Notes: generated from the sequence alone by a model not told the origin. Counted from the stretch's first letter, positions 1 through 64,000 are shown. The stretch: 64,000 nt of DNA from a bacterium (GCA_021777995.1 JAJYCW010000003.1:1-64000); one strand, 5' to 3'. Made by a program: numbers and translations.

Positions 1-1
1 C

Positions 2-100
2 GCCGATATCACGACAAAGATGATCATTACTCACGCGGACCGCTTTGTTAGGTTCGCAAGTGAATTATGCAGGGGCTACTTCCAAGACATGCACATCTAG
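2..100 (+). CDS. Possible 3' end of a gene entering from the left edge
   Basis: A reading frame is open from the first bases of the window to a TAG at 98-100, giving 32 codons that include KMIITHADRFVRFASELC. No start can be seen because the frame runs off the window. A 99-base open frame is common by chance and I recognise no family, so this is only a candidate C-terminal tail. Confidence 0.2.
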   Translation, partial: ADITTKMIITHADRFVRFASELCRGYFQDMHI

Positions 101-646
101 CCAACAGATACCTCTGTGCCTTACAATACATGGTAAAACAATACCCCTGGAAGATGCGTTGATCGGCGGTTGACCGATGCTGCAATTTGCAATACTATAG
201 AGACAATTCCAGAATCCTACGCTGTCCCGCACGGCGTTTAGGGCGCAGGTTCAACAGTTGCGCACGATCCGGGCTTTGTGGTGAGGTCTGCTGGTTGGCA
301 CTTTACGATTGGTCGCAAGCACGGCTTTCCTTCCGGATTTGATGAATTCGTTTCCATGGGTGACTGCAGCCTGTTTACGAGGTTACTGGTAAAGTAATCG
401 TGGACCATGGCAGCTGCAAGGCAATACCGGGTAGTCGCTAACAGTGCGCACCTCTAGCAAGCTGCGTGCGTTTTATGCCACGACCCGGTGAATCGGCGGT
501 AGATCGTACTGGCCCGTTACACAATCAAAGAAGACTATCTTTGTGTGCGTAAGGGTATTGTTCACACCGCCCGCCAACCTGCCGTGGATGAAGCGGCCAG
601 CCTGTTGACGACTGGCCCCTAAAGAGAGCCACGTTGTGGACCCGTC
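101..646. other. Stretch without a supported gene; possibly decayed coding DNA
   Basis: No frame of 60 codons or more is present on either strand. Two medium open stretches exist on the plus strand: about 244-396, ending in TAA, and about 502-621, ending LLTTGP then TAA. Neither has a ribosome binding site or a recognisable motif. They could be remnants of a broken gene. No tRNA, repeat or clear promoter was seen. Confidence 0.35.
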
Positions 647-682
647 ATGTACATGCCCATCGCCGTGAAAGGAGTCATCTCA

Positions 683-1438
683 TTGACAACCTGGAATCAT
701 TCCTACCCGGAACACCGGTTACAAGAGGCATGGCTGTACCTCCTTGCCCAATCACTCCACCTAATTGCGTCCGACAGTAAGGCGCCAGGCTGGGCTCATC
801 TGTGCGGGGTGATTGACACAATCGACCAGGTGGAGTGGTTCACGAATCCGCAGGTCGTTCGTTTCAAAATCGATTTCGCAATTGAAAAAGCCGCGCAGGG
901 AGCTAGCCAAGACGGTGCTTCCAACGATATGGCGGATAAAGGTGCGCTACTGCAAGCCATCGCGTCAATCCACACCAGCGTCTCTCAGAGAATTGAGGTT
1001 AATAGAGGCAGGTATTTTGAAGCCTTTCAGGGGAAGCAATACGTCGATGGTCTGTTCCTCTCCAGCATCAGGTTCAAATATTACACTTCATTGACGATCC
1101 GATTTGCGTCTTGCTTGAAGCAAGTGTTGGAGCGACTTGCCAATCCCGACCCTTCCTTGAGAACAACCACGTGGGCGGACTCCGTAATCTGGGCGAGATC
1201 CATTTTACGAGATATGACCACGCCAGACGAGTATTACGCAGAGATTGAAGAATTGGTTGATATGTTCTGGCAAAGCAGGCGCGAAGCCGCAGGCGAGGAA
1301 GATAGCAGCGCGAGCTACAACAACCAACGGTTTGAAGTCTCGCAGTCAGCTCGGATGTTACCTCAAAAAATCTCGATTATGCGATGTTTCCTGCAGGCTG
1401 AGATGGATTCCCTGCAGATTAACGAAGTGCTTATGTGA
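683..1438 (+). CDS. Hypothetical protein, TTG start
   Basis: The product is not recognised. The frame is open from an ATG at 647, but the sequence AAAGGAG at 668-674 sits 8 bases before a TTG at 683. That is the best start and gives 251 residues beginning (M)TTWNHSYPEH. The protein looks soluble: there is no signal peptide or membrane segment, tryptophans and acidic residues are frequent, and the composition suggests a mostly helical fold (AWLYLLAQSLHLIA near the N-terminus, then an acidic EEDSS patch near residue 215). It stands alone, with about 600 non-coding bases before it and 299 after it, facing the end of the minus-strand housekeeping train. No function can be assigned. Normal codon use over 250 codons and the strong ribosome binding site support it as a real gene. 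Confidence 0.65.
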   Translation: MTTWNHSYPEHRLQEAWLYLLAQSLHLIASDSKAPGWAHLCGVIDTIDQVEWFTNPQVVRFKIDFAIEKAAQGASQDGASNDMADKGALLQAIASIHTSVSQRIEVNRGRYFEAFQGKQYVDGLFLSSIRFKYYTSLTIRFASCLKQVLERLANPDPSLRTTTWADSVIWARSILRDMTTPDEYYAEIEELVDMFWQSRREAAGEEDSSASYNNQRFEVSQSARMLPQKISIMRCFLQAEMDSLQINEVLM

Positions 1439-1737
1439 GCCTCAGCCAGGTTTGTGTTATTCTTCTTGCGGTCAATGTGTGTGGTAGAGCGGCAACCTTA
1501 ACATGGTCAGCAATCAACTAGGGTCATCCAATCGAAACGCATCCAGTTAGGATTATTTGGCAGTCGAGATGAACAAATACCATGGGAAGCGGTCATCGGC
1601 ATCGTTACTAAGAACGCGATGAGTAGGCGGAGAGAATGGAGGCTGTGAATGCGCTCACCGGGCCAGCACAGTTTCACGGTTCAGGGCTGTTACCACTACC
1701 ATAATGCCAGGTCTGAAAAGGAAGCCCTGTGTACTCC
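1439..1737. other. Convergent intergenic stretch, nothing recognised
   Basis: This lies between the ends of two convergent genes. I found no tight hairpin followed by a T run on either strand, although both transcripts should end here. A CAGGGCT/AGCCCTG pair near 1683-1725 has a loop over 30 bases and is not convincing. Confidence 0.4.
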
Positions 1738-2439
1738 TTAGTTTCGCATGTGCCGTAGGGCCTCGCGCACCTGTTCGTCATCTAGTGCGAATGTACGCGC
1801 CTGGTTAGCCTCGTGCCGCAGGCGGCGTATCTCCCGTTGTATCCAGTGAATCTCCTGTTCAAGCCGTTGGTGCGTATCAGTAAACTCCAACAACTCCTGC
1901 TTCATACTTGTTTCTGCGACAACTACCGAAGCAACGCACATGGATAGCTCGTAAGGGGAGGACGGAAACGAGACGGGCGGAACGATTTCACCTAATCGGG
2001 CTGCAATTAGGTCTAGGTATACCAGTACAAGAGCGTGAAGCCTATTTGCTGCGGGAGATATTACACTCATCTCCATATCGCAATCATACAACAGATTAAT
2101 CAACGCCATGGTCTCATTTCTGGTCGATTGGTAGATTGAACCGAGGGTGAATCGCTGGGACCCAATGGCAAAGATTTCGGCCGACCCATAAGGCGTACGC
2201 TCTATGCTTCGTATCGATGCGCTGGTGCCCACGTGGTATACATTGGCCAGCGCCGCCTGATCCTGCATGCCTCTGGTAAGCACCAGCCCAACTACCGAGT
2301 CACGGTCTGCGGCGCGTGTCACGGCCTCAATAAATTGCGAGTTGGGTAGTGTAAACGATACAGGCATTCCTGGGAAGGTCACCGTATCTACTGCAATTAG
2401 CGGCAGTTTGTAAGTGGTACCGTGATAGGGCTCGGCCAT
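1738..2439 (-). CDS. LON peptidase substrate-binding (N-terminal) domain protein
   Basis: The protein resembles the N-terminal substrate-binding domain of Lon protease as found in stand-alone LON-domain proteins. LPLIAVDTVTFPGMPVSFTL is the typical first strand (usually LPLF..V.lPG..l.l..fE), followed by VVGLVLTRG and GTSASIRSIERTPYGSAEIFAIGSQRF. It has no AAA+ or Ser-Lys peptidase domain, so it is not a protease itself; stand-alone members have no settled function. About 40 C-terminal residues (LEQEIHWIQREIRRLRHE) look like a coiled coil. The frame opens at 2523, but the domain starts just after the ATG at 2439, which has AAAGGTGAG upstream and lies 16 bases after the stop of the preceding gene. 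That gives 233 residues. It is the last gene of the minus-strand train. Confidence 0.75.
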   Translation of the reverse strand: MAEPYHGTTYKLPLIAVDTVTFPGMPVSFTLPNSQFIEAVTRAADRDSVVGLVLTRGMQDQAALANVYHVGTSASIRSIERTPYGSAEIFAIGSQRFTLGSIYQSTRNETMALINLLYDCDMEMSVISPAANRLHALVLVYLDLIAARLGEIVPPVSFPSSPYELSMCVASVVVAETSMKQELLEFTDTHQRLEQEIHWIQREIRRLRHEANQARTFALDDEQVREALRHMRN

Positions 2440-2455
2440 TGAATGAAACTCACCT

Positions 2456-3259
2456 TTATGAGGGCGGCTGACGTCGATTGAGGGCTGATAGAAGACGAGC
2501 TGCAGCCTTGCAGTCTTCTTCAACCTCCCCTGCTAACCTTCCTAAAGTGCCGTACAGCCTAATAGCCTGTTGAAGGTGTGCAATCGCCTGGCCAGGTTGC
2601 CCCATGGCCTCGGCGAGCACAACTCCAAGGCGGTAATGGGCAGCTGCCTCCAGGCAAACATCAGCAGGTACCGTTGCGGTGCCCAGTTGATCGATTGCTC
2701 GCCGCAGATAGATTGCAGCTTCCGCAGGATGAGCACTCCGTAGAAATACGGCTGCCAGTTTCATGCAGATACCAGCCTTCTCACTGTCGGGAGCACATTC
2801 CACTTCCATGCGAAGCAACCGTTGTTCGAAATGCGTTACCAGCAGGTAAAGCTGCTCGTTTGGCCGCTGTCGTAGCAGGGATGTACGCCTTACAATCTCC
2901 CGCGCACACTCGTCCCGCTCAGCCCTTGCTTCCGAGGTATCCAACTGACCGTAAACATCTGCAGCCTCTTGCAGTGCTGCAATGACTGCTGCCTGTTCCC
3001 CCATTGCGTCCAGAAGCTCAACCATTCGTCGGCATGCGCCTACATGGTGCTTCAACATATCAATGGCCGGGCCAGGTTCATCCTCGGGAGTAATGCGTTG
3101 CGCCTCTTTAAAGCACGCGCATGCCTGCTGTAGCAGATTCAGCTCTTCAAAGCTCTCCTGCACCGAGAGGCGTTCAAGCTTTGCAAGGTACTCATAACCT
3201 CGTCGTTGTAACTCCACCCACTGTGGATCTACTGGTTGAACGGCTCCGGGCAGAAACAT
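2456..3259 (-). CDS. TPR-like helical repeat protein
   Basis: The protein is almost entirely helical and Ala/Leu-rich, with several degenerate tetratricopeptide-like repeats. Examples are LQQACACFKEAQRITPEDEP, AVIAALQEAADVYGQLDTSE, MKLAAVFLRSAHPAEAAIYL and GQPGQAIAHLQQAIRLYGTL. Such repeats mediate protein-protein contacts, and no enzymatic motif is visible. There is no signal peptide, so it is probably cytoplasmic. The first ATG at 3286 would overlap rsmB and has no ribosome binding site. The ATG at 3259 lies 5 bases after the rsmB stop with a GGGGGGA run at a workable distance, so I chose it (267 residues). It sits between rsmB and the LON-domain gene, and its partner is unknown. Confidence 0.65.
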   Translation of the reverse strand: MFLPGAVQPVDPQWVELQRRGYEYLAKLERLSVQESFEELNLLQQACACFKEAQRITPEDEPGPAIDMLKHHVGACRRMVELLDAMGEQAAVIAALQEAADVYGQLDTSEARAERDECAREIVRRTSLLRQRPNEQLYLLVTHFEQRLLRMEVECAPDSEKAGICMKLAAVFLRSAHPAEAAIYLRRAIDQLGTATVPADVCLEAAAHYRLGVVLAEAMGQPGQAIAHLQQAIRLYGTLGRLAGEVEEDCKAAARLLSALNRRQPPS

Positions 3260-3264
3260 CGCCT

Positions 3265-4662
3265 TTATCCCCCCCGCCGAAGGCATGCAGCAAAGTGTGC
3301 GTCCATGCCATGAAGGTGCGGCCAGGTGCGCAAATACCCGTTAGACTCGAGACCTTGGTAACCCGAACGGTCCAAAACGGGCTGATCCGCTTCAGGCCGA
3401 GCCTTTAGTCCGGGCCGGCATGCAGCAGCCCACGCCGCTCCCCTGCCCAGACGCTCAGCAGCTGGTACCAGCGTAAACAGTCGTCCAAAATCGGATTGAA
3501 GAAACGCCTCAACAACTTCTTCATTCTGTTGACGATCGAAGGAACATGTGCTGTATACCAGCAGACCTCCTGGCGCGGTGAACATGGCTGCCTGCAGCAG
3601 TAACTTGCTTTGCAGGGCCGTAAACCCAGCGGGCGTAAGGCTGCGCCATCGCGCATCGGGCCGTCGCCTACTAGCACCGCTCCCTGTGCAGGGAGCATCC
3701 AACAGCACAACATCCGCACGATTCATAAGACCACTTAACGTGTGCTGCACGGAACGGGTTGGCGTCCAGGTTCCAAAGGCATCAGAAGAGACCGCCAGTG
3801 GTTTAATGCAGGTTACACCGGCTTTAGCGGCACGGCGCTTTAGCTCCTCCAGGCGAACAGGTGCACTGTCTATTGCATAGATTGCCCCGCTGTTCAACAT
3901 GTGAGCCGCAAGCGCAAGAGACTTACCTCCGGCACCAGCTCCAATTTCAACAACGATGTTGCCGGGCCGCGGATCAGCCAGAAGGACTGTAACCTGACTA
4001 GCCTCCTCCTGGGCCTCAAACCAGCCCTCGCGAAAGTGAGGTAGGTCAAAGATATTGGCCTGCGACACAAGCTGAATACCCAGTGGAGACCAGCGGGACG
4101 ACGTTGCACCGTCGATCTGCCCCAGCACATACTCCCTGGTGGTTGCCAGGGTGTTCACCCGTAACGTAGTAGGTGCCCGGTTGTTTAGCGCGCGAGCGGC
4201 GGCAATCGCCCCTGCATCACCCAGTATCTCTACGAGTGAAACTGCCCACTCGTCTGGAAACGATAGTACCCGGCCAATAAATGCTACGGCGTCCGTCTCA
4301 TCTGGCAGTGCATTCACAGCTGCGCTCAATTGATCCGAAGATACAGCCAGGGCTTCTTCATAGCCCTGTTCCGTGGCTAAGAGGCGTACAGCGCTCTCCG
4401 GCAGTTGAGGTAGATCAAGCGAAGCAACCATTGCAGTAAGGCGTCTTTTGGCACGAATGTACCCAAAGACAAGCTCCGCAACCTCTCTACGCTCTCGCGA
4501 GCCGAGATATCGCCGATTGCGAATTTCAGAATTTACGATCCGGTCTGCAGATATACTGTCCTGTCGCTTCTCCCATAGGCCAGCAATTTCGCAGGCTGCA
4601 AGGAGGGCACGCGGCGTCTGACCGTGTAGCTGTCGTTCAGACGCAACCGTATCAGGCGGCAT
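3265..4662 (-). CDS. rsmB: 16S rRNA m5C methyltransferase, RsmB/NOL1-NOP2-Sun family
   Basis: The protein is predicted to methylate a cytosine C5 in 16S rRNA (C967 in E. coli). The first ~150 residues resemble the NusB-like RNA-binding domain of RsmB (SRERREVAELVFGYIRAKRRL). The SAM-binding loop is near residue 240 (VVEIGAGAGGKSLALA). Motif IV with the release cysteine is near 324 (VLLDAPCTGSGASRRRPDAR), and motif VI with the catalytic cysteine is near 372 (VYSTCSFD). Both cysteines are present. The SAM loop reads EIGAGAGGK instead of the common CAAPGGK, a visible divergence. At 465 residues it is slightly longer than E. coli RsmB (429). Its ATG overlaps the end of sucC by 11 bases, suggesting translational coupling. 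The exact target base is inferred from family membership. Confidence 0.88.
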   Translation of the reverse strand: MPPDTVASERQLHGQTPRALLAACEIAGLWEKRQDSISADRIVNSEIRNRRYLGSRERREVAELVFGYIRAKRRLTAMVASLDLPQLPESAVRLLATEQGYEEALAVSSDQLSAAVNALPDETDAVAFIGRVLSFPDEWAVSLVEILGDAGAIAAARALNNRAPTTLRVNTLATTREYVLGQIDGATSSRWSPLGIQLVSQANIFDLPHFREGWFEAQEEASQVTVLLADPRPGNIVVEIGAGAGGKSLALAAHMLNSGAIYAIDSAPVRLEELKRRAAKAGVTCIKPLAVSSDAFGTWTPTRSVQHTLSGLMNRADVVLLDAPCTGSGASRRRPDARWRSLTPAGFTALQSKLLLQAAMFTAPGGLLVYSTCSFDRQQNEEVVEAFLQSDFGRLFTLVPAAERLGRGAAWAAACRPGLKARPEADQPVLDRSGYQGLESNGYLRTWPHLHGMDAHFAACLRRGG

Positions 4663-5809
4663 TTACAAGCCTCACAATTTGGGCTGCTGCGTCCTGCATG
4701 GTTTCAGCAGGAACCAGGGAGCTGCCAGCAAGGATTGCGCTACCCTCTGCTGCTCTCGTACCTGCCAGGCGCACTACAATCGGGACCTTGATATCCATAG
4801 ACTGGGTAGCCGTTATCACGCCTTTTGCAACCTCATCGCAACGCGTAATGCCACCAAAAATGTTTATAAGGACTCCCTTTACATTGGGATCCGATAATAC
4901 TATACCGAGGCACTCCTTTACGCGCTCGGCCTGCGCACCGCCGCCAACATCCAGAAAGTCTGCCGGCCGCCCGCCAGCTCTTTGAACTGCATCCATAGTA
5001 GCCATTGTAAGGCCAGCGCCATTGCAGATGATGCCTACATCACCGCCCAGCCGCACGTATGCTATATCCTTCTTGTGGGCTTCGGCCTCGATAGGATCGT
5101 CTTCACTCTCTTCGGCATAGCCCGCAAGTTCCGGATGCCGGAAGAGCGCGCTCTCATCAATGTCCACTTTCGCATCCGCTGCCAGTACCCGGCCAGTATC
5201 TGTTACTGCGAGGGGATTGATCTCTAGCAATGACGCATCGCAGGCTATAAAGGCATTGTACAGGCTGCGGAGGAAACTGCTCACTTTGTTTACCAGCGCC
5301 GTTGGGATCTGCGCCCGGAAACAGAGATCACGCAGTTGATAGTCGCAAATTCCCTCTAGAGGATCAACTGCCAGCCGTGCAATGGCGTCGGGATCCTCTT
5401 CGGCAACGGCTTCAATATCCATTCCGCCTCGAGCACTGAGAATGATGACGTTCTTTCGCGATACTCTATCTGGTAACACTGCAGCGTAGATTTCGGAAGT
5501 GATGGTAATCGGCTCTTCGATTAGTACCTTATCTACACGAATGCCCTGTGGCGCCTGATGCGTTTTAAGGATCATTCCCAGCATATTGCCTGCGATTTCC
5601 CGCGCAGCCTGCGGGCTCTCAGCAACCTTGATGCCGCCAGCCTTGCCACGGCCGCCAGTGTGAACCTGTGCCTTGATCACTCCCCTGCCGCCAAGCTGTT
5701 CTACGGCCAATGCGGCCTGTTCGGCAGTCTCTGCAACACCTGCGTTTTTGGGGACTGGCACACCGCTTCTGGCCAGCACTTCCTTTGCCTGGTATTCGTG
5801 TATTTTCAT
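4652..5809 (-). CDS. sucC: Succinyl-CoA synthetase (ADP-forming) beta subunit
   Basis: This is the beta subunit of the TCA-cycle enzyme that couples succinyl-CoA cleavage to ATP or GTP formation. At 385 residues it matches the usual length. The N-terminal ATP-grasp region contains MKIHEYQAKEVLARSGVPVP and VIKAQVHTGGRGKAGGIKVA. Metal-binding residues lie in LLEINPLAVTDTGRVLAADA. The C-terminal CoA-ligase domain has GGDVGIICNGAGLTMATMDA and NIFGGITRCDEVAKG. The ATG has AAGGAG 6 bases upstream. The alpha subunit gene sucD, which normally follows directly, is not here: rsmB takes its place. A separate sucD must be expected elsewhere for a working enzyme. Confidence 0.95.
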   Translation of the reverse strand: MKIHEYQAKEVLARSGVPVPKNAGVAETAEQAALAVEQLGGRGVIKAQVHTGGRGKAGGIKVAESPQAAREIAGNMLGMILKTHQAPQGIRVDKVLIEEPITITSEIYAAVLPDRVSRKNVIILSARGGMDIEAVAEEDPDAIARLAVDPLEGICDYQLRDLCFRAQIPTALVNKVSSFLRSLYNAFIACDASLLEINPLAVTDTGRVLAADAKVDIDESALFRHPELAGYAEESEDDPIEAEAHKKDIAYVRLGGDVGIICNGAGLTMATMDAVQRAGGRPADFLDVGGGAQAERVKECLGIVLSDPNVKGVLINIFGGITRCDEVAKGVITATQSMDIKVPIVVRLAGTRAAEGSAILAGSSLVPAETMQDAAAQIVRLVNAA

Positions 5810-5872
5810 AAAGAGCTCCTTAACTACAATCGAACAGAATAGAAAATTTGATAATGGTAGAAAGCAAACCGC

Positions 5873-6787
5873 TTACTTCCAGCCTCCCTGTGCTCCCCCC
5901 ATGCGCGCGGTACTCATCGCGTCTATGGCAGACGCCAGATAGAGGATGATGAGAAACACGGATGAAAAGACCAGTCCAACGCTTACTCCTCCATGTTTGC
6001 GCGCAGCAGCGAATCCCCAGGGCGAAAACGCCAACAGGTAGAAATCGAGCAAATCTAAAACGATGAACAGAACGCCTTTGCCAATTTCGGAATTGTAAAA
6101 CTGCCCCAAGCCCGGTAGAACCAGGCTCAAAAGCAGGGCTAGGCCCGGGCTTTTCACGATGACCTCGGTCTCTAAGGCACTCCAGCGCTCCTGATTAGTG
6201 AGCAGATTGGCATATTTGCGCTCCGCGGTCGTTCTTGCTGGCTGCAATTCACGCGCCTTGTTGTACGCTGCCAGGGCCTCTTCTATGTGTGCGATATCCT
6301 GATAGAGGTCACCTAGCAGCTCTAGTGCAGCCGCATCTGCAGGGTTTGCCTCCAGTGCCTCCCTGCATTTCGCTTCAGCCTCCTTGGGTCGCTCCCGTCT
6401 CCGCAAAAGAGCTGCCTCACTCAGCAACTTCTCTGCGCGGCCGCGTTCTATTGGCGATACCTCGCGAGCTGGCGGCAATTTCAGGTCAATGGTCTGTGAC
6501 CGTTTGATAAGCTCCTGAGTACGTTCCTGTTCCCGGGCAACTGCCTGCATCCTCAGCAGATCAATAGTGACCTCCGGCGAAACCTGAGGCACATTCAGAT
6601 CTACCTGACCATTCGCTGCCGCCGTTCCGTCGAATGTGCTGGCATCGCTATCTAACAGTCGAGCAATCTCTACGGGTGACATACCCATATTTGCCAGGTC
6701 GATTTCAGCCTGACGCCTTTTAACTGGATCCGACTTTAGAATATCCTTCGTTTGCGAAACTCTGGCGTCTTCCGGCGTTGAGTCCAT
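5873..6787 (-). CDS. TPR protein with C-terminal membrane domain
   Basis: The N-terminal ~120 residues are charged and contain MGMSPVEIARLLDSD, a segment resembling a small helix-turn-helix. Two tetratricopeptide repeats follow at about residues 125-195 (ERPKEAEAKCREALEANPAD; IEEALAAYNKARELQPA). The last ~90 residues form a hydrophobic domain beginning SPGLALLLSLVLPGLGQFYN. A proline-glycine rich hairpin followed by GKGVLF is typical of TM2-like small membrane domains. The protein therefore probably exposes a TPR platform to the cytoplasm from the inner membrane. The frame opens at 6844, but AGAGGAG sits 5 bases before the ATG at 6787, which lies 10 bases after the rsfS stop. That start gives 304 residues. 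The partner is unknown. Confidence 0.7.
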   Translation of the reverse strand: MDSTPEDARVSQTKDILKSDPVKRRQAEIDLANMGMSPVEIARLLDSDASTFDGTAAANGQVDLNVPQVSPEVTIDLLRMQAVAREQERTQELIKRSQTIDLKLPPAREVSPIERGRAEKLLSEAALLRRRERPKEAEAKCREALEANPADAAALELLGDLYQDIAHIEEALAAYNKARELQPARTTAERKYANLLTNQERWSALETEVIVKSPGLALLLSLVLPGLGQFYNSEIGKGVLFIVLDLLDFYLLAFSPWGFAAARKHGGVSVGLVFSSVFLIILYLASAIDAMSTARMGGAQGGWK

Positions 6788-6797
6788 GATCGCTCCT

Positions 6798-7379
6798 CTA
6801 AATCGCGGGCCTGGATCGAACGGGTACAAATGGATTATTCTCAAGGTCTACCGGCAGAAGTGGAGCGCCTTTCCAGAAATCCTCCAGGTGATAAAACTCA
6901 CGTTGTTCGGCTGCCATAACGTGCATTACCACGTCACCAAAGTCTAGCAATATCCACACAGCTTCCTGGTAGCCTTCTACCCGCAACTTCTTGTAGCCAC
7001 GCTGCTCCATAATCTCTTCGGCCCGATCTGCAATAGCCCTCAATTGTATTGACGATTTACCGGTGCAAATGACAAAAAAGTCGGCAATGATCGTGAGACC
7101 ACGCAGATCAAGTACCTTGATATCTTCGGCGCGCACCGCGTCGGCAGCCAACGCTAGCCATGTTGCGCGCTCCTGGGAGTCGGTATCTTCGTTAACTTCC
7201 GGATACTCTTCGTCGTCCTCATCGTCACCAAATTCATCGTCAACCTCATCGTCCAGCTGATCGTCAACGTCGGTTTGAAGTTCCATTTCACCGTCAAATA
7301 AAGCGTCGCGATCGGCCTGTGAACGACTGGGTTGCGTCAAATGAACTTCTTCTTCCTGGTTAATATCATCAAAAGTCAA
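6798..7379 (-). CDS. rsfS: Ribosomal silencing factor RsfS with an acidic N-terminal extension
   Basis: RsfS binds ribosomal protein uL14 and blocks subunit joining in starvation. The C-terminal ~115 residues carry the family core: DIKVLDLRGLTIIADFFVIC, GKSSIQLRAIADRAEEIMEQ, RVEGYQEAVWILLDFGDVVM and REFYHLEDFW. The first ~75 residues are an extension absent from typical 105-130 residue RsfS. It is extremely acidic (DDQLDDEVDDEFGDDEDDEE). The gene starts with TTG at 7379 inside a TTGA overlap with nadD, with GGGAG 7 bases upstream. An internal ATG (MELQTDVDD) would still leave most of the acidic tract. nadD next door is the common neighbour of rsfS in bacteria, which supports both calls. Confidence 0.9.
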   Translation of the reverse strand: MTFDDINQEEEVHLTQPSRSQADRDALFDGEMELQTDVDDQLDDEVDDEFGDDEDDEEYPEVNEDTDSQERATWLALAADAVRAEDIKVLDLRGLTIIADFFVICTGKSSIQLRAIADRAEEIMEQRGYKKLRVEGYQEAVWILLDFGDVVMHVMAAEQREFYHLEDFWKGAPLLPVDLENNPFVPVRSRPAI

Positions 7380-7999
7380 GCGGTTACTCCCACGGGTATC
7401 AGTTCGTTGTCCACATACAGCCGGTGTTCATAGATATAGTTTACAACACCGTCTGGTGTGAGATAGCGTATTGGTAAATTTTTCTTAATTCTGTCGCGTA
7501 TTGTGGTCGACGAGATGTTTGGTGAGCTTGTCTGCAGGGGCAGTATTCGCTCAAGGCAGGCGAGCGGCAATCTGTTTTTCAGGCTGGCGATGGGGAAACC
7601 TGGTCGCGTTGCGGCAATGAAACGCGATAATTTCACTACCTCCTCATAGCGGTGCCAGGTAGCCAGTTCTGCTACTGCATCAATTCCTGTGATGTAGTAA
7701 AACTCCGAATCTGGGTAGTCTCGATTCAAGGCAGTGAGCGTATCCACCGCGTAGGATGGTCCCGACCGATGGATTTCTAGCGGCGAACAGGAAAATGCAT
7801 TGTTACTATGAGTGGCGATCAGCGTCATGGCATATCGCCTGGCAGCACTCGCAAATGCACCCTCCGGGCGATGCGGCGGTCGGCCGTTTGGTATAAACAG
7901 CACCTTTTCCAGCCCAAACAGCACTCTGGCTTCCTCGGCCACAAAAAGGTGTCCGTAATGCACCGGATCGAAGGTTCCGCCCATGATGCCTATTCGCAC
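7376..7999 (-). CDS. nadD: Nicotinate-nucleotide adenylyltransferase
   Basis: This enzyme converts nicotinate mononucleotide and ATP to deamido-NAD in NAD synthesis. The nucleotidyltransferase signature GGTFDPVHYGHL (with the HxGH motif) is at the N-terminus. YYITGIDAVAELATWHRYEE and the closing ISSTTIRDRI motif are also present. At 207 residues the length is normal. The start codon is GTG at 7999, six bases after the preceding stop, with only a weak ribosome binding site; reinitiation after the upstream gene is plausible. It overlaps rsfS by four bases. Confidence 0.93.
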   Translation of the reverse strand: MRIGIMGGTFDPVHYGHLFVAEEARVLFGLEKVLFIPNGRPPHRPEGAFASAARRYAMTLIATHSNNAFSCSPLEIHRSGPSYAVDTLTALNRDYPDSEFYYITGIDAVAELATWHRYEEVVKLSRFIAATRPGFPIASLKNRLPLACLERILPLQTSSPNISSTTIRDRIKKNLPIRYLTPDGVVNYIYEHRLYVDNELIPVGVTA

Positions 8000-8005
8000 G
8001 AAATA

Positions 8006-9535
8006 CTAAAACCGCCTTCCTGTAGCATTATATGCGGTAATCTGCGCGCCATTTACCCGCGACGGTTCTGCGCCAAAGTGGACCAGTCTAATTCCGGTTT
8101 TGTCCACCAGTACATTGCCAATGGTTGTACTGGCACTTATACCTGCCAGCACGGGTGCGCTACCCATTGTATGCTTCAAAACCAGGCTCCATGGTATCCT
8201 CACCACGAGGCTTTGGCCCCGCTGCTGAAATACCACGCCATCCGCAGCATGCGCAACACCTGGTGTATACAGTAGATTTATAGCAGACATACTGCTCTGT
8301 CCCTCACGGCTAAATGGCCTTAAGGTGACGTAATAGTGGTAGTGTGCGGATATGTTGTCGCGATACTTGACCATTACCACCAGTGAATCAGCGTGAAGCG
8401 CCATGTAGACCGCCGAGATATTCGCATCGCCGTTAAGGGCACGCATAATACCATCGCGTAGGGGATTCAGCAGTACCGGAGACAATGTGCTCCAGCTCTG
8501 GGAGCCAGGATTTAGGGAACCACCTACACTTCCAATGGTCTGCTTATCCAGGGTGCCAAAGATTTCGGTACTGCGGGCGAACGAGTCCAGAAACCTTCCC
8601 ATCATAGCCGTCTGACTATGGTACATGTTTATTGCATGCAGCTTCTTCAACACCTGGGCGTGTGTAAGCGGGAGTTCGATCCAGTGGGTATCCAGGTAGG
8701 CGAGCGGCCTGGGAGGCGTTAACGGAAGCTTGGTATAAATTCCCTGCGGTATGGGCCAATCGCCGTGATGAACCAGGTAATACTGAAGTTTTATGCGGTT
8801 GGCCCAGCCTGAATCAGCGGGGGACAGTCGTAGGAGATCCAGTGCTGTGTGGGTAAATGCCTCTGCCCCAACGTGATCCACGTGATCATCGGACGGATGC
8901 GTGACGGTAATAAGCGTGGGACGATACTGCCGGATGACCTGCTGCAGATCACTTACTATGCTCTCACCAGAATAGGGTGCCCCAGGATGATAACAGACGG
9001 CATAGGGTGAAGCGCTGCAGCGAGTGTATGGCGACGTGAATGGCGATGAACTCAACCAATGATAGTGCCATATGTTCATTGAGCCCTGATCCGGATATCC
9101 CAGGAAAAGGATATGAGACGGCTTAACGCCCAGATACTCAAGAACTCGCGTAGACTCTCGCTGTCGCAAATCCGCGAACCTGATAAAATCCGACGGCGTA
9201 ACGTTAACACGATGAGTCATGCACTCAACCGCAGTGCGGAAGGCATCTCCGTTGGTGAGGAACGCGACTTCCACATCTCCGCCGTCTCGCAGGGTCTGTT
9301 GCATTAGACCGCCGCACCCCAGCGTTTCATCATCACAATGGGGTGCTATCACGAGGAGACGCTCACCGCGAAACGGCGCTGGCTCAACAGGCAACCGCAA
9401 TGCGGCAAAATCCGCATTCGCTTTGCGTTCCCGCAGCACAAAAGCAATGCTTGCGCCTGCCTCATATATCCCTGGTAGCGCGCATAAAAGCAAAATAGCT
9501 CGAATTATAGATCTAACACGGGAGGTAATAGGCAT
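8006..9535 (-). CDS. PIG-L/LmbE family deacetylase with an uncharacterised C-terminal half
   Basis: The N-terminal half is a PIG-L type zinc-dependent N-acetyl deacetylase domain. RLLVIAPHCDDETLGCGG carries the metal-binding His-Asp-Asp, and THPSDDHVDHVGA supplies the second histidine cluster. Members remove acetyl groups from N-acetylglucosamine-type sugars, for example in GPI, mycothiol or bacillithiol synthesis. A single hydrophobic segment near residues 10-32 (IIRAILLLCALPGIYEAGA) suggests a membrane anchor or uncleaved signal, with the catalytic domain outside. The last ~200 residues (from about 310) contain strand-rich segments such as ISAVYMALHADSLVVMVKYR. They match nothing I recognise and may bind carbohydrate. 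At 509 residues it is about twice the minimal family size. It follows tRNA-Ser by 52 bases. Confidence 0.82.
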   Translation of the reverse strand: MPITSRVRSIIRAILLLCALPGIYEAGASIAFVLRERKANADFAALRLPVEPAPFRGERLLVIAPHCDDETLGCGGLMQQTLRDGGDVEVAFLTNGDAFRTAVECMTHRVNVTPSDFIRFADLRQRESTRVLEYLGVKPSHILFLGYPDQGSMNIWHYHWLSSSPFTSPYTRCSASPYAVCYHPGAPYSGESIVSDLQQVIRQYRPTLITVTHPSDDHVDHVGAEAFTHTALDLLRLSPADSGWANRIKLQYYLVHHGDWPIPQGIYTKLPLTPPRPLAYLDTHWIELPLTHAQVLKKLHAINMYHSQTAMMGRFLDSFARSTEIFGTLDKQTIGSVGGSLNPGSQSWSTLSPVLLNPLRDGIMRALNGDANISAVYMALHADSLVVMVKYRDNISAHYHYYVTLRPFSREGQSSMSAINLLYTPGVAHAADGVVFQQRGQSLVVRIPWSLVLKHTMGSAPVLAGISASTTIGNVLVDKTGIRLVHFGAEPSRVNGAQITAYNATGRRF

Positions 9536-9587
9536 TGCCTGCGGAACTCTCCAGCCCCGGGGGAAACGGCAGCGTCGCCGGAAGAAA

Positions 9588-9676
9588 CGGAGTGAGAGGG
9601 ATTCGAACCCTCGAATGGCTTGTGACCATTACACGATTTCCAGTCGTGCTCCTTAGACCAACTCGGACATCACTCC
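9588..9676 (-). tRNA. tRNA-Ser (anticodon GGA)
   Basis: On the minus strand the 7-bp acceptor GGAGTGA (9676-9670) pairs with TCACTCC (9595-9589), with discriminator G at 9588. The anticodon stem CACGA/TCGTG encloses the loop CTGGAAA with anticodon GGA. The T arm reads GAGGGTTCGAATCCCTC. A long variable arm between anticodon and T stems (AATGGTCACAAGCCATTC) is the class II hallmark of serine tRNAs. The 3' CCA is not encoded. A strong promoter lies just upstream. Confidence 0.96.
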
Positions 9677-9690
9677 AGATACAGCCTTCA

Positions 9691-9719
9691 ATTTTAGCAC
9701 GGGCAGGGCCGTGTGTCAA
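9691..9719 (-). promoter_or_regulatory. Sigma-70-type promoter of tRNA-Ser
   Basis: On the minus strand TTGACA (9719-9714), a 17-base spacer and TAAAAT (9696-9691) form a near-consensus promoter. Transcription should start near 9684, about 8 bases before the mature tRNA. The downstream minus genes may be read through from here, since no terminator is visible between the tRNA and the PIG-L gene. Confidence 0.85.
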
Positions 9720-9877
9720 GGGCAGCAGTTATGCTCAGTGCCTTCACACAAAATATTGCACTCATAGAGAGCCGGCAAATCCGGTATTAACCGCTTCTCA
9801 ATGCTAAACATGCATTGATTTACGGAAGTGATGTACATGTCAGTACGTTCATTTGCGCCAGAATATTTCTACTCACC

Positions 9878-10504
9878 CTAAGGGTTATGAAACATGGTGT
9901 CACTTGTTACTACCGCTGATGCACTCTCATGTTGGTAGCACAACTCAAGTGCTTCACACCGCAACTGTTTTCTAAGTCTGTGCAAACGTTCACTCGTACC
10001 GCGCAGGGCGGCCTGAATGCCGAATGTGGCCCAGAAAGCTGTATTCAGGATAGAGTGCACTGTGGGATTAGGCGACCGGATTAAACACCAGGGAAGAACG
10101 GTAATACACAATAAGACAAATCCGGCGAGATTCAACCTCATGCAGCAGGTGTGAAACTCAGACGTAACGTATTCAAATTCGTTTGCGGTAGCTACGGCAT
10201 GCGAACTGCCAGACTGCCGGAGACATTGAAGAACCATGTTCGTTGAAAAACCCGTCTGTATCTCGGTTTCTCTCTGTTGGTGCCAATATTCACCCCATAT
10301 TAGAAAAAAAGTCAAAAGTGCCACGGTTATCAACCCAATTCCATATTTGATTTTTGATGGTTGGTTGATGGGAAGGTAAGGCGCAGCAGCAAGTGCAAGT
10401 GTAAACATGACGCCTAAGGAATACCCCACAGCGCGCACGCGTCGCTCGCGCTTTTGCGACGGAAGATCCGCAAGATTTTGTGTTAAGTCCTGCTGCGTAT
10501 CCAT
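9878..10504 (-). CDS. Hypothetical four-TM membrane protein
   Basis: The product (208 residues) is not recognised. A charged N-terminus (LPSQKRERRVRAVG) precedes two hydrophobic segments at about residues 27-45 and 55-72 (GIGLITVALLTFFLIWG). Two more lie near 115-160 (LAGFVLLCITVLPWCLI and NTAFWATFGIQAALRG). A helical tail rich in Arg and Cys follows. The layout suggests two hairpins in the inner membrane with a soluble middle region. The ATG at 10504 has AGGA four bases upstream. It stands alone, divergent from the gene at 10826. A conserved function cannot be claimed. Confidence 0.6.
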   Translation of the reverse strand: MDTQQDLTQNLADLPSQKRERRVRAVGYSLGVMFTLALAAAPYLPINQPSKIKYGIGLITVALLTFFLIWGEYWHQQRETEIQTGFSTNMVLQCLRQSGSSHAVATANEFEYVTSEFHTCCMRLNLAGFVLLCITVLPWCLIRSPNPTVHSILNTAFWATFGIQAALRGTSERLHRLRKQLRCEALELCYQHESASAVVTSDTMFHNP

Positions 10505-10825
10505 GGGTTCCTGCTTGATTTACTGGAATTTAGTTAGCCAGTGGCATACTCTCAGTTACGAGGTGTAATACCGTTGCCCAGGCAAATTATTGCTTAAAAA
10601 CCAGATATTTTCGTAAATGAACGATCATTTCCACCTTCTTCTCGTAGGTAATACTACGAGTGCCGCTCACGCCAGCCGCATCAAATGCATAAATGCCCAA
10701 GCGATAATGTAACGAATAGTCTGCTACAAATCATCTGTATTGCTGTTGCGACCTCTATTGGTGCGCATTACCAAAAGCCTATTTGTTTGGTGTTGAGCAG
10801 TCCGCATGCTTCTAAAGGAGTTCAT
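10505..10825. other. Divergent intergenic region
   Basis: This lies between two divergent genes and should hold promoters for both. No hexamer pair matches sigma-70 well; the best, TTGCTT near 10590, has a poor -10. The open frame continues upstream of 10826 to an ATG at 10685, but it lacks a ribosome binding site and encodes a stretch unlike a signal peptide. Confidence 0.4.
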
Positions 10826-11461
10826 ATGATCACTCGAAGAAAAGATTTGATAACCGCAGGATTCGCCATTGCCGCTCTGTTGGTTACCGTGCCATCGGCC
10901 TTTGCAGCTGTGAATGCGCGCGGTACAGCGGTAGTTTGGCCAATCGTATTCTCGGACAAGTCCGGTACAACTACAGCCCGCGCGACGGGCGTGCAGGCGG
11001 TGCGTGAGTCACTACAGAAGGGAGGATTTACCCTGATCTCCCAGACCGTGGCATCTGCAACCTGGAAGCACCTAGATCTACGTGAGCCAACGACGGACCG
11101 GCCATCGGCCTCTTCGGATATCGTCAGGTTTGCACGGGAGGTACATGCCCGTTACGTCGTGCAACCCATGTTTCGGTTTCACACGCGGTCAATCTGGGTC
11201 GACATTGGCCCAAGAACCATCTCTACAGCATACGTCACTATACGAATTACTGATGCCTCCTCCGGTAAAATCGTGTACAAGCGGGTGAACGTGCAGGGCC
11301 GGAGCGATGCAAAAACAAGCATTTTGAAATATGCTGGCGCCGTGTTAATTACCCCGCTCGTTACCGCTGTTAGCGGTGGCCCCAAGACTCCGCAAGAGCA
11401 GCGGGCAGTTCAGGTAGCCGTTGCATATGCGATGCACGACTGGGTGCAGCCGAAGAAATAG
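10826..11461 (+). CDS. Secreted hypothetical protein
   Basis: The start is fixed by AAAGGAG at 10814-10820, five bases before the ATG. It yields 211 residues with a clear Sec signal peptide (MITRRKDLITAGFAIAALLV, predicted cleavage after PSAFA). The mature part begins VNARGTAVVWPIVF. It has alternating strands and helices with VRESLQKGGFTLISQT, ARYVVQPMFRFHTRS and STAYVTIRITDASSGKIVYK. That pattern recalls small periplasmic proteins of the TolB-N/lipoprotein type, which compute a version of an outer-membrane or cell-envelope factor, but the similarity is weak and I assign no function. No lipobox cysteine is present. A 13-bp hairpin follows the stop. Confidence 0.7.
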   Translation: MITRRKDLITAGFAIAALLVTVPSAFAAVNARGTAVVWPIVFSDKSGTTTARATGVQAVRESLQKGGFTLISQTVASATWKHLDLREPTTDRPSASSDIVRFAREVHARYVVQPMFRFHTRSIWVDIGPRTISTAYVTIRITDASSGKIVYKRVNVQGRSDAKTSILKYAGAVLITPLVTAVSGGPKTPQEQRAVQVAVAYAMHDWVQPKK

Positions 11462-11489
11462 GCTCGTACAGTAACTTAAGGCAGTACCC

Positions 11490-11521
11490 GCACACCACGG
11501 CAATGTAATGCCGTGGTGTGC
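11490..11521 (+). terminator. Strong hairpin after the 10826 gene
   Basis: A perfect 13-bp stem GCACACCACGGCA/TGCCGTGGTGTGC encloses a six-base loop ATGTAA. It begins 28 bases after the stop codon. No T run follows, so it may be a weak intrinsic terminator or an mRNA-stabilising 3' end rather than a classical terminator. Confidence 0.55.
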
Positions 11522-11625
11522 TCACGTTAGTCATACCAGGTTAGCCAACCAACGGACAGGCATCATGGGCAATTTATCTCAACCTTGCACCATAACCACG
11601 CTTGCAGCGTACCCTGGCCTAGCAG

Positions 11626-12444
11626 TTATCTAAACAGACTCTGGTCGCCGGGCAACTCCACTACCTGCACAATTCGATTCATGCAGCCGTAAGTGTCATC
11701 GCTCAGTAATTGCCGCTTCATTACCTTTCCGTGCAGGTAGTAAGTGCGATAGGTACGCACCCGGTAGCCAGTCGCTCCCGGATTACGAACATAGGCGTGT
11801 AACCCAACACCTCGTGTACCGCGGATCACACGGGTCAACCGAAGGGGACGGCTTATGCTCAAAAATGAACTTTCAACACGAATCTGGTATGGGGGTTTTC
11901 GGGGTCCATAAAAGGAGGCTACGAGACGCTTGTCGTGGACGCCGCACTTTATTGTAACGGGGTAGGAGTAAGGGTTCCTGAATTGCAGATCAATCGTATA
12001 TTGCGCTACGGCGGCATCACGGCCAGGAGGAGCATACCCCGGCGCGTAGTCATGGTGGTGCCGCTGGACGATAGTCATACCCGCAAGGAGTGAGGCGTTA
12101 TACAAGGTAGTAGATGTCTGGCAGACACCGCCGCCCGGTGCTTTTACAAGTTCACCGTCATAACTAACCGGCGCTGGAACGTACCCGCGGTCCGCTGACC
12201 ACGAACCAACCGTTCGATTGAATGAGAATACCCCCCCAGGGGGAATCACACTGTTATTCAGAGCATTGGCTGCAAGCCGCGCATTTCGGCGTTGTGCGGG
12301 TGTCCGCAGCGCAACGTTCGTAGCGTACGACGCGATTAGCTCTTCTTTTGCCGATGGCCCCGATCCAACGCGTGCGATAAAGACCGCGCCCACCGTGGCC
12401 AGTAGAATTGCCGCGAGACGCGGAACCCACAGGTAGCGGCTCAT
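11626..12444 (-). CDS. VanW-domain protein, membrane-anchored
   Basis: The VanW signature is clear over about residues 55-190: LAANALNNSVIPPGGVFSFN, the glycine-rich KAPGGGVCQTSTTLYNASLL, and HHHDYAPGYAPPGRDAAV. An N-terminal hydrophobic segment (AAILLATVGAVFIARVG) anchors it, with the domain outside the cytoplasm. VanW domains occur in vancomycin-resistance clusters and many cell-envelope proteins, but their biochemical role is not established. A strand-rich ~80-residue tail follows, with a final cysteine (YGCMNRIVQV). The ATG overlaps the a2M stop as ATGA, so the two are translationally coupled. The family's association with the cell wall suits a shared envelope role. Confidence 0.88.
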   Translation of the reverse strand: MSRYLWVPRLAAILLATVGAVFIARVGSGPSAKEELIASYATNVALRTPAQRRNARLAANALNNSVIPPGGVFSFNRTVGSWSADRGYVPAPVSYDGELVKAPGGGVCQTSTTLYNASLLAGMTIVQRHHHDYAPGYAPPGRDAAVAQYTIDLQFRNPYSYPVTIKCGVHDKRLVASFYGPRKPPYQIRVESSFLSISRPLRLTRVIRGTRGVGLHAYVRNPGATGYRVRTYRTYYLHGKVMKRQLLSDDTYGCMNRIVQVVELPGDQSLFR

Positions 12445-15400
12445 GGCGTTACAACCACCTGCTGTATCCGCGTGGAAGCCTGCTCACCAGGCGCGTACAT
12501 GGACTGTACAAGGGCCGGCAGGGCATTAAACGTACCCGCAGTTTGCGCGTGGAGGGTGTAGTCGATAACGGATGTCCCCTTCGGAACACCTCTTGCGAAG
12601 AATGCTACGCGGTCATCGCGCACATCCACACCGCTATACCAGTAATTCCAATCATCCATAACGTCCGCATCACCACGCACATCTGGCTCAAGCCCTGCGG
12701 GAAATGGATCCTCAATGACAACGTAGCTCATCTCCCGGGGTGCTTTTACCACAAGGTGTACCCGTATTATGCTGCCCGCACTCACTGGCCCGGAAAGGGG
12801 TGCGGTGTTTAAGCCATCGACGGTGGACGACACCACGCGCAGGTACTGCCTCGTAATCACCAGGCCGGGTACGTTGCCTGTAGCCGGTGTAGAGGGCTCA
12901 ATCTGGCGCGTTGTGACGGAATAGTAAACTGCGCTGCTGCCGCCTGTCCGGTTAAACGTAATCTGGTTACTCCCAGAATGGAAGGTGCCTGGAGGTAGTT
13001 GCACCACCAGCTGCTGCTCATTGAAATTTGCCCCTCCAACCGGTACAACTGCCTTTACTGCCCCGTTCACCATAATCTGAACAGCCCCGCTAGAGGTAAC
13101 CGCGTGCTTATCATGCATCACCTCTAAGAGGGCGAGAACGGCATCGGCCGTGTCTCGCGTTGAAACCCACCAACCATCCGCGTTTTGCAGCATCAGCCAT
13201 CGGACAGTAGGTGCCACCAGGCCATTGCCTAGGTCTGCCGTGGCAATAGCGCGCAAGGCGAGTGCCGTGCTGTCTACATTATCGCTAAACGATTGCGATC
13301 CACCGCCCCAGTGGGCGAGTTGTCCTTGCAGGCTCACCCGTGACACGAGTAGATGCAAGAACCGTTCGGTCGCCGGAGGGTGGCCGATAGACGCCATCAA
13401 TGCGTACGCGGCACCTGCATTATCGAAGGCACTGTCTGGCATTGAACTCAAAGTATGCTGCACGAATTGACCGTACCCCGCAAGCGACAGCGCATATAAG
13501 AGAGCCGGCTTCTCGGCAGACTTGCTGCGCTTAACCAGAGTTGCAGCAAATTGCCCCGCCTTTTTTAGTACATCCATTGAGATAGGCGCGCCGTATTCCC
13601 GTGCCTCTTCCAGGCTCATGAGGGCAATGGCGGTCATCGTGGGGTTCACAGCATCGTAGTGCCACCATCCCCAGCCGCCCGAAGGATGCTGCAGCCTATA
13701 TAGACGTGCAATCCCCTCAAGTACCATCGAGTCGACGTCGGGCACCGTGTTCCCGGACGGGCCCCCCAGGCGCCGCATGGCGAGTTTCACAGCAACATCT
13801 GCAACGAGGCGACTGCTCGTCTGCTCCACACACCCATATGGATAATCAGCCAGATTTGATAGTCCACCGGTTACTGCAGTGATCGCCGAAGGGGTAATGT
13901 GAATGACAGCGCTCACCTGGGAAGGCGATGTGAGCGGACTTACCCTAATATTCTCCGTTTGCGGCAGCGAAGCGGACACTTCGCCGGAAACGGTCTTGAT
14001 GTGCAGGTAACCAAAGGCACGCACGGGTATGGTAGTCTGCATCCCATCGGAGTATTGCCGGGCACCGGAGGCTGGAACCGTCCACGCGGCAGCATTGAAC
14101 TGGGCTGTTCCAGCTGAGTGAGCATGCACTGTCCACGTTACCTGCGTTGTCGCTCCGGCTGCCAATGATACGCTCTGCTGCCCATTTCCATCAATGGATA
14201 CACCAGTTGCAACAAGTTTGGCAAACACCGTTTGTGCAGTACCGGTGTTGTTATTGAGCATCGCCGTGATCTGTGCGGTATCGTGCTGCACCAGCGTCCG
14301 TGGCGTGGATAGCTGCACCACCAGTGGCTTAGTTACCTGAATGTCACATGTTCCCCACCCAACCTCTGTGTTCAGCGTTTGAGCAATGGCGGTTGCCCTC
14401 CACTGCGTGAGGTTATCTGGGAGTACGAATGAAACAACGGCATCGCCGTGGCTATTAGTTTGTACATCCGGCGCCCAAAATGCCGTATCTGGAAACTTCT
14501 TACGCGTTACAATTTTCGGTTCTGCCTTGTCGGCGTCGCCCAGGTAGAGCGGAGCAAATGAGTATTCGGTATCCACTGCGTTATAACGACGAGGATAAAA
14601 CTTGCTCCAAATTGCGCCAGGATGGTCCTGTCGCAGCGCATAAATGGCCTCATCCACGACAGCAAGGCAGAAATCGGCCTGCACTGGTCTACCGCGCCAG
14701 TCCGCGACGTGGACTCGGTACCGTACCTGCTGTTCTGGCCTAAAAACCGTCTGGCCAGGTGCAACCACCGGCTGAACTGTAACGGTAAGTTTTGCCTGTG
14801 GATTTGCAACACGTAAGGACGCTTCACTGGAGGCAAATGCCTTGTTCTTCACATAGCACACATCGATGAACAGGTTTGGACCGTAGTCCGCTCGTATTGG
14901 TATGTGCAGCACTGTGTTGACTGCAGCCAGGGTAACCACCTGGGATCGGTAAATGCGTCCGCCCTCCAGCGTGACCAGGGCGGAGTAGCCCTTTCCAGGG
15001 CTCGAAATCAACACCCTCGCGGTTTGCCCCGGTTTGTATTGGCGCCGATCGGTAAATATCGTGAGACTGTTATCAATGGTGTTGGTACCGTCATCCCCTG
15101 CAGCCTCCACCCACAGGTCGTTCCTCGCCATGATTACACGGCCAGCCTCATCCGTGGCCGTAGCCTTTAGTAGCAGGTCGCCGTTTCGCGGAGGCACCAC
15201 CGTGAACAGTGCCTTCCCGGCGCCATTGGTTATAGCATGGATTGTGCCAGCTGAGATGCGCTTGTACGTCTGGCTGTTGGTTGACTGGTAATACAGGTGG
15301 AGCGTCACAGGCTTGTTTGCCTTCGCAATACCATCGTAGCCCAGCGCAGTGACCACAACACCCATCGGCTGCCCTTTCTGACCAAGGTAGCCGGTCGGCT

Positions 15401-17246
15401 CTACGGAGAGATGGAAGTTGCCCTGTACTACATGGACGGCAACATCCTCCTCGGTTGATTGTGGTGAACCTGGATTAAGAGTGATGCTGCACGTAAATAT
15501 CTTACTCTGCGTGAGGTCTGCCCCAGGAACGTTGGGCTCTGTGGTGGGAAAAGTAATCTGCGCATTACCATTCGCATCTAGTGTCGCGGATCCTGTGGCA
15601 ATTTGAGATCCGTAATAGTTATCACCAGAGGAGTCCTCAAAGATGCTCTCGTCACCAGCCTGGTAGTCATAGTCATCGGGAAAGTCTGAAACCCAGTCGG
15701 GGGAGCTGTAGACAGTGTACGAGATGTGGGCGCCGGCCACTGGTGCGCCAAAATAGTATGCTGCCGATACGTTGACCGTGGCTTTCTGGCCAGCAATGAC
15801 TTGCGGGTTTACCGCCTTAGCGGACAACTTGATCTGAGGCTTTTTATAGGCAGAGACCACAATATCGTGGGTATGCGCCGAACCACCGCCAGCGGGTGTA
15901 ACAAACAGGGTGTAAACACCCGTTGAAGCCTCGCGAAGGAGCTCTGCACTGCCGTGAATTGCACCAAACCGGTTCAGACGATAGTTCTTGCGCAGGACCG
16001 CTACCCCCGATGGATCACGCAGTTCAACATGGACTGTTTGGCCGGCTGGAACGGAGTAAGTGCCGGTTATGCCTCCCTTACCGGTAGTAATTGCAGTAAG
16101 CGCTTCATTATCCGCGGGATAACTCCGCCGTCTGACAATACATTTGAACTGAATTTCTTGCCCGGGACGGTAGATCGGCCTATCGGTATAACTAAACACC
16201 ACAAAATTCTGGCGGTTATTCGAATCACCGGAATAGTTCGAGCAAAGCGCCTCGTCACCGTGATTAACGGCGGTTATGTAGCTCGTTCCTGAGCTTTGGC
16301 CGCGGTGCAGAGGCGGTACCGTGAGAATTGCAATACCATTCCCGTTGGTCGTGGATTGAGCAACTGCATCACCATAGCGATAGAACGATACAATTCCGTG
16401 GGGTACAGGTTTACCAGACATTATGTTCACAACATAAGCAAGCACCTGACTACGCACCCGCTTGGTAATAAGTGCGGTGTTTGTAACAAGCAGCCACGTG
16501 CAGGCAACATCACTACCGTGCCGTAGATTTAAAAGGTACAAGCCCGTTGGAAGTTTGTTGAACCAGTACCGCTGGTAATAGAATCCCTCCGTGTCTGCTT
16601 TTGTAATACGCACCGTCCGGTGAAACAGCAGTTTCGGTGACCCTCCAGAGGCAAAATGCAGCACCTGTCTGGGCAAACTGGGAACAGCGTCGTACGAGCG
16701 TCCTACGGCAGCGAATGCGCGAGCCGATGCAGGTGTGGACAGCATTCTCGACATCTGGGTATGGTATACAGCGAGCGTAAATGAGTCCCGTCCAACCGGC
16801 AGCCTCCAGTTCTGGTATCCTTTCACCGCAAACATCGGCCGCTCGGCGGTAGTATAAGTTTGCTGATGCACCGCAAGCGCAAAAGCTGGCAGGCTGCGTG
16901 AAAGACTTAAGGTTACTGGCGTATCGGTTCCGTCTAAAACAGTGATTCGGCTGGATCTAACCGCGTGTTCCGCCGTCGATGCCCAAATGTTGTAATCTCC
17001 GGCAGGTACATTGGAGAACGAAAACCTGCCACCGTGCTGACTGGTAACATAACGGGTCTTTTCATTGCCCGTGCGAGTTTGCAGGTAGACCGTGGCACCC
17101 CTAAATTTACTGTGGGTTTCGGCCAGAAATACCTCACCCGTCACGCGGCCCACTGCTGGGGCCTGCAGCAACACCCTGCTCGTCATCCATGCAAGCAGCC
17201 ATATTCCCACAATGGCCGCGAGCCTGCTAGAATTCTGCGCGCTCAT
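12441..17246 (-). CDS. Bacterial alpha-2-macroglobulin, thioester-containing
   Basis: Bacterial alpha-2-macroglobulins trap attacking proteases in the cell envelope. After an N-terminal hydrophobic segment (LAAIVGIWLLAWMTSRVLL) comes a carboxypeptidase-regulatory-like beta domain at ~35-115 (SQHGGRFSFSNVPAGDYNIW). Macroglobulin domains follow with YTDRPIYRPGQEIQFKCIV near 352 and FTDRRQYKPGQTARVLI near 735. The A2M signature LPDNLTQWRATAIAQT is near 950. The thioester motif PYGCVEQTSS lies near 1138, inside an alpha/alpha-toroid domain (SGGWGWWHYDAVNPTMTAIA). Cys and Gln are both present, so a functional thioester is expected. No lipobox is visible, unlike E. coli YfhM, so it is probably anchored by its N-terminal helix or released. 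At 1601 residues it is normal for the family. ATGA overlaps join it to both neighbours. The usual partner PbpC is absent. Confidence 0.93.
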   Translation of the reverse strand: MSAQNSSRLAAIVGIWLLAWMTSRVLLQAPAVGRVTGEVFLAETHSKFRGATVYLQTRTGNEKTRYVTSQHGGRFSFSNVPAGDYNIWASTAEHAVRSSRITVLDGTDTPVTLSLSRSLPAFALAVHQQTYTTAERPMFAVKGYQNWRLPVGRDSFTLAVYHTQMSRMLSTPASARAFAAVGRSYDAVPSLPRQVLHFASGGSPKLLFHRTVRITKADTEGFYYQRYWFNKLPTGLYLLNLRHGSDVACTWLLVTNTALITKRVRSQVLAYVVNIMSGKPVPHGIVSFYRYGDAVAQSTTNGNGIAILTVPPLHRGQSSGTSYITAVNHGDEALCSNYSGDSNNRQNFVVFSYTDRPIYRPGQEIQFKCIVRRRSYPADNEALTAITTGKGGITGTYSVPAGQTVHVELRDPSGVAVLRKNYRLNRFGAIHGSAELLREASTGVYTLFVTPAGGGSAHTHDIVVSAYKKPQIKLSAKAVNPQVIAGQKATVNVSAAYYFGAPVAGAHISYTVYSSPDWVSDFPDDYDYQAGDESIFEDSSGDNYYGSQIATGSATLDANGNAQITFPTTEPNVPGADLTQSKIFTCSITLNPGSPQSTEEDVAVHVVQGNFHLSVEPTGYLGQKGQPMGVVVTALGYDGIAKANKPVTLHLYYQSTNSQTYKRISAGTIHAITNGAGKALFTVVPPRNGDLLLKATATDEAGRVIMARNDLWVEAAGDDGTNTIDNSLTIFTDRRQYKPGQTARVLISSPGKGYSALVTLEGGRIYRSQVVTLAAVNTVLHIPIRADYGPNLFIDVCYVKNKAFASSEASLRVANPQAKLTVTVQPVVAPGQTVFRPEQQVRYRVHVADWRGRPVQADFCLAVVDEAIYALRQDHPGAIWSKFYPRRYNAVDTEYSFAPLYLGDADKAEPKIVTRKKFPDTAFWAPDVQTNSHGDAVVSFVLPDNLTQWRATAIAQTLNTEVGWGTCDIQVTKPLVVQLSTPRTLVQHDTAQITAMLNNNTGTAQTVFAKLVATGVSIDGNGQQSVSLAAGATTQVTWTVHAHSAGTAQFNAAAWTVPASGARQYSDGMQTTIPVRAFGYLHIKTVSGEVSASLPQTENIRVSPLTSPSQVSAVIHITPSAITAVTGGLSNLADYPYGCVEQTSSRLVADVAVKLAMRRLGGPSGNTVPDVDSMVLEGIARLYRLQHPSGGWGWWHYDAVNPTMTAIALMSLEEAREYGAPISMDVLKKAGQFAATLVKRSKSAEKPALLYALSLAGYGQFVQHTLSSMPDSAFDNAGAAYALMASIGHPPATERFLHLLVSRVSLQGQLAHWGGGSQSFSDNVDSTALALRAIATADLGNGLVAPTVRWLMLQNADGWWVSTRDTADAVLALLEVMHDKHAVTSSGAVQIMVNGAVKAVVPVGGANFNEQQLVVQLPPGTFHSGSNQITFNRTGGSSAVYYSVTTRQIEPSTPATGNVPGLVITRQYLRVVSSTVDGLNTAPLSGPVSAGSIIRVHLVVKAPREMSYVVIEDPFPAGLEPDVRGDADVMDDWNYWYSGVDVRDDRVAFFARGVPKGTSVIDYTLHAQTAGTFNALPALVQSMYAPGEQASTRIQQVVVTP

Positions 17247-18919
17247 GGGCGTTTGGACCCCGCGCCCTTTGGGAGACCCTTGGTCCTGAGTTTAACCCCT
17301 TGCACCAGCATGAGGATGGTAATAAGCGCAGCCCCCTTTAATACCATGTGCGCCCGAGCGCTCCGTGAGAGCAGAGCCAATGGCAGCAGCGCGTGCATCC
17401 ACTGCGCAAGAACAATCATACCTGTGAGCGATGCAAGCACTGCACAGGCCGTTACAGCGGTACTGCAAGCGTCCTTATTTTCTGTTAACCGCACAGCAGC
17501 AACAATACCACAGGCCAATACGCTGCCCATGACAAGCCCCTCACAGCATTTCGGCCCAAAGATGACGATCTCCGCAACCGCAAGAAATGGCCCCACCAAC
17601 CCACCCGTAATGCCAGCAAGGACAAGCCGACCTACTGCGGCATCCTCGCGATCTCCTGTACCAGCAATGAGGGAAGCCGCTAGCAGTGGCCCGAACATCC
17701 CGGTGACGAGTCCAAAAAGTTGATAGTGCGTGGTGTGCGACAACCAGTGGAGGTCTTCGTAAAAGCGCACCCCCATGAAGCGATAAACCACGATTCCGGT
17801 GCCCGCCATAAGCACCGTGACCATGCGAAGGGCTCTATCAGCATCCCAGTTAGAGTCAGCCCCTACAGACGCCACCTGAATGAGCGCGACGGTCCACGCC
17901 GACACCATTACAAGAGCCATTCCAAAACCAGCGCTTCTTTGATACGCCGAAACGCAGACTGCAGCAACAATCAGCATCGCGATACAGGCATTTCGATAGA
18001 GCGACGACTGGTTTGGCGGTACATCGCGGCGGCTTGAACCAGCTAAAAGCCAGTGAACGACCAGAGCCGCGATAACGCCCGTAGCCGCTAACGAAAAGAG
18101 AGGAGGATGCGATGCGGCCCGCTGTTGAAGTACACGAAATATGAGCAGACCCAACACGCCTGCAGATGCGCCGGCTGCAAGACGAACCGCTAACGCTCGC
18201 GAATGATCGGTAACCAGCCATCGAGAGGTAAGGTGCGCTACGGCAGCTGCCCCGGGTAGTCGAATAGCGTATCGAGACGCCATCGTAACTATAGCCAGGA
18301 TTGCAGGAATAGGTGCAACCCCCAGGGCGATCAACGTACTCCAGTGAACGGGCGTAATGCCGTTGCCAAATATCAGTTGTGCTCTCGCCTCAGCAATTAA
18401 CATGCCCGAAATAGCGGTGACTAGCAGTCCCGTAGACGCCACCATTGTGGGGACGCAGCGATTGGTGTCGTCGACGCGTGGTGCAAGCACAACAAACAGA
18501 AGTACAAGGGCTACCCAGCCCATCATCACACCACACTGCACATCCAGAAGATTGTGCCGAAACCAGATCTGCGGCACCAGGGCGGCCGTAAGGACAACAG
18601 CGGACGCAAAAGAAGTCAGAGTTGTCACTGGCGTATCCTTGCCTGTACCCACCTTGTTGAACACGGCGATAAGAAGCAGTGCACCTAATCCGCCAATGGC
18701 AAATCCAATTCCGGGTCCGTGCCCATGCGCGTACATATGATGCAACGGGTATGCGGCCAGAGAGCCCGCGGCCAGTATACCCGCGAGTGCGGCCCAGGCT
18801 GCGGCGCTTAGGCGGTCTGTACCGTTACGGGGGGTGCGGCCGACCGCTAGGGTAGACAGGCTGAACAGTCCGCCCAGTACCACTAATAACAACGACCACA
18901 GAAACAGTGACCTCTCCAT
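17243..18919 (-). CDS. Polytopic membrane protein of unknown function
   Basis: The 558-residue product is nearly all hydrophobic, with about 15-16 predicted membrane helices. Examples are SLFLWSLLLVVLGGLFSLS, GFAIGGLGALLLIAVFN, GWVALVLLFVVLAP and LVLAGITGGLVGPFLAVAEI. Connecting loops are short. I see no transporter signature and no conserved charged motif that identifies a family. Loops with His and Arg (HHMYAHGHGPG near residue 62) could bind a ligand. The ATG has AGGAGGTG seven bases upstream, a strong site, and a sigma-70 promoter lies about 140 bases further up. It is the first gene of the a2M-VanW operon and overlaps the a2M start by ATGA, suggesting a role in the same envelope function, for example export or glycan handling. 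That role is inference from context only. Confidence 0.75.
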   Translation of the reverse strand: MERSLFLWSLLLVVLGGLFSLSTLAVGRTPRNGTDRLSAAAWAALAGILAAGSLAAYPLHHMYAHGHGPGIGFAIGGLGALLLIAVFNKVGTGKDTPVTTLTSFASAVVLTAALVPQIWFRHNLLDVQCGVMMGWVALVLLFVVLAPRVDDTNRCVPTMVASTGLLVTAISGMLIAEARAQLIFGNGITPVHWSTLIALGVAPIPAILAIVTMASRYAIRLPGAAAVAHLTSRWLVTDHSRALAVRLAAGASAGVLGLLIFRVLQQRAASHPPLFSLAATGVIAALVVHWLLAGSSRRDVPPNQSSLYRNACIAMLIVAAVCVSAYQRSAGFGMALVMVSAWTVALIQVASVGADSNWDADRALRMVTVLMAGTGIVVYRFMGVRFYEDLHWLSHTTHYQLFGLVTGMFGPLLAASLIAGTGDREDAAVGRLVLAGITGGLVGPFLAVAEIVIFGPKCCEGLVMGSVLACGIVAAVRLTENKDACSTAVTACAVLASLTGMIVLAQWMHALLPLALLSRSARAHMVLKGAALITILMLVQGVKLRTKGLPKGAGSKRP

Positions 18920-19054
18920 GCCGAGGCACCTCCTACGGGAGACTACCGAGTTGTAAGCAACAGATCACCAATGTACCGCACTGAAGCTGAAGGCCAAATT
19001 TCCACTTTGCGGTCATTAAAACAGTGGAATTAGCAATTAAATAACTATAGGTGC

Positions 19055-19083
19055 ATTATATCGAACTCACCGTATTTGTGCAA
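19055..19083 (-). promoter_or_regulatory. Promoter of the membrane protein-a2M-VanW operon
   Basis: On the minus strand TTGCAC (19083-19078), a 17-base spacer and TATAAT (19060-19055) make a good sigma-70-type promoter. The expected start is near 19048, giving a leader of about 130 bases. No operator-like palindrome stands out. Confidence 0.75.
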
Positions 19084-19288
19084 GGTTTCTTTAGTCTTAT
19101 TTTTGGTAAATAAAACCCAACACGGCACATTACCATTTTGGGGCCGTAAAGCCATCGCGTAGCGCCCCTGGCATGGGCACTAAACTGGAACCCTAAGTGG
19201 GTCTTGGGGTAAATCATGGCCGTGAAAACTCACAAGTCGAACCCGACAGTCGGCAGGTTTAGGTGCAGATTTAGGAACGGCAATAAAA

Positions 19289-19331
19289 GGTTATTGCCAT
19301 CAATCAGCTTTCACTGACGATGGCAATAACC
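19289..19331 (-). terminator. Rho-independent terminator at the end of the pilus-type operon
   Basis: On the minus strand a perfect 13-bp stem (GGTTATTGCCATC/GATGGCAATAACC) with a 17-base loop begins 22 bases after the stop of the 2790-aa gene. It is followed directly by TTTTATT. Position, stem and T run all fit an intrinsic terminator closing the long operon. Confidence 0.88.
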
Positions 19332-19353
19332 GCTCCGGAACTGTTACTTATCT

Positions 19354-22300
19354 CTAATGTTGGCTAGGCGTATCCGGGTATAGCCGAGGCGCGTACGCCT
19401 CTTGATAGAGGTCTGTCGAGCCGAACGCGGTGCCCGACCAGAATAGCCATAACCTGCTGACTATTGGGTCTGCCATCGCTGCTACCTGCCCAACGTTTAC
19501 GCGATAGGCCATTGGAACGGAGGTTTCCGGGGTGGTTACGTCCCGAACCGTATTACCAGTTCCATCCTGGATAACAGGCTCACCGTTCACTACAGCGTAT
19601 TCGTAATCAGGATTTGTACTGACCTCATCTCCCCACGCGATACGATAGACCAGTTTGCCAGAGTTTCCGGCACCTCCGCCAACGGAGCCAGTGTAGCTTA
19701 CGTCGATAATACGACCCGCATCCGCTGTCGTGAAGTAGATGCGACCGCGTGCCCAATCAACCTCATACGGCCCATTAAGCGGCGCTTGATTGGGATCTGA
19801 AGGATCCACGGTCATGGTAAGAGACTGTATCTGCTGGTTTCCGTTTGCATCGGGAGCCGTGAGCCACACTGGGTAAGGTAGGCGCACCATTAATCGCAGA
19901 GCTTTAACGAACAGGCCCTGTGTCTGGGCACCACCGAGATCTGTTTTGCGATAGACTACCCACAAGCGATCTACTGGCATAATGCCACCGGAAGGTGGTA
20001 GGTATTGGCCGTTCGCACTAAACACCACTGCAGGTGCAGTATATTGCTGACGAGGATTGGCACTCGTATCCATAGTAGCAACCGGGCCAAAGGCGTCGCC
20101 AGTTACCCTGTTCCAGACCTGAGGCAACAACGTGGCAGGAATATTTGCTCCATATGCGCCGTAACCGCCGCCCGGAATGATATTGCTGTCGTTGCGTGCT
20201 ACAGATAGGTCACGGATCTCCGGAATGTAGGAGACCAGCAGCCGATCGTTGGGTGACGGTGCAATATTTGGGAAGGACACCGTGCCTGCGCCAGGGTTAA
20301 CGACCATCGCTCCACCTTGCAGCAGAGGTTGACCGTTTGTATTATTTACCGTTGCACCCGTTGTTGCGCTAGTTGACAGCACCTGATAGAAGATATCTCC
20401 ACTGGCAGGATCGAACTGACCCTGTGCCGGAACGGTCGAGCCGGCAGGTGCATTGAGATTGATCAGCCCCGAGTAGCTGCTTGTAGTACTGTCAAAGTGC
20501 TCAAGCTGTACTACAATGGGTGACGGAACGCCCGTGTACCAGCCGCTGTCGCGTCCAGCCCACGTGTTTGCGTCTCCATGCTGTTCAGCAAGCTCGGATA
20601 CCACCGGCGGCAGAGGCACTACAAACAGCTGCCCCATCTTCATTACAGGCATACCAGAGCCGTAGTTTTCACCGCGATAGATACCGAAACGAACCATAAG
20701 GAGGCGAACGCCACTCCTGCCTCGTACCTTGCCGCTGAAGTACACGTCCAGGCAGTCGATCCTACGCAAATCCTGAGGATTAGCCGGATCGAACGGGTTG
20801 TGCACTACCACCTGCCGGTAGACCACGGTGGGATGCGTGGCCGATGTTACCGCCGCAGGAAGTGGCAGCACTTGGGCGCCCAGGCGAGGATCATTTGCTG
20901 CACCACTGGTAATCCAGCCGTCTGTCGTTACTGGCGTACCACCTGCATTCAGCGTCGCGCCGTTGTTGGTGTACGCGTTCACGTTATAGTACAGGTGTGC
21001 CGCACCTGCGCTACCCGTGCCATAGAAAACATACACCATCTGCTGAGCGGAAGTACCTCGCGCGGCGTCCGCCTGCGTAAAGTTCAGTGCCACAGGTACG
21101 GGAGTCGCAGCCGGCAGCGACGGATCGTTCGGATAGGCAATTGGCGTCCCCTGTGGTGTAGCACCATTTAATGTCTGGTACAGGAGACGGTGATCAATAG
21201 ACTGCTGACCACCGACGGATTTATCCACCTGGCCCCGATAGAAAATGTATCCTAACGGATCACTACCAGGCGTAGTGGCTGCTCCCACAGAGTTCACATC
21301 AACCGTCTGCGTGACGGCTGGATCAGCGAACCGCAGCGTATCAATCGACGGCGTACCAGAGATGCCACTATCACCCGTGGAAGGAAAGAACGTAGTTGCA
21401 AGCCCACTAGTTAATGTGAGAAGCTGTTGAGGTGTTGACCACCACTGCGTGTTGACTGCAGTGCCCCCGGCCGTTACAGCATCGCCGCGTACGAACTGCG
21501 TCTGTCCGTTTGCTCCGGCGTAGCTAAACACCGCGTAAGGAAGTACGATCTGGCTGGCATCCAGATTCTCCTGTGCCGTGCCAGCCGCAGTATTGCGGCT
21601 CGACGACCAGAAGCAGACCAGGTTTGAAGGCGCTGTCGCCTGATTCGTCCCGCCGGGCACATACGCAAGAGCTGGAGACGTGTTGTATGGGCCAGGCTGC
21701 CCGCCTGAGGCCGATGTAAAGGCCAGCAGCGGATTGACTAGATCCATTTGGCTTAGACTGCCGGGCGTAACCCCGTTGGTTAGCCTATTCTCGATTACTT
21801 TCACCTGAATAGGCACGGCGTTCGATACAGGCTCCAGGATCCCGGCGTTCACCGTTCCAGTGGGATCGGTCAAACCCTGCACAGCTGATATGGAGCTAGT
21901 GTTGAGGATGCCGTCGTTATTAACTGGGAGACCAGTGGTACTTCCACGCAGGGTAGAGAGCCATGCCTGCCATTGAATGGGCAGTTCGTCCTCGTAGGCA
22001 ATAAGCCTTCCGGTGTACGTACCTACGGGCGTGCCATAAGGAACGGCAACACCGATCTCCGGCGACGGAAGCTGCACACCGGTATAGTTGTGTGGTACAT
22101 CGGGCACCGTTGCGATGGTACCAGATGGATCACCAGGCAACGGCTTATGAAGTGAAGGATAAGGAGCCTGTCCTCCGGGCCAAGCCGCACCTGGTATCGG
22201 ATAGAGCGAAACTGCACTCGTCTGACTGTCCGAAAGTGAAGCATGGTCAAACGAGGATACGAGACCGATGTTGCCAAGGCCTGGTCCGCTTGCATTGCTG

Positions 22301-25300
22301 CCCGCGAGACCAAACGGTGTAGCGAGAAGCCAGGGACTCAAGGTCTGATCCACTTCATCACTCTTCATTCGGGCGCTAACCGCGACACCGTTTGCACCGG
22401 TCTGATAAGGCGATGTGGCAAGCGAGTCCCCATTTATTGCTGCGCCGGGTAATCCAAACAGCTTTGCTATACGCAGGTCCACCAGGTTTACGTTGCTGTC
22501 GCTCTGCAACGTGAATGGCTGGAAGTACTTACCTATCTGGTTGGTTGCAGTACCGTCCCATGGACTTATCGAATTAGTGTACGCACCCACCCCCGTGGGT
22601 TCAAACGGCAGGCTATACGTACCGCCCGCGGCAGAACTGTAGCCCGCACCGGCAGGTTCACTGCCAAGGTCAATGGCTCCCTGAGCAATCTTCATTTTGA
22701 AGTCAGGCGCCACGCACACAGTAGACGTAAAGTCACGGGATGGCGCAGCGCGTCGGAAGCCGTTGGGCGGCAGGTTGGTGACCTGGCCGGGTAGAACCAC
22801 GTTCACCTGGAAGTTCTGGCCAACGTAGCCCAGTGCGGGGAACGAGGCAGCATTGATGTTAGTGCTAAGCCCTCCGTTACCGTAGGTAAGCATCGGGCCG
22901 TACACGGGATTTCCGGCTGCACCTAACACCGTTCCAGCGATATCGGTGTAGCTGTCGCCGATAGACACCCCGTTGAACGTGGCTATACCGGCATTTACAT
23001 TCGCAGGTTGGTATTTTGGTACGTTCAGCTGCAGCGTAAGTGGAACCGGCGACAGAATTCGATCTGCCACGTTAGGATCCCCTGCCGGTTGGGTAGGTGG
23101 CGTTAACACGCCATTAGAGACAACCACGTTGGCGCCGGATGGATCCGTAACCTTCACGGCAGTTGATGGTATGGCAGGATAGTCTGCAGAATCAACCCCG
23201 TTACCAGGCATGGTCTCCCACGGTAGAGGATTCATGACTGCATTCGAGCCGCCGTACCAGTTAAACTGTGGAACGTTGACCTGATAACGCAACGCGTTTC
23301 CCGTCACCTCGTAGTAGGCGCTTCGATCCATGGCATACAGAGCGGGAACGCGAGCACCCGCGCTGTTGAGTCCCTGGTAGGTAACGCTGGAGCCATCAGG
23401 TACCAGGTCCAGCGGCGCGAGCAGCGCCTTGTATGCGATAGTGCCGGGATAGCCCACGGAGGCGCCATTGCCGAACAGGTCCTGCAAATTGTTCACCGCG
23501 AGTTGTACAGAGCCGGCCCACCCCATGGTCTCGGGAGTCCCGGTGTTGTCCGCTACATTGTTGATCCCCACAGCGGTGTTCGCAGGATTGGTACCGGCAG
23601 TGGTAAGCGCGAGGGGATTTGTTATAAAGACAGGCCGCGCCCGGCCGCGCAGCGCCCGGTTATTCGGGGTACCAGCAAACCAGTTACCGTTGCCATCGGT
23701 CTGGGTAAAACCCACATAGTCATGCTGCCCGGCGCGCAGAATCTCCGAGTCGCGGCGGGCGTCCTCCGTTACGTTCGGCTGGCCCTGCTGCTGAATGAGA
23801 ATGGTCTGCTGGATGTGAGCCTGTGCCGCCACACGCACGCCTGCCAGGCCGGGAGTAAACGGATTTTGGGCATCGGGCTTAATTACCAGCGAATAGGTCG
23901 CCACCCATGGGAATACATTCTGCGTGGGTCCAGTGAGAAGCTGCACTGCCTGCAGGGTGTTGTCCCAGCCAGCGATGGAAAAATTGGTGCCCAGGGCAGC
24001 GGTGTCTGCGGGCCAACCATTGTTGGCAGCGTTAGTGAGCTCTGCTGGCACCGTAATGAGGACACTCCGTGCTGATCCTGGTTGGAGTACTCGGAAGGTA
24101 ACGGTTATGCGAGGAGGTGTGAGCCCCTGCTCTATTTTGCCCGTTCCCGCCTGAGTACCTTCCGGCTGGGCATGGTAAACGCCCCAGGCAGCCAGGTATA
24201 GGGTATCACCCCAATCTGCAGGTACGCCATTTCGAGGCAGCTGGGTGGAGCCAATGGGCCGGGCACCTAGATAATTACCAGTCGTGCCGACTGCTGGCGT
24301 TTCCGCGCCTGCAGTACCCGCCGGCTGCATAAAGTTCTTCCAGTCTGGCTGGGCATAGTAGTCAAGAAGTCGCAGGTCGATCGTAGCATCCGTTGAATTA
24401 CCCAGCGCCTCCGAAGGCGGTACGGTTTCCGTGGTACCGTTCCCCAAACCATTACTGTAGGCTCGCAGCTGGCCACCTTCATCCCCTTCTACAATGTATC
24501 CATTGGAAAGGGATGCCGTCGCAATTCTGGATGTGGAGCTGTCACTGTACTGCCATAGTGCCGGCAGCAGTGTGGTACCCGTACCCGTGCCATCGTCGAT
24601 GGCATTCATGCCAATAGCCGAAATTGCGCCACCGTCGTCGGCGAACATTACTGCGGGGAATGAATTGTTGGCCACTGTAGCCAGAGGCGTATTGTTGAGC
24701 ATTCCCTGCTGTGCGATGATCTGGGTAGCAGTGGGTGTGCACGTGGTCGTATTTGTGAACGCCGGGCTGGTGGAGTACAGAAGCGGTGTTGTGCCGTTGC
24801 CGTCCCCGGCAGGATCTGCTTCAATCGCATCCACTGTACCATCATTCTGCACAGCGTATACCATATCATAAGGTATGAGGTTGGCAGAAAGCACATTGAC
24901 CGTCGTGGAATTAACGACGATAGGTGCAGATGGACCAAACCCTGGTGCGAGCGGTGCAGTGGTGTTCGGATTGTTGGGGTCTACAGCCGGCGGATTAGTG
25001 GATGGCGGATAGACCCATGTAAGACCTGCAGTGGCAGGAACCTGACTGCCGAGTGGCCCGGTAACCGTTGCTTCAGGAATCTCGTAAACGCGCCCCCCAC
25101 TGCCGTCAGGTAGATCACTGGTGAATACCAGATAGCGCGCGGAGGTCTTACTACTTACAAAAGTAGCCAGTGACGAAATGCCGGCACCCAACCCTGACAC
25201 GGATATGCCGGGGTATGTCCAGTATTCACGAATACTGTTGTCGTAAACTGCCTGATTGTTGGCATTGATACTCTGGAAAGAGTCATGGTAAGGCAGCACA

Positions 25301-27726
25301 GCGTATACGCGCCCATCCGAAGTGCCGAACATGACCGGTTGCTCTGTTCCTGGATAGTTAGGATCAAAAGTCGGCGACCCGGAGATTAGCCCTATAGGGG
25401 TTTCATCTGGTATGTTAAACGTCTGGGTATACCCGCCGGCAGTGTCACCATTTACCCTGTGGAATGCGTCCGCTCCAAAATGGGGCCAGGTCCACAACCG
25501 CTGCGTCGTTCCCGGCGTAGGAATAGTCGCAGTAGTCGTCGTAACCGGAGTAACGTTATTATCTACCTCGGTTACGTTGATTGTCCCAAAATCGCCACGT
25601 CCACCAGCGTCAAAGGCCCACAATCTACCTTGAAGCGTGTTGGAACTTGTAACCGCCTGCGAACCAACAATCAGCTCCTGCGCTCCCGCGGTGTTACTGG
25701 GATCATTGACGAGGATGGGTGCCCACGCCATACCGCCCAGCGTAATTTGCGTATCTGTACGCGTAACATACGGCGTTGTGGCTGCATTGGCGGCAGTGTT
25801 CGTTACGATGTCCCCATCGTAATAGGGAATTGCCTGATCTGCCCCGAAGGTTGCAGTTGGGTAACCAGTGCGCGAATAACCGCCGAGATTCAGAGGTACT
25901 GTATAGTTAGGATCGTCCCAACCTGCCGGAGCATTGGGGGGAGCATTCGTGCCATTTACTGTCGTTGTGATGCCACCGCTTGAATTAGTAATCCAGCGCA
26001 CAGAAGGATAGACCCAATAGGCATTGGTTGTCCTGGTGGAAAGGTCACCGGGATCGACAACGCCTTTGCCGTCAAAGTTATCAAATGGATTGTTCCCTAA
26101 AGGATCAAGTGCATAGATATGACCCAATGAGCCGCTGGCATTCGTGGTGACGAAATAGACCATCGGCCTCACAACCCCATCGCGGCAGCGTACGTTAGCA
26201 AGCATCGGCGATGCAATGCACGTGCCTGTCCCGGCATCCGGAGTGGCAACGTAGCGCCATCGGACGCGGCTAATTGAGGGCAGGTTGGTAATGGTGGTAC
26301 CGGCTCCCACTGCCTCATCCACATTGCTCAGGCAGTAGAATACCGGCGCGGTTTGTGATGCAAAGGGGTCGTTGTTCGCAGTAAGGTTAGTTTGGGTGGG
26401 ATCCACAATAGTGGTTGTCGTTGTAGGAATGGTCTCTTCGCGTGCTGCGAACCAGATATTCTGGTTTGCCGATGGATCATTGGCGTCAACGCCCAATCCT
26501 GTTGCGACATTCTTGCTAGATACAACAGGCGCCAGAATTCGCCCGATGGCAGAAATTGGCCCCATATTGGTCGTATTCGCCACCGGCGTGACGCCGTTTG
26601 TATAAAGCTGTACACTAACTGGCACAAACCGTACGGCATCCGCCGTTACCAATGGTGGATTGGTGTAGATCGTTGTGTCGTTAGGGTTATCTGGTGTGAG
26701 ACGATAGAGGGACACAACTAGCTGATTCCCAGGGGTGCTGCTAAGATATGGGAAGAGTGCAGGTTGAACCGCCGCGGTCTGATTACCGCTTGCATAAGCG
26801 CCTACGGTTCTCCATCCGGGTCCGCCGCTCAGGTTCACCATAAAGATTCGGCTGTAGTCTGGATCATTGATACCGCCTGCCCCGGCGGCACCAGAACCAT
26901 AGTTCAAAGCTCCGCCGACGACAGTGTTATTCCAGCTCACGCGCACGAATGCATGCTGCAAATCAGGGTGAACAACGTTATTCCCATTTACCTGTGTAAT
27001 CGTGCCGTCACCGGGCGACCACACCTGCACCTCATATTCAACTTTTACATACTGATTAGCTGTAAGAGTGGGCAGGGTTGGTGTGCCCATTGACCACTCG
27101 GCTGTGTTGTTATCGTCAGCAACAAGCGCCTTCTGAACATTGGAATAGATGTCCGAAGTTACATACGGTAATGCCTCGAGGGTTGTGGCGCTTACCGCAT
27201 TGCCGTTGCCGTCTTCAATGTTCTGCAGTACCGGCACAGCCACGCCATAATCGAAGGAGTTCGCGTTCGTGGGATCGGTTATGTAACTAAATCCGCCATA
27301 CGGCACTCTATTTGCAGGTACTGGAATCCCAAAATCATTGCCGTTCCAAACTGCAATTGCATCAGCCGCCTGCTGGCCGTTACTCTCCACAACCTTGTTC
27401 GCAGGTAGATCATTAGGGTTGTAGTTGTCGGTCGATAGCGAGTAGTTGCCACCAACGCTGCCCGTTTGGGCTGCAATATCCGCGGTGGCCGGCCACACCC
27501 AGCGTCGGACTGCATGGAGCGGGTTATTGGCGCTGTCCGTAAAGGCATTATAGCCTTGGCGCAGAGCGAGACCGTTATTGAGCGTGTCCACTGTAGCTGA
27601 TCCACGGTCCAGCGTCCAGTCATCACCTGTGTAGGCGTACTGAGCGCGCGCACCGGCGCCGGCCATGGCGAGTAACAGCACACAGATGGCCGCATTTTTA
27701 ATGGCAAACAATGCCGATTGCCTCAT
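19354..27726 (-). CDS. Giant secreted protein (2790 aa) with PQQ-like propeller segments
   Basis: A Sec signal peptide is clear (NAAICVLLLAMAGAGARA, cleavage before QYAYTGDD). The mature protein is rich in Asn, Thr, Gly and Pro and almost devoid of long helices. Residues ~480-1100 carry repeated PQQ/beta-propeller-like motifs, such as FGTSDGRVYAVLPYHDS, VQNDGTVDAIEADPAG, DDGGAISAIGMNAIDDG and EGDEGGQLRAYSNG. Residues ~1200-2450 are long strand-rich regions of unknown type. Near the C-terminus two copies of a D-x3-G-x-[IV]-x-F...V-S-Y module occur (~2471-2503 and ~2649-2679). No LPXTG, PEP-CTERM or type IX sorting signal is seen at the end (DTPSQH). It is the last gene of the pilus-type operon, just before a terminator, so a surface structure or substrate handled by that machine is likely. 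Enzymatic activity is not evident. Confidence 0.8.
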   Translation of the reverse strand: MRQSALFAIKNAAICVLLLAMAGAGARAQYAYTGDDWTLDRGSATVDTLNNGLALRQGYNAFTDSANNPLHAVRRWVWPATADIAAQTGSVGGNYSLSTDNYNPNDLPANKVVESNGQQAADAIAVWNGNDFGIPVPANRVPYGGFSYITDPTNANSFDYGVAVPVLQNIEDGNGNAVSATTLEALPYVTSDIYSNVQKALVADDNNTAEWSMGTPTLPTLTANQYVKVEYEVQVWSPGDGTITQVNGNNVVHPDLQHAFVRVSWNNTVVGGALNYGSGAAGAGGINDPDYSRIFMVNLSGGPGWRTVGAYASGNQTAAVQPALFPYLSSTPGNQLVVSLYRLTPDNPNDTTIYTNPPLVTADAVRFVPVSVQLYTNGVTPVANTTNMGPISAIGRILAPVVSSKNVATGLGVDANDPSANQNIWFAAREETIPTTTTTIVDPTQTNLTANNDPFASQTAPVFYCLSNVDEAVGAGTTITNLPSISRVRWRYVATPDAGTGTCIASPMLANVRCRDGVVRPMVYFVTTNASGSLGHIYALDPLGNNPFDNFDGKGVVDPGDLSTRTTNAYWVYPSVRWITNSSGGITTTVNGTNAPPNAPAGWDDPNYTVPLNLGGYSRTGYPTATFGADQAIPYYDGDIVTNTAANAATTPYVTRTDTQITLGGMAWAPILVNDPSNTAGAQELIVGSQAVTSSNTLQGRLWAFDAGGRGDFGTINVTEVDNNVTPVTTTTATIPTPGTTQRLWTWPHFGADAFHRVNGDTAGGYTQTFNIPDETPIGLISGSPTFDPNYPGTEQPVMFGTSDGRVYAVLPYHDSFQSINANNQAVYDNSIREYWTYPGISVSGLGAGISSLATFVSSKTSARYLVFTSDLPDGSGGRVYEIPEATVTGPLGSQVPATAGLTWVYPPSTNPPAVDPNNPNTTAPLAPGFGPSAPIVVNSTTVNVLSANLIPYDMVYAVQNDGTVDAIEADPAGDGNGTTPLLYSTSPAFTNTTTCTPTATQIIAQQGMLNNTPLATVANNSFPAVMFADDGGAISAIGMNAIDDGTGTGTTLLPALWQYSDSSTSRIATASLSNGYIVEGDEGGQLRAYSNGLGNGTTETVPPSEALGNSTDATIDLRLLDYYAQPDWKNFMQPAGTAGAETPAVGTTGNYLGARPIGSTQLPRNGVPADWGDTLYLAAWGVYHAQPEGTQAGTGKIEQGLTPPRITVTFRVLQPGSARSVLITVPAELTNAANNGWPADTAALGTNFSIAGWDNTLQAVQLLTGPTQNVFPWVATYSLVIKPDAQNPFTPGLAGVRVAAQAHIQQTILIQQQGQPNVTEDARRDSEILRAGQHDYVGFTQTDGNGNWFAGTPNNRALRGRARPVFITNPLALTTAGTNPANTAVGINNVADNTGTPETMGWAGSVQLAVNNLQDLFGNGASVGYPGTIAYKALLAPLDLVPDGSSVTYQGLNSAGARVPALYAMDRSAYYEVTGNALRYQVNVPQFNWYGGSNAVMNPLPWETMPGNGVDSADYPAIPSTAVKVTDPSGANVVVSNGVLTPPTQPAGDPNVADRILSPVPLTLQLNVPKYQPANVNAGIATFNGVSIGDSYTDIAGTVLGAAGNPVYGPMLTYGNGGLSTNINAASFPALGYVGQNFQVNVVLPGQVTNLPPNGFRRAAPSRDFTSTVCVAPDFKMKIAQGAIDLGSEPAGAGYSSAAGGTYSLPFEPTGVGAYTNSISPWDGTATNQIGKYFQPFTLQSDSNVNLVDLRIAKLFGLPGAAINGDSLATSPYQTGANGVAVSARMKSDEVDQTLSPWLLATPFGLAGSNASGPGLGNIGLVSSFDHASLSDSQTSAVSLYPIPGAAWPGGQAPYPSLHKPLPGDPSGTIATVPDVPHNYTGVQLPSPEIGVAVPYGTPVGTYTGRLIAYEDELPIQWQAWLSTLRGSTTGLPVNNDGILNTSSISAVQGLTDPTGTVNAGILEPVSNAVPIQVKVIENRLTNGVTPGSLSQMDLVNPLLAFTSASGGQPGPYNTSPALAYVPGGTNQATAPSNLVCFWSSSRNTAAGTAQENLDASQIVLPYAVFSYAGANGQTQFVRGDAVTAGGTAVNTQWWSTPQQLLTLTSGLATTFFPSTGDSGISGTPSIDTLRFADPAVTQTVDVNSVGAATTPGSDPLGYIFYRGQVDKSVGGQQSIDHRLLYQTLNGATPQGTPIAYPNDPSLPAATPVPVALNFTQADAARGTSAQQMVYVFYGTGSAGAAHLYYNVNAYTNNGATLNAGGTPVTTDGWITSGAANDPRLGAQVLPLPAAVTSATHPTVVYRQVVVHNPFDPANPQDLRRIDCLDVYFSGKVRGRSGVRLLMVRFGIYRGENYGSGMPVMKMGQLFVVPLPPVVSELAEQHGDANTWAGRDSGWYTGVPSPIVVQLEHFDSTTSSYSGLINLNAPAGSTVPAQGQFDPASGDIFYQVLSTSATTGATVNNTNGQPLLQGGAMVVNPGAGTVSFPNIAPSPNDRLLVSYIPEIRDLSVARNDSNIIPGGGYGAYGANIPATLLPQVWNRVTGDAFGPVATMDTSANPRQQYTAPAVVFSANGQYLPPSGGIMPVDRLWVVYRKTDLGGAQTQGLFVKALRLMVRLPYPVWLTAPDANGNQQIQSLTMTVDPSDPNQAPLNGPYEVDWARGRIYFTTADAGRIIDVSYTGSVGGGAGNSGKLVYRIAWGDEVSTNPDYEYAVVNGEPVIQDGTGNTVRDVTTPETSVPMAYRVNVGQVAAMADPIVSRLWLFWSGTAFGSTDLYQEAYAPRLYPDTPSQH

Positions 27727-27805
27727 GGAGTCTCTTCCTCTATCTCACTTGGACCTGCCCACCTGGGCTCATCCTGTTTCATTAAACCAACCTTGCAACA
27801 ACAGA

Positions 27806-30800
27806 TTATGGCCGGAAGCTGTACGTGGGCCCGGATAGCGTAGTGGAGTCGGATCCACTGCCCGCAGTGCCCAACGCCCTGCGAATGGGTGCCTTAATCA
27901 CAGTCCCGGCAGTATTCGTCTGGATCAACTGTTCGTTAGGAATGAGCTGAACTATCGCGCTAGATGGGTTCTGAACCATTTCGCCTAACCCATTCTGGGT
28001 ATAAAGTACATTTACCGCTTGACGGTAGCCTCCAGAATAGTAGGGAGTAGACCGTATCTCGAACACCTCCCCGTGAATGTACCCGTCCGCAACGTTGGGC
28101 GGTACTGCACCATACATCGTGTTGAACCATTCTACTGCGCCGTCGTTCCCCTTGTACCCGTTGGTGATAAGGTAGTGCGGGGCCAAATGCGTTCCTGATG
28201 CATCGGTGTAGACGTCGGTTGACGGAATACGCTGCAGGGAGAGCGCGTCTAGCGGCCTTCCAGTTAGGTAGGCATAGTCGCTGGATGTGAGCATCCAGTC
28301 AACATCGAGGGCCTTACCGCTCGGATCAGCCTGTAGCTCATAGCATCCGTTCGCGTCACATAGGAGGTACCGTAACTGCGACACCCCGTTTACCTGCAGA
28401 TAAAACTGCTTGAAGAAGGTCGGCTTTTGAATGGGTTGTTGGATATAGCCGCCAGCACCGTTTGGCACGTTAATGCTTGTAGCAATCTGAATAATCTTGG
28501 CTTGCTGCGTGCCGGTACCTGCCCACGGCCCCGTGCGAGCTAGAAACAGAACCGCTCCGCCATCCGAGCCCTGTACATCAGCAGCAGCCGTCCCTAATCC
28601 TGCAAGCCCCTGGTACGACGCTGGCGTCACGTTGCTGATGGCTGCTATCAACGACTCTACGCCGCTAACAGGGTCGAAGAACTGCTCTATGGTTCGATAC
28701 CGCCAATGCTGGTTTTGGGTGGCCAACGAAGCCGTGGCGAAGACCACCTGGTGATACAGCAGAACCGGAGCGGAGGTTCCACTGGTAGGCCTCAACTGTA
28801 TAAACGCGCCAGTGATGGGGTTAAGCCCGTCTACCACTTCCATTGCCCGATAATTGCCACTGTCGGCAATGATGTAGTGGTACAACGTCAGGGGCCCAGT
28901 GTATGAATAGATCACACCAGTAACCGGGTTGGTATAAGAGACGGTCGTATTGCCGGAGGCGGAGGTCTCTGTATAGAACTGTACATCTGTTGGACCACTG
29001 AGCGAAAGCGACTGCCCCTGGGGTAATACCATCAGGTCATTGCGAACTGCGCTGATATTCTGCAGGACGTTCCCCGCAGAATCAAACCAGACAATACGGT
29101 TGTTGTTGGTATCTGCAGCAATATACTGGCCGGGGGCGACTTCATGAACTGCAGTGGCGCCGGAAAATGGAACACTGGTCTGGGCAGATGGAAACGAATC
29201 GAAAGGACTCCTCACCTCGACGCTAAGCGAAGTGCTGTTGATCATCCATTCGACATTTCCACCCGCATCTACCGATAACAGCCGGCTGTTATCCATTATC
29301 ACGGTGGACCTGCTGTTAAGATCCGCGACCCCACCGGGCGTAGACACTAACAGGTTACCTTGAGCCGCTGCAGGTGGATAGATAATTGACTGTGCCACTG
29401 CTGCTCCACTTGCATTCGTGAGCGTACCGGCAGCTTGAGCGGTTGCGATATCAACCGCACCAGGCGTTTTGACTGCGGAAGCGGTGGTAAGGTTGACCTG
29501 TACGATAGTTCCCGCTTGTGTACCGTAGAACAGCCCGGAGGTGGAGGCGGTAAGCCCGGAGGATGGTGGCGAAAATGTCTCTTGAGACTGTAAAGCCGTG
29601 TTGTCACCCACTACAGATGCTTCTGGATAGACTACTGCCCACTGAAGATTGTCTAACGGACCAAAACCTGAGGTTCCAGCGATTTCGGTCCTTTGCCCCG
29701 TCGTTCCGTTCGAAATAAACAGGGGCATGGCGGCATTAAACGTATCCCTGTTACCAACAGGTTGTAACGACCGCAACACAATTGCCGTTGCGTACACCGC
29801 ACCCGTGTTGTCAATCTGCTTGTTTATCACATAGTCGCGATTGGGCGTCAAGGTGCTATACGCCGGACTCCCTACCGTCGATCGCTCAAGATCTGGCTGC
29901 TGTACGGATATCGGAGTCTGGGCTGCGCCTGCCGTGGTGGAGAGTTCAATTGCTGGATTGAGTGTAACCACAGGATTAATCGAACTGGCGAGAGCAAGTA
30001 CTACAGTAGCCGGTACTGCGGCATTGCCCTGGCCGGCGCCCTCTATAAAGCATGTGCCCACGACGTAGACCGTGCCGTTAAAAACTGCTGGCTTTCCCAC
30101 TACCTTAAAGCCCGATACTGGATAGACTGTCCCGTTACTCGCGGTATAGGTTAATCGCTGCTTAATTTGGCTACCGTCAAATACTTCCGCATTCGTAGGG
30201 CTCCACATCCAGTTCACAGTGGTTCCTGCAGGGGTGATGCCACCAAGCGTCGTGCCAGAAAATTGATCGGTAACACTATACACCCTGTCCTGCAGCGGAG
30301 TCGCATTTCCCCCTGAGTTATCCAGGATACCCGTAGGATGACTCGTAAACAAGAGAGAACCTGTAGGATCCATGGATAGTCCGCCCGCAAGGTAGTTGGC
30401 ACCGGGGGACGCGGACGGGTTGTAAAGCGTGAAGCCACGACTGGTGATTCGGGCGAGATCAGAGGGTACAAGATTCGTACCATTAATCGGGTCGCCGGGC
30501 CAGTCGAGGGCGTAGTCTGCAGAGACCACGTAGGTTTGGCCCGCAGGCAGGGCTGGCATTGCAGCCGGGTTGATCTCGATCTCCATAAAATTCTGACCAG
30601 GAGTGATCGGCTCATTGGTAGGAAAGTCTACCGGCTTGTGCTGTCCCCAGAGAATGTTTATGTTGGAATTATTTGCCTGGTAAACCTGCATGCTCAGGAG
30701 GTTTCCAGCGGAGTCTACCACGGACACGTAAATGACGGGCAGCAGAGATGCGTTTCCTGCCGAATTATCGAACCAGGGTATAACAGCGCGGTCGCCCTTT

Positions 30801-32722
30801 GGCTGGTAGATAAGGAAACTGTTGTTAGGATCGGTTCCGTTCGCCTCCAGCGGCTCACCCCGCGTCTCAAACCATGCACCGGCAAAACCTCCGGTTGCAC
30901 CCGCACTTACACCTTGCAGCGGCGCATACGCCACTAGATCCTGAGCACCGGTCGCCGCGTCGGTTACAAAGCCTGCTGTTACCGGTCCACAAATCGGCCC
31001 AAGGCCGGTGGAGGTGACACTAGACGGTGGTACCACCGATGACTCACCGCTGCCGAAGGCAGGAACTGTCGCGCCATTCGCAACACTGTTTGCAAAATCC
31101 ACAGCCTCAATCTGCCAGCCATTACCGCTGTAAACGGGAGCAAAGAGGAACCCACCTGCGTAGCCTGTTCCCAGGGTAGGCAGTGCACCCCCTGTGGTAG
31201 GATCAAGAGCGGTATCCGGCCCCCCAGATCCAGCGACCGAGAAGACGACCGATGAACTGGCGTTAGGTACTCCATTCGGATTATACGTAATGCCCTTCGC
31301 TACGACCGTGTTTCCGGTGGAAGAGGTCGCAGCAACGAATATGCCCTGGCCATTGGAGATAGTGCGTGGTGCGCCATACCTCCCGGAACCAGGTAGAGCG
31401 AGATTCCAGATTTCGTCGTAGGGTGTTCCCACGCTGTAGTCCTGAAGCCCGTTGTCTACACCGTTTGCACTGCCAAACCCTCCCAAACTTGTGCCAGGCG
31501 TTAGGTCGTAACAGTGAAGAAGGTTGTTACCGTCAATCGTAAATCCTAGTCCGTCTACAATGGACGATCCGCCCCCTATGTTGTTGGAAGTAGATGGCAC
31601 AGCACTCCAGGCGCTGGCGACCGTTGTCGGAAGCCTCTGCGGTGTTGCGCCTGCCTCATGACTCACTCCGCCAGCGGCACCCACCACGTTCACTGCAAGC
31701 TTCAGGTCACCGCTCTGGTCGCCCGTAAATTCGGCACCACTGACGGCACCCGTGTTCCGGAAGCCCTGAACACCCATATAGTTACTGGCTGGTGCTAGTT
31801 GCCCGGAGACGTACTGCAACAGCGCGAATGAGTAGATGATCTGGCCCGCACCATAGTTACCCTGGGCGATTACAACCTCTGGCGGTGCGGTAACAATTGG
31901 CTTAAAAAATGCTGGACTAAGCTCCGACATACCAGTCGACACAAATTGCGTGCTGGTGGCAAAGTAGAAACCATATAGCCCAAGAATGTCCTGGTACGAC
32001 ACCTTTAACGGCCAGTTAAGAATGTTCGCAGACGGATTTGGGTCACTAAAGTTTGGGCCAAAGCCTGGAATATGCTGCGTTACAAGTGGAATAAAGAAGT
32101 TGATGTCGGACCCGTAATTCTTAGGAGTATAATTGTAAACGCTCTCTAGTATCAGCGTTCCGCCTTGATCTACGTACTGCCGCAGCTTCTCCTTTTCGGA
32201 CTCGGAGAACAGCAGCCCAACAGCGGTGGTGCCCACATATCGCTGACCAGAAAGAGGCATATAGACAATGTTGTAACGGTCAAGGTCCGCCTGGGACATC
32301 GTGTCCAGGTTTTCCTCCCAATACGCCCCCATAGACTTGTCCACCGGCTGGCCAATCTGGAACTGCGCATATTGAGGCGTTCCCGCATTAAACGCAGGGT
32401 CGTTGGTACCGTTCGTGCGCTGCTTCCACGATTGATATATCGCAGCATTGATCACGGGCGGTGCGAGAGGATTCTGGATGTTCCAGCCTGCAGGCGTATA
32501 TCCCTTAAAATTGCTGACAGCATAGAACAGGTACGGCGCAGGATCCACCGGATAGATCACGTTATTATTATCTGCTTCGGAAGCACTACTCACCAGCACG
32601 CAAGCGTTGATAGTTCGCGTACTGCTGCTAAAGGTGATATTGCTCGCTAGTGCGTTCTGTGAAGAGAGCCCGGTTACTGCTGCCGCACCTATGGCTGCTA
32701 ACAGAATAAAGCTGCGTTTCAT
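27806..32722 (-). CDS. Large secreted protein with a DUF4159-like N-terminus and NHL-type repeats
   Basis: I chose the ATG at 32722 because it gives a typical signal peptide (MKRSFILLAAIGAAAVTG, cleavage after NALA) with GGGA nine bases upstream. An ATG at 32752, coupled to the upstream stop as ATGA, would add ten residues. Residues ~100-220 (DRYNIVYMPLSGQ, SEKEKLRQYVDQGGTLILES) resemble the Rossmann-like DUF4159/glutamine-amidotransferase-like module used by envelope proteins. The middle is beta-rich and Asn/Thr/Gly-rich. Residues ~1200-1300 carry NHL-type propeller motifs (YIAADTNNNRIVWFDSAGNV and YIIADSGNYRAMEVVDG). No C-terminal anchor or sorting signal is visible. The protein is about 1638 residues long. 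It sits between the PilX-like gene and the 2790-aa gene; no function beyond surface location is supported. Confidence 0.78.
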   Translation of the reverse strand: MKRSFILLAAIGAAAVTGLSSQNALASNITFSSSTRTINACVLVSSASEADNNNVIYPVDPAPYLFYAVSNFKGYTPAGWNIQNPLAPPVINAAIYQSWKQRTNGTNDPAFNAGTPQYAQFQIGQPVDKSMGAYWEENLDTMSQADLDRYNIVYMPLSGQRYVGTTAVGLLFSESEKEKLRQYVDQGGTLILESVYNYTPKNYGSDINFFIPLVTQHIPGFGPNFSDPNPSANILNWPLKVSYQDILGLYGFYFATSTQFVSTGMSELSPAFFKPIVTAPPEVVIAQGNYGAGQIIYSFALLQYVSGQLAPASNYMGVQGFRNTGAVSGAEFTGDQSGDLKLAVNVVGAAGGVSHEAGATPQRLPTTVASAWSAVPSTSNNIGGGSSIVDGLGFTIDGNNLLHCYDLTPGTSLGGFGSANGVDNGLQDYSVGTPYDEIWNLALPGSGRYGAPRTISNGQGIFVAATSSTGNTVVAKGITYNPNGVPNASSSVVFSVAGSGGPDTALDPTTGGALPTLGTGYAGGFLFAPVYSGNGWQIEAVDFANSVANGATVPAFGSGESSVVPPSSVTSTGLGPICGPVTAGFVTDAATGAQDLVAYAPLQGVSAGATGGFAGAWFETRGEPLEANGTDPNNSFLIYQPKGDRAVIPWFDNSAGNASLLPVIYVSVVDSAGNLLSMQVYQANNSNINILWGQHKPVDFPTNEPITPGQNFMEIEINPAAMPALPAGQTYVVSADYALDWPGDPINGTNLVPSDLARITSRGFTLYNPSASPGANYLAGGLSMDPTGSLLFTSHPTGILDNSGGNATPLQDRVYSVTDQFSGTTLGGITPAGTTVNWMWSPTNAEVFDGSQIKQRLTYTASNGTVYPVSGFKVVGKPAVFNGTVYVVGTCFIEGAGQGNAAVPATVVLALASSINPVVTLNPAIELSTTAGAAQTPISVQQPDLERSTVGSPAYSTLTPNRDYVINKQIDNTGAVYATAIVLRSLQPVGNRDTFNAAMPLFISNGTTGQRTEIAGTSGFGPLDNLQWAVVYPEASVVGDNTALQSQETFSPPSSGLTASTSGLFYGTQAGTIVQVNLTTASAVKTPGAVDIATAQAAGTLTNASGAAVAQSIIYPPAAAQGNLLVSTPGGVADLNSRSTVIMDNSRLLSVDAGGNVEWMINSTSLSVEVRSPFDSFPSAQTSVPFSGATAVHEVAPGQYIAADTNNNRIVWFDSAGNVLQNISAVRNDLMVLPQGQSLSLSGPTDVQFYTETSASGNTTVSYTNPVTGVIYSYTGPLTLYHYIIADSGNYRAMEVVDGLNPITGAFIQLRPTSGTSAPVLLYHQVVFATASLATQNQHWRYRTIEQFFDPVSGVESLIAAISNVTPASYQGLAGLGTAAADVQGSDGGAVLFLARTGPWAGTGTQQAKIIQIATSINVPNGAGGYIQQPIQKPTFFKQFYLQVNGVSQLRYLLCDANGCYELQADPSGKALDVDWMLTSSDYAYLTGRPLDALSLQRIPSTDVYTDASGTHLAPHYLITNGYKGNDGAVEWFNTMYGAVPPNVADGYIHGEVFEIRSTPYYSGGYRQAVNVLYTQNGLGEMVQNPSSAIVQLIPNEQLIQTNTAGTVIKAPIRRALGTAGSGSDSTTLSGPTYSFRP

Positions 32723-32748
32723 AGTATTCATTCCCGCTGATTCTCGTA

Positions 32749-35700
32749 TCATAGCTGATCACTGTCATCTGGCAGGCTGCCTACCGGAACTGTACCCTGG
32801 CCGGAGTAGAGTGCATTTGGACAGACTGGCAGGTCTGGTATTGCCGGAAGTACCTGTTCTATCGTGTATGCGCCTCCGCCAGGAACCGTAATCTGGTAAG
32901 TCCGCGATCGGATAGCTCGCTGCTGTCGGGTTAGATGGTTGGCAAGCGGTATTAACGTAACGTCTGTTGGATCGTAGTAGGGCATCGCAAGGATTGGATT
33001 GTATTCATAACGAAGACCGTTCGTGATGGGTATATCCTGGTTAATACCTGCTTGTGTCTCCAGCGGGGTTCGGTAATTCAGCGATGTATCCTCCCCGGCA
33101 ACTAACGACGGTGGGTCCTGGTTGAACAGGTGCATGTCCGGTACCTGCACACGGGCCGCAGTGTTCCCGTAATACTCTGTGGAACCATAATATGTCGGGA
33201 TGTAACCCCATCTCGCTAACCATGCAGCTTGGTCACCGGCAGACGCAGTGTAATTTTCTGCAATGGACCCAAACATGGTGATCCTTATGTCGGTTGGTTC
33301 CCCATAGAACGGAAACACATCTTTGGCCTCACGTTCTGGCGAAGGCGTTGCGTTGCTGGCATCCTTTACGTCTGCGCCATTGTACGAGATACGGATATCC
33401 CCACGTAACTGATAGGCCGCCCTGCTGTCTGCTTTGTTAGGATTAAACGAATATCCTGGGATAACAAAGAACGAGCGATTCTGTGCGTATAGCGTCGCCT
33501 CTATTCGGATGTCGAGTGGAACCACCGCAGCGCCACCAAGCTTCATGTCTGTCAATTGCTGCCCGGCCAGTGCTGCTGATCGATCAAATTGGAAGCGAAA
33601 AACGTTGTCGTATCCAGGGGTTACCAGGCCCGGAAGCTGAGTGTTCCCGGGATACAGTGGCAGCCCGAGCATCTCCGTGCCAACAACGCCATACGTTCCG
33701 GCCGCGGGCGCACTGCTAGGCACAGTGTTGAAAGGAAACTGGTAATATGCATTACTGTATGGCGCGGCAACTCCGGGGTTAAGAAGCAGATTGTATGGTG
33801 CCACCCCATTACCGACAGCACCCTGGCGAACCATCAGGAAAAGCGGCGAGCGGTTGCCCTGCACGGAATAGCTTTGCGAAGGATCTACACCCCACGAGAA
33901 TGCCATATCCATCGCAGACGCGCCTCCCTGCCCCAGTTCAGTGTAGAAGGGCGGATTGCTGTCCTCGTTCTCCGACGACCAGGTGTTGGGCGTTTGCGGT
34001 CGCATGAACATTGTGGTATTCACGGTAACATAGTCTTTCGCAAGTATCGCCAGGGTAGAGGCATGTTCCATTGTTACCGCGCCCCCACTTACATATCCAT
34101 CCCCACTTACGAGGTTGCCATCAATGTAGGCGGTTCCGCCCGAAACAATCGTAAGGTGCACACGCCCAAGCTTGCTTACTGTTGCACTCTCGGAGGTATC
34201 GGCGGTATTCGTGATGGCACCGTAAACGCCATGCACCTTGACATTTCCTTCGGCAAACAGCACCAGATTAACGCCGTAGGAATTCTTGTCACCAAATGGG
34301 CTATTGGCTCCGCCATTGTCGCCATCGTGGCGTAGCGGCATCAGATGAATCCCATTCGGCAGCACCGTGTTCATTCTGGCATAGTCCCACAATGGCAACA
34401 CGATTGTCTCGCTCTGCGTACCATCCGGCAGTGTAAACGGAACTCCGTCATCACGCGTTAGCTGAATGGTGTTCCCTAATAGCAAAATGTCTACACCCGG
34501 CGCACGGTAGTAAGGCCCGTCCCATCCATAATTCACACCGTTAATAGTTGTGGCTAGATGGGCCTGCGGATTAAGCCAATCGCTGCGAAGTGAATAGGCT
34601 CCATTGAGGCCAGCTACCGAGGTTTCCCGTTGCTGATCTGCAAAGTTATTCACGTATATGCCGGTACCATAACCATCCGCACCCGTATTAAGCAGCGCTC
34701 CGGCGGAGTTGGTGTACCAGGTACCGGAGTCACGCGTGAGTGCCCGGTAGCGAAGCACGCCGCTTCCGTCCAAAGTGTCAAGGCTTGGCGGTGTAAGCCG
34801 CGGGACGGCCCGCTCAATGCCATTTACGTCCGGTCCGCCGTTCGAGTCTCTTATAATCCCATCGTAACTGTTGAACTGCCCATTACTAGGGAGTATGGCT
34901 CCCGCAATGTTGCTCACCTGGGTTACAGGAGCCTGATCAATCTCTTCATTAAGGTAAGCCGGGAACCGCGCATCATTTATGGTTGTGTACAGACTTGTAT
35001 TCCGGCTGGGGTCAAGGCTTATCGTCCCATTAACCAACACGCTCTCTTGATTAAGCGCAGTAGTTCCACCACGGTGCCCTTCGTAGAGGTATGTATCACT
35101 ACCGAACTTAAGGTTACCATTTACGTAGATAGGAAAGCCGTACAGAGCCTGAGGTCCGTTAGAACCAAGATTACTCACTCCGCTGCTGTAGGCGCTGAAT
35201 CCGAGCATAGGGTTACCGAGTACTGTTGCAACATTGTGGCCAATAGCGGGCGTTCCAATATAATTAGCGACAGTGCGCATGGTGGCACCTGTCACATACA
35301 GCCCGTAGTCGGTGAGACCAATCTGCTTATATGCGACCAGTTCCTGCCGTAAACGAGGCGAATTTCCCGTGGGCACAAAGACTGTGGGGTCGCTGCCTGG
35401 TGGGTTGGGCAGTGCGCCGGGCCTGCCGACCGACTCAATAACAAGGTTACTTCCGCTCGGATTATCAGGACAGGGATCGTAAGCTACGCGCACCAGTGCG
35501 CGACCGCCAGGAACAGAAATACGCGAGAAGCCCCGTACCAGCCAATAGATATCTGGGTCCTGATTGTTGATGGGCGTAGACGGCGTAGGGCGCCAATCCG
35601 CTCCCTGTGGTGAAGTATTCAGGTTCTGATTGCAGTAGTCTAACCCAGCCTGGGCAAGTGTAGTTGCCTCGCCGCTCTGTTGGGAGCGGCCGCTCTGCTG

Positions 35701-35838
35701 GAGGTTGCGCGCAATTCGAGTGACAAACACACCGCCCAGAAACAACAGGGCGAACAGGACAATCAGCGCAATAATGAGCGTCTGACCGCGCCTGGAGCGG
35801 TTATAACGCGAATTGTGATTTCGGTTGCTTTGCACCAT
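32749..35838 (-). CDS. PilX-like minor pilin with a very large C-terminal region
   Basis: The N-terminus has a basic stretch, then RRGQTLIIALIVLFALLFLG and the hydrophobic stem of PilX/GspK-type proteins (RIARNLQQSGRSQQSGEATT, ALAQAGLDYC). That is the PilX N-terminal pattern in which no FTLxEL leader is seen. It predicts an inner-membrane helix that packs into a pseudopilus. The remaining ~950 residues are beta-rich and contain repeated IYVNGNLKFGSDTYL, VLVNGTISLDP and AYIDGNLVSGDGYVSGGAV strands, a pattern like a beta-helix. Typical PilX is about 200 residues, so this is about five times longer. The start ATG is at 35838. The stop overlaps the ATG at 32752, and it follows the PilW-like gene by 68 bases. 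Confidence 0.8.
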   Translation of the reverse strand: MVQSNRNHNSRYNRSRRGQTLIIALIVLFALLFLGGVFVTRIARNLQQSGRSQQSGEATTLAQAGLDYCNQNLNTSPQGADWRPTPSTPINNQDPDIYWLVRGFSRISVPGGRALVRVAYDPCPDNPSGSNLVIESVGRPGALPNPPGSDPTVFVPTGNSPRLRQELVAYKQIGLTDYGLYVTGATMRTVANYIGTPAIGHNVATVLGNPMLGFSAYSSGVSNLGSNGPQALYGFPIYVNGNLKFGSDTYLYEGHRGGTTALNQESVLVNGTISLDPSRNTSLYTTINDARFPAYLNEEIDQAPVTQVSNIAGAILPSNGQFNSYDGIIRDSNGGPDVNGIERAVPRLTPPSLDTLDGSGVLRYRALTRDSGTWYTNSAGALLNTGADGYGTGIYVNNFADQQRETSVAGLNGAYSLRSDWLNPQAHLATTINGVNYGWDGPYYRAPGVDILLLGNTIQLTRDDGVPFTLPDGTQSETIVLPLWDYARMNTVLPNGIHLMPLRHDGDNGGANSPFGDKNSYGVNLVLFAEGNVKVHGVYGAITNTADTSESATVSKLGRVHLTIVSGGTAYIDGNLVSGDGYVSGGAVTMEHASTLAILAKDYVTVNTTMFMRPQTPNTWSSENEDSNPPFYTELGQGGASAMDMAFSWGVDPSQSYSVQGNRSPLFLMVRQGAVGNGVAPYNLLLNPGVAAPYSNAYYQFPFNTVPSSAPAAGTYGVVGTEMLGLPLYPGNTQLPGLVTPGYDNVFRFQFDRSAALAGQQLTDMKLGGAAVVPLDIRIEATLYAQNRSFFVIPGYSFNPNKADSRAAYQLRGDIRISYNGADVKDASNATPSPEREAKDVFPFYGEPTDIRITMFGSIAENYTASAGDQAAWLARWGYIPTYYGSTEYYGNTAARVQVPDMHLFNQDPPSLVAGEDTSLNYRTPLETQAGINQDIPITNGLRYEYNPILAMPYYDPTDVTLIPLANHLTRQQRAIRSRTYQITVPGGGAYTIEQVLPAIPDLPVCPNALYSGQGTVPVGSLPDDSDQL

Positions 35839-35906
35839 CTCAGCTCTTCTCTTCTTGTTTTCTCGAAGCTAAAACACGCGGAGGTTACCGCTTTTAGACG
35901 ACACTA

Positions 35907-38069
35907 TTACCGCTGCAGGTTCCGTACGTCCACCACCTGAGTAAGCGATGTCTGTTGGGATGCTGCAGTGCTGGGGTCGTATAGCTGTGCGTCAATGCTG
36001 ACGGACATTTGATCCCGCGTTACGTAGTTGGCTTGGACCACGTCGCCGGGAAGGTTATCCTGGAACTGGTACGACACTTCTACCGGATCGGCAACTACAT
36101 CTGTCCCACCGACGTTCTTAAAGCCAGGAAGGCTGTTTGGCGGATAGATGTTATTTACTGGGTCTGAGGCTACATTTGGCTGGTTCACCGAGTCCGCCTG
36201 AGAGTCAAACTGCAGGTAGCCAACCTGGAGCCTTGGATCGCCATTCTGAAATCCAGGCAGGTTGGTATAGTTAATCTTGTATTCGTTAGGTCCGATGACC
36301 CCCGTTAGTGCCGCAACCCTACGATATTGAATCCGGTAACCATAATGTGGCCCTGGTCTCTGGTCTGGCCCATATACGCGTTCGCTACCCGGAACGATTG
36401 AGGCATTGGGGAGACGCAGAGCAGGTTCCGCCGCAGCAGGCAGCGTCCCATTGAGCGTTCCGGACCCGTATGCGGACTGTGCTAGCTGCGACAACAAAAG
36501 GTATCTGCTTGCATACGTACCTGTAAGACCAGTATTGATTGCATTTGGATCGTATTGCTGAGGAGCGGAAACCACGCCCAATGTAGCCCACTGGGGAAAT
36601 GCGAAATTGACCGTACCGCTTACCGGATCCACAGAGAATGCCATTTGCACTGCAGGAAGCTGGTTGAGATTAAACAGGCCCAAGGCGTTAATCTGAGGGC
36701 CAACATCGGTAAGCGTGGAAGGATTCGGCGCTGCAGCGCCGGGCGCAACGGATTGAGCGACTATGTGCGCCAGCCCATCCGCCCCAATGTAGTATTCGTA
36801 GTATGTTAACGGATTTTGACCAAGTGGGTCACCACCGTTTACCGACCGATATACGTTCACAGTGAAGGGGGACGACCAGGCTCCATATTTCGAAACAAAA
36901 ATCGGTGCGGCTGTCGTGGGCGCCTCATCTCCAGCTGCCGAAGTGTTGTTTGGTGTCAGGTTCTCCGTCGAGACCGCTTTAGGTGTAAACGTAACAAGCG
37001 GGCGAACGACCGGCAGGTTATTACAGTACTGAAGGGTTCCATCGTCATTCCGCAACATGGTCACCGCATCAGCCTTATTCGTGGGGAAGACGGGGCTCGC
37101 AACAGCAGCCCAATTTTCCCAGCGATAGACGATATTGAGTGGCATGCCATGCTCCTGAGCGATACGCTGCCAGCCTGCTACGCCCCAGTGCGGATCACCG
37201 GCCTTAAAGGACGGGTCGTCAGAAGGACCTGCCGGCGTGCTGTCGTAGAAGAAATTGGGATCGTTTAATACCAGTTGTCCCTGCTCTGAGTCCGTAATGG
37301 TGCCCGGTGACGCCGGATTCTGCGTATGAAATAGATCAAGGTTTGGAATATAGCTCTTGGTTGCCGTGTTATAAATGCTCGAAGGAAACTCAGCCTTGTA
37401 CAACGTTGTACGGTTATCCGCATTCGAGGTGGACGGGTCAGCCCACCGGTTAGCGTAACCGTGGAAGGTCGTTCCGTCGGAAGCCACCGGCATCCCATCC
37501 TGTTTGGCGCCACTGGTGTCCTGGCCAGAACGGTTGTCGCGGAGTCCCACAAAATACCGCATTATGACCCTGCCAGGCGCCGCGGGCAGTGCGATACCGT
37601 TCTGACCTGCAGGATAGATCGGCAAACCCGTAGTTGGGTCGGTTTGCGTGCTGCCACCCGTTTGGTCCAGCTGACGAGCAGGCATTACCATGTCCACCAT
37701 CGCATTCGGAAGTAACTGCAGGCCCGGAGTACCCGTCTGGCTGTACACCCATAGGTTAATCGAGGAGGCTGCGGTGTTATTATCGTATACCCACGCGGCA
37801 TCGCCAAGATCCGCAGTGATTTCTCGCATCGTATCGCGTGCAGCAGCCTGGCTCTCTACTTGGGTTCCAGCTTCGCTTACCAGATTGAATGAATCGGTAA
37901 GCGGTTTCACGACCAGGATTAGCAGCACCGATGTGATTGCGATAACGACTAGTAGTTCTACCAGCGTAAAGGCCGAATACCTGCGTACACGTGGGCTGCG
38001 GCTGACGAGTTGTCCGTTGGGATAGGATGTCATAGTGAATTCTCTATTCAGATTGCCAGCGCTCTTCAC
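35907..38069 (-). CDS. PilW-like prepilin with a large C-terminal region
   Basis: A type IV prepilin leader is present. RRYSA is followed by [19 protein letters not shown]; the residue before the cut is Ala rather than Gly, which prepilin peptidases tolerate. The helix continues into LTDSFNLVSEAGTQVESQAA and then a PilW-like start of the globular part (REITADLGDAAWVYDN). At 720 residues it is two to three times the usual PilW length. The region near residues 473-508 contains FSVDPVSGTVNFAFP, the module also found in neighbours. The start is GTG at 38069 in a GTGA overlap with the PilV-like gene, with GGAGG six bases upstream. An ATG at 38033 lacks such a site. It should be processed by the pilD product of the same operon and serve as a minor pilin. 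Confidence 0.82.
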   Translation of the reverse strand: MKSAGNLNREFTMTSYPNGQLVSRSPRVRRYSAFTLVELLVVIAITSVLLILVVKPLTDSFNLVSEAGTQVESQAAARDTMREITADLGDAAWVYDNNTAASSINLWVYSQTGTPGLQLLPNAMVDMVMPARQLDQTGGSTQTDPTTGLPIYPAGQNGIALPAAPGRVIMRYFVGLRDNRSGQDTSGAKQDGMPVASDGTTFHGYANRWADPSTSNADNRTTLYKAEFPSSIYNTATKSYIPNLDLFHTQNPASPGTITDSEQGQLVLNDPNFFYDSTPAGPSDDPSFKAGDPHWGVAGWQRIAQEHGMPLNIVYRWENWAAVASPVFPTNKADAVTMLRNDDGTLQYCNNLPVVRPLVTFTPKAVSTENLTPNNTSAAGDEAPTTAAPIFVSKYGAWSSPFTVNVYRSVNGGDPLGQNPLTYYEYYIGADGLAHIVAQSVAPGAAAPNPSTLTDVGPQINALGLFNLNQLPAVQMAFSVDPVSGTVNFAFPQWATLGVVSAPQQYDPNAINTGLTGTYASRYLLLSQLAQSAYGSGTLNGTLPAAAEPALRLPNASIVPGSERVYGPDQRPGPHYGYRIQYRRVAALTGVIGPNEYKINYTNLPGFQNGDPRLQVGYLQFDSQADSVNQPNVASDPVNNIYPPNSLPGFKNVGGTDVVADPVEVSYQFQDNLPGDVVQANYVTRDQMSVSIDAQLYDPSTAASQQTSLTQVVDVRNLQR

Positions 38070-40090
38070 TGCGAACCTCCAATCAAGGTAAGCGAACCTC
38101 CAGGACGAAATTCATCGTCGTCAACCTTGTGCCAGAAGAGATCCTGGCCAGGCGTCAAGTTATCGTGCCAAACGACACGCGCCTTAATTGAGTTGCCTTC
38201 CACAGATCGGAGCGCAAGCCCGGTAGGCACCGTAGAGAGTGCTGTCGCGTTCGGCACAATGGCGCTAACGTCTACGTAAACCATAGGAAAGCCACCCACC
38301 TGCTGCACGAGCGTCCCGATTTGGGCAGTCACCTGATAGGAGTGCCCATAGGTTGTGGGATCCGCTGGATTAAAGCTCGGTAGATTGGTAGCGTAATAAA
38401 CATCTGTCAGCGTAACCGTCTTCCCCTCCTCAGAAGGAGAGAAGTAGACTCGCGACGTCGAACCACCCAAAGCTCCCCCACCAATATAGTAGGTGTCTGA
38501 AGTTGGCGCCTGACCAGCAGCGGCAGGGGTGTATTGAGCGGCCGCCTGCTGCAGCTGCACGCCCCATGCGCGATGTGCTCTGTAGAGAACACGCAGCGGT
38601 ACGCCTTGCAGATTATTTGACTCAATGTAAGTCTGCTGGAAGGTAAGGATGCCATTCTTCGCGTCCACCGTACCTACCGGCAAATCCGTGCCAGGCGAAT
38701 ACGGTGCCGCCGGGTTGTAGGTGTAGATTGTGCCGTTTTTGGCATAGTACATCGGGAGCCCAGTGGTTCGATTCACGATAACAAGGTCTGCCTCGTCCAG
38801 TGTAGTGTCACCGGGCACATCGTGGTACAGCCCATCATAGGTTGTCTGATCGGTCATTGGATCACCCTGTTGGTCTATACCGCTAACCGACAACTCCAGG
38901 TCATAGGGCCGGCTGGTGGGGAAGCTGCGATCATCCCGCAGAATGTGGTTGTCATACACTAGATAATCAACGTACACCTGTAAAGGCTTTTGTGCTACTA
39001 ACCCACTACCGTTTACATCGGCCGCTGCCCGTCCGAGCGGATTAAAGATCAGCGTTCCAACATTCGCATTCCCAGTCTCCTGTGGGGTTAGCCAGGCATA
39101 TTCGTACGGATCACTGCTAAACGGTTGATTAAGACCTGGTGTAGTCGAGACTAACCGGAACCTTCGTGAAACCTGATCACTTCCCGGGAAGATGGCGGGA
39201 AGTGCCGCATTTGATAATCCGGGAGGACTTATTACCGTCGTATTGCTACCGTTTATCGCCATCCATTTCGGCTCCACTATCTGGCCAGGCTGTGGCGCAG
39301 GTACGTCTGGAACCTGGATCTGGATGGTTATAGCACTGGGCGCTGTCGCGCCAGAGGCATATCCCTGGTATGTCATCAGAAACGTCCGGTAAGGTACGGC
39401 ATAGCCGGAATTTGCGATACGAGGATAGAACGCAATGGCGCCCCGGGCATAGTCGATCGCATAATCCGACGGCGATGTCAGCGTGGGGTAAGCAGACGGG
39501 TTGTCAGTGGTTGGCTGCGCGCTTTCCACAACCGGTGTAAGGTTGCTTCCGTGAACCACGAGACTGTCACTGGGCACATTAGAGACCGTACTAAAGATAT
39601 TGTAAACGGGACCAAGCTTGAGTAGATGAACCGCCGGGTTAGATGCAGGAACCGTGAACGTCTCACCATGTACATATTTGATACGGTTAACATTGGAAAA
39701 CGAGTAGAGCGGAAAGCCGACAGGAAGAGTAAATCCCAGTAGGGACTGAAGTTGCGCGAGCTCTGTCGTGGTTGCTGGAGCCAGGTTATCCGGCAGCACT
39801 GCAGGGATATCCACGATCTGCCCGTTTGCATCAGGGAGGCCTGCATCAATATATTCTGCAGGTGTCTGATACGAACTCAGTGCCGCGGTTGCCATCGCCT
39901 GCGCCTTACTGATGTTTGCAGTGCGCTGGATGGAGAGGAAACCATACGGGAAGAGCCTTGCTACTGCGAGAATCCCAATTACGAGAATCGCCATGGTTAC
40001 CAGAACTTCTACTAGAGAAAAGCCGCGGTGGGTCCGGCTGCTTCGCCGAAGGCCAATTTCCCTATTAAGCTCGCGATTGCCTCGCCTCAT
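38066..40090 (-). CDS. PilV-like prepilin with a large C-terminal region
   Basis: The leader SRTHRG|FSLVEVLVTMAILVIGIL is a classic prepilin cleavage site, with Gly at -1 and Glu at +5 of the PilV type. It is followed by ARLFPYGFLSIQRTANISKA. At 674 residues it is about four times a typical PilV. The globular part contains three copies of a strand module: near 207-243 (IDYARGAIAFYPRIANSGYA), near 337-378 (GTLIFNPLGRA...YVDYLVYD) and near 472-508 (VDAKNGILTFQQTY). A TTG at 40099 opens the frame earlier, but GGAG is too close to it. The ATG at 40090 has GGAG 11 bases upstream, so I chose that. It overlaps the PilW-like gene by four bases, arguing that the two are made together. Confidence 0.82.
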   Translation of the reverse strand: MRRGNRELNREIGLRRSSRTHRGFSLVEVLVTMAILVIGILAVARLFPYGFLSIQRTANISKAQAMATAALSSYQTPAEYIDAGLPDANGQIVDIPAVLPDNLAPATTTELAQLQSLLGFTLPVGFPLYSFSNVNRIKYVHGETFTVPASNPAVHLLKLGPVYNIFSTVSNVPSDSLVVHGSNLTPVVESAQPTTDNPSAYPTLTSPSDYAIDYARGAIAFYPRIANSGYAVPYRTFLMTYQGYASGATAPSAITIQIQVPDVPAPQPGQIVEPKWMAINGSNTTVISPPGLSNAALPAIFPGSDQVSRRFRLVSTTPGLNQPFSSDPYEYAWLTPQETGNANVGTLIFNPLGRAAADVNGSGLVAQKPLQVYVDYLVYDNHILRDDRSFPTSRPYDLELSVSGIDQQGDPMTDQTTYDGLYHDVPGDTTLDEADLVIVNRTTGLPMYYAKNGTIYTYNPAAPYSPGTDLPVGTVDAKNGILTFQQTYIESNNLQGVPLRVLYRAHRAWGVQLQQAAAQYTPAAAGQAPTSDTYYIGGGALGGSTSRVYFSPSEEGKTVTLTDVYYATNLPSFNPADPTTYGHSYQVTAQIGTLVQQVGGFPMVYVDVSAIVPNATALSTVPTGLALRSVEGNSIKARVVWHDNLTPGQDLFWHKVDDDEFRPGGSLTLIGGSQ

Positions 40091-40173
40091 CGTTCTCAAA
40101 TCTCCATACCGTGTTCACAGAAGTTTAAAATAAATCCACTTTTGGACGCCCGGTTGTACCGTTCTGTTCCCGC

Positions 40174-41172
40174 TTACCGGTAGTTAAGCGGCAGCTGCTG
40201 CAAAGCCTGTGAAATACTTATCTTGCGCGCGGTACCCGAGAGGAGCAGAATAATCACACTGCTGGAACCAGCCGTAGCAACATGCTGCGTGTTCCAGGTG
40301 AGAATGGTATTCTCCGATGGCGGATTCTGGTATTTCAATTGTGCGGTAATTGGTGATCCATTCGTTGCGGCAGTACCTGGAGGCGCACCATTGTCTCCAT
40401 ACAGGTCACAGGCGTTCTGCGCATCATAACGCATATGCGTCCAGTCGGTGGAGTAGTGAAGCTCATACATCTTGGCGCCGTTCGAGTCCACCATCTGTTT
40501 GCCAGTACTGTCGATCATTGGCCCAATGTCCATGGTGTCCATCACATAGTAGAGCTTAGGCTGCCCTACGTAGAAGGTGGGGTTGGTGGAACCACCGGCA
40601 AGTTGCCGCGCAGGTAGATCAGGATCCCCATAAAACGGGCACGGTGTTGTAGCGGGATCGTCTTGCTGCCATGTAACGACTGTGGGCTGATTATTTGTAA
40701 GCGACAACGGATAGTACACTTCTGTAACAGCTGACTGGTTGGTTACGGTGTTATCCGGGCATAAGAACGCGTTGTAATCTTTTACCTGATGCCCATAAAG
40801 GTACCCAAAGGTACTTCCCGACGTGGCAGTGGTGAAGTCCTCCGTTGCCTTTTCCATCGGCGTTATTGGATCACCGGCAACGGCCGGCATGGCAGGTGGC
40901 GAACCAGGCACCCCGATGTTGGGCGAGACGGTCTCCGCATAACCAAAGAGCGATGACGGATAGTGTCCCTCATCCTCATAAAACATCCGTGCGCCTTCGT
41001 AGATCTCATGCATATTCGACATGGTGTCGGATTGGCGCGCCTGTTCCTTCACTGCAGCGAAGGCTGGGAAGAGGATTGCAGCGAGAATCGCTATAATCGC
41101 GATCACCACTAGAAGCTCTATGAGGGTGAATGCAGGGGATATTGGTCGCCTGGTGGGTCTCGTCCGGTTCAT
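40174..41172 (-). CDS. DUF1559-like type IV pilin, paralogue 2
   Basis: The prepilin leader [22 protein letters not shown] shows Ala at -1, then the standard helix continues FPAFAAVKEQARQSDTMSN. The globular part is 250-300 residues, like the DUF1559/G-type pilins that are abundant in Planctomycetes and Armatimonadota. It shares blocks with the next gene: a MHEIYEGARMFYEDEGHYP segment, YELHYSTDWTHM, and a C-terminal ENTILTWNTQHV with LLSGTARKIS. The frame opens at 41280, but the ATG at 41172 has GGAG six bases upstream and gives a normal short leader (332 residues). It lies 34 bases after its paralogue. It is likely a major or alternative subunit of the pilus. Confidence 0.87.
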   Translation of the reverse strand: MNRTRPTRRPISPAFTLIELLVVIAIIAILAAILFPAFAAVKEQARQSDTMSNMHEIYEGARMFYEDEGHYPSSLFGYAETVSPNIGVPGSPPAMPAVAGDPITPMEKATEDFTTATSGSTFGYLYGHQVKDYNAFLCPDNTVTNQSAVTEVYYPLSLTNNQPTVVTWQQDDPATTPCPFYGDPDLPARQLAGGSTNPTFYVGQPKLYYVMDTMDIGPMIDSTGKQMVDSNGAKMYELHYSTDWTHMRYDAQNACDLYGDNGAPPGTAATNGSPITAQLKYQNPPSENTILTWNTQHVATAGSSSVIILLLSGTARKISISQALQQLPLNYR

Positions 41173-41206
41173 GGTCGTCTCCATCGTCAATAACCTGTCG
41201 TCAAAA

Positions 41207-42037
41207 TTAGGGTGCGAATGCATGCAATGGACCCTTCTGGGCAAAAGTTTTAGCGTCCATGGTGCGCGCCGTGCCGTCATTCAATATCAATGTCACTACG
41301 CCTGCCCCATTCACGGCCTGATGATAAGTACACCAGGTTAACACAGTCTCCGCAGGCGGCGCAAGGGAGCCATATTTTAGCTGGTTGGGATTATCGTTGG
41401 GACCAGTTGCGCCAGTCCAATCCAGGCTGTAATGCAACTCGTATACGTAGCTTCCGCCTTGCTTCACCGGATTTCCGTTCGTATCCAGGGATGGACCGAT
41501 ATCATATGAGTCGAACGGATAGAACTGCTCGGTTGCAGACGGAAACGTAACGTTAGTGCCCACTGCCTGTGAAAGTGCAGGGGTATCCTTGTAGCCCACA
41601 ACAGGAAAGGATTGGGCAAGCGGGACGCTCGGCGGGTAAACGACCTGTACAGTCGCAGTTTTGTTGTTCGTGGGATTATCTGGACAGCTAAATTCTGCAT
41701 CGCCCGAGAGCTTTTTCGTCGTATATAACGGCTTGTATGGATGTACCGCAGCCGTACCCCCACAGTTGGTATCAAGGTTCGTATAGTTCACACCAGCCCA
41801 CTGCCACAAGACACCAGGGTATTTGCGGTTATCAAGATAATAGAGCGAAGTAGCCTGATAAATATCATGCAGGTTGGAAAGGCACGAGGACTGTCGCGCC
41901 TTTTCACGGGCAGCAGCAAAAGCCGGGAACAGAATGGCGGCGAGGATCGCTATAATTGCTATGACAACAAGCAGCTCGATAAGAGTAAAACCACCGTCGG
42001 AATAACTTGACCAGTATCCGTTCTTTTTTCGATCCAT
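41207..42037 (-). CDS. DUF1559-like type IV pilin, paralogue 1
   Basis: The leader [19 protein letters not shown] has Gly at -1 and Glu at +5, matching the prepilin peptidase recognition site, followed by [19 protein letters not shown]. At 276 residues it has the DUF1559-like layout: [20 protein letters not shown] after the helix, [13 protein letters not shown] in the middle and [13 protein letters not shown] with [10 protein letters not shown] near the end. The last block corresponds to the family's conserved DG[TS] strand. GGAG lies 10 bases before the ATG. It is the first pilin gene after pilD, with a hairpin in the 87-base gap, and is the best candidate for the major pilin. The adjacent gene is a clear tandem paralogue. 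Confidence 0.88.
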
Positions 42038-42068
42038 CTTAAAAGATCTCCATCCGCATTCTGTTTCA

Positions 42069-42098
42069 GTCCCTACAAGATGCGCCGTATTGTAGGAC
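42069..42098 (-). other. Hairpin between pilD and the first pilin gene
   Basis: On the minus strand GTCCTACAA (42098-42090) pairs with TTGTAGGGAC (42078-42069) with one bulged G and an 11-base loop. No T run follows, so it is more likely an mRNA processing or stability element than a full terminator. Such elements often raise pilin expression relative to upstream assembly genes. That role is inference. Confidence 0.4.
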
Positions 42099-42124
42099 GA
42101 CTATTGCACGAGGGCTGTTCCATT

Positions 42125-43186
42125 TTAACGCCGTAGTGCGTAGTGCAGGTAAGCAGTGGTTAATGGCCCGCCCCACAGCACTGCCGCAAGGAAGCCGATG
42201 ACCAAAAACGGCCCAAACGGTATTGCCGACGGTAGCGGTACCCACTGTTCAGCGGGCAATTCCGCCGGCCTATCGGGCTTCCTACGGAACCGGAAGGCGA
42301 GGTAGTGCCACACATCGCCTAGCACGATACACCATGCCACGTCTGCCAGCTCTCGAACCAGGTTACTCTGCCCTTCGTCGGCTTCAACGGGAACAGCTTC
42401 GCTGGAACCACCAACAGTTTGTGGATTCCTCGCGGCTGCCTTTAGGCGCTGCCAAATTAGTACCGGACCAACAACAATGCCGCTAAGGCACGAAAGCAAC
42501 ACCCAGGACGGAAAGAGCCACAACGGATTGTGGCCGGTTCCTGCTAAACACACTAACATTGCCCCCATACCGCGTGCCAGTAGAACGTCGCCGAGCCCCA
42601 TCGCCTCCACGCGCTTCCAGAGCCAACCGACTACGCGGACGGCGCCAAAGGTGAGAGCGCCTACCAGCCCTCCAAGCATTGATACAGGTACCCAGCCAGC
42701 AATTAAGGCATGGCCAGCCTCATGGCTTACAATGCTGTAGATATCCAGAGCCACTGGAATTACCAGCAGAAGAATGTTTAACGAGTCTGGTATGGTGAAC
42801 GTCGCAAGGTCGATGAAGAACACCGGCACCAGTGTTGCAGCATACAGTTGCAGCGCGATCGTCGTAACCGGCTGAGACATTCCCGGCCCCACGAGATACA
42901 TCACCCCAAACAAAACCGATGTTAGAAGCTCAACTCCACAGTAGCGCCAGGAAATCGAGCACTTACAGTACCTGCATCTACCGCGCAGCCATAGAAAGCT
43001 AAGAACCGGCACAAGATCCATCGCCCCAAGTGGATGCCGACAGGAGGGACAGATGGAAGTTTTGGGCTCTAGCAGTGACAGGGGCGGCTCCTGACCAAGT
43101 CGGTAAATCACCGCGTTCAGGAAACTGCCCACTGTCAGGCCGAAGATTAAGCTCACTGCAAGCCAGTACCCGTTGGATGCAGGCAT
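42125..43186 (-). CDS. pilD: Prepilin peptidase / N-methyltransferase PilD
   Basis: This enzyme cuts prepilin leaders and methylates the new N-terminus in the inner membrane. The N-terminal domain has GSFLNAVIYRLGQE and the paired zinc cysteines (CPSCRHPLGAMDLVPVLSF, CRYCKCSISW). The two catalytic aspartates of the A24 family are in FFIDLATFTIPD and MGLGDVLLA. An unusual HEAGHALIAGW segment lies between them (near residue 180), where a transmembrane loop is normal. A ~60-residue hydrophilic insert precedes the last helix, making it 353 residues rather than ~260-290. It lies between pilC and the pilin genes that are its substrates. Confidence 0.92.
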   Translation of the reverse strand: MPASNGYWLAVSLIFGLTVGSFLNAVIYRLGQEPPLSLLEPKTSICPSCRHPLGAMDLVPVLSFLWLRGRCRYCKCSISWRYCGVELLTSVLFGVMYLVGPGMSQPVTTIALQLYAATLVPVFFIDLATFTIPDSLNILLLVIPVALDIYSIVSHEAGHALIAGWVPVSMLGGLVGALTFGAVRVVGWLWKRVEAMGLGDVLLARGMGAMLVCLAGTGHNPLWLFPSWVLLSCLSGIVVGPVLIWQRLKAAARNPQTVGGSSEAVPVEADEGQSNLVRELADVAWCIVLGDVWHYLAFRFRRKPDRPAELPAEQWVPLPSAIPFGPFLVIGFLAAVLWGGPLTTAYLHYALRR

Positions 43187-43196
43187 AGAATCCTTG

Positions 43197-44417
43197 CTAG
43201 CCGCCGCCGCTCAGGTTGGCAATAACTGCTATAAGCGGAAGAAACAGCGATATAACTATGAAACCGACGCACAGACCGAGGAACACGATCATAATCGGTT
43301 CGATGGACGCCGTAAGGGAAGCTAGTTGTGCGTCCACTTCACCCTCGTAGAACTCAGCGATCTTCGACAGCATGTGGTCAAGCGCACCAGATTCCTCACC
43401 AATTGAGATCATGTGCACGACCATCGGTGGAAAGCGACCGCTTTTTTGAAGCGGAACGTTAATACGGTCTCCCTCACGGATTCTCGCGTGGGCGTTCATA
43501 ATCGCTTCGCTAAGAATTACGTTGCCGATAGCATCGCCAACGGTTTCCAGTGCCTGCAAAATAGGAACACCAGATACAAGCAAGGTGCCCAACGTTCGAG
43601 AGAAGCGGGCGAGCATGACCTTGTGGCCCAGTGGACCAAACACGGGAACCGACAGTTTAATGCGATCAATCACACGTCGACCAATTCTGGTGCGGCCTAT
43701 CATCTTGATCGAGAACCAGACGAATACGACTATGCCGATTCCAACGTACCATTCGTTCTTTAAGAAGTCGCTGAAATCCATCAGCATCTGGGTTGGAGCA
43801 GGAAGCTGCTTAACCCCAAGGTCCTTAAAGAGCGCGATAAACTTAGGAACAATAAAGGTACATAGACCCAACACGATGACGATTGCAACGATAACAACGA
43901 TGACCGGATATGTCATAGCGGATTTAACCTTCCGCTTAAGTTCCATATCCTTCTCAAGGAACGTAGACAGACGTTGGAGGGCTTCTTCGATCACACCACC
44001 GACTTCACCGGCTTTGATGAGACCAATAAAGAGATTGTTAAATGTCTTTGGGTATTTGGCAAGAGCTTTAGACAGGTTAGAGCCGCCTTCAACCTCAATC
44101 TGGACCTCGTGAATGATCTGTTTGAGTTTTGGGTTTTGTGTCTGCTCCCCCAAAACGTCAAGCGACCTAACGAGCGAAACACCGGCGTCTATCATGGTGG
44201 AGAACTGGCGGCAAAAGATTGAGATATCTTTTAGCTTCACCTTACCAAAATAGACGTTGGAAGCGCTGCCCTTAGATTTGGCCGTCTTCTTGACGCCGGT
44301 GACCCTAAAGCCCTGCTCCTGAAGTCGACGAGTTAGAATCTCTTCACTTTCAGCTTCAGAGGTCCCCGTACGCATATTTCCCGTCGTATCGCTCACGGTA
44401 TATTGAAAAACAGGCAT
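43197..44417 (-). CDS. pilC: Type IV pilus inner-membrane platform protein PilC (GspF family)
   Basis: PilC is the polytopic platform that the PilB and PilT motors act on. Two GspF cytoplasmic domains are visible: the first contains ISIFCRQFSTMIDAGVSLVR with GLIKAGEVGGVIEEALQRLS, the second KVMLARFSRTLGTLLVSGVP with VHMISIGEESGALDHMLSK. Three hydrophobic helices follow the usual arrangement near residues 168-190, 215-235 and 375-400. At 406 residues it has the standard length. The first 45 residues (TGTSEAESEEILTRRLQEQG) form the common N-terminal domain. It is located between pilT and pilD, with 10 bases to pilD. Confidence 0.95.
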   Translation of the reverse strand: MPVFQYTVSDTTGNMRTGTSEAESEEILTRRLQEQGFRVTGVKKTAKSKGSASNVYFGKVKLKDISIFCRQFSTMIDAGVSLVRSLDVLGEQTQNPKLKQIIHEVQIEVEGGSNLSKALAKYPKTFNNLFIGLIKAGEVGGVIEEALQRLSTFLEKDMELKRKVKSAMTYPVIVVIVAIVIVLGLCTFIVPKFIALFKDLGVKQLPAPTQMLMDFSDFLKNEWYVGIGIVVFVWFSIKMIGRTRIGRRVIDRIKLSVPVFGPLGHKVMLARFSRTLGTLLVSGVPILQALETVGDAIGNVILSEAIMNAHARIREGDRINVPLQKSGRFPPMVVHMISIGEESGALDHMLSKIAEFYEGEVDAQLASLTASIEPIMIVFLGLCVGFIVISLFLPLIAVIANLSGGG

Positions 44418-44509
44418 TGATTGCCTCCTACCCTCTTATCCTGATATTGTTACCAGACATGGCTTCTGCATTCCTCCCATTGCGAGGGCTGAAACAGATT
44501 ATTTTTAGC

Positions 44510-45787
44510 TTAACGCCCGCCCGTCTGAGGCGCTCCTGCGCCCGGCCCCATCGACATAGTCCTAATCATCTTCTCGAGTTCAGTCTGGTTCATAGCGCGG
44601 TTCATTGCCTCTTCGTAGGTGATCAAGCCTCGGAGGTACAGGTCACGAAGACACTGGTCCATGGTCTGCATGCCCATCGCCGCACTCGTCTGGATCATGG
44701 ACGTAATCTGGTGGGCCTTGGACTCACGAATGAGGTTTCGAATGGCCGCGCTGGCTCTCATGATCTCCATGGCGCAGATACGGCCCGGTTGTCCTGCACG
44801 TGGAAGGAGCTGCTGACAGACGATAGCCTGGAGGTTGTTGGAAAGCTGCAAACGCACCTGCCCCTGTTGATCACCTGGGAACGAGTCTACAATACGCTCA
44901 ACGGAAGTTGCCGCAGAGTTTGTATGCAGGGTGGCAAACACAAGGTGACCGGTTTCTGCAGCAGAGACCGCCATCTGCATCGTCTCGAGGTCGCGCATTT
45001 CACCGACCAGAATTACATCCGGGTCTTCGCGAAGGGCTGCTCGAAGGGCATTCTTAAACTGCCTGGTATCCTGCCCCACCTCGCGCTGATTGATTACCGA
45101 CATCCTGTGCGTGTGCAGGTACTCGATAGGATCCTCAATCGTGATAATGTGGCGGCTCGACTCGATGTTTATCTGGTGAATCATTGCGGCAAGACTGGTA
45201 GATTTACCCGAACCCGTCGGTCCCGTAACCAGGACCAATCCACGGGGAAGCCGAGTAAGCTCCTCTAGTACTGCCGGTAGACCAAGGTCTTTTACGGTTG
45301 GAACCTTCTGTGGGATCTGCCGGAACGCAGTAGCCACGTTCCCTTTGTCGCGGAAAACATTCACGCGAAATCGCGCCGTACGTGCAAGCTGGTAACTAAA
45401 GTCTAATTCCAGCTCGGTTTCAAATCGCTGAATCTGATCGTCCGTAAGAATGTCATAAATGAGGCGCTGCGAGTCTTGTGGGGTTACCTTATCAAACGGG
45501 ATGGGCATCAGTGCACCATCCACGCGGATGATTGGAGGGATACCGACCGCAATATGGAGATCCGAAGATCCTTTGTCGACCATCGCTCTCAAGAGGTCAT
45601 CAATATGTGCATCGTCAAGTGGAAGCGGCCGTGCGGTTGCAACCTGTAATGGCTGCGCGGTGACTACTGCAGGCTGTGCGGCCTGGGCTGCAGGTGCAGG
45701 GCTGCCGCCCGGCGCACCGGCATAGACAGGTGGTGGCGCCGGGGAAGGCGGTGTTGTTCTGTTAGACTGCGGTATGTTATCTGGCAT
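44510..45787 (-). CDS. pilT: Pilus retraction ATPase PilT
   Basis: PilT disassembles pili and powers twitching or retraction. Walker A is VTGPTGSGKSTSLAA near residue 195, followed by aspartate-box residues and Walker B (DPDVILVGEMRDLET). The PilT-specific AIRNLIRE motif near residue 358 is intact (SAAIRNLIRESKAHQITSMI), as is LQAIVCQQLLPR. An N-terminal ~60-residue Pro/Ala/Gln-rich stretch is extra to the usual ~345-residue protein. The GTG at 45805 opens the frame, but GGAG seven bases before the ATG at 45787 fixes the start (425 residues). Retention of both PilB and PilT argues for a dynamic type IV pilus rather than a pure type II secretion system. Confidence 0.95.
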   Translation of the reverse strand: MPDNIPQSNRTTPPSPAPPPVYAGAPGGSPAPAAQAAQPAVVTAQPLQVATARPLPLDDAHIDDLLRAMVDKGSSDLHIAVGIPPIIRVDGALMPIPFDKVTPQDSQRLIYDILTDDQIQRFETELELDFSYQLARTARFRVNVFRDKGNVATAFRQIPQKVPTVKDLGLPAVLEELTRLPRGLVLVTGPTGSGKSTSLAAMIHQINIESSRHIITIEDPIEYLHTHRMSVINQREVGQDTRQFKNALRAALREDPDVILVGEMRDLETMQMAVSAAETGHLVFATLHTNSAATSVERIVDSFPGDQQGQVRLQLSNNLQAIVCQQLLPRAGQPGRICAMEIMRASAAIRNLIRESKAHQITSMIQTSAAMGMQTMDQCLRDLYLRGLITYEEAMNRAMNQTELEKMIRTMSMGPGAGAPQTGGR

Positions 45788-45849
45788 GAATACTCTCCGG
45801 TGCACAGGCTTGCCTCCTCACCCACTCGTGCAGAAGGCGCCTGATCATT

Positions 45850-47628
45850 TCAGAATCCTGCGGTAAAGACCGTTCTCATAACTTCCTGCGGCGTGGTAAC
45901 ACCCTCCAGCACCTTGATGAGACCGTCTTCGCGCAGCTCAATCATGCCGTTGGCCTTGGCTGCTTCCTTGAGGTCGGACAGTGGTGCACGGCGCACGATC
46001 ATTTCGGCCATTTCAGCATTAAGCTGCATGAGTTCATAGAAACCGATGCGGCCTCGGTAGCCTGTCATGCGGCACTCTTCACAACCCTTCCCACGCGCTA
46101 GCTGAACCATCTGGCCGGCTTCAGTCGGCTTGAAACCGAACTTCCTCAGCTCAATTGCAGGAACCTCGTAGAACTCCTTACAGTTGTTGCAGATGCGTCT
46201 GCCAAGTCGCTGAGCAAGGATTCCAATAACCGTTGCGGAAATAAGGAAGGGTTCAATTCCCATGTCGATCAGGCGGATAGTGGCCGATGGTGCGTCATTG
46301 GTATGAAGCGTGGAAAGTACAAGGTGTCCCGTAAGTGCGGATTCAATGGCGATTTCGGCTGTTTCAAGGTCGCGCATCTCACCCACCATAATGATGTCCG
46401 GGTCCTGTCGAAGGAAGGCCCTTAGCGCTGATGAGAATGTGAGACCGGCCTTACGGTTGACCTGCACCTGGGTAACACCTGAAAGCACATATTCGCACGG
46501 GTCTTCAATGGTGAGAATGTTCTTTTCAACACTGTTTAACTTGTTGAGCAGGGAGTATTGCGTCGTGGTCTTACCGTGTCCCGTTGGGCCCGTGGAAAGG
46601 AGCATTCCGTTTGGCTGGTTCGAAAGCTCTTCAAGCTGCGCCTGCATCTCAGGAGTAAAACCAAGCTTGTTCAAGCCGATCATAACGCTGTTTTTGTCAA
46701 GGATACGCATAACGATCTTCTCGCCATGCAGGTTGGGAAGACACGAAACACGTAAGTCGTACTCTTTTCCCTGGTAACGCGTAGCGATACGACCATCCTG
46801 CGGAACACGCCGCTCTGCGATGTTCATCTCAGACATGATCTTGTAACGTGCAATCAACGGCATCTTGATGTAACTGGGCATCTGCATGATCTCATGAAGC
46901 ACGCCGTCAATTCGCAGTCGCACCCGTATAAAGCGACGATCTGGCTCAAGGTGAATGTCGGATGCCCGCTCTTTAAACGCTTCCTGAAGGATGGTATTTG
47001 CGAGTCTCACGATAGGAGCTTCATCAACCATCGCTTTGAGGTCGGCATCCTCGTCACCGGATTTTGCCGCGTCACCCTGCGCGCCGTAGGCCGCGATCGC
47101 TTCGTTCATGGCGGACTTAGCTTCTCCACCGCCGATGTCCGTCATGTTGCGGTTTGGGTTCATACCACCCTTATTGGAACCTTCAACAGCGACGCCTCCG
47201 CCGTACGCCTTGTTGATAGCCTCCTCCAGACTATCGGGCACTACCACTACAGGTCTTACCTGGCAGCGCGACACTAGCCTAACGTTGTCGAGCGCAGCAA
47301 GATTGTTGATATCTGCCATTGCAACCCACAGTACGTTATCCTGCTTGCGAACTGGCAGCACATTATTCTTTCGTGCAACGTGATCCGGTACGACATTTAC
47401 GGCGGAGGGATCTGGCTTAAAGTTGGCAGATAAGTCGAGCCAGGCGACGCCAGCTTCCTGCGCCTTGGCTTCGTACACGTCGCGTGCGTTAAGCCCCATG
47501 TTTAAAAGGATTTTCGCAAGATCACCACGTGAGTTTTGCTGCACCTTTTTTGCCTCTTCGATCTGCTCAGGAGAGGCATACCCCTTCTCGACCATGTAAT
47601 CACCAAGGCTCATTCGTGCCATTACCAT
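45850..47628 (-). CDS. pilB: Pilus extension ATPase PilB (GspE family)
   Basis: PilB drives pilus polymerisation. An N-terminal MshEN-type domain (~1-150) contains LGDYMVEKGYASPEQIEEAK and a second repeat. The ATPase core has Walker A STGPTGHGKTTTQYS near residue 345 (the usual Ser after the second Gly is His), Walker B DPDIIMVGEMRDLETAEIA, and STLHTNDAPSATIRL. The tetracysteine zinc site CNNCKEF...CEECRMTGYRG is typical of PilB/GspE. At 592 residues it is normal. The ATG at 47628 has GGAG eight bases upstream, and the promoter lies about 80 bases above. This is the first gene of the 28-kb operon. Confidence 0.95.
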   Translation of the reverse strand: MVMARMSLGDYMVEKGYASPEQIEEAKKVQQNSRGDLAKILLNMGLNARDVYEAKAQEAGVAWLDLSANFKPDPSAVNVVPDHVARKNNVLPVRKQDNVLWVAMADINNLAALDNVRLVSRCQVRPVVVVPDSLEEAINKAYGGGVAVEGSNKGGMNPNRNMTDIGGGEAKSAMNEAIAAYGAQGDAAKSGDEDADLKAMVDEAPIVRLANTILQEAFKERASDIHLEPDRRFIRVRLRIDGVLHEIMQMPSYIKMPLIARYKIMSEMNIAERRVPQDGRIATRYQGKEYDLRVSCLPNLHGEKIVMRILDKNSVMIGLNKLGFTPEMQAQLEELSNQPNGMLLSTGPTGHGKTTTQYSLLNKLNSVEKNILTIEDPCEYVLSGVTQVQVNRKAGLTFSSALRAFLRQDPDIIMVGEMRDLETAEIAIESALTGHLVLSTLHTNDAPSATIRLIDMGIEPFLISATVIGILAQRLGRRICNNCKEFYEVPAIELRKFGFKPTEAGQMVQLARGKGCEECRMTGYRGRIGFYELMQLNAEMAEMIVRRAPLSDLKEAAKANGMIELREDGLIKVLEGVTTPQEVMRTVFTAGF

Positions 47629-47708
47629 GCCTGTGTCTCCACCTTATTCGGTCAATTTATAGACCACGTGCAGAATTGAGCGACATTGTGCCGCTATTAT
47701 TGCGCCCG

Positions 47709-47737
47709 ATTATAACACACGGAACGGTTCGGCGCAA
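47709..47737 (-). promoter_or_regulatory. Promoter of the pilB operon
   Basis: On the minus strand TTGCGC (47737-47732), a 17-base spacer and a perfect TATAAT (47714-47709) form a likely sigma-70-type promoter. The start should fall near 47702, about 75 bases before pilB. The upstream DNA is A/T-rich (about 47739-47755 on the plus strand), as in UP elements. No sigma-54 site was seen, unlike pilA promoters of many proteobacteria. Confidence 0.78.
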
Positions 47738-47780
47738 GACTTAATTTTATTTTTGTGCCTGTTTGGCACTTTGTGATAGG

Positions 47781-47801
47781 GCGCTAGCCTGCGGCTAGCG
47801 C
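47781..47801 (-). terminator. Hairpin overlapping the aroE stop codon
   Basis: A perfect 9-bp stem GCGCTAGCC/GGCTAGCGC with a three-base loop contains the aroE stop codon. A smaller stem (GTGCC/GGCAC) lies at 47755-47769, just beyond. Neither is followed by T residues on the minus strand, so termination before the pilB promoter is only probable. Confidence 0.4.
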
Positions 47802-48679
47802 ATTAAACCCCACAACACGGCAGTTTCCATGACGGATGTATCGGGTTTATGGCCAGTCCACAACTCAAAAGCGGCTGCTCCCTGATGAACCAGCATACGA
47901 ACACCATTTAACGTACGACACCCCATTTCGCGAGCAACCCGCAACAACTGTGTCTCCTGCGGGTTGTATATCAGATCGTAAACGAAGAGCCCACGGTGCA
48001 GAAACTCAGCCGAAATAGGCGGCGGCTCTGTCTCGTACGGATGCATACCCACTCTGGTCGTGTTAACGAGCAGTGCAGACTCCCTGATGGTTTGCCGCAA
48101 TGAGTCGTCACTGTTTAGGACGACATAATCAACGCTACTGTTCGAACTCCACTGATTGACGGCCTCTGCCAGCGCACGTGCACGCTCCAAAGTTCTGTTT
48201 ACAATGGTAATATGCATACCTCGTGCCACCAATGAGAATGCCGCGGATCTGGCTGCCCCCCCTGCACCTAAAATCACGCCACGATTGCCGTGGAAGTCGA
48301 ATCCCTCTGCTGCAAGGGGCAGTACAAATCCAATGCCGTCAGTATTAAAGCCTTTCAATCGGCCATCAACTTGAACGATTGTATTCACTGCACCTGCGAG
48401 TGCAGCGCTCGAATCCAACTCGTCTACAAGCACAAACGCCGCTTCTTTATGCGGTATTGTGAGGTTGACGCCGCGCATGCCCAACGCGGGCAGCGCTTGT
48501 ACAGCAGATTTCAGGTGTACAGGTTCCACGGCGAAGGGGACATAGACATACTGCAGGCCCAAGGCATTAAACGCTGCGTTATGCATCGGTGGCGAGAGGC
48601 TATGCTCCACGGGCCATCCCATTACTCCAACAAGCTGACTGCGGCCCGATATCTCAATGGATGTAACAGGCTCCGTCAT
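47795..48679 (-). CDS. aroE: Shikimate dehydrogenase (NADP+)
   Basis: AroE reduces 3-dehydroshikimate to shikimate in aromatic amino-acid synthesis. The substrate-binding domain has GVMGWPVEHSLSPPMHNAAF, and the catalytic Lys is in VNLTIPHKEAAF. The partner Asp is in GFNTDGIGFVLPL, and the NADP loop is GVILGAGGAARSAAFSL with NRTLERARAL after the second strand. At 294 residues the length is normal. I chose the ATG at 48679, which overlaps the yqeG stop as TGATG; a TTG one codon upstream is possible. The other aro genes in the window (aroC, aroK, aroB) lie 11 kb away on the opposite strand. Confidence 0.93.
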   Translation of the reverse strand: MTEPVTSIEISGRSQLVGVMGWPVEHSLSPPMHNAAFNALGLQYVYVPFAVEPVHLKSAVQALPALGMRGVNLTIPHKEAAFVLVDELDSSAALAGAVNTIVQVDGRLKGFNTDGIGFVLPLAAEGFDFHGNRGVILGAGGAARSAAFSLVARGMHITIVNRTLERARALAEAVNQWSSNSSVDYVVLNSDDSLRQTIRESALLVNTTRVGMHPYETEPPPISAEFLHRGLFVYDLIYNPQETQLLRVAREMGCRTLNGVRMLVHQGAAAFELWTGHKPDTSVMETAVLWGLMR

Positions 48680-49221
48680 CAATGGTTCATATGTCCTAGC
48701 CGACGAAAGTGCCTTATCAACATTCGTTCTGGGGGCCGGCTAATGATTCGAGTGTACAGGAACTCCCTGCTGTGTATCGGGTTAACGAGTATGGTGTGAA
48801 TTCCCGCGCGATTGCCGCCTAGAATATCTGTAAACAACTGGTCGCCAATAATCGCCGCCTCCTCCGCGCGGCACCCAAGGAGCCGAAATGCCTGTTGAAA
48901 GCCTGCACGCCCCGGTTTTTTAGCGCGGCGAACAAAGGGTACATTTAACCGTTCTGCCATGCGCTTTACGCGGTGGCCCGAAAACGAATTGGACAGGATA
49001 CAGAGTGCAAAACCGAGTTCCTTAGCCTGCTGGATCCAGCCAAGTACGTCCTCGGAGATATCCTCCTGCTGCCACCGAACGAGGGTATTATCGAGATCGA
49101 GTATCACCGCTGCAATTGATCGGCTCTTTAAGTCAACCAACGATATCTGCGTAATTTCCTGGGCCGTTTGGTGCGGGCAACATAACATCAGCCCACGCCG
49201 CCGGCTTACCTCGTTTTTCAT
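48679..49221 (-). CDS. YqeG-family HAD phosphatase
   Basis: The HAD motif I DLDNTLVRW occurs near residue 42, followed by a SNSFSGHRVKRM motif II region (LCILSNS). RRAKKPGRAGFQ supplies the motif III lysine. AAIIGDQLFTDILGGNRAGI carries the motif IV Asp pair. These match the YqeG/GEP4-like HAD IIIA family (phosphatidylglycerophosphatase in yeast and plants); the bacterial role is uncertain. In Bacillus the yqeG gene lies beside aroE, yqeH and nadD, and here it also abuts aroE. At 180 residues the length is normal. The ATG at 49221 has a weak site; an ATG at 49188 would give the more usual N-terminus. Confidence 0.85.
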   Translation of the reverse strand: MKNEVSRRRGLMLCCPHQTAQEITQISLVDLKSRSIAAVILDLDNTLVRWQQEDISEDVLGWIQQAKELGFALCILSNSFSGHRVKRMAERLNVPFVRRAKKPGRAGFQQAFRLLGCRAEEAAIIGDQLFTDILGGNRAGIHTILVNPIHSREFLYTRIISRPPERMLIRHFRRLGHMNH

Positions 49222-49383
49222 AACTTTGCTAGTAATCGCTGAACACCATTTCTACCGATGTTGACGCCAATAGGTTGCGTTAAAGTTCGTTGTTGGGGGC
49301 CAATGGCCACGCGCGCGACTGAACTGCTTGTCGCGATTAACCGATGGTAGTGCATGCAAGAGATGCATAATTCACCGGGTACC

Positions 49384-49818
49384 TCAAGCTGTATCCGAAC
49401 CAAGGGCTTCGCCTCGCATGGTGAGGTAATCTTCGAGAATTAGCACCGCAGAGATAGAATGTATATCGGCACTGTTGTCATATTTCTCCGCAGATATTAT
49501 CTCCGACGCCGCAAAACTTGTGTATCTCTCGTCTTGAAAGACGATGGGAATTCGCACAAAGCCGCGCAACCTGGCAACAAACGCTTGCACCATCTGCGCG
49601 CGTTCACCTTCGCTGCCATCGGGCATCAGCGGCAACCCCACTACAACCATCTCCGCACTGCGAGCTTTGAGAACTTCGCTAAGCAGTCCGAGATCTCGCC
49701 GAACGGATGGGCTCCTCTGGAGGGTCTGGATAGGAACGCATGACCTCACGCCCGCCGGTGAATAAGCCATTCCCACTGTTTTGGTACCAACATCAAGTGC
49801 AACTACTGCGCCGCACAC
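49384..49818 (-). CDS. ruvX: Putative Holliday junction resolvase / pre-16S rRNA nuclease RuvX (YqgF)
   Basis: The RNase H-like YqgF fold is shown by VVALDVGTKTVGMAYS (first catalytic Asp), VVVGLPLMPDGSEGERA and VFQDERYTSFAASEII (second acid, DER-T). HSISAVLILEDYL near the end holds the third acidic position; the usual DxxAA reads HSISAV, a visible change. The longest frame begins at 49848. However, AAGGAGGT lies seven bases before a GTG at 49818, so this is the likely start (144 residues, normal size), giving a 16-base overlap with the MFS gene. The known YqgF role in E. coli is maturation of 16S rRNA ends. Confidence 0.9.
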   Translation of the reverse strand: MCGAVVALDVGTKTVGMAYSPAGVRSCVPIQTLQRSPSVRRDLGLLSEVLKARSAEMVVVGLPLMPDGSEGERAQMVQAFVARLRGFVRIPIVFQDERYTSFAASEIISAEKYDNSADIHSISAVLILEDYLTMRGEALGSDTA

Positions 49819-50999
49819 GGCTCCGACCTCCTTAGCGACGCAATCCACACAGCCAGCAGCACAACGAGAATATCACCTAGCACTGGTACCAGCAGCGCAC
49901 CATGCCAGCCTGCAGATTTCACCAGCTGTCCGCACAGCCACGGTAGTACCGCACCACCGGCACCGCCCATGGCCGCGACCAGTCCCAGCGCCGCACCTGC
50001 ATCTGCAGGAAACCTGTTTGCCGTTATAGACAGCAGCAACCCGTAGGTGCCAGCCATCGCAAGACCTGTGAGAGCGACTAGAACTAACACCACCGGGTTA
50101 TGCGGGGCAAAGATGGTGAGCAGCGCAGTGAAAGAAGAGGTGAGCATCATGGCCATTACTAGCCTGGTGGACGAAAACCTCGCAGCAAGCACGCTACTTA
50201 ATGCGCGCCCTATCGACATCGCCAGCCAAAAGACAGAGATTACAGCAGCAGCAATAGCAGCCATCGAAAGGGCGTGGAGGTATTTTGGAACCCATCCCCA
50301 ATAGCTTACCTCGCAGCCGGAATAGAGAAAAGCTGCCAATGCCAGAAGTACCAGCTGCGGATTTGTCCAAGGAACCTTGGCACCGCGCACTTGCGAGGGC
50401 GCATTATCGACCGTTTGAAGCGCCTGCCAGACAAAAAGTACGGCACCGGCCACTGCCATAAACAGATAAGCAGATTCCCAGCGACTGAAATGAACCAGCG
50501 TCAAAATGATGAACGGACCTAAAAATGCTCCAAGTCCGAACATTGTCTGGGTAATGCTAAGCGCAAGTTCACGCCGGCGAGGAAACAGGTCGGAGAGCAG
50601 CGCATTGCTTACTGTCTGCATCGATCCGCTGCCAGCTCCGGCGAGCGCTGCGGCGGCAAGCAACGGTGCGAAACTTCGTGCGAGAGCAAACCAGAGGGCA
50701 CCCGCTGCGAAACTACCTATGCTGGCTAGCAGTAGCAGCTTTCTGCCAAGGCGGTCGGAAAGCGCACCACTTACAAGCACGCCTAGAGTAAGGCCGCCAA
50801 AGCTCGCCGGATAGAGTCGTGCCTGTGCGTCCAGCCCCAGATGAAAGGTACGCCCCACAGAAGTCATGATTACCGGCACAGCAGTAAGGTAAATTGCGTA
50901 CACGAGATTGATCAGGCACCCGGTAGCCATAGAGGGTGCTCGTTCGTCGCGAAACCTAACGCCAGCCTCACTCCAAGCGGATCTGTACAAATCAGCCAC
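49803..50999 (-). CDS. Major facilitator superfamily transporter
   Basis: The 398-residue protein has about 12 hydrophobic helices and MFS motif A in the first loop pair (SGALSDRLGRKLLLLASIG). The N-terminal half contains GAGSGSMQTVSNALLSDLFP and a proline-glycine rich helix (FGLGAFLGPFIILTL). The second half is weakly related, as in all MFS proteins. Sugar, drug or metabolite substrates are all possible. The start is GTG at 50999 with AAGGA six bases upstream, and a TATAAT box lies some 55 bases above. It follows a sugar ABC importer on the same strand, but 161 bases separate them and its own promoter is likely. Its stop overlaps ruvX. Confidence 0.85.
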   Translation of the reverse strand: MADLYRSAWSEAGVRFRDERAPSMATGCLINLVYAIYLTAVPVIMTSVGRTFHLGLDAQARLYPASFGGLTLGVLVSGALSDRLGRKLLLLASIGSFAAGALWFALARSFAPLLAAAALAGAGSGSMQTVSNALLSDLFPRRRELALSITQTMFGLGAFLGPFIILTLVHFSRWESAYLFMAVAGAVLFVWQALQTVDNAPSQVRGAKVPWTNPQLVLLALAAFLYSGCEVSYWGWVPKYLHALSMAAIAAAVISVFWLAMSIGRALSSVLAARFSSTRLVMAMMLTSSFTALLTIFAPHNPVVLVLVALTGLAMAGTYGLLLSITANRFPADAGAALGLVAAMGGAGGAVLPWLCGQLVKSAGWHGALLVPVLGDILVVLLAVWIASLRRSEPCAAQ

Positions 51000-51053
51000 G
51001 TTGGTTCCTTAGGTAAAGTGCTCTGCAGCAATCGCCATCCTTAAGCTAGTGAA

Positions 51054-51059
51054 ATTATA
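51054..51059 (-). promoter_or_regulatory. -10 box upstream of the MFS gene
   Basis: TATAAT on the minus strand lies 55 bases before the GTG start. No good -35 sits 16-18 bases upstream, so this is a partial promoter call. Confidence 0.4.
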
Positions 51060-51160
51060 CCTTAGGTCGTGGTGCAACATTCCGCACGACTGGGCTCAAT
51101 AGATCGGCTGAGGAATACCGGTAACCCGCGGGCAATTAATGGGTGAGATTAGAATTACGC

Positions 51161-52003
51161 CTACTCCTTGCCCCCTGAGAATGTGATACCTTCCACAATA
51201 TATCGTTGCATGAACAGAAAGACGACGACTAGTGGCAGTACCGCAACGAGTGCTGCTGCGAATAGTTCGTGGAGCTGAATTGTCTGCCCCGTGAGAAAGG
51301 TAGAGAGTACGATCTGTACTGTCCAGGAAGAAGGGTTCTGGCCTACAACTAGCGGCCATAGGAAGGTGTTCCAGGTGCCAACGAAAGCCAAAACTCCTAA
51401 CGACATCAACACTGCCTTAGAGTTTGGAAGCACAAGACGCCAGTAGATGCCCGCATAGCCCAGACCGTCCATCATGCCTGCTTCCTCAATCTCGCTAGGA
51501 AACCCCAGGTAGAACTGTCGAAACAGGAAAATACTAAACGCACTAAACAGCCCTGGTGCAATTACTCCCCACAGCGTATTGACGCCACCCACCCATGCCA
51601 TCAAGGCAAACGTGGGTACAAATGTCACTGCACCCGGTATCATCAACGTCAGCAGCACAGAGCCAAAGACGGTGCGGCTTGCCCTTGACGGAATACGCGC
51701 CAGTGCATAACCTGCCATCGATGCGAAGAGCATCTGCAGCACCAGTGTCGTGGTCGCGATAAATGCGCTATTGCGAAGGCCAACCCACATGAACGCCGTT
51801 TTATCTGCAAATAGCTCGTGAAAGTTAGACCACACAGGATGCAGGGGAAACCACTGCCAATGTGGCGAAGTTATCTGTGCATCCGTCATTAGTGCGTTGC
51901 GAACGATAAGGTAAAACGGAATCAAAAAGACTATTGCGAGCGCGGAGAGTACCGCATACCGTAGCGCTAACTGTAACTTCTGCCCCATGGTACGAGCGTG
52001 CAA
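51161..52003 (-). CDS. Carbohydrate ABC transporter permease (MalG/CUT1 type)
   Basis: This is the second permease of a CUT1-type importer. Six hydrophobic helices begin with LSALAIVFLIPFYLIVRNAL. The EAA loop that docks the ATPase is EIEEAGMMDGLGYAGIYWRL near residue 175. The last helix is followed by QRYIVEGITFSGGKE, the classic MalG-type tail. At 280 residues it is normal. The start is TTG at 52003, with AAGGAGG eight bases upstream and directly abutting the stop of the partner permease; an ATG at 51988 is too far from that site. No ATPase gene is nearby, which is common where one shared MsmK/UgpC-type ATPase serves several importers. Confidence 0.92.
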   Translation of the reverse strand: MHARTMGQKLQLALRYAVLSALAIVFLIPFYLIVRNALMTDAQITSPHWQWFPLHPVWSNFHELFADKTAFMWVGLRNSAFIATTTLVLQMLFASMAGYALARIPSRASRTVFGSVLLTLMIPGAVTFVPTFALMAWVGGVNTLWGVIAPGLFSAFSIFLFRQFYLGFPSEIEEAGMMDGLGYAGIYWRLVLPNSKAVLMSLGVLAFVGTWNTFLWPLVVGQNPSSWTVQIVLSTFLTGQTIQLHELFAAALVAVLPLVVVFLFMQRYIVEGITFSGGKE

Positions 52004-52960
52004 TTACCTGCCCTCCTTCGCGCTACCAAAACCAAAGAGTCTGCCCTGCACGAGGGTGAATGCAACGATGATGAAAGTGATAATGAAACCACCCGCCGCG
52101 CCGCGCCCAAAATCCTGGCTGCTTAAGGCAACATTGTAAATATAAACCAGCGGCGGCCTTGCAAGTCCGATATTACCGCTAGACGATCCGCTTCCCCCTA
52201 GGATGTTGTAGAACTCGTCAAACGCCTGAAACGCCGCTATAAGGTTGAGTAGCAGTACAGACACTGTGGCAGCGCGAAGCTGCGGCAGGGTTATGTACCG
52301 AAAGACCGTAAATCCGCCGGAAGCACCGTCTAGCGCCGCCGCCTCGTAAAGAGACCGCGGTATCTGCTGCAGAGCCGCAAGAAATATGATCATGTAAAAT
52401 CCGACCTGCAGCCATAACCTCACGCTTACAAGCACCAGCCAGTACCATGGGGGTGAGGCAGTTCCTATCCACTGTATCGGCGCAAGACCAAACAGCCCGA
52501 TGATATGATTAGCAAATCCATTTGACTGTCCGCTAAAAAAGCTCATTCTTGCAATGAGTGAGGCTGCAGCATAGGAGACCGCAGTTGGTATGAAGAAGAC
52601 CGTTCTGAAGAAAGCTTTTCCGCGCGGTATGTTGTGCACCGCAATTGCGAGCCACAGCGAAAACAGAAACGTGGTCGGAACAATAAAAAGAGTAAATACA
52701 AAGATGGTCCATAGAGAGTTGAGAAAGTCTGGGTCGGACAGAAGATCTGTATAGTTCCTCAACCCAATAAAATGGCCAAAGTGGATGGTATTCTGCGCTC
52801 GCGACAGACTGAGGAGAAATCCCCACACCATCGGGATCGCCATGAATAGCACAAGGCCGGCTATGGCCGGCGTGACGAAAGCCCAGAACGAAAGCTCTGC
52901 GCTGAGCCGTTTTCGATCGAGGCTCTTGCCCTTTGAAGCGGTTTGAGTCGTGGATGTCAT
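52004..52960 (-). CDS. Carbohydrate ABC transporter permease (MalF/CUT1 type)
   Basis: This is the first permease of the importer. The short N-terminus (MTSTTQTASKGK) precedes six helices beginning AFVTPAIAGLVLFMAIPMVW. The EAA loop is LYEAAALDGASGGFTVFRYI near residue 205, close to the consensus EAAxxDGA. The C-terminus ends KEGR. The longest frame starts with a GTG at 53008 that overlaps the binding-protein gene. The ATG at 52960, 20 bases after that gene's stop with GGTGA upstream, fits the family better (318 residues). Substrate specificity cannot be read from sequence; oligosaccharides or glycerol-phosphate compounds are typical. Confidence 0.9.
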   Translation of the reverse strand: MTSTTQTASKGKSLDRKRLSAELSFWAFVTPAIAGLVLFMAIPMVWGFLLSLSRAQNTIHFGHFIGLRNYTDLLSDPDFLNSLWTIFVFTLFIVPTTFLFSLWLAIAVHNIPRGKAFFRTVFFIPTAVSYAAASLIARMSFFSGQSNGFANHIIGLFGLAPIQWIGTASPPWYWLVLVSVRLWLQVGFYMIIFLAALQQIPRSLYEAAALDGASGGFTVFRYITLPQLRAATVSVLLLNLIAAFQAFDEFYNILGGSGSSSGNIGLARPPLVYIYNVALSSQDFGRGAAGGFIITFIIVAFTLVQGRLFGFGSAKEGR

Positions 52961-52982
52961 ATTGCGAGTTTCACCAGCCTCC

Positions 52983-54260
52983 TCACTCAAGTTCCCGTCG
53001 CAATTCACGCCTGCACGAGGCTGCTGCGCCGCTTATCTCTTGCTGAGCAGGGTGTCCAAGTTTAACGATATTGGTGAGTGCGCTGGTGAGGTCGCTGCTC
53101 ATGGAACTAGACCAGAGCGGCGGTAGCGCCTTACCGTATTTAGCCAGCATTTTCACTGCATAGGCAGGTACGGGCTGCTGCAACTTTGCTGTGGAGATTG
53201 CCAAACTGTGACGCGGCGGCACATGAAAACCGTAGCCAACGCACCAATCCAGCTGAATCTTGCGGTTCTGTATCCACTGCCACTGCAAAAATTTCTTTGC
53301 CTCGGCGACATGTGGACGATTAGCATTGACCATTGCCGACCATCCACCAAGAAACGTGACAGGTACACCAGCAGCATCCAGTGCCGGCCATATAACTGCG
53401 CCAAGATCATCTTGCACGGCCTTGTATATCGCTGGATAGGCCCACAACCCACACCATTGCATGGCTGCGGCACCCTGAGTGAAAGCAGAGGGATCCCACC
53501 AGTCAGTTGGAGCACCCATTAGCAGGGTACCACTGCGGTTAAGTTGAACCAAAGCTTCATAAGCAGCTACGGTTCTCGGATTGTTGAAAACGATTCGATT
53601 GTCCACAAGGAAGTCGGTATTGGCGGACCAGGGCAGAATATTGAGCAGGGCAGAGATGCCACCGTCATTCCCAAGGTAAAGCCCCTTGCGATTAGACGTG
53701 GTTAGCTCCTTTGCCGCGGTGAGCAACTCAGCCATGGTTGACGGCGGCTGTATGCCTGCAGCCTTAAATTGACTTTTGCGGTAGAACAGGAGCCCCATAT
53801 CGTCGATCATTTTGACCGCGTAAATTTTGCCGTTTACCGAATTTAGTGCTGTATCCCTGGAATTGAAGTCTGCCAGATCAGCGGGCGTAAAGAGGTCATC
53901 CAGAGGAGCCACCTGCCCGGCCTCCACCATCGCCTGGCTTAACTGGTTCTCAAATACGTCCGGGCCATCAGGAGTTAACAGGGCCGTCGCCAGCTTAGTG
54001 CCATAGTCGCCCGGAATCCACACAACCTTAACGATAATATGAGGGTTGACCTTGGTGTATTCACGCGCATACCGGTGGACCGCCTGAAACGTGCCTTTCT
54101 CACCGTATTGGTGATACCACTGTGTCAGTACAAGCTTACCGTCCACATAATCGGAGCTGGCGCACCCCGTGAGAAGTGCTCCGCATGCAAAGGTAAACGT
54201 TCTTATGATCTCACGCCTGGTTCGCATAGACGGAGTACTGGAGTTTGCTACAGAGTTCAT
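52983..54260 (-). CDS. Sugar ABC transporter substrate-binding lipoprotein
   Basis: This is a CUT1-type solute-binding protein of 425 residues. The N-terminus MRTRREIIRTFTFACGALLTG ends in a lipobox (LLTGC) with Cys near residue 34. The preceding TRREIIRTF could act as a twin-arginine signal. The mature part has the binding-protein blocks YAREYTKVNPHIIVKVVW, ATALLTPDGPDVFENQL, GKIYAVKMIDDMGLLFYRKS and AAMQWCGLWAYPAI, all common in MalE/UgpB relatives. The first ATG at 54260 has AAGGG four bases upstream; an ATG at codon 12 is also possible. It is the first gene of the binding protein-permease-permease operon. Confidence 0.9.
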   Translation of the reverse strand: MNSVANSSTPSMRTRREIIRTFTFACGALLTGCASSDYVDGKLVLTQWYHQYGEKGTFQAVHRYAREYTKVNPHIIVKVVWIPGDYGTKLATALLTPDGPDVFENQLSQAMVEAGQVAPLDDLFTPADLADFNSRDTALNSVNGKIYAVKMIDDMGLLFYRKSQFKAAGIQPPSTMAELLTAAKELTTSNRKGLYLGNDGGISALLNILPWSANTDFLVDNRIVFNNPRTVAAYEALVQLNRSGTLLMGAPTDWWDPSAFTQGAAAMQWCGLWAYPAIYKAVQDDLGAVIWPALDAAGVPVTFLGGWSAMVNANRPHVAEAKKFLQWQWIQNRKIQLDWCVGYGFHVPPRHSLAISTAKLQQPVPAYAVKMLAKYGKALPPLWSSSMSSDLTSALTNIVKLGHPAQQEISGAAASCRRELRRELE

Positions 54261-54486
54261 TCAGCCCTTTTGAAGAAATGCTGCACTACGCAATGTGGAA
54301 TATGGAGCGATTGTTTAGAAATTCTTCCACCCCTACGCAATTTCCTTCTTTTATGTTAAATAATCTGAACGAGCATAATTTGAAACTGTACCTCATGTGT
54401 GTTTCCTTAATTCCAATTTGGAACCAACCTACAGGAGGCAATGCGATATCCGATACAGCGATAGAACACACTCCTTACCAGCTTGA

Positions 54487-54501
54487 TTTATTTGACATAA
54501 T
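54487..54501 (+). promoter_or_regulatory. Candidate Fur/PerR-type operator over the fur-gene promoter
   Basis: TTTATTT-G-ACATAAT is an imperfect 7-1-7 inverted repeat (5 of 7 pairs), the geometry of Fur/PerR boxes, lying directly over the -35 element. It suggests autorepression. A related sequence sits before the erythrin-VIT gene at 55229. The call rests on geometry only. Confidence 0.4.
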
Positions 54502-54520
54502 CCAATTTTAGATGTATTCT
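54492..54520 (+). promoter_or_regulatory. Promoter of the Fur-family gene
   Basis: A consensus TTGACA (54492-54497), a 17-base spacer and TATTCT (54515-54520) predict a transcript starting at or next to the ATG at 54527. The mRNA would then be leaderless, which agrees with the missing ribosome binding site. Confidence 0.7.
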
Positions 54521-54526
54521 AAAGGC

Positions 54527-54964
54527 ATGATTCGTCTCACACCCGAAAAATTATCGGCATTAGTCGAGGAGCGTGGTCTAAAAATGACGCCTCAGCGACG
54601 TGCGATTGTCGATTGCCTGGCGGCAACACGTGTTCATCCAACCGCGGATGAGGTATTCGCCGACGTTAACAGCCGATTTCCCATGACATCGCGGGCGACC
54701 GTCTACAATACGCTCAACCTCCTGTTAGACGCCCACCTCGTAAATATTGTAGAAGAGGCAGGCTTAAAGAGGTTCGACCCAAATATTGAACCGCACCATC
54801 ACTTCATTTGCTCCATCTGCGGAATGGTTGAGGACATTGAATCCCCAGAGAAGGACCAGCTCACCTTGCTCAATGTTGGCAACCACGTCGTAGAGAGCAT
54901 GCAGATTACCGTACGCGGTAAGTGTGCTGCCTGCATTAACCGTGGTATTCGCGCAGACGGCTGA
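54527..54964 (+). CDS. Fur-family metalloregulator (Fur/PerR type)
   Basis: The winged-helix part reads MTPQRRAIVDCLAATRVHPT, with the family's HPTADEVF segment and TSRATVYNTLNLLLDAHLV. The dimer/metal part holds FDPNIEPHHHFIC, the CxxC pair in ICSICG and a second CxxC in GKCAACI, giving the four-cysteine structural zinc site. The FD..HxH pattern also fits the regulatory metal site of PerR. At 145 residues it is normal. An ATG at 54512 would place its first codons within the -10 box; the ATG at 54527 matches the predicted transcription start. The neighbouring iron exporter-type gene makes iron- or peroxide-responsive control likely. Confidence 0.9.
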   Translation: MIRLTPEKLSALVEERGLKMTPQRRAIVDCLAATRVHPTADEVFADVNSRFPMTSRATVYNTLNLLLDAHLVNIVEEAGLKRFDPNIEPHHHFICSICGMVEDIESPEKDQLTLLNVGNHVVESMQITVRGKCAACINRGIRADG

Positions 54965-55228
54965 CACTGGCATAGTTACAACTCGCTCCTGCCACCCGGA
55001 TTCACTTGCATCGGCCTCTCCTAGTGGTTGACGACGATCCGTAACCGTAGCGAGGCAGATACCACATTGTGGAATCGTGCTGTCTTAATGCAGGTACTAA
55101 TAGGTAAATGCAGCTACTACCGACTTACCGGAACAGATGTAGATTCGGTGTTCGCTTCACGGCATACCTTGTGGTTGGGATACGGGCCACAACGGAGGCA
55201 CTGCTCTAAGTGGCGAAATCGCACAACA

Positions 55229-55243
55229 ATTATTTGAAAATTA
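55229..55243 (+). promoter_or_regulatory. Sequence shared with the fur-gene operator
   Basis: ATTATTTGAAAATTA shares the 8-mer TTATTTGA with the candidate operator at 54487 and agrees at 9 of 15 positions. It lies 15 bases before the start codon of the erythrin-VIT gene. It is less palindromic than the first site and could be chance in an AT-rich leader. Confidence 0.25.
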
Positions 55244-55257
55244 AGGATTAGACGTTA

Positions 55258-56406
55258 ATGGATGAAAAGCAGGTCATCAGCGCACTGAAAGCCGCGTGGG
55301 AGCGGGAAATTGAGGCTGCACGGCTATACAATGTGCTGGCAGAGCAGCAGGGCGATGAAAGGAAGGCCAGGATATTACGACGCCTGGCAACTATTGAGGA
55401 GGATCACGCCCGTCAGTTCGCGGATCGTATTTTGGCTCTTGGAGGTATACCTCCCAAGGAGTCTACCACTCCGACCACCGCGCAGAAGTTGCTTGCCCGT
55501 TCCTTGGGAACCGAGGCGATGCTGCGCCGCATTGAGGTTGAGGAGTCCCGCAATGTTACACAATTTGGGCGCCATGCGGCCGCTCTGGAAAGCGATCCCG
55601 AATCCCATCAGCTGTTTCTCAAAATAGAGGAGGAGGAGAAGCAGCACACGGTCATGCTGCAGAACCTTAAGACCGGCGACGGACCCAAATCACGGCTTGA
55701 GGCCATGATGAAGGGCGAAAAACACGCATCCACCGGCAGCTGGATAGGCGACGCAATTTACGGCCTTAACGACGGTTTAGGCGCCGTCTTTGGTGTGGTA
55801 AGTGGAATGGCCGGAGCGACGGCTGCCGCCCCAGACGGTATGAAAGTAGTGCTCACATCTGGTCTTATCGCCACACTTGCCTCGGCACTGTCGATGGGGA
55901 CCAGTGCGTTTATGGCAGCGAAGTCGGAGCGTGAAGTATATGAGGCCGAAATTGCACGGGAAAAGCTTGAAATTGAACAGTCGCCCGAACACGAGATCGA
56001 GGAGCTTAACCTCATCTACCAACTAAAGGGCTTTTCGGAGAGCGAAGCAAATACACTTACGCAGAGAATGGCGGCTAACCCAGATCAATTCCTCAAAACC
56101 ATGGCGCAGGAAGAGCTTGGCCTTAGTGAACACAACTTTCCCAACCCGGTTCTTGGTGCGTTCACCGCGGCAGCGAGTACCGCAGTTGGGGGAATGATAC
56201 CCACACTCCCATTTTTCTTTACCAAGGGGATGCCTGCCGTTCTTGCTGCCGCCGCAGTTGGAATGGCCGCTCACTTTGCCGTGGGAGCCGCTAAAAGTCT
56301 GGTTACTGCCCGAAGCTGGTGGTCGAGTGGACTGGAGATGACCATGATTGGATTTATCTGCGGCGGGGTTACCTACGTCCTGGGTCTTCTGCTCAAAATA
56401 GGGTAG
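55258..56406 (+). CDS. mbfA: Erythrin-VIT1 fusion (MbfA-like membrane-bound ferritin / iron exporter)
   Basis: Residues ~1-150 form a rubrerythrin-type four-helix bundle with metal-binding acids: EREIEAARLYN, IEEDHARQF, IEVEESRNVTQF and EEEEKQHTVM. Residues ~160-382 are a VIT1/CCC1 iron-transporter domain with five hydrophobic helices, starting WIGDAIYGLNDGLGAVFGVV. It ends ARSWWSSGLEMTMIGFICGG. In Agrobacterium and Bradyrhizobium the related MbfA exports iron and protects against peroxide, controlled by Irr. Here a Fur-family gene lies just upstream and may take Irr's place. AAGGA lies 10 bases before the ATG. The gene ends 23 bases from convergent radA. Confidence 0.92.
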   Translation: MDEKQVISALKAAWEREIEAARLYNVLAEQQGDERKARILRRLATIEEDHARQFADRILALGGIPPKESTTPTTAQKLLARSLGTEAMLRRIEVEESRNVTQFGRHAAALESDPESHQLFLKIEEEEKQHTVMLQNLKTGDGPKSRLEAMMKGEKHASTGSWIGDAIYGLNDGLGAVFGVVSGMAGATAAAPDGMKVVLTSGLIATLASALSMGTSAFMAAKSEREVYEAEIAREKLEIEQSPEHEIEELNLIYQLKGFSESEANTLTQRMAANPDQFLKTMAQEELGLSEHNFPNPVLGAFTAAASTAVGGMIPTLPFFFTKGMPAVLAAAAVGMAAHFAVGAAKSLVTARSWWSSGLEMTMIGFICGGVTYVLGLLLKIG

Positions 56407-56429
56407 GTACACTCTCTGATTCAAATGGC

Positions 56430-57842
56430 CTACAACCGGCCGGCCGACGGTGACGTAAGGGCTAGTTGCAGGGCATGTTGTACCGTATCAACGGCTTCCA
56501 GTTTGAGCCCTGCTATGGCTGGAAGCTTGTCGAAGCCGTAGCGTGGAACAATTACACGTCGGAATCCTTGCCGAACCACCTCACGCAATCGCTTCTCAAG
56601 GCCGGCCACTGCGCGAACCTCGCCAGCTAGTCCCACCTCACCTATCAGTACGGTATGCTGTTCAACCAGTTCATCACGAAAACTGGAAGCAACCGCCGCA
56701 GCAGCAGCAAGATCAGCCGCTGGCTCTGTAATTCGCACTCCACCAGCCGCATTCACGAATACGTCCTGCTCTGCCAGTCGCAAGCCCAGTCGCTTTTCTA
56801 GCACGGCCAGCAGCATATTAACACGATTGGGGTCAAAACCTGTCAATACTCTTCGCGGGCTAGCAAGAAAGGAACGCGTGGCTAAGGCCTGCACCTCCAC
56901 CAGCAAAGCGCGAGAGCCCTCAACCACTGCGGTAATCGCAGAGCCGCTGCCCTCGTGGGGCCGCTCGGCCAGGAGTGCCGCCGAGGGGTTTTCCACACTC
57001 TGCAGGCCCTGTTCGTGCATTTCGAAGAGCCCAAGTTCGTCGGTAGAACCGAAGCGGTTCTTTACTGCACGCAACATGCGATACGCGTGCTGATGATCGC
57101 CCTCGAATGACAACACCGTATCCACAAGGTGTTCAAGTACGCGGGGTCCTGCCAGTGCGCCATCCTTTGTAACGTGCCCAATAAGCACAATTGGTACGCG
57201 GCTAGATCGTGCAAACCTCGCAAAATGCGATGCACATGACCGCACCTGGCTGACGGAACCTGGAATGGAGTCAAGAGACGAATCGGCCATAGTCTGAATG
57301 CTGTCGATAATGATCAGCGCCGGTTTGCTCTGTGCAGCGTGGTGAGTTATAACCGCGGCGTCGGTATCCACCAGAACCATCACTTGTGGATGTACGGCCC
57401 CGAGCCTTCGGCTTCGTAGCGCAATTTGCTGCGCACTCTCTTCACCAGAAACGTAGAGCACGCCGGTCTTGTTTACTGAGGCTAACGCACAAGCAACCTG
57501 GGTGAGTAGTGTAGATTTACCGATACCCGGGTCGCCACCTACAAGCACGATGCTGCCCGGCACCACACCCCCACCAAGCACACGATCAAACTCTGGAATG
57601 CCGCTGATTAGCCGATTACCAACCTCCGCCGGGACCTCGGCTAGCGAAACAGGTCGCCCCTGTCCGGTGCTCACTACACCATGCGCGTCGTGCCTTGCGC
57701 GTGGTACGTCGGGGGAAGCTTCTACCGAGACGACCTCCTCTACGAGGCTGTCCCACACATCACATTCAGGACATCTTCCCATCCAGCGCAGACTTTCATG
57801 ACCGCAGCTGGTACAAATATATCGCTTCTGCAGTCGGCTCAT
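56430..57842 (-). CDS. radA: DNA repair protein RadA
   Basis: RadA is a RecA-like helicase that drives branch migration in recombination. The N-terminal zinc finger CTSCGHESLRWMGRCPECD is intact. Walker A is GGDPGIGKSTLLTQV near residue 102, and Walker B-like ALIIIDSIQTMADSSL follows. The RadA-specific KNRFG motif is present (VKNRFGSTDELGLFEM). The C-terminal Lon-like domain has VNAAGGVRITEPAADLAAA. At 470 residues it is normal. The ATG at 57842 follows der by nine bases. Confidence 0.96.
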   Translation of the reverse strand: MSRLQKRYICTSCGHESLRWMGRCPECDVWDSLVEEVVSVEASPDVPRARHDAHGVVSTGQGRPVSLAEVPAEVGNRLISGIPEFDRVLGGGVVPGSIVLVGGDPGIGKSTLLTQVACALASVNKTGVLYVSGEESAQQIALRSRRLGAVHPQVMVLVDTDAAVITHHAAQSKPALIIIDSIQTMADSSLDSIPGSVSQVRSCASHFARFARSSRVPIVLIGHVTKDGALAGPRVLEHLVDTVLSFEGDHQHAYRMLRAVKNRFGSTDELGLFEMHEQGLQSVENPSAALLAERPHEGSGSAITAVVEGSRALLVEVQALATRSFLASPRRVLTGFDPNRVNMLLAVLEKRLGLRLAEQDVFVNAAGGVRITEPAADLAAAAAVASSFRDELVEQHTVLIGEVGLAGEVRAVAGLEKRLREVVRQGFRRVIVPRYGFDKLPAIAGLKLEAVDTVQHALQLALTSPSAGRL

Positions 57843-57851
57843 GGTGCTTCG

Positions 57852-59219
57852 CTACCCCTCGCGCTCCTTATTTTCCACCTTGCGTGCCTCAATACGTATG
57901 GGAGTACCCTCCAGAGGGAACGTCAGGCGGAGTTGATTTTCAAGATATCGTTGATAGGAAAAATGAAGCATCTTGTCATCATTGCAAAAGAGAACAATTG
58001 TTGGTGGCTGGGTGCGCGGCATGGTGGCATAATAGACCTTTAAGTTCCTGCCGTGATCGCTTAGCGGTCGGCGCTCAATGGCCTCCCTTATCAGCCTGTT
58101 GAGAATCCCCGTTGGTATGCGATGCGCGTGATTCTGAGCGGCCTCGATAGCCGATTCTACTGCGAAGCGAATACCAAACCGTTCTCTAGCTGACACGAAA
58201 ATGAGCGGAGCGTACGCCAGAAAGGGGCACTCTTTACGGAACATCTCCGTAAACACCTCGATTTTACGTCTATCTGGACGCCTTGGTCCCCCAGATCCAG
58301 CCGCTACACCGGGGTCCACAAGATCCCATTTGTTTACGACGACCACACAGGCACGGCCCGCGTCCTGAGCGATGCCCGCAACCCGCTTATCACCATCGAC
58401 TACGCCTTCCGATGCATCTATTACGAGTACACCCACGTTGCTTCGCTCTAGTGCGGCACGTGCGCGCAAAACCATGTAATATTCAACCGTGCCCTGTACC
58501 TTACGGTTTCTACGGATACCGGCGGTGTCCAACAGTACCAGTTCCTCGCCATTCCAGTTGAACCGGGTATCTATACTGTCGCGAGTAGTACCGGGGATTG
58601 GGCTCACGATGGAACGATCCTCGCCCAGAATAGCGTTAAGCAGGGAGGATTTACCCACATTTGGGCGGCCGACAATTGCGAGCCTTAAGTCATCGTTTTC
58701 GTCTTCGTGTTTAACACGCTCCCCGTCGAAGAGACTTACCGTTGCATCCAGCAGATCGGCAACACCGTGGCCGTGCACTGCGGATATGGTATGAAGCTCA
58801 CCCAGGCCAAGGCTGTAGAACTCGGCAGCATCCATCTGAAGCCGCGGATTATCTGTTTTGTTAACGACCAGCAGCAACGGCCGATCGGTACCTCTAAGCG
58901 CATTCGCAATTTCGTGGTCGGTACTGGTTAATCCATCTGCCGCATCCACTACAAACAGAATGACATCCGCTTCACTCATTGCTACCTGAGCTTGCGCACG
59001 GACCTGCACGATAAGGGGATCAGTTTCGTTAGGTATGATGCCACCGGTATCAATAATGGTGAACTCTATTCCGCGCCAATCTACATTATGGTATAGCCGG
59101 TCCCGGGTGATGCCAGGGACATCCTCAACAATTGCAACCCTGCGGCCGATCAATCTGTTAAATAGCGTTGATTTACCAACATTAGGCCGGCCAACCACGG
59201 CGACCACGGGGCGTGACAT
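57852..59219 (-). CDS. der: Ribosome-assembly GTPase Der (EngA)
   Basis: Der has two tandem GTPase domains and a C-terminal KH-like domain and acts in 50S assembly. The first G1 is VGRPNVGKSTLFNR near residue 10, followed by G3 DTGG and G4 NKTD. The second G1 is VGRPNVGKSSLLNA near 185, with DTAGIRR and NKWD. The KH-like end has RTQPPTIVLFCND and PIRIEARKVENK. The frame opens at 59261, but GGAGG lies six bases before the ATG at 59219, giving 455 residues. An extended -10 promoter lies about 65 bases upstream. Confidence 0.96.
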   Translation of the reverse strand: MSRPVVAVVGRPNVGKSTLFNRLIGRRVAIVEDVPGITRDRLYHNVDWRGIEFTIIDTGGIIPNETDPLIVQVRAQAQVAMSEADVILFVVDAADGLTSTDHEIANALRGTDRPLLLVVNKTDNPRLQMDAAEFYSLGLGELHTISAVHGHGVADLLDATVSLFDGERVKHEDENDDLRLAIVGRPNVGKSSLLNAILGEDRSIVSPIPGTTRDSIDTRFNWNGEELVLLDTAGIRRNRKVQGTVEYYMVLRARAALERSNVGVLVIDASEGVVDGDKRVAGIAQDAGRACVVVVNKWDLVDPGVAAGSGGPRRPDRRKIEVFTEMFRKECPFLAYAPLIFVSARERFGIRFAVESAIEAAQNHAHRIPTGILNRLIREAIERRPLSDHGRNLKVYYATMPRTQPPTIVLFCNDDKMLHFSYQRYLENQLRLTFPLEGTPIRIEARKVENKEREG

Positions 59220-59708
59220 AGAATTCCTCCAGACAGAGTGCGGCGTAACCAGATGATGCACAAATATCTATATTAAAGTGCTCTATTATACCATTGTTGA
59301 GGAATCGGGCCCGGTCGCACCCGCCCATAGTCGATTGTGAAGACTACCCGTGCACGATAATTGGCGATGCCAGCGGTGAGCAACTGGTCAATGTAATATG
59401 TTGTGCCAACCAAGAGCAAATCCGTAACGAACGCCCTAACCTCTCAGTACCCGGGTTCGATCTACTGCAACGCCAACAAATCCTCGTACCCCACGCGAAG
59501 ACTGGAAGCGGAATTCCAGAATTCGTGACACACACCAATACGGTGGCGCTCTGGATAGATTATCGCCGTGTTGGCTGCTGCGAAACCGGGTATCTATTGT
59601 GCAGGTTGCGCCGCCACTTACATTGAGGAAAACCGTAGGGTGTAGACATTGTGTGGTAGCATTACAGAAAACAGCTCGCATCTCTGGTATGGAGAAAGGA
59701 CATCGTCG
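59220..59708. other. Divergent intergenic region between der and aroC
   Basis: It holds the der promoter at 59285-59293. Several open frames of 60-110 codons cross it on both strands, but none has a ribosome binding site or a recognisable motif. A GTTCGATC near 59453 is not part of a tRNA. The aroC promoter should lie here; TGGTAGCAT near 59654 resembles an extended -10 but is weak. Confidence 0.5.
59285..59293 (-). promoter_or_regulatory. Extended -10 promoter of der-radA
   Basis: The minus strand reads TGGTATAAT, an extended -10 (TGnTATAAT). The -35 region at the proper distance is poor, as is usual for this promoter class. Transcription should begin near 59279, about 60 bases before der. 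Confidence 0.65.
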
Positions 59709-60896
59709 TTGCTACGCTTTTTAACAGGCGGTGAGTCTCATGGGCCGGCGCTTTCTGCGATGGTCGAGGGGTTGCCATCAAATCTCCCGGTGGACATAGA
59801 AGGGATAAACCTTCAACTGCGCAGAAGGCAAGGGGGCTACGGGCGGGGAGCGCGCCAGCAAATTGAAACGGACACCGTAGAGATTCTCACTGGAGTTCGG
59901 TATGGACTAACCATGGGCGGCCCCGTCACGATGTTGGTTCGAAACCGAGACTGGGAGAACTGGCTGCAGCGCATGTCTATTACGCCCGTAGATGACCCTG
60001 CCCCGCCGATTACTCAGCCGCGACCGGGCCATGCGGACTTTCCCGGTATGCTAAAGTACAACACCGACGATTTGCGTCCTATTCTAGAACGAAGCAGCGC
60101 CAGAAACACTACCGCACTTGTAGCGCTAGGGTCTATTTTCCGCTCGCTGCTGAGCTCCATAGGGATTGACATTGTCAGCCACGTTGTATCAATAGGTGGC
60201 GTGTGGGCCGAATTTACCGGTAAGTCTGACTATCTGGCCCTTGCTGAAATTGCCGAAGGTTCGCCAGTACGATGTGCGCATCCGCAAGCAGCCGCCAAAA
60301 TGGTTGCAGCGATAGATCACTGCATGCAGGAGGATACGCGCGATACCCTGGGTGGTGTTTTTGAAGTGGCCGCTATTGGCTGCCCACCAGGGTTGGGAAG
60401 CTATGCTCAGTGGGATCGCAAACTAGATAGCAAACTGGCCGCCGCTCTCATGTCCATTCAGGCAATTAAAGGCGTCGAAATTGGCATGGGCTTTGGCGTT
60501 GCCGAAATACCGGGGTCGAAGGTTCACGACGAGCTCTTTTTTGCGGACACCGAAGGCTTCACGCGGGGAACCAACAACGCAGGCGGAATTGAAGGTGGAA
60601 TGACCAACGGTGAACCGGTAGTAGTGCGTGCTGCAATGAAGCCACTGTCAACGCTTCCCACACCGCTCGCCTCGGTAGACATGAAAACCCGCCAACCTGT
60701 TAAAGCACATTTCGAACGTTCGGACGTGTGTGCCGTACCTGCTGCGGCAGTAATTGGTGAGGCAATGGTTGCCCTTACTTTAGCTGAGGCAGCTGTTGAG
60801 AAATTTGCAGGTGACAGCCTCCAGGAGTTTCAGCGAAACGCTGCGACCTACATGGCGAGCGTGCAGGCCCGTGGATGGCAACCACCGGCAAAATGA
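59709..60896 (+). CDS. aroC: Chorismate synthase
   Basis: AroC converts EPSP to chorismate with reduced FMN. LRFLTGGESHGPALSAMVEG is the conserved N-terminus (signature GESHG). RPGHADFPGMLKY and RSSARNTTALVALGSI follow, and GGIEGGMTNGEPVVVRAAMK with VDMKTRQPVKAHFERSDVCA lie near the end. The conserved N-terminus shows that translation starts at TTG 59709, which has AAAGGA eight bases upstream; the longer frame from 59649 adds unrelated residues. That gives 395 residues. The stop overlaps aroK by ATGA. Confidence 0.95.
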   Translation: MLRFLTGGESHGPALSAMVEGLPSNLPVDIEGINLQLRRRQGGYGRGARQQIETDTVEILTGVRYGLTMGGPVTMLVRNRDWENWLQRMSITPVDDPAPPITQPRPGHADFPGMLKYNTDDLRPILERSSARNTTALVALGSIFRSLLSSIGIDIVSHVVSIGGVWAEFTGKSDYLALAEIAEGSPVRCAHPQAAAKMVAAIDHCMQEDTRDTLGGVFEVAAIGCPPGLGSYAQWDRKLDSKLAAALMSIQAIKGVEIGMGFGVAEIPGSKVHDELFFADTEGFTRGTNNAGGIEGGMTNGEPVVVRAAMKPLSTLPTPLASVDMKTRQPVKAHFERSDVCAVPAAAVIGEAMVALTLAEAAVEKFAGDSLQEFQRNAATYMASVQARGWQPPAK

Positions 60897-61435
60897 CCCA
60901 GTCTGGCTTAACGAACCTCGTGCTTGTTGGATTCATGGGCGCAGGAAAGTCCACTATCGCAAGGATCTGCTCGCGGCGACTGGGGATGACCCTTTGCGAC
61001 ACCGACCATCTGCTTGAGGCTCGCTTCCAGATGTCCATAACAGAGCTATTCACGGAACTTGGGGAGCGCGAGTTCCGGCGACAGGAGTGCAACCTTATTC
61101 AGGAGCTTAGCACAGGCTCCAGACAAGTTATCGCAACTGGTGGCGGAGTGGTGCTGAACCCCGTAAACGTCGCAGCCCTGCGCGCAACTGGGCTTGTAGT
61201 TCTGCTACATGTAGACACGGATACCATCGTAGAGCGAGTGCGCCACCAGACACACCGCCCGCTCCTTGCTGGTGTGACCGATCTGCGGGCTCACATCTCC
61301 GACATGTTGGAGAAGCGCGAACCAATCTACCGTGAAGCCGCACACTGTACTGTAGAATTGCGCGGTCTTACACCAACAGAGTCCGCAGCGAGTGTGATTA
61401 ATTTATTCAAAACCATCTCAGGCGAAGGCAAATGA
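60893..61435 (+). CDS. aroK: Shikimate kinase
   Basis: AroK phosphorylates shikimate with ATP. The P-loop LVGFMGAGKSTIARI is near residue 15, and the shikimate-binding DTDHLLEARF with LGEREFRRQE follow. VIATGGGVVLNPVNV and RPLLAGVTDLRA (the lid arginine) complete the family pattern. I chose the ATG at 60893 that overlaps the aroC stop. The ATG at 60875 would extend further into aroC. The length is 180 residues. It is in the aroC-aroK-aroB operon. Confidence 0.94.
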   Translation: MTQSGLTNLVLVGFMGAGKSTIARICSRRLGMTLCDTDHLLEARFQMSITELFTELGEREFRRQECNLIQELSTGSRQVIATGGGVVLNPVNVAALRATGLVVLLHVDTDTIVERVRHQTHRPLLAGVTDLRAHISDMLEKREPIYREAAHCTVELRGLTPTESAASVINLFKTISGEGK

Positions 61436-62553
61436 CCCACAGCACCGACTATCAATTTCATGTTGAGACCCCCGGAAAACGAACCCCCATTCGCGTTGGC
61501 AATGGACTGCTTTCAACACTTGCACCATCGCTCATTGCGGAGCTGAGTCGAGGATCAAGGGCCGTCGTGGTGACTCATCCGGGTCTTGTAGAGAAATATG
61601 CCCAGCCTCTGTGTGATTCACTGCGGAGTGCTGGAGCCGACTGCTTGTTGAGTACAATACCCGCCGGAGAGCGTACAAAATCGCTCGCCACCGTGGCCCG
61701 GTTATACGACAACTGGGCGGAACATCATCTGGACCGGCGAACCGTTGTGGTTGCCGTAGGCGGCGGGGTGCTTGGTGACCTTGCAGGCTTTGCAGCTGCT
61801 ACTTACCTTCGCGGTGTCGCTATTGTGCAGGTTCCTACTACGCTTCTCGCCCAGGTAGATGCATCCATTGGCGGCAAAACCGGAGTTGACCTTGCCGCGG
61901 GTAAAAACCTGGTAGGTGCGTTTCATCAACCTGAGGCGGTTATAGTCGACCCGCAAACGCTAGCCACATTGCCCCTGAGGGAGTTGCGCTCCGGACTTGC
62001 CGAAGTTATCAAATATGGTATCATTTTCGACAATCGGTTGTTCGCTGAGGTAAAGGAAGCACTTCCTCAAATACTGCGTCGCAAATCGCCAAGTCTTCTA
62101 CCCGCCATAGCGAGATGCTGCGAAATCAAAGCGCAGATCGTTTCTGAAGACGAAACCGAACAAGGAATTCGCGCCATTCTTAACTTTGGGCACACGATTG
62201 GTCATGCCGTTGAAACTGCCACGCACTACCGTATATATAAGCATGGTGAAGCCGTAGCGATCGGCATGGTGAGCGCCTGCCTTATTGGGGAGGCGCTGGG
62301 AATTACCCCATCGAACGTAACAAGCGAAACTATATCAGCCTTACGACTCGCGGGGTTACCCATTCACCTACCCGTCGACGTCTCGAACGAAGAGTTGCTT
62401 CAACATGCGGCACATGACAAGAAGGCCAGAAATGGGAAGCTTCGCTGGGTGCTTGCGCAATCCGTTGGTACCACGTGCGTGCAAGGAGATGTCGACAGCG
62501 AATTGGTACTGAAAAGTCTTCAAAAACAGAGGGATCTTCCGGATGTTGTCTGA
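61432..62553 (+). CDS. aroB: 3-Dehydroquinate synthase
   Basis: AroB makes 3-dehydroquinate from DAHP using NAD and a metal. VAVGGGVLGDLAGFAAATYL is the NAD-binding signature, and PTTLLAQVDASIGGKTGVDL with KNLVGAFHQPEAV follow. The metal ligands are in ELRSGLAEVIKYGIIFD (Glu), NFGHTIGHAVE (His) and KHGEAVAIGM (His). At 373 residues it is normal. The ATG overlaps the aroK stop by four bases, so three steps of the shikimate pathway are coupled here. Confidence 0.95.
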   Translation: MTHSTDYQFHVETPGKRTPIRVGNGLLSTLAPSLIAELSRGSRAVVVTHPGLVEKYAQPLCDSLRSAGADCLLSTIPAGERTKSLATVARLYDNWAEHHLDRRTVVVAVGGGVLGDLAGFAAATYLRGVAIVQVPTTLLAQVDASIGGKTGVDLAAGKNLVGAFHQPEAVIVDPQTLATLPLRELRSGLAEVIKYGIIFDNRLFAEVKEALPQILRRKSPSLLPAIARCCEIKAQIVSEDETEQGIRAILNFGHTIGHAVETATHYRIYKHGEAVAIGMVSACLIGEALGITPSNVTSETISALRLAGLPIHLPVDVSNEELLQHAAHDKKARNGKLRWVLAQSVGTTCVQGDVDSELVLKSLQKQRDLPDVV

Positions 62554-62830
62554 ACAAGAAGTTCAGGAAGACAGTGGGTGCTTTGAGATACCGCCTGTTA
62601 ATGCCGGCGTTGCGCTCTGTTGGATACTGCTATTTGCTGTGCGCTGGATAGGCTTTCCTGTGCTGCAGGCGCTGGGAGTCCTCAATGGCGCAAAGGTGAA
62701 CGCCTTAGACCACGGCCCGCTGCTCATCGTGTACCTTGTACTTCTAATTGCAATCATCGCCATAGCGGGCATGCAGGCGGTGCATTCGAGAGAAGGCAGC
62801 ACGCCGAAGGGTGACGGATCCGGGAGATAG
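62543..62830 (+). CDS. Small two-TM membrane protein
   Basis: The 95-residue product is not recognised. An acidic N-terminus (MLSEQEVQEDSG) is followed by two hydrophobic helices at about residues 23-43 (AGVALCWILLFAVRWIGFPV) and 60-78 (LLIVYLVLLIAIIAIAGM), then a polar tail. It overlaps the end of aroB by 11 bases and lies six bases before the kinase gene, so it is probably part of the same transcript. Position and hydrophobic pattern support a real small gene. Confidence 0.6.
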   Translation: MLSEQEVQEDSGCFEIPPVNAGVALCWILLFAVRWIGFPVLQALGVLNGAKVNALDHGPLLIVYLVLLIAIIAIAGMQAVHSREGSTPKGDGSGR

Positions 62831-62836
62831 TATTAT

Positions 62837-64000
62837 TTGATCAACCAGGTCATAAATCAGCGGTTTGAGGTGCTGGATAAATCCAGTGAAAGCACACTGT
62901 TCTCAGTGTACCGCGCACGCGACAAGAGCACAAACCGCATCGTGGCACTTAAAGCCCTGCAGAAGGCCTGGCATGATGATGCTGCACTCATTGCGGGCTT
63001 GAAGTCTGGTGCAATGCAGGCGGCAGCACTCAAACACCCCCATATCTGTCAACAGCTAGAGTGGCTGGAGACACCGTCGGGCCCCGCGCTTGCGGCAGAG
63101 TTCGTACGCGGCATTGATCTCAAGGAGAGAATCCGCCGCATTGCCCCCTTCACACTGGCTGCAGCGGTGGACGTAGCCGTAGCCCTTGTTGAGGCACTTC
63201 AATTTGCGCATGGTCTCAAGATGGTTCATGGCGATGTACGCCCGCAGAACGTGATTATAAGCCCCGAGGGCGCGGTAAAACTTCTCGATTTTGGTATCTC
63301 CACAGGCGTAAGCGCATCCCCTGCTGCTCAGGCTGCTATGCTGTCAAGGTCCGCCCCCTACCATGCCCCCGAGCTCTCTACCACCATTCCCGGTACCGTG
63401 GCAGGGGATATTTACGCGGTGGGCGCAGTACTCTATGAGATGCTTACCGGGGCAGTAGTCTATTCAGGCGAAACACCGGCCGCAATAGCAGATCTGCACG
63501 CATTTGCACCTATACCATCGCCCAGGGCTCTTAATCAAGGCGTTCCCATGAGCATCGAGGGTATCGTTATTAAGTGCCTGCAAAAGCGGCCAGAACAGCG
63601 TTACCTTACCGCCGCTCAATTGTTAACGGATCTTCGAACGGTGAGAGACGCTCTGCGCTTCGGTAAGCCGCTATCATGGTCACCCATCGACCTCGAGAAG
63701 CTCCCACCAGAAACAATCACTCGACCGGCGGCCTCCACCACCAGTGCAAATTACGAGAGACCAACACAGGAGCCCACAGCGGACGGAGAGCGAGTCTATA
63801 TGTCCCCTACTAACAGGCTGCGCGCCAGAGAAGAGCGGGTTTCTAATCTGATTAAAGGTGCCATCGGATTCATGTCCGCAGCGCTGTTTGTCGTACTTGT
63901 TGGTTATTATGTTGTCTATTCACGGTATTTTGTACCGCCGCAAACCGAAACTGTCCCCTCCTTCGTTGGAATGGATATCACGCAAGCCCAGGCGATATCC
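62837..64000 (+). CDS. PASTA-type serine/threonine kinase homologue, degenerate active site (runs off the window)
   Basis: The frame opens at TTG 62837 with GGGAG 10 bases upstream and runs open for 388 codons to the window edge. Residues ~9-270 form a Hanks-type kinase domain: VALK (Lys39), HGDVRPQN (Asp133), LLDFG (Asp151) and YHAPE. The ATP glycine loop (GxGxxG) is replaced by KSSESTLFSV without glycine. The alpha-C helix carries no Glu, and HRD is HGD with the following Lys changed to Arg. A membrane helix near 341-361 (FMSAALFVVLVGYYVVYS) is followed by a PASTA-like start (TVPSFVGMDITQAQA). Family members sense peptidoglycan and control wall growth. Whether this one phosphorylates is doubtful. 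Confidence 0.88.
   Translation, partial: MINQVINQRFEVLDKSSESTLFSVYRARDKSTNRIVALKALQKAWHDDAALIAGLKSGAMQAAALKHPHICQQLEWLETPSGPALAAEFVRGIDLKERIRRIAPFTLAAAVDVAVALVEALQFAHGLKMVHGDVRPQNVIISPEGAVKLLDFGISTGVSASPAAQAAMLSRSAPYHAPELSTTIPGTVAGDIYAVGAVLYEMLTGAVVYSGETPAAIADLHAFAPIPSPRALNQGVPMSIEGIVIKCLQKRPEQRYLTAAQLLTDLRTVRDALRFGKPLSWSPIDLEKLPPETITRPAASTTSANYERPTQEPTADGERVYMSPTNRLRAREERVSNLIKGAIGFMSAALFVVLVGYYVVYSRYFVPPQTETVPSFVGMDITQAQAIS

Follow-up and report, generated by a model that had tools for sequence, protein, structure and literature searches.

A recurrent small beta-domain in the predicted pilus-tip proteins of a Chthonomonadaceae (Armatimonadota) bacterium

The stretch of DNA analysed here (the window: 64,000 nucleotides, JAJYCW010000003.1:1-64000, from the incomplete draft genome GCA_021777995.1) contains a type IVa pilus operon from a member of the Chthonomonadaceae (Armatimonadota), in which two oversized minor pilins and a 2790-aa protein at the position of PilY1 each appear to carry copies of one small beta-domain. 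This domain can be described as a strand-turn-strand hairpin of the type VDxxxGxIxF, followed by a loop or short helix and then by an xVxYxY strand, and in its presumed full form the hairpin would be preceded by a PxSExVxxxG segment. A type IVa pilus tip operon with a shared accessory beta-domain is, taken as a whole, the explanation that we consider likely. A sequence-only reading of the window had proposed six copies of such a module in these three proteins, and had taken the sharing as a hint of a common fold and possibly of strand swapping or tip assembly.

The pilus operon and its terminal cassette

All genes described here lie on the minus strand, in the order PilB, PilT, PilC, PilD, two prepilins, PilV-like, PilW-like, PilX-position, 1648-aa and 2790-aa protein. 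The assembly ATPase PilB (45850..47628) matched T2SSE at 2e-131 and TIGR02538 at 618 bits, below the cut-off of 676, the platform protein PilC (43197-44417) matched NF052607 at 1.6e-128, below the family cut-off, and the prepilin peptidase PilD (42125-43186) matched A24_N_bact at 2.1e-28. The retraction ATPase PilT (44510..45805) reached 493 bits against TIGR01420, above the cut-off of 319, which favours a type IVa pilus over a type II secretion system. PilB, PilT, PilC and PilD are thus present together with prepilins, as in type IVa pilus systems.

The PilV-like modular minor pilin (677 aa, P0005; 38066..40099), whose residues are numbered from the TTG at 40099, carries an N_methyl match of 3.8e-7, and its N-terminus matched PilV TIGR02523 at 6.4e-6, under the family cut-off. 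The PilW-like modular minor pilin (720 aa, P0004; 35907..38069) has an N_methyl match of 1e-5 and an N-terminal match to Verru_Chthon cassette C TIGR02599 (1.1e-7), also under the cut-off. It is followed by the PilX-position protein (1029 aa, P0003; 32749..35838), for which PilX_N was found only at an E-value of 0.44, and by the 1648-aa protein (P0002; 27806..32752), a protein with an NHL-type beta-propeller whose profile (A2) matched designed NHL-type Pizza propellers at 2e-13 and the brain tumor protein NHL domain at 5e-5. The last gene encodes the 2790-aa protein (P0001; 19354..27726), which possesses a PQQ-type propeller at residues ~470-1130 (profile A8; 2.7e-31 against designed PQQ-type propellers and 4e-10 against 3hxj), C-terminal hairpin repeats and two of the module copies. 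The reading frames of PilV and PilW, as well as those of PilX and the 1648-aa protein, overlap by 4 bases. Automatic annotation leaves the five cassette proteins nearly blank: in Pfam and NCBIfam scans, matches were confined to the N-termini of the prepilins and to a weak piece of DUF4159 within the 1648-aa protein.

All 20 relatives fetched show the PilV-PilW-PilX-1648-2790 cassette in identical order and with members of similar length; in the two that are most distant, one or two of its genes were assigned from position and length alone. The cassette is seen again in named Armatimonadota contigs. Among orthologues gathered from 60 relatives, PilV and PilW matched in 59 of 61 genomes and the C-terminus of the 2790-aa protein in 31 of 61. 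No paper describing this cassette came up in a literature search. The gene for PilY1 in M. xanthus lies with those for FimU, PilV, PilW and PilX, and PilY1 forms the priming complex and pilus tip together with these proteins (PMC7541494). The operon resembles this type IVa minor pilin/PilY1 system both in its genes and in their arrangement, with pilV-pilW-pilX-propeller protein adjoining pilB, pilT, pilC and pilD (PMC7541494), whereas its pilins are far larger than usual and two giants with NHL and PQQ propellers stand in place of one PilY1. A propeller protein is encoded after pilX, so the resemblance to PilY1 holds by position; the PilY1 family PF05567 matched neither P0001 nor P0002, and the genome search with PF05567 gave no match, nor did it in the controls. 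From the gene order, a pilus-tip setting of the cassette is plausible, and the priming/tip complex is most likely the product of the last five genes (pilV, pilW, pilX, 1648-aa and 2790-aa). The cassette proteins would accordingly be exported, with a presumed tip location and function that follow from gene order and the literature. Such a cassette offers a concrete, phylum-wide candidate pilus tip complex for the poorly studied Armatimonadota.

The prepilin N-termini are also related to those of the Verru_Chthon cassette (TIGR02596, TIGR02598, TIGR02599). Membership in cassette B/C was rejected, with N-terminal matches only, far under the cut-offs (TIGR02598, 17.6 bits against a cut-off of 51.4; TIGR02599, 31.5 bits against 256.5).

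Copies of the module in three proteins

The six strings quoted in the sequence-only reading are all present, at residues 215, 348 and 478 of the PilV-like protein, 480 of the PilW-like protein, and 2476 and 2656 of the 2790-aa protein, although the residue numbers given there were 5-11 too low. In the PilV-like protein, the full module V1 (residues 156-246; 39362..39634) contains the hairpin YAIDYARGAIAF at 213-224, and module V3 occupies residues 472-509 (38573..38686). The region between them holds V2 (299-386; 38942..39205), a doubtful diverged copy that shares the architecture only (PGSDQV ... GTLIFNP ... VYVDYLVYD). The PilW-like protein carries W1, the region of the hairpin SVDPVSGTVNFAFPQW (477-492; 36594..36641), and the 2790-aa protein carries modules G1 (2464-2503; 20218..20337) and G2 (2635-2680; 19687..19824). 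Two sites beyond the six were also observed: a further partial copy near PilV-like residue 550, V4 (SRVYFSPSEEGKTVTLTDVYY, residues 548-572; 38384..38458), which the earlier reading had missed, and a weaker, possibly expanded copy in the PilW-like protein, W2 (557-668; 36066..36401; PGSERV ... NEYKINYT ... GYLQFDSQ ... VEVSYQFQ), which is kept in the orthologues shown and whose profile score was not significant.

The hairpin YxIDYxxGxIxF followed by the xVxYxY strand occurs in V1, V3, G1 and G2, and W1 has the hairpin only. The upstream PxSExVxVxGxxL strand was aligned for V1 (156-246) and recognized by eye only in V2 and W2. The pattern [VI][DN]x(2-3)Gx[IVL]xF matched five times in the three proteins, compared with 0.07 expected after residue shuffling, and it was absent from nine other window proteins; this count proves little alone, as the sequence had already been read when the pattern was picked. 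In alignments of 29-30 sequences per protein, the hairpins are retained in essentially every orthologue, and other families of the order often show a motif nearer to the ideal YxIDYxxGxIxF...xVxYxY than the window's own.

The earlier reading implied that a profile of some copies should detect the others, and the outcome depended on the method. With single profiles it failed: scans of the window proteins ranked the claimed sites first or nearly first without significance on their own, and in the bacterium's own genome a 2790-only or PilV-only profile gave no match to the other protein at E<=1. In profile-profile comparison it succeeded. Here, 50-residue windows were compared as profiles with the other two families by hhalign, against a background of 106 windows with a maximum of 24.1. 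V1 (PilV 213) found G2 with a score of 33.6, and V3 (PilV 476) found W1 (29.4), G1 (25.7) and G2 (24.4), all in register. As well, W1 found V3 and G1, and G2 found V1, V3 and the new site at PilV 550-564 (30.5, more than any of the 106 background windows), again in register, and the best score of G1 as query only tied the background maximum of 24.1. Five copies (PilV-like 213 and 476, PilW-like 479, and 2790-aa 2472 and 2652) exceeded 105 or all of the 106 background windows. The sixth, V2 (PilV 345-348, GTLIFNPLG), was rejected as unproven, its profile score of 15.0 lying within the background. The proposed recurrence thus stands for five mutually matched, orthologue-conserved copies and not for the one at PilV 345.

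Predicted structures of the segments agree with one another in outline. The model of the 2790-aa C-terminus was fair (pLDDT 73, pTM 0.75), and it places strands at 164-168, 173-175 and 186-191 for G1 (model numbering, offset 2309) and at 345-348, 353-356 and 364-373 for G2, which in both cases reads as strand-turn-strand and then strand. The PilV model was poor, with a mean pLDDT of 56 and with V1 and V2 included in this judgement, and it was better around V3 and V4; strands are predicted at 450-455, 460-463 and 477-482 for V3 (offset 24), and the V4 region follows the same order. A strand-turn-strand-(short helix or loop)-strand order is common to the predicted models of V1, V3, G1 and G2. 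Foldseek returned nothing at E<=0.001, whether the 2790-aa model was searched against PDB and viral models or the PilV model against PDB.

Relatives of the module outside the pilus

A profile of the pilus copies, scanned over 121 Armatimonadota genomes, recovered mainly cassette proteins of the PilV-like and 2790-like kinds; weaker matches fell in the N-termini of proteins predicted to be secreted or to lie in the outer membrane. The outer-membrane-like proteins carry a fuller module, GPYxLSxxxIxxxSExVxVDGxxLxRGxDYxIDYxxGxIxFxxPVPxxxxIxVxYxY; five of them were scanned, and one matched Porin_4, one matched DUF2460 above the cut-off and another matched DUF2460 below it. From 12 N-terminal domains of other Armatimonadota predicted outer-membrane proteins, a 60-position profile, A7, was built without any pilus protein. 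It was the pilus-derived profile that had first pointed to these domains, and A7 is therefore independent of the pilus in sequence and not in search.

A7 aligned with V1 (PilV 156-246) over 57 columns, at a probability of 93.7% and a score of 49.0, against a maximum of 20.4 in 60 column shuffles, and with G2 (2790-aa 2635-2680) at 90.9% and 46.2, against a shuffled maximum of 21.8. V3 (PilV 472-507) and G1 (2790-aa 2464-2502) were matched at 73% and 63.5%, both aligning only from mid-profile onward, and the PilW copy W1 was marginal (21.3 against a shuffled maximum of 19.2). The PilX-position protein gave no match to A7, and the 1648-aa protein no confident one. When the genome itself was searched in six frames at E<=1, V1 (E 0.016) and G2 (E 0.031) were the only A7 matches apart from three proteins of the outer-membrane-like kind. 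These matches are the strongest evidence for the module, because no pilus sequence entered A7.

DUF2460 (PF09343) matched 10 of the 12 A7 members at profile positions ~125-175, and a full-length DUF2460 protein of a relative matched A7 at 1.4e-7, an E-value for a small local set. The DUF2460 distal-tail proteins of phages and gene transfer agents (Rcc01695, 6tba) share the same VxxxGxxLxxxxDYxIDYxxGxIxF type of module, whereas the remainder of that family is absent from the pilus copies, which are tied to DUF2460 via the outer-membrane-protein profile and have no Pfam match of their own; the whole-family PF09343 did not match the three pilus and giant proteins even at E 1. A weak A7 match of 2e-4 was also found in SprA of the type 9 secretion system (6h3i, 6h3j), with residues 696-727 as the best piece. 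SprA differs in context, being a 36-strand outer-membrane barrel translocon (PMC10994853), and Pfam SprA_N gave no match in 21 relatives, nor in the controls.

The module is thus not specific to pili and is a scattered, general beta-domain. It probably belongs to a widely scattered family, with members among predicted outer-membrane proteins and DUF2460 distal-tail proteins and a weak link to SprA; one small unnamed domain thus probably connects pilus-tip, outer-membrane and phage-tail proteins. Adding it to domain libraries would improve the annotation of many giant surface proteins.

Interpretation of the shared domain

Because the module is found outside pili, its sharing does not imply pairing among PilV, PilW and the 2790-aa protein. 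The recurrence reflects shared parts and not a new mode of pilus assembly, and the step from sharing to strand swapping or tip assembly is unsupported, given that the module is also present in predicted outer-membrane proteins, DUF2460 tail proteins and, weakly, SprA. It has to be granted that PilV, PilW and the 2790-aa protein share operon and module, which PilX and the 1648-aa protein lack, as would be seen if the modules completed each other's sheets at the tip by donor-strand exchange. However, the unrelated settings offer no such partners, and in the monomer models every module is predicted to have its own hairpin and following strand, making this arrangement highly improbable. Convergence is rather unlikely but more serious: VDxxxGxVxF hairpins may be favourable in any beta-rich protein, and likeness would then not mean homology. 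The weak cross-family single-profile scans agree with this, as does the behaviour of a 36-position motif profile, whose only matches in PDB were short hairpins of strictosidine synthase propellers and SPRY domains, judged coincidental. A chance likeness would hardly extend over the 57 columns that the 60-position A7 shares with V1 (49 against a shuffled maximum of 20.4), nor leave V1 and G2 as the only sites to surface beside outer-membrane proteins in a whole genome read in six frames, and orthologues throughout an order have kept the motif. The claim of a common module is accordingly sustained by the cross-family profile matches, by an external profile recovering the same sites and by the same strand order in the models, with the exception of the 345 copy.

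The best reading is a type IVa tip operon with the same accessory beta-domain in the minor pilins and the PilY1-position protein, as a variant of the modular-pilin/PilY1 scheme. Module sharing between pilins and PilC/PilY1 proteins is a strategy already described, with extra domains on pilins and the same kinds on PilY1-type proteins (PMC8179133); unlike those, the module here is present in several copies, and Pfam leaves it unnamed in these proteins. Within this scheme, the most likely role of the domain is that of an accessory or spacer beta-domain, repeated so as to enlarge the exposed part of the tip subunits. A ligand-binding (e.g., carbohydrate-binding) adhesive tip unit was also considered, since modular pilins and PilY1 proteins often bear binding modules (PMC8179133) and the same kind of domain is present in surface and tail proteins; binding residues or a lectin match were not found for the module, however, and we regard this putative role as unlikely. 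We give still less credence to the more ambitious proposal that the Armatimonadota pilus tip is a distinct type IVa class, with two giant propeller proteins instead of PilY1 and with contacts between the tip pilins and the cap protein made by the repeated DUF2460/SprA-like beta-domain that both carry.

Finally, the 2790-aa protein possesses hairpin repeats of the type LWVFWxSTRxGxxDLYY at residues 2222, 2582 and 2754. G1 and G2 lie between them and look like insertions between the repeat units.

Conservation and neighborhood of the cassette

The cassette encoding the PilV-like, PilW-like, PilX-position, 1648-aa and 2790-aa proteins (19354-40099) keeps its gene order and gene lengths across Armatimonadota, and scans with both Pfam and NCBIfam returned almost no annotation for its giant proteins. 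The 1648-aa protein (27806-32752) carries an NHL-type propeller. As well, a piece of it (residues 147-210) matches DUF4159 weakly. Adjoining the cassette are genes for two prepilins (40174-42037) that are GspG/PilA-like and have long C-terminal regions. The window also encodes a bacterial alpha-2-macroglobulin of 1601 aa (12441-17246), which possesses MG2, bait region, TED and bMG10 domains.

The module and related hairpins

The full module, a small beta-domain, is present near the N-terminus of three outer-membrane-like proteins of the same genome (contigs 196, 197 and 156), one of which carries two copies. Hairpin repeats related to one another occur in the C-terminus of the 2790-aa protein (19354-21080), at residues 2222, 2582 and 2754, and the protein's two module copies, G1 and G2, are located between them.

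A motif common to PilV and PilW

A second short motif, PGSExV, is common to PilV (residues 303-310; 39172-39195) and PilW (residues 558-565; 36375-36398), and is similar to the full module's upstream portion. Some of the top background scores between PilV and PilW come from this motif.
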